This document shows, one piece after another, positions 1 to 32,581 of a DNA stretch of 32,581 nt. The stretch comes from Bacteroidaceae bacterium (lineage in GTDB: Bacteria > Bacteroidota > Bacteroidia > Bacteroidales > Bacteroidaceae): assembly GCA_017428785.1 (NCBI GenBank), contig JAFRQD010000004.1, forward strand, positions 1-32,581. Direction: 5' to 3'. Position 1 is the first letter of the stretch; every line of letters begins with the position of its first letter. The notes beneath the pieces are model-generated. The model searched no databases, had not been told where the DNA came from, and saw only the letters and a program-made list of their open reading frames with translations. The position numbers and the translations under genes are program-made.

Positions 1-21
1 CTCCGCGGTAGAAATGCGTTG

Positions 22-53
22 CAAAGGTAAGCGGATTTTTGAGAACCACCAAA
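22..53 (-). promoter_or_regulatory. Bacteroidetes-type promoter reading out of the left edge
   Basis: On the minus strand a TTTG (53 to 50) is followed after 20 bases by TACCTTTG (29 to 22). This is the spacing and sequence of the Bacteroidetes primary sigma factor promoter. It points leftward, so it probably drives a gene outside the window. It lies downstream of the minus-strand BspA-like gene. Confidence 0.55.
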
Positions 54-66
54 AAGCAGGTCCGAA

Positions 67-148
67 GTGTTAAAATCTAAAAGTGGTTGATATACAAAGG
101 TTTATCTCTATATGCTTTTCATTGTTTGTGGTTGTTTAGAGGTCTCTA
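67..148. repeat. Left copy of an 82-bp inverted repeat shared with the right edge
   Basis: These 82 bases match the reverse complement of 32500-32581 with no gap and 8 mismatches by eye (about 90 percent identity). Each copy starts at the TAG stop of a BspA-like gene and continues into the 3' non-coding DNA. A short dyad, TTTAGAG-NN-CTCTAAA (135-150 here), overlaps the stop codon in both copies. The right copy reaches the last base of the window, so the real repeat may be longer. Confidence 0.9.
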
Positions 149-1015
149 AATACAACCCTGGAATGCATAGTTTCCTATGCTGGTCACGCTGTTCGGGATG
201 GTTATAGATGTCAGGCCGTCGCAAAGTTCGAATGCATCGTATCCTATGCTTGTCACGCTGTTTGGGATGATAATAGATGTCAGGCCCGAGCAACGATAGA
301 ATGCATAGTCTCCTATGCTTGTCACGCTGTTTGGGATGGTAAAAGATGCAAGGCTGGAGCAATCAGAGAATGCAAAGTCCCCTATGCTTGTCACGCTGTT
401 TGGGATGGTAATTGATGTCAGGCCGGAGCAGTCTTCGAATGCATGGTCTCCTATGCTTGTCACGCTGCTCGGGATGGTAACAGATGTCAGGCTGGAGCAG
501 TATTCGAATGCATATTCTCCTATGCTTGTCACGCTGTTTGGGATGGTAATAGATGTCAGGCCCGAGCAATGAGAGAATGTCCGTTCTCCTATGCTTGTCA
601 CGCTGCTCGGGATGGTAATAGATGTCAGGCCGGAGCAGTCTTTGAATGCACTGCGTCCTATGCTTGTCACGCTGCCCGGGATGGTAACAGATGTCAGGCT
701 AGAGCAGCCACGGAATGCAGCGTCTCCTATGCTTGTCACGCTGCCCGGGATGGTAACAGATGTCAGGCCCGAGCAGCCACGGAATGCCCAGTCTCCTATG
801 CTTGTCACGCTGTAGGGTTTGCCGTTATAGGTGACAGAAGGAGGAATAATGATGTTTCCAGAGTATGCAGAAGGATTACTACTGGAATACGTCACTGTAG
901 CTGCGTTTCCTGAGAAGTTGTAATAGATGCCGTCAATTATGGCATCATGGGCAAGGACATTCGTGCCTGCGAATAGGCAAAGGCACAGAAGAAGGTGTTT
1001 GAGATAATGTTTCAT
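146..1015 (-). CDS. BspA-like leucine-rich repeat surface protein (LRR_5), 289 aa
   Basis: This is an exported protein with a Treponema/BspA-type leucine-rich repeat fold (LRR_5). Family members are cell-surface or secreted and several bind host matrix or other bacteria. Residues 1-22 form a signal peptide ending LAHD. A non-repeat region of about 45 residues follows. Nine full 23-residue repeats of the form SVTSIGxxAFxxCSxLTSxTIPx come next, plus a tenth that stops abruptly at AFQGCI. No C-terminal sorting domain or membrane anchor is present, so attachment to the cell is unclear. The start is the ATG at 1015; a TAACTTTG -7 box lies about 35 bases upstream (1057 to 1050). The repeat DNA is unusually homogeneous, which suggests recent copy-number change by recombination. 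The related gene at 31255-32502 ends in the same way. Confidence 0.88.
180..812. repeat. 69-bp in-frame coding tandem repeat inside the BspA-like gene
   Basis: The 23-residue protein repeats correspond to a 69-bp DNA period. The blocks CCTATGCTTGTCACGCTG and GATGTCAGGC (plus-strand reading) recur nearly unchanged from unit to unit. Because 69 is a multiple of three, all six frames stay open over long distances, which produces spurious ORFs on the plus strand. Such uniform DNA is a substrate for slippage and unequal recombination. Confidence 0.85.
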
Positions 1016-1049
1016 AATTGCTAAACATGAGAAGGTGAATAATCTGCTG

Positions 1050-1057
1050 CAAAGTTA
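1050..1057 (-). promoter_or_regulatory. -7 box of the BspA-like gene
   Basis: TAACTTTG on the minus strand (1057 to 1050) matches the TAnnTTTG consensus and lies 34 bases before the ATG. The same octamer stands before the other BspA-like gene at 31204-31211. Confidence 0.55.
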
Positions 1058-1139
1058 CAAAAAATAGTAATACATCAATTGCTTTTGAGAGAAAAATGTC
1101 ACATCTTTTTCTGTTTATGATTATTATGGCTTTGGCAAC

Positions 1140-1315
1140 ATCCTCACGAGGCCTTGACTAAATCCTCACGTGGATTTGACAAAATCGACACGAGGATTTC
1201 ACTAAATCCACACGAGGATTTTACAAACGACACACATGTAGTTGACAAACTAGACACGTGTAGTTGGCAAACTAAACACGTGTAATTGCCAAACTAAGCA
1301 TGTGTAATGCCTGCT
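1140..1315. repeat. Eight-unit, 22-bp-period intergenic array (A+T-richer form)
   Basis: Eight consecutive units of exactly 22 bp start at 1140, 1162, 1184, 1206, 1228, 1250, 1272 and 1294. Each has a short dyad core (CCTCACGAGG, CACGTG or ACATGT types) followed by roughly GATTTGACAAA. The period and layout match the G+C-rich arrays at 7516, 16955, 24847 and 30989, but the sequence has drifted. Since 22 is not a multiple of three and no frame stays open, it is not coding. It lacks spacers, so it is not a CRISPR array. Confidence 0.85.
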
Positions 1316-1406
1316 GTCCGCATCGTCTTTAGGACTAAATGCGTCGTATTTCTTTCTTTTCCCACCTTTTTTCTGTTCTTTCGTGCCGCCGCATCGTATT
1401 TTTTGC

Positions 1407-1414
1407 TATATTTG
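1407..1414 (+). promoter_or_regulatory. -7 box of the sirtuin gene
   Basis: TATATTTG matches the Bacteroidetes -7 consensus 27 bases before the ATG at 1442. No good -33 TTTG is seen at the expected distance. Confidence 0.45.
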
Positions 1415-1441
1415 TGGAGCGTTTAACAAAAAAGGGCAATT

Positions 1442-2143
1442 ATGAGAATTGTAGTTTTGAGTGGAGCTGGTATGAGTGCAGAAAGCGGCATCAGTACCTT
1501 TCGCGACAATGGAGGTCTGTGGGACCAGTATAATGTGGAAGATGTGGCGACGCCTGAAGGCTGGGCGCGTGACCCTAAACTTGTGACGGAGTTCTACAAC
1601 ATCCGCCGTAAGCAATTGCTCGATGTGAAGCCCTGTCTGGGGCATGAGCTGGTGGCAAAGCTTGAGGAAGAGCATGCTGTGACGGTTGTGACACAGAATG
1701 TGGATGACCTCCATGAACGTGCCGGCAGCAGCTATGTCATCCATCTGCATGGGGAACTGATGAAGGTGACCAGCAGCCGCTCGCCTAATGATCCGCGTTA
1801 CATCAAGACACTCGACAAGGAGCATCTCGAAGTCAAGATAGGTGACCTTGCTGACGACGGCAGTCAGGTCCGCCCCTTCATTGTGTGGTTTGGCGAGGCA
1901 GTTCCTGAGATAGAAAAAGCCGCCGAGGAATGTGCGAAGGCAGATATGCTCATTGTCATTGGCACAAGCCTCAATGTCTATCCTGCTGCCGGCCTAACCC
2001 GCTGTGTGCGCCCAGGCACACCCATCTATCTCATAGACCCCAAGCCCGTTGCCTGGAACAGCGATGTGCCTGTCCATCATATCATGAAGGGCGCCAGCGA
2101 AGGCATGAAGGAACTCTTGACGATATTGAAAACTGAAAATTGA
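1442..2143 (+). CDS. Sir2-family NAD-dependent protein deacylase (sirtuin), 233 aa
   Basis: Sirtuins remove acyl groups from lysine side chains in the cytoplasm, consuming NAD+. The NAD-binding motif GAGMSAESGI is at residues 8-17, TQNVDDLH at 84-91, the catalytic histidine in HLHGEL is His103, and GTSLNVYPAAGL follows near 193. Tyr52 and Arg55 (YNIR) correspond to the Tyr-x-x-Arg pair that in SIRT5 and CobB recognises succinyl/malonyl lysine, so desuccinylase activity is plausible. No cysteines fall where the usual four zinc ligands sit (about residues 104-150), which is a known variant in Bacteroidetes sirtuins as I recall. The last codons (ILKTEN) are written in the heptamer repeat at 2126-2160. 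The next gene starts 16 bases after the stop, so the two are probably co-transcribed. Confidence 0.92.
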   Translation: MRIVVLSGAGMSAESGISTFRDNGGLWDQYNVEDVATPEGWARDPKLVTEFYNIRRKQLLDVKPCLGHELVAKLEEEHAVTVVTQNVDDLHERAGSSYVIHLHGELMKVTSSRSPNDPRYIKTLDKEHLEVKIGDLADDGSQVRPFIVWFGEAVPEIEKAAEECAKADMLIVIGTSLNVYPAAGLTRCVRPGTPIYLIDPKPVAWNSDVPVHHIMKGASEGMKELLTILKTEN

Positions 2144-2160
2144 ATATTGAAAATTGAAGA
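2126..2160. repeat. Heptamer word repeat TTGAAAA in the leader of the kinase gene
   Basis: Five seven-base words follow one another: TTGAAAA, CTGAAAA, TTGAATA, TTGAAAA, TTGAAGA. They begin inside the last codons of the sirtuin and run up to the ATG of the next gene. A reverse-complement relative lies at 7412-7439. Confidence 0.75.
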
Positions 2161-3818
2161 TGAGTGAGCTTAGAATACGTTGCCGCAATACAGGCAAGAG
2201 GATAAGCATTCCTTTTGGAAGCAATCTTTATGAAGCCTTTGCCAAGGCTGACTTCCAGATGGAATTCGGTCCTGTGGCGGCTCGCGTCAACAATAAGGTG
2301 CAGGGCATGAACTACCGCTTCTACAACAACAAGGATGTGGAGTTCCTTTCCCTCTCTGATGAAAGTGGCATGCGCACTTATACCCGAACGCTCTTCTTCA
2401 TCCTTGCGAAAGCTGTGGAAGACACTTATCCCGATGCACAGCTCCTCATTGGCGGCTCTGTTTGTCGTGGCTACTATTGTCAGCTTCGCTTGGAGCGTCC
2501 TGTGGAGGACGAGGATGTGAGCCGTATCAAGCAGCGCATGCAGGACATCATAGATGCCGACATGCCTATCCATCGCATGCAGTGCCCCATCGAGGAGGCC
2601 ATTGAGATGTTTGAGAAGCGAGGCATGAAGAGCAAAGTCCAGCTGCTGGAAAGCCAGGACGACCTCTATACATATTATTATAAGTTGGCTGGCACCGTCG
2701 ATTACTTCTACAGTTGCCTGCTCACCCGAACCAGTCAGGTGCATCTCTTCGACCTCATCAAGTTCTACGACGGCATGTTGCTTTGTGCTCCTTCGCGAAA
2801 GAACCCCTCGCAGTTGGAAGAGATAATGGAGCAGAACAAGAAGATGTTCGACGTCATCAGGGAGCATCACAGATGGCAGGAGATACTGGGCGTGAGGACT
2901 GTAGGCGAGCTCAATGCCGCCATCCAGGAAGGATATGCCACAGACCTCATCAATGTCAGCGAGGCTTTGCAGTCGAAGAAACTCAGTGATATAGCTGATG
3001 AGATAGCAGAGCGAGGTGCACGCATCGTCTTGCTTGCAGGCCCAAGCAGTAGCGGCAAGACAACCACAGCCAAGCGGCTTGCTGTCCTTGTGATGGCTTG
3101 TGGCTTGCGACCTCATACCATCAGCACCGACGACTACTTTGTCAATCGTGTCGATACGCCAAAGGATGCCAATGGAGAGTATGACTTCGAGTGCATCGGT
3201 GCAGTCGATACCACCTTCTTCAACAAGCAGATGAATGCCTTGCTGAATGGCGAAGAGATAGAGCTTCCACGCTACGACTTCAAGAGAGGCGAGCGTGTCT
3301 TCGAGGGAAGGAAGCTCAAGATAGGTCCCGATGATGTCATCATCCTTGAAGGCAACCATGCCCTCAACCCAATCCTGACACAGCAGATACCTGACGAGAA
3401 GAAGTACCGCATCTATGTCTCGACGCTCACCACCATACAGCTCGACGACCACAATCACATCCCTACAGCCGACATCCGCTTGCTTCGCCGCATCCTTCGT
3501 GACTACAAGCATCGCGGTTTCTCGGCTGTGGAGACCATCAAGCGTGCTCCAAGCGTCAGTGCAGGCGAGGAGAAGTGGATATTCCCCTTCCAAGGCTTTG
3601 CCGATGCAACCTTCAACAGTGCCTTGCTTTATGAACTTGGCGTGATTCGCGACCAGGTGATGCCTATTCTGGAGCAAGTGCCCGAACGAGCCATAGAGTA
3701 TGCTGAGGCCAGTCGTCTGCGCAAGTTCCTTGCCTACTTCCGAGGCATCCCAGGCGACCAAGTGCCGCCTTCAAGCTTGCTGAGGGAGTTTGCAGGAGGA
3801 AGTTCGTTCAAGTACTGA
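2160..3818 (+). CDS. Nucleoside (uridine kinase-like) kinase with N-terminal TGS and ThrRS-like domains, 552 aa
   Basis: This is a cytoplasmic kinase of the PRK/uridine kinase family. The N-terminal 60 or so residues look like a TGS domain. Residues 60-220 resemble the threonyl-tRNA synthetase second additional domain region. The C-terminal half is the phosphoribulokinase/uridine kinase domain with a P-loop GPSSSGKTTT at 294-303 and the STDDYF motif at about 322-327. This three-part architecture is conserved in Bacteroidetes proteins annotated as nucleoside kinase; the exact substrate is not proven. An in-frame TTG at 2154 would add two residues, but the ATG at 2160 is the natural start. The leader is heptamer repeats without a Shine-Dalgarno sequence. 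It probably forms an operon with the upstream sirtuin. Confidence 0.88.
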   Translation: MSELRIRCRNTGKRISIPFGSNLYEAFAKADFQMEFGPVAARVNNKVQGMNYRFYNNKDVEFLSLSDESGMRTYTRTLFFILAKAVEDTYPDAQLLIGGSVCRGYYCQLRLERPVEDEDVSRIKQRMQDIIDADMPIHRMQCPIEEAIEMFEKRGMKSKVQLLESQDDLYTYYYKLAGTVDYFYSCLLTRTSQVHLFDLIKFYDGMLLCAPSRKNPSQLEEIMEQNKKMFDVIREHHRWQEILGVRTVGELNAAIQEGYATDLINVSEALQSKKLSDIADEIAERGARIVLLAGPSSSGKTTTAKRLAVLVMACGLRPHTISTDDYFVNRVDTPKDANGEYDFECIGAVDTTFFNKQMNALLNGEEIELPRYDFKRGERVFEGRKLKIGPDDVIILEGNHALNPILTQQIPDEKKYRIYVSTLTTIQLDDHNHIPTADIRLLRRILRDYKHRGFSAVETIKRAPSVSAGEEKWIFPFQGFADATFNSALLYELGVIRDQVMPILEQVPERAIEYAEASRLRKFLAYFRGIPGDQVPPSSLLREFAGGSSFKY

Positions 3819-3824
3819 CCTCAT

Positions 3825-3864
3825 TCCTCAATTTCTCAATTTGACAATTTCACAATTACATTAT
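3825..3864. repeat. Octamer word repeat in the leader of the DUF5009 gene
   Basis: Four octamers run in a row: TCCTCAAT, TTCTCAAT, TTGACAAT, TTCACAAT, then a decayed TACATTAT. They fill the space between the kinase stop and the next gene, 12 bases before its ATG. Confidence 0.65.
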
Positions 3865-3876
3865 TAACACTCAAGT

Positions 3877-4989
3877 ATGAAAGACGCCAAATCAGACAGA
3901 CTGATGTCCATCGATGCCCTTCGAGGCTTCGACATGTTGTTTATTATGGGCGGTGCTGGCTTGCTTACAGCATTGGCTCAGTGGTTTCCTTGCGACTTCA
4001 CACAGGCGATAGCCGAGCAGATGGACCATGTGGAATGGCACGGCCTTCGCCACCACGACACCATCTTCCCGCTATTCCTTTTCATCGCAGGTATCTCCTT
4101 CCCCTTCTCCCTGGCAAAACAAAGAGCAAACGGAAAGACATCGTGGCAGATTCACAGGAAAGTCATCGTGCGTGGCCTGATGCTTGTCTTCTTGGGAGTT
4201 GTCTATAACGGGCTGCTTGACTTCGACTTCGAGACGCTTCGCTATGCCAGTGTCCTTGGGCGCATCGGTTTGGCTTGGATGTTTGCGGCACTCATCTTCA
4301 TACATACAGGATGGAAGACCAGAGTGGGAATAACAGCCCTCTTGCTCGTAGGCTATTGGCTTGTGGCAGGTTTCATTCCTGCTCCCGACGGGGGCGGAGA
4401 GGACATCTTCTCTGCTCAAGGTTCCTTCGTGGGCTATGTGGACCGCATCCTCTTGCCTGGACGAATCTATTATGGAAACATCGACCCGGAAGGCATCCTG
4501 AGTATCATTCCTTCTATCGGCACGGCCCTGCTTGGTATGTTTACGGGAGAGCTGGTGAAGTCGAAACGCGAAGGGCTGACTTCCGGCAAGAAGGTGCTTT
4601 GGATGATAGTTGCCGGCATTGTGCTTTTGGCTGTGGGTCTGCTTTGGAACGAAGTGTTCCCCATCAACAAGAAGATGTGGACAAGTTCCTTCGTGCTGGT
4701 TGTGGGAGCCTATTCCGTCTTGATGTTCGCCCTCTTCTATTTTATAATAGATGTATTGCAGTGGCGCAAGTGGACGCTGTTCTTCACGGTGATCGGCATG
4801 AACTCCATCACCATTTATCTCGCTCAGAGGTTCATCAGGTTCTCCTACACATCGGAGAAACTTTTCAGCGGACTGGTGAAGCTGATGCCGGAGAACTCGC
4901 AGGCCTTCTTCACACAGGTGGCCTACATCGCCGTCTGCTGGCTCTTCCTCTATTTCCTCTATAGAAAGAAAGTCTTCCTGAAAGTATAA
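3877..4989 (+). CDS. DUF5009 / heparan-alpha-glucosaminide N-acetyltransferase-like membrane protein, 370 aa
   Basis: This is a polytopic inner-membrane protein. The N-terminus MSIDALRGFDMLFIMGGAG is the hallmark of the family related to HGSNAT/NagX, which transfers acetyl groups across a membrane onto amino sugars. A conserved histidine-rich segment (HVEWHGLRHHDTIFPLFLF) follows at about residues 51-69. About ten hydrophobic segments are spread over the rest, ending in a short basic tail. Length is normal for the family. The gene starts 58 bases after the kinase, and the GH27 alpha-galactosidase begins 36 bases downstream. The pairing with a secreted glycosidase suggests a role in glycan metabolism. 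The actual acceptor is unknown. Confidence 0.85.
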   Translation: MKDAKSDRLMSIDALRGFDMLFIMGGAGLLTALAQWFPCDFTQAIAEQMDHVEWHGLRHHDTIFPLFLFIAGISFPFSLAKQRANGKTSWQIHRKVIVRGLMLVFLGVVYNGLLDFDFETLRYASVLGRIGLAWMFAALIFIHTGWKTRVGITALLLVGYWLVAGFIPAPDGGGEDIFSAQGSFVGYVDRILLPGRIYYGNIDPEGILSIIPSIGTALLGMFTGELVKSKREGLTSGKKVLWMIVAGIVLLAVGLLWNEVFPINKKMWTSSFVLVVGAYSVLMFALFYFIIDVLQWRKWTLFFTVIGMNSITIYLAQRFIRFSYTSEKLFSGLVKLMPENSQAFFTQVAYIAVCWLFLYFLYRKKVFLKV

Positions 4990-5025
4990 ATAAAATAAGT
5001 ATATAACCTAAAACTGACAAACATT

Positions 5026-7242
5026 ATGAAACAATTCCTTTCCTTAGTAGTGCTTGCCGGCACAATGTCGCTTGCGTCCTTCGCACAGGAGGTTAGTTTG
5101 GAGAATGCCAAGTTCCATGCAGGAGACGATGCTGCGTGGGCAGGCGCAAATGTTGATGAGAGCGGTTGGCGCGACATCAAGAACACGATGACGTGGACTT
5201 CGCAAGGCGTCAAAATCGAGAACGGCTTTGGCTGGTATCGCTATCATGTAACAATTCCCAAGAGCCTGCTCGAGAAGTCGGACCTCAAGGAGACCGTCGA
5301 CTTCAATATGGGTAAGATAGACGATGCCGACGAGGTTTATCTGAATGGCAAGCTGATAGGCAAGACAGGCAGTTTCCCAAAAGACGAGAAGGGTTACAAA
5401 AGTGCCTGGAGCCTTCCCCGTGTGTATCGTGTGAAGACAAACAGTCCGCTTATCAAGTGGGATGCAGACAATGTGATAGCCGTAAGAGTGTATAATGCCG
5501 GCGACCCGGGCGGCATGTTTGCCGGTCCTGTCAGTGTGCGCGTCCCCAACACAATCGACAATCTGAGCATCGTCATCAAGGAAGGCGCTAACGGGCAGAG
5601 CATAAGCACCCTTACCAGCAAGATGCAGGCCACGAAGAGCGGCGATTTTAAGGTGCAGGTTCAAGATCCGGAGACGGGCAAGGTGTTGGGCGAGAAGACA
5701 ATGAAGGTTTCTGTCAACGAGAAGAAGAACCGCGTCATCAGCCTGCCTTACGACAACCACCAGATGGTTCGCATCATCGCTTCCTTTACTGAGAGCAAGA
5801 CGGGCCTGAGCACTACCACAAAGTACATCCCGAAGTACATCCTCACGCCTGCTGCTCCGGCTGAGCCCAGGTTCAACACGACTCCCCTCTATGGCGTGCG
5901 TCCGGGCTCACCCATCCACTTCCGCTTCGGTGTCAGCGGCGAGCGTCCCATGAAGATCACCTCGGACGACCTGCCTGCAGGCCTCGCCATCAATCCCGAC
6001 AACGGCGCCCTGAGCGGTTCCCTCGAAAAGCCGGGTTCCTACACCTTCACCGTTAAGGCAAAGAATGCGAAGGGCGAGCAGACGCAGCGGTTCACGATCC
6101 GTTGCGGCAGCAAGATCGGCCTGACGCCTCCAATGGGATGGAACAGCTGGAACTGCTGGGGCCTGAGCGTCACGCAGGACAAGGTGATTAGCAGCGCCAA
6201 GGCACTCATCGACAAGGGACTTGCCGACTATGGTTACTGCTACATGAACATCGACGACGGTTGGGAGGCACCCAAGCGTAATGCAGACGGCACGATTGCC
6301 GTGAACGAGAAGTTCCCCAGCATGAAGGACCTCGGCGACTGGCTCCACTCGGAAGGCCTGAAGTTCGGCATCTATTCATCGCCGGGCGACCTCACCTGCG
6401 GCGGCTATCTTGGCTCGATCGACCATGAGCTCCAGGATGCAGAGAGTTATAACAGCTGGGGCATCGACTACCTGAAGTACGACTGGTGCGGGTATGGCAG
6501 GAAGCATCGCACAGAGCCGGACAATCAGACGGTTGCCAGCTATGTCCGTCCCTACCTGTTGATGGAGCGTTGCCTCCGTCAGCAGCCTCGCGACATCTTC
6601 TACAGCCTTTGCCAATACGGTATGGCCGACGTGTGGAAATGGGGTGAGTCGGTCGATGCCAACTCATGGCGCACCACTGGCGACATCACGGACACTTGGG
6701 AGAGCCTCTACGACATCGGCTTCGACAAGCAGCCCGAACTCTATCCCTACGCCAAGCCAGGCCATTGGAACGACCCCGATATGCTGATTGTCGGAAAGGT
6801 GGGCTGGAGCAACAACCTCAGGGACAGTCGCCTGACGCCCGACGAGCAATACACCCACATCAGCCTTTGGACGCTGCTTGCCAGCAATATGCTCATCGGT
6901 TGCGACATCGCTCAGATAGACGACTTCACCATCAACGTGCTCTGCAACAACGAGGTGAATGCCATCAACCAGGACATCCTGGGCAAGCAGGCACAACGCG
7001 TTGTCCTGGATGGCGCCGTGCAGATTTGGGCGCGTCCGCTCAGCGACGGAGCATACGCAGTAGGCATCTTCAACGTGGGCACCACGGATGTCAGGGTTGA
7101 CTTCAAGAAATACTATGGTCAGATGGGCATCGGCAGCCTGAAGGCCGTCCGCGACCTCTGGCGTCAGAAGGACCTCAGCACGACCGATGTGAACTACTTC
7201 ATCCCCACTCACGGCGTGAAGTACTTGAAGATAAGGTATTGA
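5026..7242 (+). CDS. Secreted GH27 alpha-galactosidase with N-terminal jelly-roll and Ig-like domains, 738 aa
   Basis: This exported retaining glycoside hydrolase removes terminal alpha-galactosyl residues from plant galactosides or galactomannans. A signal peptide occupies residues 1-20 (ending SFAQ). A galactose-binding-like jelly roll with FGWYRYHVTIP and VYLNGKLIGKTG follows at about 25-175. A putative Ig/cadherin-like (He_PIG) module with LPAGLAINPDNGALSG is at about 290-358. The GH27 barrel starts at 364 with LTPPMGWNSWNCWG. The nucleophile is Asp486 in YLKYDWC and the acid/base is Asp553 in RTTGDI. A C-terminal beta domain ends at 738. An 11-bp perfect hairpin lies just after the stop. 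It is likely co-transcribed with the DUF5009 gene. An alpha-N-acetylgalactosaminidase specificity, also found in GH27, cannot be excluded. Confidence 0.93.
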   Translation: MKQFLSLVVLAGTMSLASFAQEVSLENAKFHAGDDAAWAGANVDESGWRDIKNTMTWTSQGVKIENGFGWYRYHVTIPKSLLEKSDLKETVDFNMGKIDDADEVYLNGKLIGKTGSFPKDEKGYKSAWSLPRVYRVKTNSPLIKWDADNVIAVRVYNAGDPGGMFAGPVSVRVPNTIDNLSIVIKEGANGQSISTLTSKMQATKSGDFKVQVQDPETGKVLGEKTMKVSVNEKKNRVISLPYDNHQMVRIIASFTESKTGLSTTTKYIPKYILTPAAPAEPRFNTTPLYGVRPGSPIHFRFGVSGERPMKITSDDLPAGLAINPDNGALSGSLEKPGSYTFTVKAKNAKGEQTQRFTIRCGSKIGLTPPMGWNSWNCWGLSVTQDKVISSAKALIDKGLADYGYCYMNIDDGWEAPKRNADGTIAVNEKFPSMKDLGDWLHSEGLKFGIYSSPGDLTCGGYLGSIDHELQDAESYNSWGIDYLKYDWCGYGRKHRTEPDNQTVASYVRPYLLMERCLRQQPRDIFYSLCQYGMADVWKWGESVDANSWRTTGDITDTWESLYDIGFDKQPELYPYAKPGHWNDPDMLIVGKVGWSNNLRDSRLTPDEQYTHISLWTLLASNMLIGCDIAQIDDFTINVLCNNEVNAINQDILGKQAQRVVLDGAVQIWARPLSDGAYAVGIFNVGTTDVRVDFKKYYGQMGIGSLKAVRDLWRQKDLSTTDVNYFIPTHGVKYLKIRY

Positions 7243-7248
7243 CAAATT

Positions 7249-7275
7249 GTAAGCAAAACTGCCTGTTTTGCTTAC
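7249..7275 (+). terminator. Hairpin terminator of the GH27 gene
   Basis: A perfect 11-bp inverted repeat, GTAAGCAAAAC and GTTTTGCTTAC, encloses a 5-base loop six bases after the stop codon. A T-run (CATTTTTCGC) follows a few bases later. Confidence 0.7.
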
Positions 7276-7292
7276 ACAGCCATTTTTCGCAA

Positions 7293-7326
7293 GCCGCCGA
7301 GAATCGCTTAAAACGAGCTCGGCGGC
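7293..7326 (+). terminator. Second G+C-rich hairpin after GH27
   Basis: GCCGCCGAG at 7293-7301 pairs perfectly with CTCGGCGGC at 7318-7326 across a 16-base loop, followed by ACTTTTGTACCCTTTT. It looks like a back-up terminator in tandem with the first hairpin. Confidence 0.55.
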
Positions 7327-7411
7327 ACTTTTGTACCCTTTTCCGATTTGACGCGCTTAGAACGCGAAGGTTTTGTAACCGCCTATGTCATAATCTATTA
7401 CATAAAGCCCT

Positions 7412-7439
7412 CAATGTTCAATTTTCAATATTCAATCAC
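7412..7439. repeat. Heptamer word repeat TCAATNT
   Basis: Four heptamers are in tandem: TCAATGT, TCAATTT, TCAATAT, TCAATCA. Twenty bases of it (7418-7437) are the exact reverse complement of 2139-2158 in the kinase leader. Here it is not next to a start codon. Confidence 0.65.
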
Positions 7440-7515
7440 CGAATTGACATCTCCACTTGGCAAAAATGGTCGATTTCGCCAGTTTTTGCACACTTTTCGG
7501 CGTGGGTTGTCTGTA

Positions 7516-7603
7516 AACATCGCGTGCGGTAATTGCCAACGCCGCGTGTGGCGTTGGCAAACATAGCCTGCGGCGTTGGCAATCCCCGCACGCGGCGTTT
7601 GCA
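7516..7603. repeat. Four-unit 22-bp G+C-rich intergenic array
   Basis: Four units start at 7516, 7538, 7560 and 7582, each exactly 22 bp; a decayed partial unit follows at 7604. Dyad cores are CGCGTGCGG, CCGCGTGTGG, AGCCTGCGG and CCGCACGCGG. The first and last units are in opposite senses (GT versus AC centre), so the array as a whole is an imperfect inverted repeat. Confidence 0.85.
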
Positions 7604-7699
7604 AATCCCGCGTTTTCCGAGCCCCTTTCCCCCTTTTTGAAGAGTGTGCAAAAATAGCAAAAAGAAAGCAAAAGGGGCAGGATCGATGACAGATTGTCT

Positions 7700-8104
7700 T
7701 TAGGGCTTGGATGCGTTCTGGCTGGAATTGAAGCGACGATAGAACCACGCTGAGCCGAAGCAAATCAGCAGCGATGCACAAACCGCCAGCACGACTCCTG
7801 TCGGCATGGCTGCCTGAGTGGTTTGGCAGGCTTGGTTCGCGGGAACCTCCACTGTTGCTACTGTGCTAACCTGGGTGGCCGACAAATCCTTTGAATGCTT
7901 CTGAGCCTTCTTCTCGGCCTTCTTCTTTGCCCGCTCGGCCTTCTTTTCGGCCTTTCTCTTCGCCTTCGCCTCTTTCTTCGTAAGCTTTTCTACTTGCTTT
8001 TCTTCCTTTGCCTCCTCTTTCGCTTTCTCAATCTGATCTTTGCGAATCTGGCGCTGTTCCCACTCTCTTGGGGTAGCGATAACGTCTAATAAATAAAGCG
8101 TCAT
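7700..8104 (-). CDS. Small lysine/alanine/glutamate-rich coiled-coil membrane protein, 134 aa
   Basis: I do not recognise the family. Residues 12-75 are a highly charged helix rich in Lys, Glu and Ala (repeats of KAEKKAERAKKKAEKKAQK type), likely a long coiled coil. A Thr/Val/Ala-rich linker follows, then one hydrophobic segment at about 101-119 (GVVLAVCASLLICFGSAWF) and a short basic tail with YRR. This predicts a tail-anchored protein with its charged part in the cytoplasm. The start is an ATG at 8104 with a good Shine-Dalgarno (AAAGGAGAG) on the minus strand. It lies 31 bases downstream of the MFS gene on the same strand, so the two are probably co-transcribed. Function is unknown. Confidence 0.7.
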   Translation of the reverse strand: MTLYLLDVIATPREWEQRQIRKDQIEKAKEEAKEEKQVEKLTKKEAKAKRKAEKKAERAKKKAEKKAQKHSKDLSATQVSTVATVEVPANQACQTTQAAMPTGVVLAVCASLLICFGSAWFYRRFNSSQNASKP

Positions 8105-8135
8105 AATCTCTCCTTTCTTTTTTAATTGTTGAATG

Positions 8136-9458
8136 TCAGATGATTAGTTGTATCAGGATGCCAACAAGAAAACTTGTGGCATTACATATCAAACTGTATA
8201 TTGCTGCTTTTCGCCACCCGCGGGTGAAGGCGAAGTACCACAACGCCTCTACCAAAAGCACCAGCAGCTCGCCTCCGACAATGCGCTCGGTGCTGGTGCC
8301 AAATGTCAGCAGGAAGTAGTTCAGCGGCACATTCGTCAGTATGTTGATTGCGACGGCCCCCGTCAGCAAGCCTTTCCTTCGCTCGCCCATCAGCAACAGC
8401 ATCCCTATCTCTACGGAGATGGTGAGCAGCAAGGCCGACAGCATGAAGTAGTGCATGGAGGACAGCTGCTGATGGTGCGCCAGCATGTAGCCGGGAATCA
8501 GGACGGCAGCCAGCAGGCCGAAGGAAAGGCCCTCGCGCTTAGGAAACAGCCTGTTGGACAGGTGAAGCGTCATAGGCATCGTGAAGTTGATGGCCATCAC
8601 GCTCAGGATGACAGGCAGCAGGGATGTGCTGTCTTCCCCTCTCCACATCATGCATATAGCTGTGACACACACACAGGCGACGATGGCATGCCCTATTCCC
8701 AACCAGCGTGCAATCCATCCGCCTCCGGCTTTCCCTATCATGGCAGCTATCGCCAAAGGCAGCAGCACATCAGATGTCCTCTCCAGTCCCGTTGGAACCA
8801 CTTCGCCCACAAACGACCTCAACATGACAAAGACAAGGATGGCAAGGAGGAAGCCTCCCCCGACCCCTCCAAAGGAGGGGGGAATTGCCCCGCCTAGCTG
8901 TTGACTTCGTAGGGAGATTGCTTCCCCCCTCCTTTGGAGGGCTCGGGGGAGACTTGTGGCTGCCAACGCTATGCACAGCAGCATGCCTGCCAGCAGCCAC
9001 CATGAGGCATAGAGCGCACCAAAGGCCAAGCCCATGGCACCGGTCGAAACGAAGATGCCCAAGGCCCTCATGTCGTTGCCGGTCAGGACGGCTGTTAACT
9101 TGCCTCCCCATACATGGAACATAGAGTTTCCCATGCCCAGCAGGATGGCAACGGCATATGTCGAGAATGGCGTGAATCCCCACCAAAGCGTGTCTGCCAT
9201 CAGCATGAAGACCGCTGCCGTCAGCAAGCATGAGGAAAGGAGCAATGCCTTATGGGGATGGCTGAGACGGTCTGTCCACCAGCCCGTCAGCGGCTGTGTC
9301 ATGAATGCCAATATATTATAAGTAAGGAATAGGGGCAGGAGGTCGGTCGCCGGAGTAGCTGCCGCCATCAAATATAGGCAGCACAAACAAAGTCCGTCCA
9401 CAAGGAAATGGAGAACAGTAGCAATGCCAACCGGCATCCATTTAGCATAACCAGTCAT
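8136..9458 (-). CDS. MFS transporter carrying an in-frame palindromic insertion, 440 aa
   Basis: This is an inner-membrane transporter of the major facilitator superfamily with about 12 or more hydrophobic segments. The N-terminal HFLVDGLCLCCLYL recalls fosmidomycin-resistance-like efflux proteins, but the substrate is unknown. Residues 1-168 carry the first six helices. Residues 169-203 (ending AIPPSFGGVGGGF) are encoded by a 105-bp palindromic repeat element and fall in the central cytoplasmic loop. The second half resumes at LLAILVFVMLRSF. The final 75 residues (after the GERRKG loop) add about three more helices that look like an extra domain. The ATG at 9458 has AGGAG four bases upstream and a TATCTTTG -7 box at 9489-9482. 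Confidence 0.82.
   Translation of the reverse strand: MTGYAKWMPVGIATVLHFLVDGLCLCCLYLMAAATPATDLLPLFLTYNILAFMTQPLTGWWTDRLSHPHKALLLSSCLLTAAVFMLMADTLWWGFTPFSTYAVAILLGMGNSMFHVWGGKLTAVLTGNDMRALGIFVSTGAMGLAFGALYASWWLLAGMLLCIALAATSLPRALQRRGEAISLRSQQLGGAIPPSFGGVGGGFLLAILVFVMLRSFVGEVVPTGLERTSDVLLPLAIAAMIGKAGGGWIARWLGIGHAIVACVCVTAICMMWRGEDSTSLLPVILSVMAINFTMPMTLHLSNRLFPKREGLSFGLLAAVLIPGYMLAHHQQLSSMHYFMLSALLLTISVEIGMLLLMGERRKGLLTGAVAINILTNVPLNYFLLTFGTSTERIVGGELLVLLVEALWYFAFTRGWRKAAIYSLICNATSFLVGILIQLII
8851..8955. mobile_element. 105-bp MITE-like palindromic element inside the MFS gene
   Basis: Two 34-bp arms at 8851-8884 and 8922-8955 are inverted copies with two mismatches, around a 37-base centre. The arms contain CCTCCCCCGACCCCTCC and its complement. 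The element is 105 bp, a multiple of three, and keeps the host reading frame open. It encodes the low-complexity IPPSFGGVGGG stretch. Palindromes of this design are scattered in many Bacteroidetes genomes. No transposase is present. Confidence 0.8.
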
Positions 9459-9481
9459 TATCTCCTGCTTATTACTCTTTG

Positions 9482-9489
9482 CAAAGATA
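9482..9489 (-). promoter_or_regulatory. -7 box of the MFS operon
   Basis: TATCTTTG on the minus strand lies 23 bases before the ATG at 9458. The -33 region is weak. Confidence 0.5.
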
Positions 9490-9606
9490 AGGAAAAAAGA
9501 TTAATGAATGTGTGAGAAAGGGACACAGAATAAAGAAAATTAGCAAAAACTATACATAAAGAGGTTTTTTTAACTCTTAAACCTTTAAACTTTTAAACTT
9601 TTATTG

Positions 9607-9614
9607 TACCTTTG
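9607..9614 (+). promoter_or_regulatory. -7 box of the tRNA-Arg gene
   Basis: TACCTTTG lies 41 bases before the tRNA. The upstream area is a run of AACTTTTA words, so the -33 element is poorly defined (TTTAAAC). Confidence 0.5.
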
Positions 9615-9655
9615 CACGCGAATTTAATTGGACCTGCAAGATTAGCCAGGCGATT

Positions 9656-9727
9656 GCTCCTGTAGTTCAACGGATAGAATAGAAGTTTCCTAAACTTTAG
9701 ATAGGGGTTCGATTCCCCTCGGGAGTA
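9656..9727 (+). tRNA. tRNA-Arg (anticodon CCU)
   Basis: The cloverleaf can be drawn by hand. The acceptor GCTCCTG pairs with CGGGAGT, including wobble pairs. The D-arm is GTTC/GAAT with the arginine-typical AACGGATA loop. The anticodon stem GAAGT/ACTTT encloses loop TTCCTAA with CCT at 9689-9691. The T-arm is AGGGG-TTCGATT-CCCCT. The 3' CCA is not encoded. It reads AGG codons. No integrase or attachment duplication is visible beside it. Confidence 0.88.
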
Positions 9728-9738
9728 CTACTTCGAAA

Positions 9739-9838
9739 GTGAAGAGTGAAAAATGAAGAATTTCCTTCCGCCGTGCTTTTTGCGTCAAAGGACTTCTGTC
9801 CGGTAGGCAATTCTTAATTCTTAACTCTTAACTCTTAA
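9739..9838. repeat. Inverted pair of heptamer word blocks between tRNA-Arg and korA
   Basis: The left block is GTGAAGA, GTGAAAA, ATGAAGA (9739-9759). The right block is TTCTTAA, TTCTTAA, CTCTTAA, CTCTTAA (9811-9838). The two are imperfect reverse complements around a spacer containing TTTTTGCGTC and a small GGACTTCTGTCC dyad. A TAATTTTG sits at 9836-9843, only eight bases before the korA ATG. Confidence 0.6.
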
Positions 9839-9851
9839 TTTTGAAATAACG

Positions 9852-11684
9852 ATGGAAATAAAGGAAAAAGAATCTGTAGTTGTAAGGTTCTCTGGTGATT
9901 CCGGCGATGGCATGCAGCTCGCCGGAAATATTTTTTCTACAGTGTCCGCCACCGTGGGCAACAGTATCAGTACGTTCCCGGACTATCCTGCCGACATCCG
10001 CGCTCCGCAAGGCTCGCTCACGGGTGTCAGCGGCTTCCAGGTCCACATCGGTGCCGAGCAGGTCTATACGCCTGGCGACCTCTGCGATGTCCTCGTGGCA
10101 ATGAATGCCGCAGCCCTCAAGACGCAGTATCGCTACGCTAAGCCCGATGCCGCTATCATCATCGATACCGACAGCTTCGGCCCCAAGGATTTGGAGAAGG
10201 CGCAGTTTGCTTCGGACGATTACCTCGGCGAGATGGGCATCGACCCGGACCGCGTGATCGCCTGCCCCTTGACAACAATGGTCAAGAACTGCCTTGAAGG
10301 GATTCTCGACGCCAAGAGTATCCTCAAATGCCGCAATATGTTCGCCCTCGGCCTGGTGTGCTGGTTGTTCGACCGCGACCTCGACGTCGCCTTCAGCTTC
10401 CTGCGTGAGAAGTTCGGGGGGAAGCCCGAAGTGGCTGAGGCAAACATCAAAGTCATCCAGGCAGGCTACGATTACGGACACAACACGCACAGCAGCGTGG
10501 CCAACGTCTATCGCATCGAGACCAAGCACAAAGTGCCCGGTCGCTATATGGACATCACCGGCAACAAGGCTACGGCGTATGGCTTCATCGCGGCTGCCGA
10601 GAAGGCTGGGTTGAAGCTCTACCTCGGTTCTTATCCCATCACACCCGCTACCGATGTCCTCCACGAGCTCTCCAAGCACAAGAGCCTCGGCGTCGTCACC
10701 GTTCAATGCGAGGACGAGATAGCAGGCTGCGCGTCGGCAGTAGGAGCTTCCTTCGCTGGAGCGTTGGCCGTAACTTCGACCTCTGGCCCCGGCATCTGCC
10801 TCAAGAGCGAGGCGATGAACCTGGCGGTCATCATGGAGCTTCCTCTCGTCGTGCTCGACGTGCAGCGAGGCGGACCTGCGACGGGTCTTCCTACGAAGAG
10901 CGAACAGACCGACCTCTTACAAGCTCTCTTTGGTCGTAACGGCGAGAGCCCGATGCCCGTCGTCGCTGCCGCAAGCCCGACAGACTGCTTCGAAATGGCT
11001 TACGCGGCCTCGAAGATGGCGTTGGAGCACATGACGCCCGTCATTCTCATGACCGACGCCTACGTTGCCAACGGCTCCGCTGCCTTCAAGCTGCCCAATC
11101 TCGATGAGTATCCCGCCATCAATCCCCCGTATGTCCCCGAGGAACTGAAAGGCTCTTGGACACCATACATGCGTAATGCTGAGGGCGTTCGCTACTGGGC
11201 CGTGCCCGGCCGCGAAGGCTTCGAGCACATCCTCGGAGGTCTCGAGAAGGACGACAAGACGGGTGCCATCAGCACGAATCCCGAGAACCACGACCTGATG
11301 ACACGGAAGCGTCAGGCTAAGATAGCTGCTATCCCTGTGCCCGACCTTGAGGTGCTCGGCGACAAAGACGATGCCGAGTTGCTCATCGTTGGTTTCGGCG
11401 GCACCTATGGTCACCTGCATGCTGCGATGGACGAACTGCGTTCTGCCGGCCACAAAGTTGCTCTCGCGCACTTCCGCTACATCAATCCGTTGCCAAAGAA
11501 CACAGCCGACGTCTTGCGTCGCTACCCGAAGGTTGTGGTCGCTGAACAGAACATGGGACAACTCGCCGGCTGGCTCCGCATGAAAGTCGACGGCTTCGTG
11601 CCCCAACAATATAATGAAGTAAAAGGTCAACCCTTCAAGGTTGCAGAACTGGTCAAAGCGTTTGAGATATTAAACAAAGAATAA
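9852..11684 (+). CDS. korA: 2-oxoacid:ferredoxin oxidoreductase, fused gamma-alpha subunit (KorA type), 610 aa
   Basis: With KorB this enzyme oxidatively decarboxylates a 2-oxoacid, most likely 2-oxoglutarate, to the acyl-CoA while reducing ferredoxin in the cytoplasm. Residues 1-190 are the gamma domain with VVRFSGDSGDGMQLAGNIFS. The alpha domain starts near 255 with YLGSYPITPATDVLHEL and includes TSTSGPGICLKSEAMNLAV and DVQRGGPATGLPTKSEQTDL. The C-terminal domain has LLIVGFGGTYGH near 514. The length of about 610 residues fits the fused KorA form. The partner korB lies downstream at 12156, but a foreign-looking GxxExxY gene separates them. The leader is heptamer repeats. Specificity for 2-oxoglutarate rather than another 2-oxoacid is inferred. 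Confidence 0.92.
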   Translation: MEIKEKESVVVRFSGDSGDGMQLAGNIFSTVSATVGNSISTFPDYPADIRAPQGSLTGVSGFQVHIGAEQVYTPGDLCDVLVAMNAAALKTQYRYAKPDAAIIIDTDSFGPKDLEKAQFASDDYLGEMGIDPDRVIACPLTTMVKNCLEGILDAKSILKCRNMFALGLVCWLFDRDLDVAFSFLREKFGGKPEVAEANIKVIQAGYDYGHNTHSSVANVYRIETKHKVPGRYMDITGNKATAYGFIAAAEKAGLKLYLGSYPITPATDVLHELSKHKSLGVVTVQCEDEIAGCASAVGASFAGALAVTSTSGPGICLKSEAMNLAVIMELPLVVLDVQRGGPATGLPTKSEQTDLLQALFGRNGESPMPVVAAASPTDCFEMAYAASKMALEHMTPVILMTDAYVANGSAAFKLPNLDEYPAINPPYVPEELKGSWTPYMRNAEGVRYWAVPGREGFEHILGGLEKDDKTGAISTNPENHDLMTRKRQAKIAAIPVPDLEVLGDKDDAELLIVGFGGTYGHLHAAMDELRSAGHKVALAHFRYINPLPKNTADVLRRYPKVVVAEQNMGQLAGWLRMKVDGFVPQQYNEVKGQPFKVAELVKAFEILNKE

Positions 11685-11696
11685 AAAATTATAATA

Positions 11697-11726
11697 AACA
11701 ACGGATTGAACTGATTTGACGGATTA
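11697..11726. repeat. Left inverted repeat flanking the GxxExxY gene
   Basis: Three nonamer words (CAACGGATT, GAACTGATT, TGACGGATT) form a 30-bp block. It matches the reverse complement of 12104-12133 at about 25 of 30 positions. It ends six bases before the GxxExxY ATG and starts 12 bases after the korA stop. Confidence 0.8.
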
Positions 11727-11731
11727 AGGCA

Positions 11732-12103
11732 ATGCTTAGATACGAACACGAGACTTACCAAATCATTGGCGCAGCGATGAAAGTTCACCGTGTTCTTGGT
11801 CCGGGGTTCACTGAAAAGGTTTACCAAGAAGCTTTGGCAATAGAGTTTGCTGAACAGGGAATACCTTTCGAACGAGAGAAGGAGATTCATGCGACTTATA
11901 AAGGTGTCGTATTAGAGGGAACATACATCCCAGACTTTATTTGCTACGACAAGATTATCGTTGAGTTAAAAGCAGTGAGGGAACTGGATGATGTGCATCG
12001 CTCACAAGCCATAAATTATGCCAAGGTTGCAGGTTTCAAACTATCATTGCTTATCAATTTCGGCGAATCCTCACTCGTAAAAGAACGCTTTCCCATAGGA
12101 TAG
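11732..12103 (+). CDS. GxxExxY protein (PDDEXK_3 nuclease-fold family), 123 aa
   Basis: This small protein belongs to the GxxExxY family, which has a PD-(D/E)XK nuclease-like fold and unknown biological role. The signature GPGFTEKVYQE is at residues 23-33 (Gly25, Glu28, Tyr31). The putative active site is Asp68 in IPDF with Glu78 and Lys80 in VELKA. All key residues are intact, so it may be an active nuclease. It is 123 residues, normal for the family. It sits in the kor operon between the two subunits, bordered on each side by inverted nonamer repeats, and looks like an inserted cassette. Its codons are A+T-richer than those of its neighbours. Translation would need to continue past it to reach korB in the same transcript. 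Confidence 0.9.
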   Translation: MLRYEHETYQIIGAAMKVHRVLGPGFTEKVYQEALAIEFAEQGIPFEREKEIHATYKGVVLEGTYIPDFICYDKIIVELKAVRELDDVHRSQAINYAKVAGFKLSLLINFGESSLVKERFPIG

Positions 12104-12134
12104 AAATCCGTTTAATCCGTTAAATCCGTTGTTG
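12104..12134. repeat. Right inverted repeat flanking the GxxExxY gene
   Basis: Three nonamer words (AAATCCGTT, TAATCCGTT, AAATCCGTT) directly follow the stop codon of the GxxExxY gene, then GTTG. It is the inverted partner of 11697-11726. Confidence 0.8.
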
Positions 12135-12155
12135 TAAAATATAAAAATAAGAAAT

Positions 12156-13151
12156 ATGAGTAATTATAGTGCTTCTGATTTCAAGAAAGGGCAGCCGCGT
12201 TGGTGTCCTGGATGTGGTGACCACTTCTTCCTCGCCAGCCTGCATAAAGCGATGGCCGAGATAGGAGTGGCGCCGTCGCAGACCGCCGTTATCAGCGGTA
12301 TCGGTTGTTCAAGCCGTTTGCCGCACTACATGGCGACGTATGGCATGAACACGATTCACGGCCGTGCGGCTGCGATTGCTACTGGTTGCAAGGTTGTCAA
12401 CCCCAGTCTCGCCGTTTGGCAAGTCAGCGGTGATGGCGATGGATTGGCTATCGGAGGCAATCACTTCATTCACGCCAACCGCAGGAACATCAACCTGAAC
12501 ATGATTCTGCTCAATAACCGCATCTATGGCCTGACCAAAGGACAGTACAGCCCCACCAGCCCGCGTGGCTTCGTCAGCAAGTCCTCGCCTTACGGAACGG
12601 TTGAGGATCCCTTCCGTCCTGCCGAGCTGTGCTTCGGAGCGAGAGGTCATTTCTTTGCCCGCGCCGTTGCCACCGATGCCCCGGGCACCATCGAGGTGCT
12701 CAAGGCAGCCTACAATCATAAGGGCGCCAGCGTTTGCGAGATCCTGCAAAACTGCGTCATCTTCAATAACGGAACCCACGATGCGGTCTATTCGAAGGAA
12801 GGTCGCGCCAAGAATGCCATCTATTTGAAGCATGGCGAGAAGATGCTTTTCGGCGAGAACAACGAGTACGGCATCGTGCAGGAAGGCTTCAACATCAAGC
12901 CGGTGAAACTTGGCGAGGATGGTTATACCGAAGCCGACGTCCTGGTTCACGATGCGAAATGCGAGGATAACACCCTGCAGCTGAAGCTTGCCGAGATGGA
13001 ATGGCCCGTTGCGCTCGGCGTGATTCGCGACGTCGAGGCACCCACCTACGACGATTGCGTCTGGAGTCAAATCGAGGAAATCAAAGAGAAGAAGAAGTAT
13101 CATACCTTCGCCGAGCTTCTCGAGACGAACGACATCTGGGAGGTGAAATAA
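12156..13151 (+). CDS. korB: 2-oxoacid:ferredoxin oxidoreductase, beta subunit (KorB type), 331 aa
   Basis: This is the thiamine-diphosphate-binding subunit that pairs with KorA. The cysteine motif WCPGCGDHF is at residues 16-24. ISGIGCSSRLPHYM follows near 47-60. The thiamine diphosphate/Mg2+ motif is GDGDGLAIGGNHFIHA starting near 92, ending with NMILLNN. The length is typical for two-subunit Kor enzymes that use an external ferredoxin. The start is the ATG at 12156. The gene is 22 bases past the right nonamer repeat and 32 bases before the GH51 gene. No separate ferredoxin-like delta subunit is present in this window. Confidence 0.93.
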   Translation: MSNYSASDFKKGQPRWCPGCGDHFFLASLHKAMAEIGVAPSQTAVISGIGCSSRLPHYMATYGMNTIHGRAAAIATGCKVVNPSLAVWQVSGDGDGLAIGGNHFIHANRRNINLNMILLNNRIYGLTKGQYSPTSPRGFVSKSSPYGTVEDPFRPAELCFGARGHFFARAVATDAPGTIEVLKAAYNHKGASVCEILQNCVIFNNGTHDAVYSKEGRAKNAIYLKHGEKMLFGENNEYGIVQEGFNIKPVKLGEDGYTEADVLVHDAKCEDNTLQLKLAEMEWPVALGVIRDVEAPTYDDCVWSQIEEIKEKKKYHTFAELLETNDIWEVK

Positions 13152-13183
13152 AGGAGAAAAAATAAACTCTAACATTCTAATAT

Positions 13184-16100
13184 ATGAAAAGCAACTTCCT
13201 ATCAGCAAAGGCCATAGGGCTTTGTGCTCTGTGTTTCCTCTGCGTTCTCTGCGTCTCTGCGCAGCAGACCGCTTTCGAGTTCTCTACTGCCCATCGTGGT
13301 CCCGTCATAGGGCCGCTCCATTATGGTATCTTCTACGAGGAAATCAACCATGCGGGGGATGGCGGCATCTATGCCGAGCTCATTCGCAATGGCTCGATGG
13401 AGGAGAGCGGTTCAAACCCCGAATATTGGCAGACCATCGGCAATGCCAGCCTCAGCATTTCTTCCCAGAACCTCATCAATGGTGCCCAGAAGAATGCTAT
13501 GCAACTCAACCTGGCTCAAGCAGGCGACGGCACCAGAAACGTCGGTTACTGGGGCATTAACATTGTGGAGGGGCAAACTTACAAGGCCAGTTTCTGGATT
13601 CGTACGGCCAGCAATTGGGAAAGCGATGTGACGCTGACCCTTGAGAGCGAAGCGGGCGACGACCTCGGACATTCCGTGGTGCCTGTCAGCGATGCTGGTT
13701 CTTGGAAGAAATACACCACAGAGATTACCGCTACGGGCAGCTACCAGCAAGGTTGTTTTGCCATCAGGGGAGGCCAGGCAGGGACGATTTATCTGGATTG
13801 CGTCAGCCTGTTCCCGCCAACGTTCAAGGGGCGCGAGAACGGAATGCGCATCGATTTGGCCGAGAAGCTGGCTGCCTTGCATCCTCGCTTCATGCGTTTC
13901 CCGGGCGGCTGCTATATTGAAGGCGGCAATCGCTATCAGTGGCGCCATACCGTCGGTCCCGTCGAGGAGCGTCTGGGCATCTATAACAGCCAGTGGGGCT
14001 ATCCCGTGACGAACGGCATGGGCTTCCACGAGTTCCTTCAGCTTTCCGAGGATTTGGGAGCCGAGCCGATGTTCGTGGTCAACATGGGCATGGGTCACGG
14101 ATGGTATGAGAACTATCAGCATATTGAGGGTTATGTGCAGGAAGCGCTCGATGCTTTGGAATATGCCAATGGCGATGCCTCCACGTTCTGGGGGGCGAAG
14201 CGCATTGCGGCAGGGCATCCCGAGCCGTTCAACATGCGCCTCATAGAGATAGGGAACGAGAATTATAACTATAATTTCAACAATAACAGCGACCAGAGCG
14301 ACCACTACCCCGAGCGCTACCGCCAGTTCTACGACGCCATCAAGGCGCGTTGGCCGGAAACCATCTGCATCGGCAACGTGGAGAGCTGGGGCACGGACAA
14401 TCCCTCCTGGCGCAACGCTCATCCCGTGGATGTCGTGGACGAGCATTATTATAAAACGCCCGATTGGTTTGCATCCAATTACCGCAAATACGACAATGCC
14501 AGCCGCAGCAGCCACAAGATATATAATGGCGAATATGCCGTCACCAGCGACTGCGGCACCAACGGAACCCTGAAAGCTGCCCTGGGCGAAGCCATCTACA
14601 TGGCGGGCATGGAACGCAATTCCGACGTTTGCATCATGGCTTCGTATGCGCCTATCTTCAAGAACGAGAACGATTCGCAATGGAATCCCGACATGCTCCA
14701 CTACAATGCCTATACCAGCTTCGGCACGCCCTCCTATTGGGCTCAGCAGATGATGGCAGAGACCGTCGGGAAGCAGAACATCACATGGACCGAGACGGGC
14801 AACATGCTCGGCATGGAGAGTGCCCGATTGGGCGTCGGCTCCTGGAGCACCGAGGCCACCTATTCCAATATCCGGGTGACCGATGCCGACAATAATGTCA
14901 TCTTCGAGCAGACGGAGGCCATCACCACGCCAAGGTCGTTGCAGGGCCATTACCGCCTCTTCGACGTCGGCACCGACAACTGCACCATCGAGATGGATGC
15001 CGTGAGGAACAGCGGCGACGAGGGTTTCCTCATCACCTTTGCCTATGTCGATGCCGGCAACTACGCCTGGTGGAACATTGGGGGATGGGGGAATACGAAG
15101 CATGCCATAGAGCAGGCCGTGGACGGGAAGAAATCCACTCTGACCGATGCCAGCGGCAGCATCCAGACGGGGAAGACCTATCGCATCAAGATAGTGCGCA
15201 GCGGCCTTACCGCACGGTGCTACCTCGACGGAACCCTTGTCCATACCGTCACCCTTGCCGAGAAGACCGGGCAGCGGCTCTACCTCTGCGCCTCCCTCAA
15301 CGAGGCCGAGGACATGGCCATCGTCAAGGTCGTCAACTACGGCGACGCTGCCGTTCCCGCCAAATTCTCCTTCGCCGACGCCGTCATCAGCGGCAATGCC
15401 GAGGCGCGCATCATGAGCCATGCCGACAACTACGCCGAGAACTCCCTGGCCGAGCCCGAGAAGGTGGTGCCCAGAAACGAGACGCTGACCATCGACGGCG
15501 AAGCGCTGGAGTTCGAGGTGCCGGCCTATTCGCTCTCCGTCATCCGGATACCCGTTTCCGAGGTCAGCACAGAGGAGAAGCCACAGTCTGCCGAGCCCCC
15601 ATCCGCCGTCGTCAGCTACGATTTCGAGGACGAGGCACAAGGGCTGGAGTTCGCCGACGGCAACCATGCCTTCTATACCGACGAAGAGGGCAATGTCGAT
15701 TTGGGCAACGAGGCCGCTTTGGCCATCGGCAAGGTGCTCAACGGCGGAGCATACAGCGTCAGCCTCAACCTCATGTTCGCCGACAGCGGCCACCTCGATA
15801 AATACTGCTGGGCTTGGAACGTCAACAACGGCACGGGCTCCTACGCTGGCCTCATCAATCAGGCCAACAATGTCAACTGGTACTTCGAGAGGAAAGCCAA
15901 CTCGGGTTCAGTAGCCGTCAACTCGCGCTCCGGCCTCAGCTGGCGGACATGGCACAATGTCACCGTCACCGCCGATGCCACCACCACGAGCATCTACATC
16001 GACGGCGTCCTCCGCAAGACCGAGCCCTCGAACACCAACGCCCTCACCCTCAACGCCGCCACCGTGGCATGGATAGGACGCAGCCCCTACACCGCCGACG

Positions 16101-16930
16101 CCCTGATGAGCAAGACCTTCTTCGACGATTTCGCCGTCTATGATGGCGTCCTCACTGCCGAACAAGCCCTCGCCCTCTACGAAGCCGCAGCCGCCAAGAG
16201 CACCGAGTGCCCCGCCCTCGTCCCCGAGCCCGAAACGGAGCCCAACGCCGACGCCATCAGGCTCATCGGCGACGGAGAAGAGGTGGACATCACATCCCTG
16301 CTGAAGAACGCCGACTTCGCCTCGGGCGGCAATTACTGGGAGGGCACGACCTTCACCGCAGCGCCCGGCACCGTGGCAGAGCAATACAACAAGGTGTTCG
16401 ACACCTATCAGGTGCTCCTCGACATGCCCGCAGGCATCTACCGCCTCAGTTGGCAGGGCTTCTACCGGAACGGCAACATAGCCAACGCCCACCTGCGCCA
16501 CATGGCAGGGCAGGAGGACACCGCAGAGGTCTATGCGAACGAAGAGGCCACCAGCCTGCTCTCCATCTACGACGAGTCGGTGCCCTATACCTTCGAGCCC
16601 TACACCTATCCCGACAACGTGACCACCGCCAACCAAGCCTTCCTCGACGGATACTACCGGCAGCAGATGGAGTTCACGCTCGATGAGACCACCGACCTCC
16701 GCATCGGCATGCGCCACTTCGCCCCGACCGTCTATGACTGGGCTTGTGTGGACAATTTCAGCCTCACCTACCTGAAGGACAACAGCACCGGCATCCGTGA
16801 AGCGGTAAGCGAGAAGCAACCGACTTCGGCTGTTTACGACCTCAGCGGCCGACGCGTGGCAAGCGCCACGACCACAGGACTGCCAAAGGGTGTCTATGTT
16901 GTTAAGGGTAAGAAGGTTATAGTGAAATAG
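13184..16930 (+). CDS. Multidomain GH51 alpha-L-arabinofuranosidase with lectin-like modules, 1248 aa
   Basis: This large exported enzyme releases arabinofuranose from arabinan or arabinoxylan. A signal peptide spans residues 1-26 (ending SAQ). A carbohydrate-binding CBM4/9-like module follows to about 210. The GH51 catalytic region with FMRFPGGCYIEGGNRYQW runs from about 225 to 540. The acid/base is Glu359 in EIGNEN and the nucleophile is Glu450 in YNGEY. A concanavalin-like insertion (about 541-715) precedes the arabinofuranosidase C-terminal beta domain (to about 792). A LamG-like module (about 808-1005) is next, then a domain of unknown class (about 1025-1195). The last 45 residues (VYDLSGRRV...GKKVIVK) resemble the C-terminal sorting signal of Bacteroidetes type IX-like secretion. 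The 3' half is more G+C-rich than the 5' half. It starts 32 bases after korB but is functionally unrelated. Confidence 0.93.
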   Translation: MKSNFLSAKAIGLCALCFLCVLCVSAQQTAFEFSTAHRGPVIGPLHYGIFYEEINHAGDGGIYAELIRNGSMEESGSNPEYWQTIGNASLSISSQNLINGAQKNAMQLNLAQAGDGTRNVGYWGINIVEGQTYKASFWIRTASNWESDVTLTLESEAGDDLGHSVVPVSDAGSWKKYTTEITATGSYQQGCFAIRGGQAGTIYLDCVSLFPPTFKGRENGMRIDLAEKLAALHPRFMRFPGGCYIEGGNRYQWRHTVGPVEERLGIYNSQWGYPVTNGMGFHEFLQLSEDLGAEPMFVVNMGMGHGWYENYQHIEGYVQEALDALEYANGDASTFWGAKRIAAGHPEPFNMRLIEIGNENYNYNFNNNSDQSDHYPERYRQFYDAIKARWPETICIGNVESWGTDNPSWRNAHPVDVVDEHYYKTPDWFASNYRKYDNASRSSHKIYNGEYAVTSDCGTNGTLKAALGEAIYMAGMERNSDVCIMASYAPIFKNENDSQWNPDMLHYNAYTSFGTPSYWAQQMMAETVGKQNITWTETGNMLGMESARLGVGSWSTEATYSNIRVTDADNNVIFEQTEAITTPRSLQGHYRLFDVGTDNCTIEMDAVRNSGDEGFLITFAYVDAGNYAWWNIGGWGNTKHAIEQAVDGKKSTLTDASGSIQTGKTYRIKIVRSGLTARCYLDGTLVHTVTLAEKTGQRLYLCASLNEAEDMAIVKVVNYGDAAVPAKFSFADAVISGNAEARIMSHADNYAENSLAEPEKVVPRNETLTIDGEALEFEVPAYSLSVIRIPVSEVSTEEKPQSAEPPSAVVSYDFEDEAQGLEFADGNHAFYTDEEGNVDLGNEAALAIGKVLNGGAYSVSLNLMFADSGHLDKYCWAWNVNNGTGSYAGLINQANNVNWYFERKANSGSVAVNSRSGLSWRTWHNVTVTADATTTSIYIDGVLRKTEPSNTNALTLNAATVAWIGRSPYTADALMSKTFFDDFAVYDGVLTAEQALALYEAAAAKSTECPALVPEPETEPNADAIRLIGDGEEVDITSLLKNADFASGGNYWEGTTFTAAPGTVAEQYNKVFDTYQVLLDMPAGIYRLSWQGFYRNGNIANAHLRHMAGQEDTAEVYANEEATSLLSIYDESVPYTFEPYTYPDNVTTANQAFLDGYYRQQMEFTLDETTDLRIGMRHFAPTVYDWACVDNFSLTYLKDNSTGIREAVSEKQPTSAVYDLSGRRVASATTTGLPKGVYVVKGKKVIVK

Positions 16931-16954
16931 AAAACCCCTTAGGGAGGAGTAGAA

Positions 16955-17042
16955 AACGCCGCATGCGGCGATGACCAACGCCGCACGCGGAAATGACCAA
17001 CGCCGCACGCGGGGATTGCCATCGCCGCACGCGGCGTTTTCT
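16955..17042. repeat. Four-unit 22-bp G+C-rich intergenic array
   Basis: Units of exactly 22 bp start at 16955, 16977, 16999 and 17021. Cores are CCGCATGCGG then three CCGCACGCGG. The first unit (from GAAAACGCCGC) and the last unit (to GCGGCGTTTTC) are reverse complements over about 21 bases with one mismatch, so the array can close as one large hairpin with a trailing T-run. It starts 24 bases after the GH51 stop and is preceded by CCCCTTAGGGAGGAG. Confidence 0.88.
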
Positions 17043-17233
17043 ATGCCCTTTCAGTCCCTTTTTCCGCGCTTGCCGAGGCCTCTGTTTGCCAGCCGTTCTC
17101 TCTGTCCTGCAGGAGGGGAGAGGCGTGTCCGTTGCATGGCTGCCGCTCGGGCGGTTGCTAATCGGGGTGCCCATGGTTTCTCGTGTTGCATCAGGCAAAA
17201 GACCGGCAAAAGCGTTATTTTTCCACAAATAGT

Positions 17234-17264
17234 TTTGCCCTGTCGTTTTTTTTCCGTATCTTTG
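17234..17264 (+). promoter_or_regulatory. Promoter of the MBOAT-SGNH operon
   Basis: TTTG at 17234-17237 and TATCTTTG at 17257-17264 are separated by 19 bases, a full match to the Bacteroidetes promoter. The ATG follows 95 bases downstream. Confidence 0.7.
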
Positions 17265-17359
17265 CATTTCGGGAGGCCTGCATCGCCCTCCAACCCTCTG
17301 GCTTCCTTTCGCTTCCCAGACGATTAAGAAAATGAACAAATGAAAAAGAAGGATTAGGT

Positions 17360-18769
17360 ATGCTGTTCAATTCCATCTCGTTCCTGCTGTTCTTCCCAAT
17401 AGTTTGCCTCGTTTGCTTCTGCATCCCGGCGTCGCAGATACGGATAAGGAATCTGTGGCTTCTTGCCTGCAGTTACTATTTCTACATGAACTGGGAGCCG
17501 GCCTACGCGCTCTTGCTGCTGACAAGCACTGTTGTGACTTATCTTGCTGCGCTCGGTATCGGCCATTATAGGGAGAAGGCGGGAAGGAAGGCGTGCCTGG
17601 TGGCCAGCCTGGTCTTGAACCTCGCCATCCTGTTCCTGTTCAAGTACTACAATTTCCTTGCGTCGAACATCGAGGCGCTGCTGGGAGCGACGGGGCTCGG
17701 CATAGACCTTCCCGAGTTCGGGCTGCTGCTGCCCGTGGGCATCTCCTTCTACATTTTCCAGGCTTTGGGGTATTCGATAGATGTCTATCGGGGGACAACA
17801 CAAGTGGAGCGCCACTTCCCGACCTATGCGCTGTTCGTCTCGTTCTTCCCCCAGCTGGTGGCAGGACCCATTGAGCGCTCCAACAACCTCCTGCCGCAAT
17901 TCAAGCAGCAGCACCGCTTCGACTACGACTCGGCGATGGCGGGCGTGAGGCTTATGGTATGGGGCTATTTCATGAAGCTGGTTTTGGCGGACCGTTGCGG
18001 CATATTTGTCGATGCCGTCTTCAACAATGTCAGTCAGCACAACGGAGGCTCCTATCTGGTGGCGTCGCTCCTCTTCCCATTTCAGATTTACGGCGACTTC
18101 GCAGGCTATTCCCTTATTGCCATCGGTGTGGCCCGCGTGCTGGGATTCCGCCTGATGGAGAACTTCCGCCGCCCCTACTTCGCCTGCAGCATCGGCGAGT
18201 TCTGGCATCGCTGGCACATCTCGCTCTCCACGTGGTTCAGGGACTACGTCTATATCCCCCTCGGAGGAAACCGCGTGGGACGGATGCGCAACTACTTCAA
18301 TCTGTTTGTTACATTCGTCGTGAGCGGCATCTGGCATGGCGCCAACTGGACGTTCTTCTGCTGGGGCAGCCTGCACGGCCTCCTGCTCTGCATAGAGAAA
18401 GCCCTTGGCATCGGCAAGCAGAAATACTCGGGATGGCGCAAGTTCTGCCACTGGGCGGTGACATTCGTCCTCGTCTGCCTCGCCTGGATTTTGTTCAGAG
18501 CCAACAGCCTCTCGGATGCGGTGACGGTGGCAACCGGCATATTCACCAAGCCGGGAATGCCCAAGCCGGAGTACGCTAACTTCATTGCCATCGCTTTGGC
18601 CATGACGATATTACTGGCGAAGGAGCTGTCGGACGAGTACCAATGGGGCATCCGCGTGGCAGAATCACGCCATTGGCTGGTCCGCCATATCTATCTGGTC
18701 ATGATGATAGTATACATCATTTTGTTCGGCGTGCTGGGCGGCGACCAATTCATCTATTTCCAGTTCTAA
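17360..18769 (+). CDS. MBOAT family membrane-bound O-acyltransferase (AlgI-like), 469 aa
   Basis: This polytopic inner-membrane enzyme passes acyl groups, usually acetyl, from the cytoplasm to an exported polysaccharide or other surface polymer. The N-terminus MLFNSISFLLFFPIV is typical. SFYIFQALGYSIDVYRG is at about 131-147, the EFWHRWHISLSTWFRDYVYIPLGG motif near 275-300, and the active-site His326 lies in SGIWHGANW. The length of about 470 is standard for AlgI/PatA-type proteins. The SGNH-like gene begins 12 bases after the stop, giving the classical two-component pair. The polymer acted on cannot be told from this window. Confidence 0.93.
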   Translation: MLFNSISFLLFFPIVCLVCFCIPASQIRIRNLWLLACSYYFYMNWEPAYALLLLTSTVVTYLAALGIGHYREKAGRKACLVASLVLNLAILFLFKYYNFLASNIEALLGATGLGIDLPEFGLLLPVGISFYIFQALGYSIDVYRGTTQVERHFPTYALFVSFFPQLVAGPIERSNNLLPQFKQQHRFDYDSAMAGVRLMVWGYFMKLVLADRCGIFVDAVFNNVSQHNGGSYLVASLLFPFQIYGDFAGYSLIAIGVARVLGFRLMENFRRPYFACSIGEFWHRWHISLSTWFRDYVYIPLGGNRVGRMRNYFNLFVTFVVSGIWHGANWTFFCWGSLHGLLLCIEKALGIGKQKYSGWRKFCHWAVTFVLVCLAWILFRANSLSDAVTVATGIFTKPGMPKPEYANFIAIALAMTILLAKELSDEYQWGIRVAESRHWLVRHIYLVMMIVYIILFGVLGGDQFIYFQF

Positions 18770-18781
18770 AGCCTATGCATT

Positions 18782-19696
18782 ATGAAAAAGTTATTAGCAA
18801 GCGCCCTGTTTGTCCTGATTGGACTCTTCATCGTGGACCGTCTCGGCGGAATGGTGATGTGGTGGGTGAACCAACATACCTACGACGTGTCCGGACCAAA
18901 AATCAAATATCTGGTCGGCGAAGTTCATGAGGATGTCGTAATGATGGGTACGTCGCGCTGCGATGTGCATTACGTCCCTTCGATTATCCGAGACGCGCTC
19001 GGGATGAGCGTTTATAACGGCGGCATTAACGCCTCCGACAACATTTATGCTCATTACATCATGCTCAACCATATCCTGGCCAGGCATGTTCCGAAGATTA
19101 TTTGCCTTGAGGTGATGACGAACGACTTCACCGAACAGGAGGACCCCTTTAATACCATATCCTTTTTCGCTCCCTATTTTGGGAAAAACGAGGGAGCGGA
19201 TTCCGTATTCCGCTTGGCGGGAAAGTACTGGATTTACCGCATTTCGCACCTATACCGTTATAATGCAAAAGCCACATCGAACATCGCCGGCCTTGTCATC
19301 AACAGGCATAAAGGAGGAGATAACGGCTACATCCCAGTCCCCAAGCCGGCGCATTTCCCCAAGGCCTTGAAGCACTCCCCGACTCCGCAGGCGACAGATA
19401 GCTTAAAGATAGAGTATGTGAACAGATTTGTCAGCCTGTGCAAGAAAAAAGGTGTAAAGCTAATCTTTACTGTCGCACCGGAATATACAAAAGTGGACTC
19501 TGACCATTATGATGTCTTGAAAGGGATAGCCAAACAATACGGCATCCCGTTCATGGACTATCATACGGCAGGTTTATACCACGACCACCCCGAATATTTC
19601 AAAGACTGCCTTCATCTATGGGATAAGGGCGCAAGACTTTATTCGTCGGTCTTTGCCCATGATTTGAAAAAGATATTGGAAGAAGAAACGAACTGA
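18782..19696 (+). CDS. Membrane-anchored SGNH-hydrolase-like partner of the MBOAT, 304 aa
   Basis: The protein has one N-terminal hydrophobic segment (residues 3-29) and a periplasmic domain. Ser58 in MMGTSRCDVHY and the Asp275/His278 pair in FKDCLHLWDKG fit the SGNH catalytic triad. It is therefore a likely acyl-transfer partner similar in role to AlgJ/AlgX or DltD. No exact family name is claimed. It follows the MBOAT gene by 12 bases and surely shares its transcript. A hairpin (CTTTCGCC/GGCGAAAG) lies just after the stop. Length and residues appear complete. Confidence 0.8.
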   Translation: MKKLLASALFVLIGLFIVDRLGGMVMWWVNQHTYDVSGPKIKYLVGEVHEDVVMMGTSRCDVHYVPSIIRDALGMSVYNGGINASDNIYAHYIMLNHILARHVPKIICLEVMTNDFTEQEDPFNTISFFAPYFGKNEGADSVFRLAGKYWIYRISHLYRYNAKATSNIAGLVINRHKGGDNGYIPVPKPAHFPKALKHSPTPQATDSLKIEYVNRFVSLCKKKGVKLIFTVAPEYTKVDSDHYDVLKGIAKQYGIPFMDYHTAGLYHDHPEYFKDCLHLWDKGARLYSSVFAHDLKKILEEETN

Positions 19697-19712
19697 CTTT
19701 TGACTTACCAAG

Positions 19713-19747
19713 CTTTCGCCAATCGGGTAAATCTGCTGAGGCGAAAG
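19713..19747. terminator. Hairpin between convergent genes
   Basis: CTTTCGCC (19713-19720) pairs with GGCGAAAG (19740-19747) across a 19-base loop, after the SGNH gene and before the end of the minus-strand receptor gene. There is no clear T-run on the plus strand, so terminator function is tentative. Confidence 0.4.
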
Positions 19748-19765
19748 TCCCTTAGAGAGGGGTGA

Positions 19766-19789
19766 AACGCGCGGCTCGCGGCGTTTTCT
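19766..19789. repeat. Solo, collapsed copy of the 22-bp array unit
   Basis: AACGCGCGGCTCGCGGCG followed by TTTTCT resembles the first half of the first unit joined to the second half of the last unit of the array at 16955-17042. The following TATGCCCTTT is also shared with that locus. CCCTTAGAGAGGGG precedes it at about 19750, as at the other arrays. Confidence 0.65.
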
Positions 19790-19799
19790 ATGCCCTTTG

Positions 19800-22739
19800 T
19801 CAGAACCTTCCGCCGCCTCCGCCGCCACCGAAGCCTCCGCCTCCTCCGCCTCCTCGGGAACCGCCGCCGCCGCTTCCTCTGCCGCCTTCACCGCCGCCGC
19901 CACCTTCACCCCGGCCTCGACCCATCATGCCGCGTCCGCCGAAGCGTCTGAAGCGCCAATTGGCGGTGAGCAGGACATAGCTGCGCACCATCTCATTCTT
20001 GGTATCGGTGCGGCTCACGGCGCTCACGCTGCGGCTCACGTCGTCGCGTTCGTCCAGGATATCGACGGCTCGAAGGCTGATGGTCAGCTGCTTATAGGGC
20101 AGGAAGCGTTGGCTGATGCTGCCGTTCCATATCAGGTGGTTCGTGTTCATCGCCTCGTCCGAGTAGCCTCGGCGGCTTTGCTGCTCGATATCGCTGCTGA
20201 TGGTCATTCCCCAAGGGAAGGTCAGGACGAAGCTTCCGCCGTAGTTGAAGTTGTAATGGTCGAGGTTGGAGGCCGTCGCATTATTGCTGCGGTTGAGGTT
20301 ATAGTTGAACCTGCCATGGACGTTGGCTTCCACTTGCCAGCCGCTCTCCCAATCTTGCCGGAACGTGAAGCGTACTCTTTGCCCGAAATTGCCGCTCCGC
20401 GTGATGTTCTCCACCGTCATCTTGTCCTTGCTCCGATAGAGGTAACCGATGTTTTTCGAGGTGCTGAGCGACGTGTTCATGTCGTAGCGCCAATGCTTTT
20501 TGCTGTCGAGGGCGGTGTTGAAGTTATAGTTGGCCGACGCATTCCAGTTGCCGTTCACGTTGACGGGCATCGAGACGCGGCCGCCCGTCACCTCGTTGTA
20601 TTCCGTGCGGTTCGTGGTGCTGTTCCTCGTCGTATGGAACTGAAGGCTAACCGCATTGGTGCGTTGGTAATCGATGACCGTTCGGCGATATTCAAACTGG
20701 ATGTTCTGGGTGAAGCTCGGCTTGAGCTCCGCGTTACCGATTCTTATGTTGAGCGGGTTGGCGTCGGAAAGCGTGTCGGGAATCATGTCGGTGATGTTGG
20801 GCCAGCCCGTGTCGGCGTTGTAGCGGAACTCGAGCTGCTCCTGACGGCTGAAGCGATATTGGAAGTTGACGACAGGCGAGGCGTTGACGACGGTTCTTCT
20901 GAGCAACGTGTCGATGCGGCCTTTCTGATAGTCCACCTTGCTGATTTGTGGTTGCACGGTGGCCCCGACGGTCAGGCGGAACTTGGTGCGGTTGAAGCGT
21001 ATCTGGGTGCGGATGCTGTGGTTCTGACCGATGTTGCGCGTGTAGCTGCATTGCTGCTTATCCTGCACCACATAAGGTGCGTCGAAGAAATCGTCGTAGT
21101 TTGAGGCATTCACGCCCAGCACATCGTTCCACGGGTCGAAGATGGAGCGGACGTCGCGGTCGTTGTCGCGGAAGGTATATCGGTAGCTGTAATCGAGCTG
21201 CAGGTAAGTCTTGTAGGCGATGGGCTCGTTGTAGCTGAAGCGTGCGTTGAAGTTATAATTGTAGTTCGAGCCGCGATTATACTGCACCTTATGATAGACG
21301 GAGTCGCCGCCGTTAAGTGCCTGCAGGAGGTAGTAATCGGTCTGCGAATAGCTGTTGCCCTCGTTGTCGGAGTCGCCATAGCCGCCGCCAATGCTCAGCG
21401 TTATGTTGCGTTCCGGCTTCTTCAGGCGCTTGTTGACTTGCAGAGAGGCAGAGCCGCTGATGTTCTTCGAGCTGTTCCAGTTGTCGCCGAGGCGGTGGTT
21501 CACGCCGATCTGCTTAGAGAGCTCGACGTAGTCGGCCAGCGGAGTGGGGGAGAGCAGGAAGGGATTTTCGTTCCAGGTGGCCGACTCGTTGCCGCCCGAG
21601 CTGCCGTTTCTGCTGAAGTTGAGCTCCGGGCGGAACTGGATGTTCCATGTCGAGTCGGGCTTCCACTCTACGCGATATTGGAAGCCGAAGTTGCCGTTGT
21701 GGCTGTTGCTGTGGTTCTTGCTGGCCGAGTAGGCGGAATTCTTCAGCTCGAAGTTCTGCGAGTTCGACTCGGAGGCGCTGCTCGACTGGCTGAAGCTGCC
21801 GTTGACGCTGCCGTTCAGCTCCACTTTCTTGTTCTCCCAGTTCATCGTCGCGCCGAGCCGTTGGTTGTCGGTCAGGCCATTGCCTTGCGTGTTGTTGGCG
21901 TTGCCGACGAAGCTGAACTTCTGGTCGCCCACGAAGCTGTTGACGTTCAGGTTGCCGCTGTATCGGTCGTGCGAGCCGTAAGCACCGTCCGTCCTGCCGA
22001 AAAAGCCCTTCTTGCGGTCCTTCTTGATTTGAAGGTCGAGCACCGTCCGCTCGTTCCCGTCGTCGATGCCCGTGATGCGAGCCATGTCGCTCTTCCGGTC
22101 GTAGGCCTTCACCTTATCCACTATCTCGGCAGGCAGGTTCTGCAGGACCAGATTGCGGTTGTTGCCGAAGAATTCTTTTCCGTCGACAAGGATTTGGCTG
22201 ATGTTCTTGCCGTTGAACGTGAAGTTGCCGTTCTCGTCCTGCACGATGCCGGGGAGCTTCTTGATGAGGTCCTCCACCATCGACCCTTCAGGCAGCTTGA
22301 AAGCGTCGGCGTTGTAGGCCACCGTATCGTCGATGACCGTCATCTCCGGCAGTTTACCCTCGACCACAGCCTCGGCCATCACCGTTGCATCCTCGCGCAT
22401 CATCACGTCGGCCACCTTGAAGTTGCCGGACTTTTGGGGCAGCGTCAGCTTGAACTTCTGCGTCTTGAAGCCCATGAACGACACTTGCAGCGTATATGTT
22501 GCGGCTGGTATGGCAGGGAGGACGAACTGCCCGTTCTGCTTGGTCGTGGCGCCGGTAATCATCGAATCGCGCTCGTTGAAGAGCTTCACGGCGGCTCCTT
22601 CCATCGGCTGCAGCTTCTCGTTCTCGAAGACCGTGCCGCGGATGTTCAGCAAAAACGCCTGCTTCTGCTGCGCTGACGCAAGGGTGGTAGCAAGCAGGAG
22701 CAGAAGCGAGGCAATGTATCTGATTGAATGATTCGTCAC
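19800..22739 (-). CDS. TonB-receptor-like outer-membrane beta-barrel protein with glycine-rich tail, about 979 aa
   Basis: This exported outer-membrane protein has a signal peptide (RYIASLLLLLATTLASAQ), a carboxypeptidase-regulatory-like beta-sandwich (FLLNIRGTVFENEKLQPMEG to about residue 110), a plug-like region (PEGSMVEDLIKKLPGI, VDGKEFFGNN) and a long aromatic-rich barrel. It fits the outer-membrane beta-barrel family (OMP_b-brl_3) related to TonB-dependent receptors. The ligand is unknown. The last 45-50 residues are an unusual Gly/Arg tail ending GGGGGRF. The start is uncertain: the GTG at 22739 gives a proper signal peptide and no ATG is in frame nearby; an upstream TTG at 22805 is less likely. 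It lies 88 bases after the GH43 gene on the same strand. Confidence 0.85.
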   Translation of the reverse strand: MTNHSIRYIASLLLLLATTLASAQQKQAFLLNIRGTVFENEKLQPMEGAAVKLFNERDSMITGATTKQNGQFVLPAIPAATYTLQVSFMGFKTQKFKLTLPQKSGNFKVADVMMREDATVMAEAVVEGKLPEMTVIDDTVAYNADAFKLPEGSMVEDLIKKLPGIVQDENGNFTFNGKNISQILVDGKEFFGNNRNLVLQNLPAEIVDKVKAYDRKSDMARITGIDDGNERTVLDLQIKKDRKKGFFGRTDGAYGSHDRYSGNLNVNSFVGDQKFSFVGNANNTQGNGLTDNQRLGATMNWENKKVELNGSVNGSFSQSSSASESNSQNFELKNSAYSASKNHSNSHNGNFGFQYRVEWKPDSTWNIQFRPELNFSRNGSSGGNESATWNENPFLLSPTPLADYVELSKQIGVNHRLGDNWNSSKNISGSASLQVNKRLKKPERNITLSIGGGYGDSDNEGNSYSQTDYYLLQALNGGDSVYHKVQYNRGSNYNYNFNARFSYNEPIAYKTYLQLDYSYRYTFRDNDRDVRSIFDPWNDVLGVNASNYDDFFDAPYVVQDKQQCSYTRNIGQNHSIRTQIRFNRTKFRLTVGATVQPQISKVDYQKGRIDTLLRRTVVNASPVVNFQYRFSRQEQLEFRYNADTGWPNITDMIPDTLSDANPLNIRIGNAELKPSFTQNIQFEYRRTVIDYQRTNAVSLQFHTTRNSTTNRTEYNEVTGGRVSMPVNVNGNWNASANYNFNTALDSKKHWRYDMNTSLSTSKNIGYLYRSKDKMTVENITRSGNFGQRVRFTFRQDWESGWQVEANVHGRFNYNLNRSNNATASNLDHYNFNYGGSFVLTFPWGMTISSDIEQQSRRGYSDEAMNTNHLIWNGSISQRFLPYKQLTISLRAVDILDERDDVSRSVSAVSRTDTKNEMVRSYVLLTANWRFRRFGGRGMMGRGRGEGGGGGEGGRGSGGGGSRGGGGGGGFGGGGGGGRF

Positions 22740-22827
22740 ATTTATAATGACGCCGTAAACAACGAAAAGTTTAATCCGGGCAGAAAAATAATGCGAGGAA
22801 CCCAAGAGAACCAGATTCGCCTAACTC

Positions 22828-23919
22828 TCAAAACTGCGGGCGGTTGACAATCCAGCAGGGATGGCTGGTGGGGTTGCCTTTGTGGTCGACGAAGGTAAGC
22901 TTGCCGTCGATGTCCTTCAGCTCCATCAGTATCATGGGACGGGGGCGGTAGTCGCCGCGACGGGGGATGAGGCCTTCGCAATGCGCGTGCATGACCATGA
23001 ACATGCGGCCTGCCCGGTCCGTGATGATTTCGCCGTTGTGCCCGGCGCCGTTCAGGATGGCGTCGGCGCTTTCGGATGAGAGCACGGGCTCGGGCTCGCT
23101 CCAGCCTGAGAAGAGATGCTTTGAGGTGCTGAGGCAAAGGGTGTACTCATAGTTGTTGAAGTGGTTCTTGGAGCAGAAGAAGTAGTACAGCCCTTTATAT
23201 TTATAGATGTAGCCGCCTTCGTAGGCCGTCGTGATGTAGTGCGGTTCGCTGCCCTTTGCGTAGCTCAGGCCGTCCTTCGCGAGCTCGCGGATATAGTTGC
23301 CCTTGCTGTTCACATCGCCATAGACGAGGTATTGCTTGCCGTCGTCGTCGAGGAAATATTGCCCGTCCTGCGGTGTGGGGTGCTCAGGCGTGCCGACGTT
23401 CAAGGTGTTGGCATAGCGGAAGGGGCTGTCGATGTCGTCGGCCACGAGGACCACCTGCCGGTCGTTCTCCATCGAGACAAAGAGGGTGAGATACACCACG
23501 AGCTTGCCCTGGATGAGCGCAGGCGAGGGCGCCCAGAAGTTGATGTTCTGCTTGCCGGCGCCGGTCTTCATGGGGTCGTGTTTGCCGTCGCCAAACGGGT
23601 CGTGCGCGTTCGGCCCGGGGAACATGTCGCGATAGAAGGTCCAGTTGCAGAGGTCGCGGCTGCGGTAAATCTTGATGGGGAAGCCCGTCTTGAAGCAGTA
23701 GAACCACTCGCCAATCTGCACGACGGACGGGTCGGGGCAGTCGAAGTCGGTCACGGGATTCATGGCGACGGTCTTGTCGGGCATGTCTTTTCTGAGTTCG
23801 AACAAGGCCTTTTCGGCGATTTGGGGCTCGGTCTGTGCTTTTGCGCCCAGGCTGCTTATGCAAAGGAGCAGCAGGAAAAAGGAGATGCGGTTCATGTGTT
23901 TTTTTCCGTTAAACTTCAT
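22828..23919 (-). CDS. Secreted GH43 family glycosidase, 363 aa
   Basis: This is an exported five-bladed beta-propeller glycoside hydrolase that cleaves arabinose, xylose or galactose links. A signal peptide ends at about AKAQ29. The catalytic base is Asp63 in FDCPDPSVV, the pKa-modulating residue is probably Asp185 in QDGQYFLDDDG, and the acid is Glu234 in TAYEGGYIYK. The chosen ATG at 23919 has a strong Shine-Dalgarno GGAGG seven bases upstream; a second ATG at 23895 is possible. The open frame runs further upstream without a start of its own and overlaps the divergent DUF3298 gene, so that extension is spurious. The receptor gene follows, which may be co-transcribed. Confidence 0.92.
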   Translation of the reverse strand: MKFNGKKHMNRISFFLLLLCISSLGAKAQTEPQIAEKALFELRKDMPDKTVAMNPVTDFDCPDPSVVQIGEWFYCFKTGFPIKIYRSRDLCNWTFYRDMFPGPNAHDPFGDGKHDPMKTGAGKQNINFWAPSPALIQGKLVVYLTLFVSMENDRQVVLVADDIDSPFRYANTLNVGTPEHPTPQDGQYFLDDDGKQYLVYGDVNSKGNYIRELAKDGLSYAKGSEPHYITTAYEGGYIYKYKGLYYFFCSKNHFNNYEYTLCLSTSKHLFSGWSEPEPVLSSESADAILNGAGHNGEIITDRAGRMFMVMHAHCEGLIPRRGDYRPRPMILMELKDIDGKLTFVDHKGNPTSHPCWIVNRPQF

Positions 23920-23973
23920 TTTATAACCTCCGGCACATCGGTTGTTGTCCTTCAACTTATCATCTTTTGCATG

Positions 23974-23981
23974 CAAATATA
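23974..23981 (-). promoter_or_regulatory. -7 box of the GH43 gene
   Basis: TATATTTG on the minus strand lies 54 bases before the ATG at 23919, preceded by a T-run. The -33 element is weak. Confidence 0.5.
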
Positions 23982-24000
23982 CGAAAAAAAGAAGTATTCC

Positions 24001-24031
24001 TTGCTGTTCTTGGAAAAATATGCTAATTTTG
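24001..24031 (+). promoter_or_regulatory. Promoter of the DUF3298 lipoprotein gene
   Basis: TTG at 24001-24003 and TAATTTTG at 24024-24031 are 20 bases apart, in the divergent region opposite the GH43 promoter. The ATG is 35 bases downstream. Confidence 0.5.
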
Positions 24032-24066
24032 CCTGCAAATAAACTAACAAAACAATCAATCGACAC

Positions 24067-24834
24067 ATGAAAAAGTATCTTTTTATCCTTTCTATGGCTG
24101 CTTTGGCTTTTGCTTGCACGGACGAGCAAGGCAGTACAAATGGCGAACAGAACAAGCTCGAATGGGGAAATGCCTCGCTGTGCATCGAGGAACCTATTGC
24201 TCCGAAAGAAACGCTCTGCTACCACATCGAATTCAAGCTTGACACGCTTGCCGGTGACGGCCAACTGGCAAAGAGCCTCTCCCAAGTGCTTCGCGACAGC
24301 GTGCTCTGTGCCGGAGAATATGCCACCATTCAAGAGGCGATGGCAGCCCTTGCCGACAGCATGAAGACGGAATGGAAGGCAGAACTGGCCGAGATGTACG
24401 ACCCTGAGTCGGATTTCAGGGAAACCCTGCAGTACTACTACACCGTCGAGGGCAGTCCCGTGGAAACGGTGGGCGACAGCATCCTGTCCTATCAAACGAA
24501 CATCGACTGCTATCTGGGCGGCGCCCACGGCAGCTATGTGGTCTTCTACTACAACTTCGACAGGAAGACGGGCAAGCTGCTGAACATCAGCGACGTCGTG
24601 CCTGCCGACAAGGAGATGCTGGTGATGAAGGCAATGGAGGAACAGCTCTGCAAGGACTGGGAGGCTAAGGATCTGGCCGACCTGCAGGAGAAGACAGGCA
24701 TCACGATGCTGGGCGACCTCTACCTGACCAACAACTTCCTCCTCAAGGGCGACAGCATCACTTTCCTCTTCAATCAATACGAGATTGCACCCTACGCGGC
24801 AGGGCTCATCAGCGTGACATTACAAAGGCCTTAG
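24067..24834 (+). CDS. DUF3298 (RsiV-like) lipoprotein, 255 aa
   Basis: This is a predicted lipoprotein: the signal peptide ends in the lipobox LAFAC with Cys17. The C-terminal half carries the DUF3298 hallmark GGAHGSYVVFYYNFDRKTG and then DVVPADKE. The family includes the extracytoplasmic part of the anti-sigma factor RsiV, but here there is no cytoplasmic anti-sigma segment and no sigma factor gene nearby. So a regulatory role is not supported. It is convergent with the C11 protease gene, separated by a 22-bp array 12 bases after its stop. Its binding partner or function is unknown. Confidence 0.85.
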   Translation: MKKYLFILSMAALAFACTDEQGSTNGEQNKLEWGNASLCIEEPIAPKETLCYHIEFKLDTLAGDGQLAKSLSQVLRDSVLCAGEYATIQEAMAALADSMKTEWKAELAEMYDPESDFRETLQYYYTVEGSPVETVGDSILSYQTNIDCYLGGAHGSYVVFYYNFDRKTGKLLNISDVVPADKEMLVMKAMEEQLCKDWEAKDLADLQEKTGITMLGDLYLTNNFLLKGDSITFLFNQYEIAPYAAGLISVTLQRP

Positions 24835-24846
24835 AGGGGGCTTACA

Positions 24847-24934
24847 AACGCCGCGTGCGGGGATTGCCAACGCCGCACGCGGAAATGCCCATCGCCGCAC
24901 GCGGGGATTGCCATCGCCGCACGCGGGGATTTTA
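24847..24934. repeat. Four-unit 22-bp array between convergent genes
   Basis: Units of exactly 22 bp start at 24847, 24869, 24891 and 24913 with cores CCGCGTGCGG, then CCGCACGCGG three times. It begins 12 bases after the DUF3298 stop and ends 16 bases before the stop of the opposite gene, so it fills nearly the whole convergent space. It is preceded by GGCCTTAGAGGGGGC. This position suits a bidirectional 3' processing or termination element. Confidence 0.88.
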
Positions 24935-24950
24935 ACATTTGCAGGGAGGA

Positions 24951-26129
24951 TTACCAACCCGTTCTCTGCCAGCCTGTTACGGCATACCACGAAGTCTTCT
25001 GGAAGTCCTCGTTCCAACCATAATTGTTGTATTTCTCCATCGGAACAAACATAGAGACGCCGCCATAACATTCCGGGTCCCGGACGGTGGGGTCGCTGCA
25101 GAAGGAGGCGAACCACGTGTTGGATGAGGAAAGCTTGCGGAGCGGCACTGCTTTGTCGAACAGCTCCATCCATGCGGTATAGTCGTCCTCAGAAAGCAGT
25201 CGGCACATGGTGGTCCGCATGTCGAAGTAATAGGTGTACTTGTTCAGGAAAGAGCAGTAGGCTTGGAAGCCATCGGCGGAAGGCTCTGCATGCTCCATGT
25301 AGAAGGGCGTGAGGAGGCGGCCCGTGGCTTCGGCGAGAGCGTCGAGCTGCGAGCAGTCGATGCAGGAAAGCAGCACTCCGGGATAGTAATAGTAGTTGTA
25401 GGTGCCCGGGTAGCCGCTGTCGTAGCCCTCGACAATGCCTTTCGCATCGCCTTTGCAGAGCGCCGAGATAACCTTATCGTAGGGAGCGCCAGGGCCGGGA
25501 ATCTCTGCCGGAGAGCCCACCATGTAGCTTGTCACGTTGCGCAGTTCGTAGGCCACCTCGATGCACTGCATGAAGCAGGCGTCGAAGAAGATGTAGTCGA
25601 ACTTGGGCAATCGGGACAGCACGTCGCGCAAGACGGGAATCTCCATCTCGCTCATCGTGGCCGGCTTGCTGTGCGTCTCGTCCTTGCCGAAAGTGTTGCG
25701 ACGGGGCGTCCAGCCTGTGGCGTGCGACCAGAAGGTGATGCCGTAGTGGCGTGCAGGGAAATAGTGCTCGATGCCCTGCAATGTCTTTAGCATCGTCTCG
25801 GCATCGGTGCTGCAGAGCTCTTCATTGCACTGCTTCCAGAGCTGCAAGCCCTTCTTCGCCGAAAGCTCGTAGATGGCAGGCGTGTGCGCTTTGTCGTCCA
25901 GGTAAATGATGAAGTTCACATCCTCCGGGATGAGATTCTTGCCCTTCACCATTTCTATGGTGTCCTGCCGCACCTGTGTGTAAAGCGTGTTGTCGCCAAG
26001 CAGATAGACGATGACGGTGCGCTCGGCCTCAGCTCGGGGCAGCCTCTCCGGCGGCACGACCGAATCGCGGCATCCCGTCAGGAGACACATATTATATAAT
26101 ATAATAATGTATAGGCAGAAGCGTTTCAT
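24951..26129 (-). CDS. Clostripain-family (C11) cysteine peptidase lipoprotein, 392 aa
   Basis: This is a predicted surface or periplasmic lipoprotein with lipobox LLTGC (Cys20). The C11 catalytic dyad is His136 in FWSHATGW and Cys185 in FFDACFMQ, matching the clostripain/gingipain-like caspase fold. It probably cleaves after basic residues by analogy, but specificity is not shown. The length is normal for Bacteroidetes clostripain-related proteins. The ATG at 26129 is needed for the signal peptide. A TATCTTTG -7 box ends only five bases before it, so the mRNA may be leaderless. Confidence 0.9.
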   Translation of the reverse strand: MKRFCLYIIILYNMCLLTGCRDSVVPPERLPRAEAERTVIVYLLGDNTLYTQVRQDTIEMVKGKNLIPEDVNFIIYLDDKAHTPAIYELSAKKGLQLWKQCNEELCSTDAETMLKTLQGIEHYFPARHYGITFWSHATGWTPRRNTFGKDETHSKPATMSEMEIPVLRDVLSRLPKFDYIFFDACFMQCIEVAYELRNVTSYMVGSPAEIPGPGAPYDKVISALCKGDAKGIVEGYDSGYPGTYNYYYYPGVLLSCIDCSQLDALAEATGRLLTPFYMEHAEPSADGFQAYCSFLNKYTYYFDMRTTMCRLLSEDDYTAWMELFDKAVPLRKLSSSNTWFASFCSDPTVRDPECYGGVSMFVPMEKYNNYGWNEDFQKTSWYAVTGWQRTGW

Positions 26130-26134
26130 GGGTG

Positions 26135-26142
26135 CAAAGATA
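26135..26142 (-). promoter_or_regulatory. -7 box immediately before the C11 start codon
   Basis: TATCTTTG on the minus strand (26142 to 26135) is followed by CACCC and the ATG. With normal spacing transcription would start at or next to the start codon. Confidence 0.5.
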
Positions 26143-26146
26143 CAAC

Positions 26147-26222
26147 AAAAGTTGAAAAGTTGGAAAGTTTAAGCGTTGAAAAGCGGTTACATCTTTTCAC
26201 TTTTTCACTTTTTCACCTTTTA
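26147..26222. repeat. Inverted pair of octamer word blocks upstream of the sensor kinase
   Basis: The left block is AAAAGTT, GAAAAGTT, GGAAAGTT, TAAGCGTT, GAAAAGCG. The right block is CTTTTCA, CTTTTTCA, CTTTTTCA, CCTTTTA. They are imperfect reverse complements with a spacer of only a few bases. The block lies between the divergent C11 and kinase genes. Confidence 0.65.
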
Positions 26223-26242
26223 AATGCAATAAGGGTGCATTT
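26222..26242 (+). promoter_or_regulatory. Small hairpin in the leader of the sensor kinase
   Basis: AAATGCA and TGCATTT form a perfect 7-bp stem with a 7-base loop, 19 bases before the ATG. It could affect translation start; no T-run follows closely enough to make it a clear terminator. Confidence 0.35.
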
Positions 26243-26261
26243 CTTTCCGTTATTATAGCGT

Positions 26262-27419
26262 ATGCAATGGATAAATAGGATACGTCAGGTCAAGATTGTC
26301 TTGGTTGTTCTGGCCGTAGTGCTCAGCGTGGCATCCCTCGTTGTGTCGAATTTCCTTGTGCGCGACCTCAAGGTGGAAGAGCAAAGGAAGATGGAGATAT
26401 GGGCGGAGGCAATGCGTTCGCTGAACAATGCCGACGAAACGACCGACCTTACCCTTGTCTGGACGGTGCTGAACTCGAACAACACGATTCCCGTCGTGGT
26501 GCTCGACAGCGAGGGACGCGTGCAGGACTACCGCAATATGGAGGTCAGTGCCACGTCGCCTGCTGCGCTCGACACATTGGTCCTGCACGAAGCACTGTCC
26601 ATGAAGCAGGCAGGAAGAGCCATCCGCATCAACTTCGGCGACTCCGACTACATGGAGATCTGCTATGCCGACAGCCTCATCCTGACGCGCCTCGCTTGGT
26701 GGCCTTATGTCCAGCTCGGCGTCGTGCTCATCTTTGTCGTCGTCGCCATCTTCGCCCTCCTCAGCAGTAAGAGAGCAGAGCAGAACAAGGTATGGGTTGG
26801 CTTGAGCAAGGAGACGGCACACCAGCTCGGCACACCCATCAGCAGCCTTATGGCCTGGCACGAGGTCTTGCGGGACAAATATCCCGACGACGAACTGCTT
26901 CCCGAAATGGGTAAAGACGTGCAACGCTTGCAACGCATAGCAGAACGATTCAGCAAGATAGGCTCCCTTCCCGAGCCGAAGCCCGAGAACCTCAACGAGG
27001 TGCTGAACAATGTCATGCAATACATCAGCCGACGCACCAGCAATCGCATCTCGATGAACTGCAACCTGCCTGCCGAACCGCTCATCGCTCCCGTCAGCGC
27101 GCCCCTCTTCGAATGGGTGATAGAGAACCTCTGCAAGAACGCCATCGACGCAATGGAAGGCAAGGGCAGCATCACGCTGACGGCAAAAGAAGAGCCCGAT
27201 TGCTTCAGCGTAGAAGTGAGCGACACAGGCAAAGGCATCCCCAAGAACCGCTTCAGCTCGGTCTTCATGCCCGGCTATACGACCAAAGAACGCGGCTGGG
27301 GACTCGGACTTTCTCTTGCCAAGCGCATCGTCGAGGAATACCACAATGGACGCATTTTCGTGAAGAATTCCGAGATTGGAAAGGGCACAACCTTTAGGGT
27401 TGAACTCAAAAAGCACTGA
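26262..27419 (+). CDS. Orphan membrane sensor histidine kinase, 385 aa
   Basis: This inner-membrane signal kinase has two transmembrane segments (about residues 11-33 and 148-168) with a small extracytoplasmic sensor domain of about 115 residues between them. There is no obvious HAMP domain. The phosphoacceptor is His187 in KETAHQLGTPISSL. The N box ENLCKNAIDAM is at about 286-296, followed by DTGKGIP and GWGLGLSLAKRI. All catalytic motifs are intact. No response regulator is encoded in the window, so it is an orphan here. The signal it detects is unknown. Confidence 0.92.
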   Translation: MQWINRIRQVKIVLVVLAVVLSVASLVVSNFLVRDLKVEEQRKMEIWAEAMRSLNNADETTDLTLVWTVLNSNNTIPVVVLDSEGRVQDYRNMEVSATSPAALDTLVLHEALSMKQAGRAIRINFGDSDYMEICYADSLILTRLAWWPYVQLGVVLIFVVVAIFALLSSKRAEQNKVWVGLSKETAHQLGTPISSLMAWHEVLRDKYPDDELLPEMGKDVQRLQRIAERFSKIGSLPEPKPENLNEVLNNVMQYISRRTSNRISMNCNLPAEPLIAPVSAPLFEWVIENLCKNAIDAMEGKGSITLTAKEEPDCFSVEVSDTGKGIPKNRFSSVFMPGYTTKERGWGLGLSLAKRIVEEYHNGRIFVKNSEIGKGTTFRVELKKH

Positions 27420-27468
27420 TTTGGCATTTTTTTCGAGCCAAACTGATACAACTAATTGTTTTTTTTCG

Positions 27469-27476
27469 TACTTTTG
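27469..27476 (+). promoter_or_regulatory. -7 box immediately before the yceD start
   Basis: TACTTTTG preceded by a T-run (27459-27466) ends seven bases before the ATG at 27484. Normal spacing would put the transcript start at or one to three bases before the ATG. Confidence 0.5.
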
Positions 27477-27483
27477 CAGCCCG

Positions 27484-27966
27484 ATGGGAAAACTGGACGG
27501 TTATAAAGTTGATTTGAAAGGCATGCAAAGCGATACTGTGTCGTACTGCTGGCAAGCTGACAATGACTTCTTCTCCGCCGTTCAGGGGCCTGAAATAAAG
27601 TACGGTCTGCTCGATGTAGCATTACGGGTGAAGCGGACATCTGACGCCTATAATCTGGAGTTCCAGTTGAAGGGCGAGGTGGAAGTGACGTGCGACCGCT
27701 GCCTTGAACCCATGTCCCAACCCATCGACGCTCAGTGCACATTGCGTGTCATAATGGGCGACGACTATGCCGACGACGGCGATGTGGTGACCATTCCTGC
27801 AAGGGAAGGCATCATCAACGTGGCTTGGAACATCTATGAGTTCGCAGCTCTGCAGATACCTCTGCGCCATGTCCATCCCGACTGCCCCTCCCTTTCTTCG
27901 CAAGAAGAGAAGGAAAGCGACCCAAGATGGGAAGCGCTGAGGGAACTAGTAAACACTAAATCGTAA
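27484..27966 (+). CDS. yceD: YceD family (DUF177) protein, 160 aa
   Basis: DUF177/YceD proteins are needed for normal 23S rRNA levels in bacteria and plants and are nearly always found next to rpmF. The protein starts MGKLDGYKVDLKGM, matching the Bacteroidetes form, and has the CDRCLEP motif with Cys70 and Cys73. The C-terminus is acidic. The ATG at 27484 is chosen for homology; the frame is open further upstream but without a plausible start. The last codons (NTKS) fall in the TAAATCG word repeat. rpmF starts 23 bases after the stop. Confidence 0.88.
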   Translation: MGKLDGYKVDLKGMQSDTVSYCWQADNDFFSAVQGPEIKYGLLDVALRVKRTSDAYNLEFQLKGEVEVTCDRCLEPMSQPIDAQCTLRVIMGDDYADDGDVVTIPAREGIINVAWNIYEFAALQIPLRHVHPDCPSLSSQEEKESDPRWEALRELVNTKS

Positions 27967-27985
27967 ATAATTAAATAGTAAATCG
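27957..27985. repeat. Heptamer word repeat TAAATCG in the rpmF leader
   Basis: TAAATCG, TAAATAAT, TAAATAG, TAAATCG run in tandem from inside the last codons of yceD to four bases before the rpmF ATG. Confidence 0.6.
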
Positions 27986-27989
27986 AATT

Positions 27990-28169
27990 ATGGCACATCC
28001 AAAAAGAAGACAGTCCAAGACCAGGACTCTCAAGAGAAGAACTCACGACAAGGCAGTAGCTCCCGCATTGGCAGTATGTCCTAACTGCGGCGAGTTCCAC
28101 ATCTATCACACCGTATGCCCTGCTTGCGGTTACTATCGCGGCAAGGTTGCCATCGAGAAAGAGGCTTAA
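27990..28169 (+). CDS. rpmF: 50S ribosomal protein L32, 59 aa
   Basis: L32 is a small zinc-binding protein of the large ribosomal subunit. The translation begins MAHPKRRQSKTRTLKRR, the classic basic L32 N-terminus. The zinc ribbon is CPNC (Cys30, Cys33) with CPAC (Cys43, Cys46). All four cysteines are present, so it is the zinc-containing form. The length of 59 is normal. It lies between yceD and fabH, a conserved order. The 3' end contains GAGG, which serves as ribosome binding site for the fabH TTG start three bases past the stop. Confidence 0.97.
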   Translation: MAHPKRRQSKTRTLKRRTHDKAVAPALAVCPNCGEFHIYHTVCPACGYYRGKVAIEKEA

Positions 28170-28172
28170 AGA

Positions 28173-29252
28173 TTGGAACAGATAAATGCCGTCATAACTG
28201 GTGTGGGCGGATACGTGCCCGACTACATCCTCGACAACGAAGAGATGTCGAGAATTGTGGACACCAGCGATGAATGGATAATGGAGAGGATTGGCGTCAA
28301 GACACGCCACATCCTCAAGCCTGAGCAAGGCAGCGGTACTTCGTACATGATGACGAGGGCCGTTGCTCAGCTTTTGCGTAAGACTGGCGCAGACCCCGAC
28401 AGCATAGAGCTCGTCATCTGCGCCACCACGACCCCCGACTACCACTTCCCTTCTACGGCGTCGCTTGTCATTGGCAATTGCGGCCTGAACAACGCTTTCG
28501 GCTATGACATGGAGGCAGCTTGCGCAAGCTTCCTTTATGGAATGGAGGCAGGAGCGGCCTATATTCGTTCGGGGCGCTACAAGCGCATCATCATCTGTGG
28601 CGGCGACCACATGAGTTCCATGACCAACTATGAGGACCGCAATTCCTGTCCTATCTTCGGCGACGGCGCAGCCTGCGTCATGATGGAGGCCACGACGGAG
28701 GAGGTGGGGCTCATAGATGGCTATTACCGTGTGGACGGCAAGGGCTACCAGCCTCTTCACATGGCGGCAGGCGGTTCTGCCAAGATGCCGAGCCACGAAA
28801 CTGTTGACGCCCGCGAGCACTTTGTCTATCAGGAAGGCCGTGCTGTGTATAAGCATGCCGTGCTCGACATGACGAGTGCCGTCAAGACCATCACCAAGCG
28901 CAACAACCTGACGAAGGACAACATCGATTGGGTTGTGCCGCATCAGGCAAACATCAACATCGAGGTTTCCGTTGCACAGCGCATTGGCATCGAGAAAGAC
29001 CATATCATGATAAACATCGACCACATGGCCAACACCAGTGGCGGCACGCTTCCCCTTTGTCTTTGGGAGTACGAGCCGCAGCTCAAGAAGGGCGACAAGC
29101 TCGTCTTTACTGCGTTTGGTGCTGGCTTCACATGGGGCGCGAGCTACATGATATGGGGTTACGACGGGGCGAAGGAAGCAGCCAAAGAGCCTGCACAGTT
29201 CTATAAGGAAGGGCTCATGACTCGTGAAGAATGGAGAAAGTTAAGAAGTTAA
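28173..29252 (+). CDS. fabH: 3-oxoacyl-ACP synthase III (FabH), 359 aa, TTG start
   Basis: FabH condenses acetyl-CoA (or a branched acyl-CoA) with malonyl-ACP to start fatty acid synthesis in the cytoplasm. The catalytic triad is Cys117 in MEAACASF, His257 in VVPHQANI and Asn287 in ANTSGGTLP. The length is slightly above the usual 320-335. The start is TTG at 28173, three bases after rpmF, because MEQINAVITGVGGYVP matches the family N-terminus and no in-frame ATG is near. Tight coupling to rpmF is likely. Its last codons (KLRS and stop) are written in GTTAAGA heptamers shared with the era leader. Confidence 0.94.
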   Translation: MEQINAVITGVGGYVPDYILDNEEMSRIVDTSDEWIMERIGVKTRHILKPEQGSGTSYMMTRAVAQLLRKTGADPDSIELVICATTTPDYHFPSTASLVIGNCGLNNAFGYDMEAACASFLYGMEAGAAYIRSGRYKRIIICGGDHMSSMTNYEDRNSCPIFGDGAACVMMEATTEEVGLIDGYYRVDGKGYQPLHMAAGGSAKMPSHETVDAREHFVYQEGRAVYKHAVLDMTSAVKTITKRNNLTKDNIDWVVPHQANINIEVSVAQRIGIEKDHIMINIDHMANTSGGTLPLCLWEYEPQLKKGDKLVFTAFGAGFTWGASYMIWGYDGAKEAAKEPAQFYKEGLMTREEWRKLRS

Positions 29253-29343
29253 GAGTTAAGAGTTAAGAGGGATACTTTTGCGTCGAGCATATCAGGCGTC
29301 CAAAGTTATTGTTCTTAACTCTTAGCTCTTAACTTTTAACTTT
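29237..29343. repeat. Inverted heptamer blocks spanning the fabH end and era leader
   Basis: The left arm (29237-29268) of GTTAAGA heptamers and the right arm (29313-29343) are inverted copies with one gap and one mismatch over 31 bases. The 44-base centre holds TACTTTTG on the plus strand (29273-29280) and TAACTTTG on the minus strand (29308-29301). The left arm overlaps the last codons of fabH; the right arm ends 13 bases before the era ATG. Confidence 0.75.
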
Positions 29344-29356
29344 TAAAAGAAAGATT

Positions 29357-30238
29357 ATGTTTCGTTCCGGCTTTGTTAATATCGTAGGCAACCCGAATGT
29401 CGGGAAGTCAACGCTCATGAACCTTTTGGTTGGTGAGCGCATATCCATTGCTACCTTCAAGGCACAGACGACTCGCCATCGCATCATGGGCATCCTCAAC
29501 ACGCCCGAGATGCAGATTTGTTTCAGCGATACGCCTGGTGTGCTCAAACCCAACTACAAGCTGCAGGAGCAGATGCTCCAATTCAGCGAAAGCGCCTTGC
29601 AGGATGCCGACGTCTTGCTCTACGTCACCGATATGGTGGAGACGCCCGACAAGAACAGCGACTTCCTCGAGAAGGTAAAGAAGCAGAAAGCACCTATCCT
29701 CGTACTCATCAACAAGATAGACCTGAGCGACCAGAAGGCATTGACGGAGAAGGTAGAGCTTTGGCACGAGGCGTTGCCCGATGCGGAAATCATCCCCATC
29801 AGTGCCCTCCACAAGTTCAATGTAGATAATGTGCTGAAGCGCATACAGGAGCTTTTGCCCGAGTCGCCCGCTTACTTCGACAAAGACCAGTGGACCGACA
29901 AGCCTGCCCGCTTCTTCGTCACGGAAATCATACGCGAGAAGATACTCCTCTATTATGATAAGGAGATACCTTACAGCGTGGAGGTCGTGGTCGAGCAGTT
30001 CAAGGAGACAGACAAGAACATCCACATCAACGCCATCATCTATGTGGAGCGCGACAGCCAGAAGGGCATCATCATCGGCCACCAAGGCGTTGCCCTGAAG
30101 CGTGTCTCGACGGAGGCCCGCAAGAGCCTCGAGAAGTTCTTCGGCAAGAGCATCTATCTCGAGGTCTTTGTAAAGGTCGATAAGGACTGGCGGCAGAGCG
30201 ACCGCGCCATGAAGGCTTACGGATATAATCTGGAATAA
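29357..30238 (+). CDS. era: GTPase Era, 293 aa
   Basis: Era is an essential GTPase that binds 16S rRNA and helps 30S subunit assembly. The G1 motif GNPNVGKST is at residues 11-19, the G2 region AQTTRHRI follows, G3 DTPG near 59, G4 NKID near 118, and G5 ISALH near 149. The C-terminal KH RNA-binding domain occupies about 205-293 with GIIIGHQGVALKRV. The length is typical. It follows fabH with an AT-rich heptamer leader rather than direct coupling. A MITE-like palindrome begins right after the stop. Confidence 0.96.
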   Translation: MFRSGFVNIVGNPNVGKSTLMNLLVGERISIATFKAQTTRHRIMGILNTPEMQICFSDTPGVLKPNYKLQEQMLQFSESALQDADVLLYVTDMVETPDKNSDFLEKVKKQKAPILVLINKIDLSDQKALTEKVELWHEALPDAEIIPISALHKFNVDNVLKRIQELLPESPAYFDKDQWTDKPARFFVTEIIREKILLYYDKEIPYSVEVVVEQFKETDKNIHINAIIYVERDSQKGIIIGHQGVALKRVSTEARKSLEKFFGKSIYLEVFVKVDKDWRQSDRAMKAYGYNLE

Positions 30239-30239
30239 A

Positions 30240-30320
30240 GACCCCCTCTGACTCCCCCTCTATGGGGAGAAAGCCAGGCAAGAAAAGCCTCCCCGTAGAG
30301 AGGGAGGTTTGGAGAGGGTC
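30240..30320. mobile_element. 81-bp MITE-like palindrome between era and purN
   Basis: The left arm (30240-30269, GACCCCCTCTGACTCCCCCT...) and right arm (30289-30320) are imperfect inverted copies around a 19-base centre. It begins two bases after the era stop and abuts the heptamers before purN. Its C-rich top-strand design resembles the element inside the MFS gene. It may also act as a terminator for era. Confidence 0.65.
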
Positions 30321-30321
30321 A

Positions 30322-30357
30322 GGTAAATGGTAAACGGTAAATGATAAAATGGTAAAT
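30322..30357. repeat. Heptamer word repeat GGTAAAT containing the purN start
   Basis: GGTAAAT, GGTAAAC, GGTAAAT, GATAAAAT, GGTAAAT run in tandem. The ATG of purN (30349) lies inside the block, so the first codons ATG GTA AAT are made from the repeat. Confidence 0.65.
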
Positions 30358-30924
30358 GTAGCTATCTTTGTGTCCGGCGGCGGCACGAACTGCGAGAACC
30401 TGATACGCCATTTCGAGCATTCCGACATGGTGAAGTGTGCCTTGGTGGTCTGCAACAAGCCAGACGCCTATGCCTTGGTGCGGGCAGAACGGCTGGGAGT
30501 GCCGACGGCCATCATTACGAAGGCGCAACTTGGCAACCCCGACGAGGTGCTTCCTTTGCTGCAAAGCTATGGCATAGAGTTCATCGTGTTGGCAGGCTTC
30601 TTGCCGCTTGTTCCTTCTTATCTTATTGATGCCTTCCCCCGCAAAATCATCAATCTCCACCCTGCTCTGCTGCCCAAGTTCGGCGGAAAAGGCATGTGGG
30701 GGCATCACGTCCACGAAGCCGTGAAGGCAGCCGGCGAGACAGAGACAGGCATGACCGTCCACTATGTCACTCCCGTTTGCGACGGCGGTGAAATCATTGC
30801 CCAATATCGCGTGGCAATCTCTGCGGACGACACCGTGGATGACATTGCCGAGAAGGAGCACCGGCTTGAGATGGAATACTTCCCGCAGGTCGTGGAGCAA
30901 GTGCTTTGCTCAGGAACGGACTGA
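30349..30924 (+). CDS. purN: Phosphoribosylglycinamide formyltransferase (PurN), 191 aa
   Basis: PurN transfers a formyl group from 10-formyltetrahydrofolate to GAR, the third step of purine synthesis, in the cytoplasm. The N-terminal phosphate-binding motif is VSGGGTNCENL. The catalytic residues are Asn102 and His104 in INLHPALLPKFGG and Asp145 in TPVCDGGEII. The length of 191 is typical. There is no Shine-Dalgarno sequence; the start is inside heptamer repeats. A 22-bp array begins 64 bases after the stop. Confidence 0.95.
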   Translation: MVNVAIFVSGGGTNCENLIRHFEHSDMVKCALVVCNKPDAYALVRAERLGVPTAIITKAQLGNPDEVLPLLQSYGIEFIVLAGFLPLVPSYLIDAFPRKIINLHPALLPKFGGKGMWGHHVHEAVKAAGETETGMTVHYVTPVCDGGEIIAQYRVAISADDTVDDIAEKEHRLEMEYFPQVVEQVLCSGTD

Positions 30925-30988
30925 GCCTTTTGGTGGAGAAATCCGGTTCTGCAAGTTGCTGATTTTCAGATAGGCAGCAAGTGTTAAA

Positions 30989-31076
30989 AACGCCGCGTGC
31001 GGCGATGGCAAATTCCGCGTGCGGCGTTGCCCATTTCCGCGTGCGGCGTTGGTCATCGCCGCACGCGGCGTTTGCA
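30989..31076. repeat. Four-unit 22-bp G+C-rich intergenic array
   Basis: Units of exactly 22 bp start at 30989, 31011, 31033 and 31055. Cores are CCGCGTGCGG three times, then CCGCACGCGG. The first and last units are perfect reverse complements over AACGCCGCGTGCGGCGAT (18 bases), so the array closes as a large hairpin. CCCCCTCATGGAGGG follows it, equivalent in minus-strand reading to the CCCTTAG-GAGGGG motif that precedes the other arrays. Confidence 0.88.
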
Positions 31077-31203
31077 ACCCCCTCATGGAGGGTCAACCGA
31101 CAGCCCTGAAACCCCTCATCCAAACCACTAAGGGGAAATAACTTTTTTCTGTGCTTTATGACTTTTTTTCTGGTTTTATTATTCAAATTCCAATTTATAA
31201 TCG

Positions 31204-31211
31204 TAACTTTG
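31204..31211 (+). promoter_or_regulatory. -7 box of the right BspA-like gene
   Basis: TAACTTTG lies 43 bases before the ATG at 31255, and is the same octamer as for the left BspA-like gene. The -33 region is weak. Confidence 0.5.
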
Positions 31212-31254
31212 TGGCACAGATAAGTATATTCTAAACCAACAAAAGCATTCTGTT

Positions 31255-32502
31255 ATGGCAAGAACACTTACCCTCAGCACATGCAAGCACATGCTGCTTC
31301 TTGTTGCCCTTTTTCTTTTGCCCCTCACAGCAAAGGCCGCCGTTTTCCAGTATGGTTCCCTCTTCTACGAAACGTCTTCCGACGGAACGGCAAAAGTAGT
31401 GGCCAATCCTAATGGTTCGAAGTATTCCGGAGACATCGTGATTCAATCGGTCATAGTCAGAAGCGCAGCTTATGTTGTGACAGGCATCGGGGATAATGCA
31501 TTCTATGCTTGCACGGGCCTGACCTCTGTGGCTATCCCGGAAAGCATTGAAAGCATCGGTGATTATGCTTTTGCAGGCTGCACCGGCTTAACTTCGTTGA
31601 CAATTCCCATTACCGTGAAGACTATTGGGAGAAGTGCTTTCCAATATTGCAATAGCATGACTTCATTGACCTTCAACTGCGACGCGACCAGCATCGGAGA
31701 TTATGCTTTCTCGGGTTGCAACAAGCTGACGCAGGTGACGCTGAACAACAATAACTTTGTATCTCGAGGTAGAAATCAATACTTAGCAATGCATTGCATT
31801 TTCGGCGAACAGGTACAGAGATACATTATTGGCTATGGCGTTACCATCATCGGCAGCTATGCTTTCTATGACTGCATCAATATGATATCTGTCTCACTTC
31901 CGAGCAGTTTGAAAAGCATCGAATACAAAGCCTTCTCGGGATGCAGCAATTTAACCTCGGTGAATATTCCTAACGGAGTGACAAGCATCGAACACGATAC
32001 CTTCTTTGAATGCAGCAATTTAACCTCGGTGTCTATTCCTAACAGTGTGACAAGCATCGGCACGTCTGCTTTTAAAGGCTGCAAAAGCCTGCCCTCCATC
32101 ACTATTCCGAACAGCGTGACCAGCATAGGCGAAAATGCCTTCGAGTACTGTTACGGCTTAACCTCGGTTACTATTCCTAATAGTGTGACAAGCATCAGCA
32201 AATGTGCTTTCTACGGTTGTACAAGCTTAACCTCGGTTACTATTCCTAATAGTGTGACAAGCATCAGCTCCGGTGCGTTCTCTGGTTGTACTAGCTTAAC
32301 CTCGGTTACTATTCCGAATAGTGTGATAAGTATAGGGGGATATACTTTTGATGGCTGTACAAGCTTAACTTCGGTGACAATTCCCAACAGCGTGACAAGC
32401 ATAAGCAATGGGACTTTTTATAATTGTACAAGCTTAACTTCGGTGACAATTCCCAACAGCGTAACAAGTATCGGGGAACAAGCTTTCCAGAACTGTATTT
32501 AG
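31255..32502 (+). CDS. BspA-like leucine-rich repeat surface protein (LRR_5), 415 aa
   Basis: This exported LRR_5 protein has a signal peptide at about residues 1-28 (HMLLLVALFLLPLTAKAA); a second ATG at 31291 could be the start. After an amino-terminal region come about 13 full 23-residue repeats and a truncated last one (AFQNCI). Between repeats four and five a non-canonical segment of about 30 residues (NNFVSRGRNQYLAMHC...) interrupts the series. The last nine repeats are the most uniform ([23 protein letters not shown]) and resemble those of the gene at 146-1015, while the first four diverge. No sorting domain is present. The stop codon and 3' flank are shared with the left gene in inverted orientation. 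Confidence 0.9.
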   Translation: MARTLTLSTCKHMLLLVALFLLPLTAKAAVFQYGSLFYETSSDGTAKVVANPNGSKYSGDIVIQSVIVRSAAYVVTGIGDNAFYACTGLTSVAIPESIESIGDYAFAGCTGLTSLTIPITVKTIGRSAFQYCNSMTSLTFNCDATSIGDYAFSGCNKLTQVTLNNNNFVSRGRNQYLAMHCIFGEQVQRYIIGYGVTIIGSYAFYDCINMISVSLPSSLKSIEYKAFSGCSNLTSVNIPNGVTSIEHDTFFECSNLTSVSIPNSVTSIGTSAFKGCKSLPSITIPNSVTSIGENAFEYCYGLTSVTIPNSVTSISKCAFYGCTSLTSVTIPNSVTSISSGAFSGCTSLTSVTIPNSVISIGGYTFDGCTSLTSVTIPNSVTSISNGTFYNCTSLTSVTIPNSVTSIGEQAFQNCI

Positions 32503-32581
32503 AGTCCTCTAAACAACCATAAACAATGAAAAACACATAGAGATAATCATCTGTATATCAACTACTTTTAGATTTTAACAC
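32500..32581. repeat. Right copy of the 82-bp inverted repeat
   Basis: This is the partner of 67-148, running from the stop codon of the BspA-like gene to the last base of the window. The dyad TTTAGAG-TC-CTCTAAA at 32498-32513 is conserved. The match may continue beyond the window. Confidence 0.9.

Follow-up and report, generated by a model that had tools for sequence, protein, structure and literature searches.

Phased cassettes of 22-bp units dispersed at gene 3' ends in a Bacteroidaceae genome

What kind of element is formed by short intergenic repeats that keep one period and one copy number, and is it sequence or spacing that such repeats have in common? The question is raised by the window analysed here, a stretch of 32,581 nucleotides of contig JAFRQD010000004.1 from a Bacteroidaceae bacterium of the rumen. 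The initial annotation described four G+C-rich arrays of four 22-bp units and an A+T-rich array of eight, and reading the units in register confirms both, the eight-unit array being composed of two in-phase blocks of four (Table 1). At each of the five arrays TRF gives a period of 22 and 0% indels, though it covers the one at 7516 only in part (7550-7611). As also annotated, each G+C-rich array follows the end of a plus-strand gene, including the array at 24847, which follows ORF 24067-24834. That at 7516 is the most diverged of the four and fails the strict test for the family, here called A, to which they belong. Two familiar classes were rejected. Across the whole window Rfam, at gathering thresholds, matches a single tRNA (9656-9727) and none of the arrays, which leaves no known structured RNA, and a CRISPR array does not fit, as the linkers come from a recurring set and are not unique spacers between identical repeats.

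Table 1. Arrays, outer units and neighbouring genes in the window
Feature	Position	Strand	Basis or remark
Family-B block, 4 units, ATCCACACGAGGATTTGACAAA type	1140..1227	.	TRF; units in register
Family-B block, second type, 4 units (CTAAACACGTGTAGTTGGCAAA)	1228..1315	.	TRF; units in register; same 22-bp phase as 1140 block
Alpha-galactosidase-like gene	5026..7242	+	Ends 273 bp ahead of 7516 array
Family-A array, diverged, four 22-bp units (cores TCGCGTGCGG, CCGCGTGTGG, TAGCCTGCGG, CCGCACGCGG)	7516..7603	.	Units in register
Alpha-L-arabinofuranosidase-like gene	13184..16930	+	Ends 24 bp ahead of 16955 array
Outer unit AACCCCTTAGGGAGGAGTAGAA, imperfect dyad	16933..16954	+	One period upstream of 16955 array, in 22-bp phase
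Family-A array, 4 units, canonical ends AAAACG...CGTTTT	16955..17042	+	Units in register
DUF3298/PdaC-like gene	24067..24834	+	DUF3298 hit; ends 12 bp ahead of 24847 array
Outer unit AAGGCCTTAGAGGGGGCTTACA	24825..24846	+	One period upstream of 24847 array
Family-A array, 4 units	24847..24934	+	Orthologous site in RUG12391 (L108) also has one
Clostripain-family (C11) peptidase gene	24951..26129	-	Convergent toward 24847 array
Formyltransferase-domain (PurN-like) gene	30349..30924	+	Ends 64 bp ahead of 30989 array
Family-A array, 4 units, minus polarity	30989..31076	-	
Outer unit ACCCCCTCATGGAGGGTCAACC, dyadic	31077..31098	-	One period downstream of 30989 array

Family A is dispersed throughout its own genome, in roughly 200 arrays by extrapolation, the assembly being 84% complete and the strict counts coming from 28% of the genome. 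Its unit is composed of a 10-bp core and 12-bp linkers. A pattern of two cores at a 22-bp step, with up to three mismatches, occurs at 698 sites as against 3 for a reversed control, more than chance would give. Within this genome the annotated strict step and fixed number both stand: 182 of 185 unit-to-unit steps measure 22 bp, and 53 of the 61 complete strict arrays contain four units, with five in 5 and three in 3 (three incomplete arrays at stretch ends were left out). Inverted ends AAACG..CGTTT, the terminal inverted repeats expected of a MITE, flank both sides of 42 of these 61 arrays, and 40 of the 42 have four units. Cores outside arrays are rare (3/196); one lies at a stretch-end cut and two terminate an array of family C. 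The 51 aligned four-unit arrays differ from their consensus by 495 substitutions, at a mean pairwise identity of 0.83, and their linkers are specific to position, linker 2 being mostly AAATG.. and linker 3 mostly GGATTGC.. or AATTTGCC.., which indicates that all four units are copied together as one block. An outer CCY..RGG dyad, not itself an A unit, sits one period out on at least one side of 39 of 52 four-unit arrays (in 47 of 104 flanks; a control slot has it in 3 of 104), so that 'four' is the count of conserved inner units; further out than one such unit, the inspected flanks show nothing conserved that would correspond to a leader or tail.

The period extends well past family A. A de novo scan found 93 period-22 arrays in 824,581 bases, and no array of whatever period in a single Markov-simulated control; in sampled DNA of the own genome 22 is the commonest period (112 of 147 tandem arrays), with units that differ between arrays. 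Of 18 cassettes of families C and D, 10 possess inverted ends of their own, TTCRTTG..CAAYGAA or close to it, and 16 have three to four cores, the C pattern matching 30 times forward and 19 times in reverse (control, 0). Among congeners, period 22 accounts for 26 of 60 tandem arrays in 40 stretches, 13 of which were placed at pattern hits, and for 15 of 39 in the 27 chosen blind; such arrays are present in 14 of 21 sampled congeners, or in 10 of 20 when the count is limited to blind stretches. A shared frame, AC-N3-RC-NN-GY-N3-GT, which was drawn up after the own and close-relative arrays had been viewed, fits (p<0.05) 11 of 22 other arrays of the own genome and 7 of 19 in close relatives, and none of 13 in far congeners. 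A common 22 bp under unrelated unit sequences across the genus is beyond what the window alone shows.

Comparison of the sequences further indicates that units turn over between close species. The family-A pattern numbers 698 sites in the own genome, 472 in RUG12391, 489 in bin.115 and 3 in RUG11599, and falls to 0-8 in each of 24 congeners, with real arrays in a few. The sharp number of four is likewise limited to the own genome, and here the annotated strictness gives way: congener arrays detected at lag 22 contain 2 to 9 units (four in 7/26, three in 6/26, five in 6/26). At 31 loci of RUG12391, chosen for a family-A match and including two that overlap, 24 of 39 strict arrays are four-unit and 15 of 110 steps measure 21 bp; as 21- and 23-bp families also occur in congeners, the pitch is not absolute.

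Placement relative to genes is equally uneven. The bias toward stop codons for which the annotation had proposed a check is evident, since arrays between tandem genes lie closer to the stop in 31 of 43 cases. Divergent regions contain 4 of 65 arrays although they make up 24% of intergenic length, whereas convergent regions, at 13%, contain 18 of 65. Only 1 of 61 family-A arrays falls within a called gene; these gene contexts are approximate, as the calls come from a purpose-built hexamer caller that wrongly dropped 24067-24834. No clear recurrent neighbour gene emerged, the largest cluster having 14 of 28 members adjacent to arrays where about 9 were expected.

This preference for 3' ends and convergent junctions, and the near absence of arrays from genes, are what would be expected of nucleoprotein elements that serve the host, in which the sites of a chromosomal protein mark the ends of transcription units, as insulators or nucleoid anchors, and the units drift through co-evolution with the protein and copying between loci. 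Downstream of mutS, gltX, recQ and trpS a 22-bp array lies within 600 bp at 12 of 23 close-relative loci, 11 of the 12 belonging to a family other than that of the own genome (at mutS in G005 the array is D-type, as in the own genome); between RUG12391 or bin.115 and the own genome there are also changes of family from A to B. Relatives, moreover, have 22-bp arrays after the same genes, at 18 of 44 sites against 14 of 110 for no-array genes (p=0.0003, flank length unmatched), which hints at a function of the site over mere dispersal; the excess shrinks as longer flanks are required of the no-array genes, which then give 11 of 52 with at least 100 bp (p=0.046) and 10 of 34 with at least 150 bp (p=0.35), and same-site recurrence is not significant after flank-length matching. 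These counts treat sister species as separate though they are not independent, and leave out rows below 70% identity or with an alignment or flank that ends early, together with, in the matched version, 13 further rows that lacked a neighbour gene; when both sides were considered, on a single 20-kb stretch, the counts were 1 of 7 and 2 of 34 (p=0.44). Sharing of sites thus goes no further than long 3' flanks predict, and the coexistence of several families in one genome, their wholesale change between close species and the near-zero level of family A in the 24 congeners also speak against a host function, which is judged unlikely but a serious contender. A role at the RNA level is rather improbable. 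Transcribed arrays would fold into hairpins, either long or in tandem, by which transcripts from both sides are ended or protected, and a hairpin followed by TTTT is indeed found in 58% of tandem (n=33) and 80% of convergent (n=20) family-A 3' flanks, compared with 20-33% of flanks without arrays and 0-3% of shuffles. With this signature the arrays look like bidirectional terminators by prediction; the consensus 88-mer has a predicted fold of -61.5 kcal/mol, and polarity is unrelated to the direction of the neighbouring gene (18 same, 21 opposite, 4 ambiguous), as a two-way element requires. However, once arrays are masked the terminator frequency matches that of other genes, so it is not clear that arrays replace ordinary terminators, RNA hairpins do not require an exact 22-nt pitch, and Rfam is silent on the arrays of the window. 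The annotation had read the dyad, kept despite base differences, as a sign of selection on symmetry. The dyad holds in the A core and, at p<0.05, in 15 of 34 congener units, but 19 of the 34 are not significantly dyadic, so 'dyadic site' is not a general description; the 40 congener arrays of this test include orthologous-flank loci and are hence not a blind sample. Selection on symmetry found no backing within family A, where, with arrays in genomic orientation, changes at variable positions are not compensatory overall. Mixed polarity accounts for part of the negative sign of such unoriented tests, but after normalisation (50 arrays, two ambiguous ones dropped) complementarity still does not exceed shuffles at 7 of 8 axes (mean z -0.4 to -1.5); at the axis of unit 4 mean z is +0.9, and two outer arm pairs of this last unit covary at z about 5, in keeping with a folded RNA.

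Two readings look to the repeats themselves. Tandem repeats are common in bacteria and congener arrays do range from 2 to 9 units, as replication slippage would produce if these were ordinary minisatellites in which chance or array age favours 22 bp; yet a single period is commonest across unrelated sequences and species, and family A peaks sharply at four, with rare lone units, conserved inverted ends and copies genome-wide, so that this reading is strongly disfavoured and scarcely credible. REP or REPIN elements mobilised by a RAYT, a Y1 transposase, would account for short palindromic intergenic repeats in hundreds of copies with lineage-specific amplification, and the annotation's suggestion of REP/BIME-like or protein-binding arrays comes near the reading preferred below. 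Its RAYT-driven form is very unlikely, because singlets and doublets would be expected where single units are hardly seen and pitch and unit number are fixed. Moreover, the own genome has one Y1 gene only, with a motif (YIENQ) resembling IS200-type class 1 of a published table; other hairpins adjoin it and no 22-bp array lies within 1.5 kb.

The arrays are best explained, with a confidence just short of even, as non-autonomous cassettes, dispersed over the genome, in which protein sites are helically phased; they would be MITE- or REPIN-like in behaviour and tolerated at gene 3' ends. The core of such a cassette is made of four polar units, each a largely dyadic site of about 16 bp in the shared frame plus a linker of about 6 bp. 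The units follow one another every 22 bp, or two turns of the helix; inverted ends AAAACG...CGTTTT enclose them, a further diverged dyad often lies a period outside, and it is the entire cassette, not the individual unit, that is copied. Since the pitch is kept across unrelated unit families in the genus, it probably reflects a conserved protein with sequence specificity, either resembling a transposase or replicator or binding DNA cooperatively, which may contact successive units on one helix face and be required for spread or maintenance; a search for the protein behind the pitch, on the transposase side for Y1 enzymes, found no candidate. Family A would have been amplified in the own lineage whilst congeners have other families, the cassettes surviving in 3' flanks and convergent junctions because they are least harmful there, where they may also work as bidirectional terminators. 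The same pitch with other letters in related species suggests a bacterial repeat of an undescribed type that changes fast. A bolder proposal, possible but on balance doubtful, is a genus-wide repeat class set by geometry and not sequence, in which pitch, 3' placement and, loosely, unit number persist while units are rewritten in each species, through one conserved, fast-evolving recognition protein by which cassettes are copied and older ones give way to new in the same phase. Sequence is the usual means of recognising a bacterial repeat family, whereas what the arrays here have in common is a period equal to two turns of the helix, and the prediction is that some conserved protein binds or processes arrays phased at 22 bp. 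If so, the cassettes would offer a bacterial example of a DNA-binding protein in rapid co-evolution with hundreds of dispersed sites, and a source from which rumen Bacteroidales acquire gene 3' ends specific to a lineage.

Among the matches listed in open-licence PMC, none concerned 22-bp arrays in Prevotella-like genomes; papers on BrickBuilt, RAYTs and Porphyromonas gingivalis repeats were found. BrickBuilt, as described in PMC4596501, is a MITE minisatellite of P. gingivalis, also of the order Bacteroidales. Its intergenic 23-nt tandem units number from 1 to about 23 in each of 19 copies, its leader and tail carry IS5-like inverted repeats, and terminators are predicted beside 10 of 19; direct repeats of 22, 23 and 41 nt are mentioned as well. 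By these descriptions, and not by unit letters, the two resemble each other in dispersed intergenic tandem units, inverted ends, stem-loop potential and adjacent predicted terminators, but family A has about 200 copies, mostly of four 22-nt units, without a leader or tail seen, its inverted ends lie on the array itself, and other unit families of the same period coexist with it. MITEs in general are likewise short, non-autonomous, bounded by inverted ends and copied whole; here the interior is a phased array, and no parent IS or target duplication was seen; the between-species flanks that were aligned revealed no clean empty site either, the intergenic DNA being too diverged. The iterons of plasmid origins likewise form arrays of a few direct repeats, each about 22 bp, that lie on one helix face and are bound cooperatively by the initiator, but the present arrays occur in hundreds of chromosomal intergenic copies. 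Plasmids gave no match to a family-A or a B array and phage records none to a family-A array, and a plasmid or phage origin of family A was rejected. Viral contigs contained neither the family-A pair pattern nor the C pattern; a three-core pattern occurs in one of them, in an array after a tRNA-like 3' end that is perhaps host flank.

The five arrays that the initial annotation had described as intergenic and of strict 22-bp period were recovered at their positions and in 22-bp register, both from units printed in register and with TRF; the family B array consists of two in-phase four-unit blocks whose sequences differ. The spacing also holds across the 2.98-Mb genome of origin (GCA_017428785.1), where two CCGCRYGCGG cores, the mark of family A, lie 22 bp apart at 698 sites, versus three for the reversed pattern (at most three mismatches). 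The sequence sampled, which comprises the window and 40 further stretches (824,581 b, 28%), holds 224 of these sites, with 61 complete strict family-A arrays and another three cut by stretch ends, so that the whole genome would, by proportion, hold roughly 200. Steps measure 22 bp in 182 of 185 cases and 21 bp in three. In a looser count, adjacent cores lie 22 bp (154 cases), 21 bp (2), 44 bp (15) or 42 bp (1) apart, the two longest distances sometimes reflecting a decayed unit in mid-array. Over 88 bp, 51 aligned four-unit arrays show 495 departures from consensus (9.7 each) and a mean pairwise identity of 0.83; as substitutions are many and almost all steps remain 22 bp, the units diverge base by base and the pitch stays nearly constant. 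Of the cores in the sample, 193 lie inside arrays and three outside; a stretch end truncates one of these, and the other two close a C array. The family is real and strict in its own genome.

Linker sequences in family A depend on position within the array, hence the thing copied is the whole four-unit block. Arrays end in AAACG on the left (52/61), CGTTT on the right (48/61) or both (42/61), and 40 of the 42 with both ends have four units. One period outside there is often a further dyad with a sequence other than the A unit; among 69 arrays its mean score is 0.41 at 22 bp and 0.33 at 21 and 23 bp, compared with 0.15-0.28 at 12-20 and 24-59 bp. An outer CCY..RGG dyad occurs in 47 of 104 A flanks versus three of 104 control slots, on at least one side of 39 of 52 arrays and on both sides of eight. 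The 18 sampled C and D cassettes (cores TCATGA or ACATGT, CAATTG linkers) have inverted ends of their own in 10 cases and three or four cores in 16, and their outer dyads score 0.51 at 22 bp versus 0.10-0.38 at other distances. Since these dyads stand at 22 bp and are often near the A or B type, the families are combined in phase; one locus (L094) is mosaic, its A units giving way to other 22-bp units. Many units of this genome and its close relatives also fit a shared frame, AC-N3-RC-NN-GY-N3-GT with a TTGCAA-like linker, which may represent half-sites for a DNA-binding protein that acts as a dimer. Because the frame was drawn up with the own and close arrays already in view, its fits at p<0.05 (11/22 own arrays outside A, C and D, 7/19 from close relatives, 0/13 from far congeners) are descriptive and no proof.

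Seventy chains of at least three units lie between tandem (43), convergent (18) or divergent genes (4) or at stretch edges (5). Intergenic length predicts a divergent share of 24% and a convergent share of 13%, such that the former are fewer (p=0.0004) and the latter more numerous (p=0.001) than expected. Tandem-gene arrays lie at a median of 46 bp from the upstream stop and 181 bp from the downstream start, 31 of 43 being closer to the stop (p=0.005), and their polarity bears no relation to gene direction (same 18, opposite 21, ambiguous 4). One of 61 strict A arrays lies mostly within a called gene. A B-type array at L048 12626-12695 falls within an ORF of our hexamer gene caller, and four congeners (G005, G008, G012, G024) also have 22-bp arrays there.

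The class is wider than is visible from the window sequence alone. In a segment scan of lags 12-60, lag 22 accounts for 112 of 147 arrays in the own genome, 26 of 60 in congeners (40 stretches, 21 congeners, 707 kb) and one of five in other families (16 genomes, 242 kb). With 13 stretches placed at pattern hits removed, this blind congener set still gives 15/39, lag 21 being second with four. Lag-22 arrays occur in 14 of 21 congeners sampled, and the blind set alone shows them in 10 of its 20. Their units are mostly not A-like (examples are AAAGACGCGCGTCTT.., CTAGGGGAGTTACGTAACTCCC and AACCAGTGACTGGTTAAGCCGA). Congener arrays of period 20-24 (n=40, not blind) have period 22 in 34 cases, and of these 34 consensus units 15 show significant dyad symmetry (p<0.05; binomial p=2e-11) and 19 do not. 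The initial annotation's fixed copy number of four is sharp at home, with four units in 53 strict A arrays, five in 5 and three in 3, but loose elsewhere: at lag 22, four-unit arrays make up 57/112 in the own genome and 7/26 in congeners (three units: 6, five: 6; range 2-9). As families of 21 bp and 23 bp exist (see table), a one-base change of pitch is possible in some species. At L045 6059-8635, 2.5 kb of period-66/44 repeats in which the caller finds no gene may be either a 22-bp array of giant size or the coding sequence of a repeat protein.

Arrays and genes located in the window and in congener stretches
Feature	Position	Strand	Remark
Family A array	7516-7603		window
Family A array	16955-17042		window
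Family A array	24847-24934		window
Family A array	30989-31076		window
Family B array	1140-1315		window
21-bp-period family	L062 15128-15235		G013
21-bp-period family	L123 12408-12509		G013
23-bp-period family	L127 14957-15071		G017
23-bp-period family	L254 1309-1466		G042
Gene with 69-bp tandem coding repeats	146-1015	-	blastp cluster with 31255-32502 gene
BspA-type leucine-rich repeat protein gene, 69-bp tandem coding repeats	31255-32502	+	LRR_5, E=1e-102
ORF, GH43 Pfam match in C-terminal part	22828-24777	-	overlaps 24067-24834
ORF, DUF3298 Pfam match	24067-24834	+	overlaps opposite-strand 22828-24777

Turnover between species is evident. Family-A pair sites number 698 in the own genome, 489 in bin.115, 472 in RUG12391 and three in RUG11599; 24 congeners have 0-8 each (reversed control 0-19), and despite these low counts G005, G012 and G013 each contain a real A-like array. 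At orthologous sites, A is kept in the own genome and RUG12391 (pairs at L087, L088, L104, L108 and L109), stands in one partner with a B-type array in the other (L084/L047, L091/L053 and, in bin.115, L094/L048), or an array is present in one species alone (L077, L106, L030). In the six most closely related congeners (amino-acid identity 89-97%), a 22-bp array follows within 600 bp of mutS in 4/6, gltX in 3/6, recQ in 3/6 and trpS in 2/5, pooled 12/23, 11 of them of another family than the own array; the G005 mutS array is D-type like the own one, plus other units in phase. When close relatives are taken together, 18 of 44 own-array cases have an array no more than 250 bp past the orthologous gene, versus 14 of 110 others (p=0.0003). 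Restricting the others to 3' gaps of at least 60, 100 or 150 bp gives 13/70 (p=0.016), 11/52 (p=0.046) and 10/34 (p=0.35); because the excess fades as gaps are matched, site-specific persistence is not claimed. D arrays are common to the own genome, G005, G012 and G024 at L048 10327, where some 210-290 bp around the array (10206-10505) align at 81-87% with three congeners, which may reflect a conserved element, or an RNA, that extends beyond the array.

As to the nature of the element, an RNA role is favoured by the strong hairpin of the family-A consensus (-61.5 kcal/mol by folding) and by a hairpin plus T-run signature in 58-80% of family-A flanks versus 20-33% of no-array flanks. The selection on symmetry that the initial annotation suggested is not borne out within family A: overall, the positions that vary lack compensatory change, polarity normalised or not, the exception being the last unit, where two outer pairs covary (z about 5). 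Because of this lack of compensation, the near-invariant core and its asymmetric centre (mostly AC/AG or GT/CT; AT in 3/204), sequence recognition of polar units would fit better than selected RNA pairing. The window arrays have no Rfam match.

By behaviour the A arrays are a MITE/REPIN-like dispersed cassette, and differ from REP in both the RAYT and the singlet test. In the flanks aligned between species, which are strongly diverged, no target duplication was seen. No mover of the 22-bp cassettes was found in the own genome. RAYT-driven REP was rejected, as the sole Y1 transposase has no 22-bp array within 1.5 kb and carries a YIENQ motif resembling IS200-type class 1 in a table of PMC6006769; other hairpins lie alongside. 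These hairpins, paired GCCCTGAAAGGGC / CCCAGGGC..GCCCTGGG around the gene at L056 1300-1960, are a candidate for a different dispersed-repeat family. No plasmid matched an A or the B array, no phage record an A array, and three array patterns matched 0, 0 and 1 viral contigs. The one IMG/VR contig (L293 4840-4930) has an A-like array directly downstream of a tRNA-like 3' end; this may be host sequence that flanks the attachment site of a prophage. The nearest published counterpart among the matches listed is BrickBuilt (PMC4596501), 23-nt tandem units that lie within 19 intergenic P. gingivalis MITEs; direct repeats of 22 and 23 nt are also mentioned for strain W83 (the survey also turned up PMC3733652, PMC5771137 and PMC10969869). 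Among the open-licence literature matches listed, none describes 22-bp arrays in Prevotella-like genomes. What is new is a 22-bp pitch common to units of unrelated sequence, together with a cassette that, in the amplified family, is fixed at four units.

Elsewhere in the window, genes with 69-bp coding repeats sit at both ends, and the GH43 gene probably has a more internal start.
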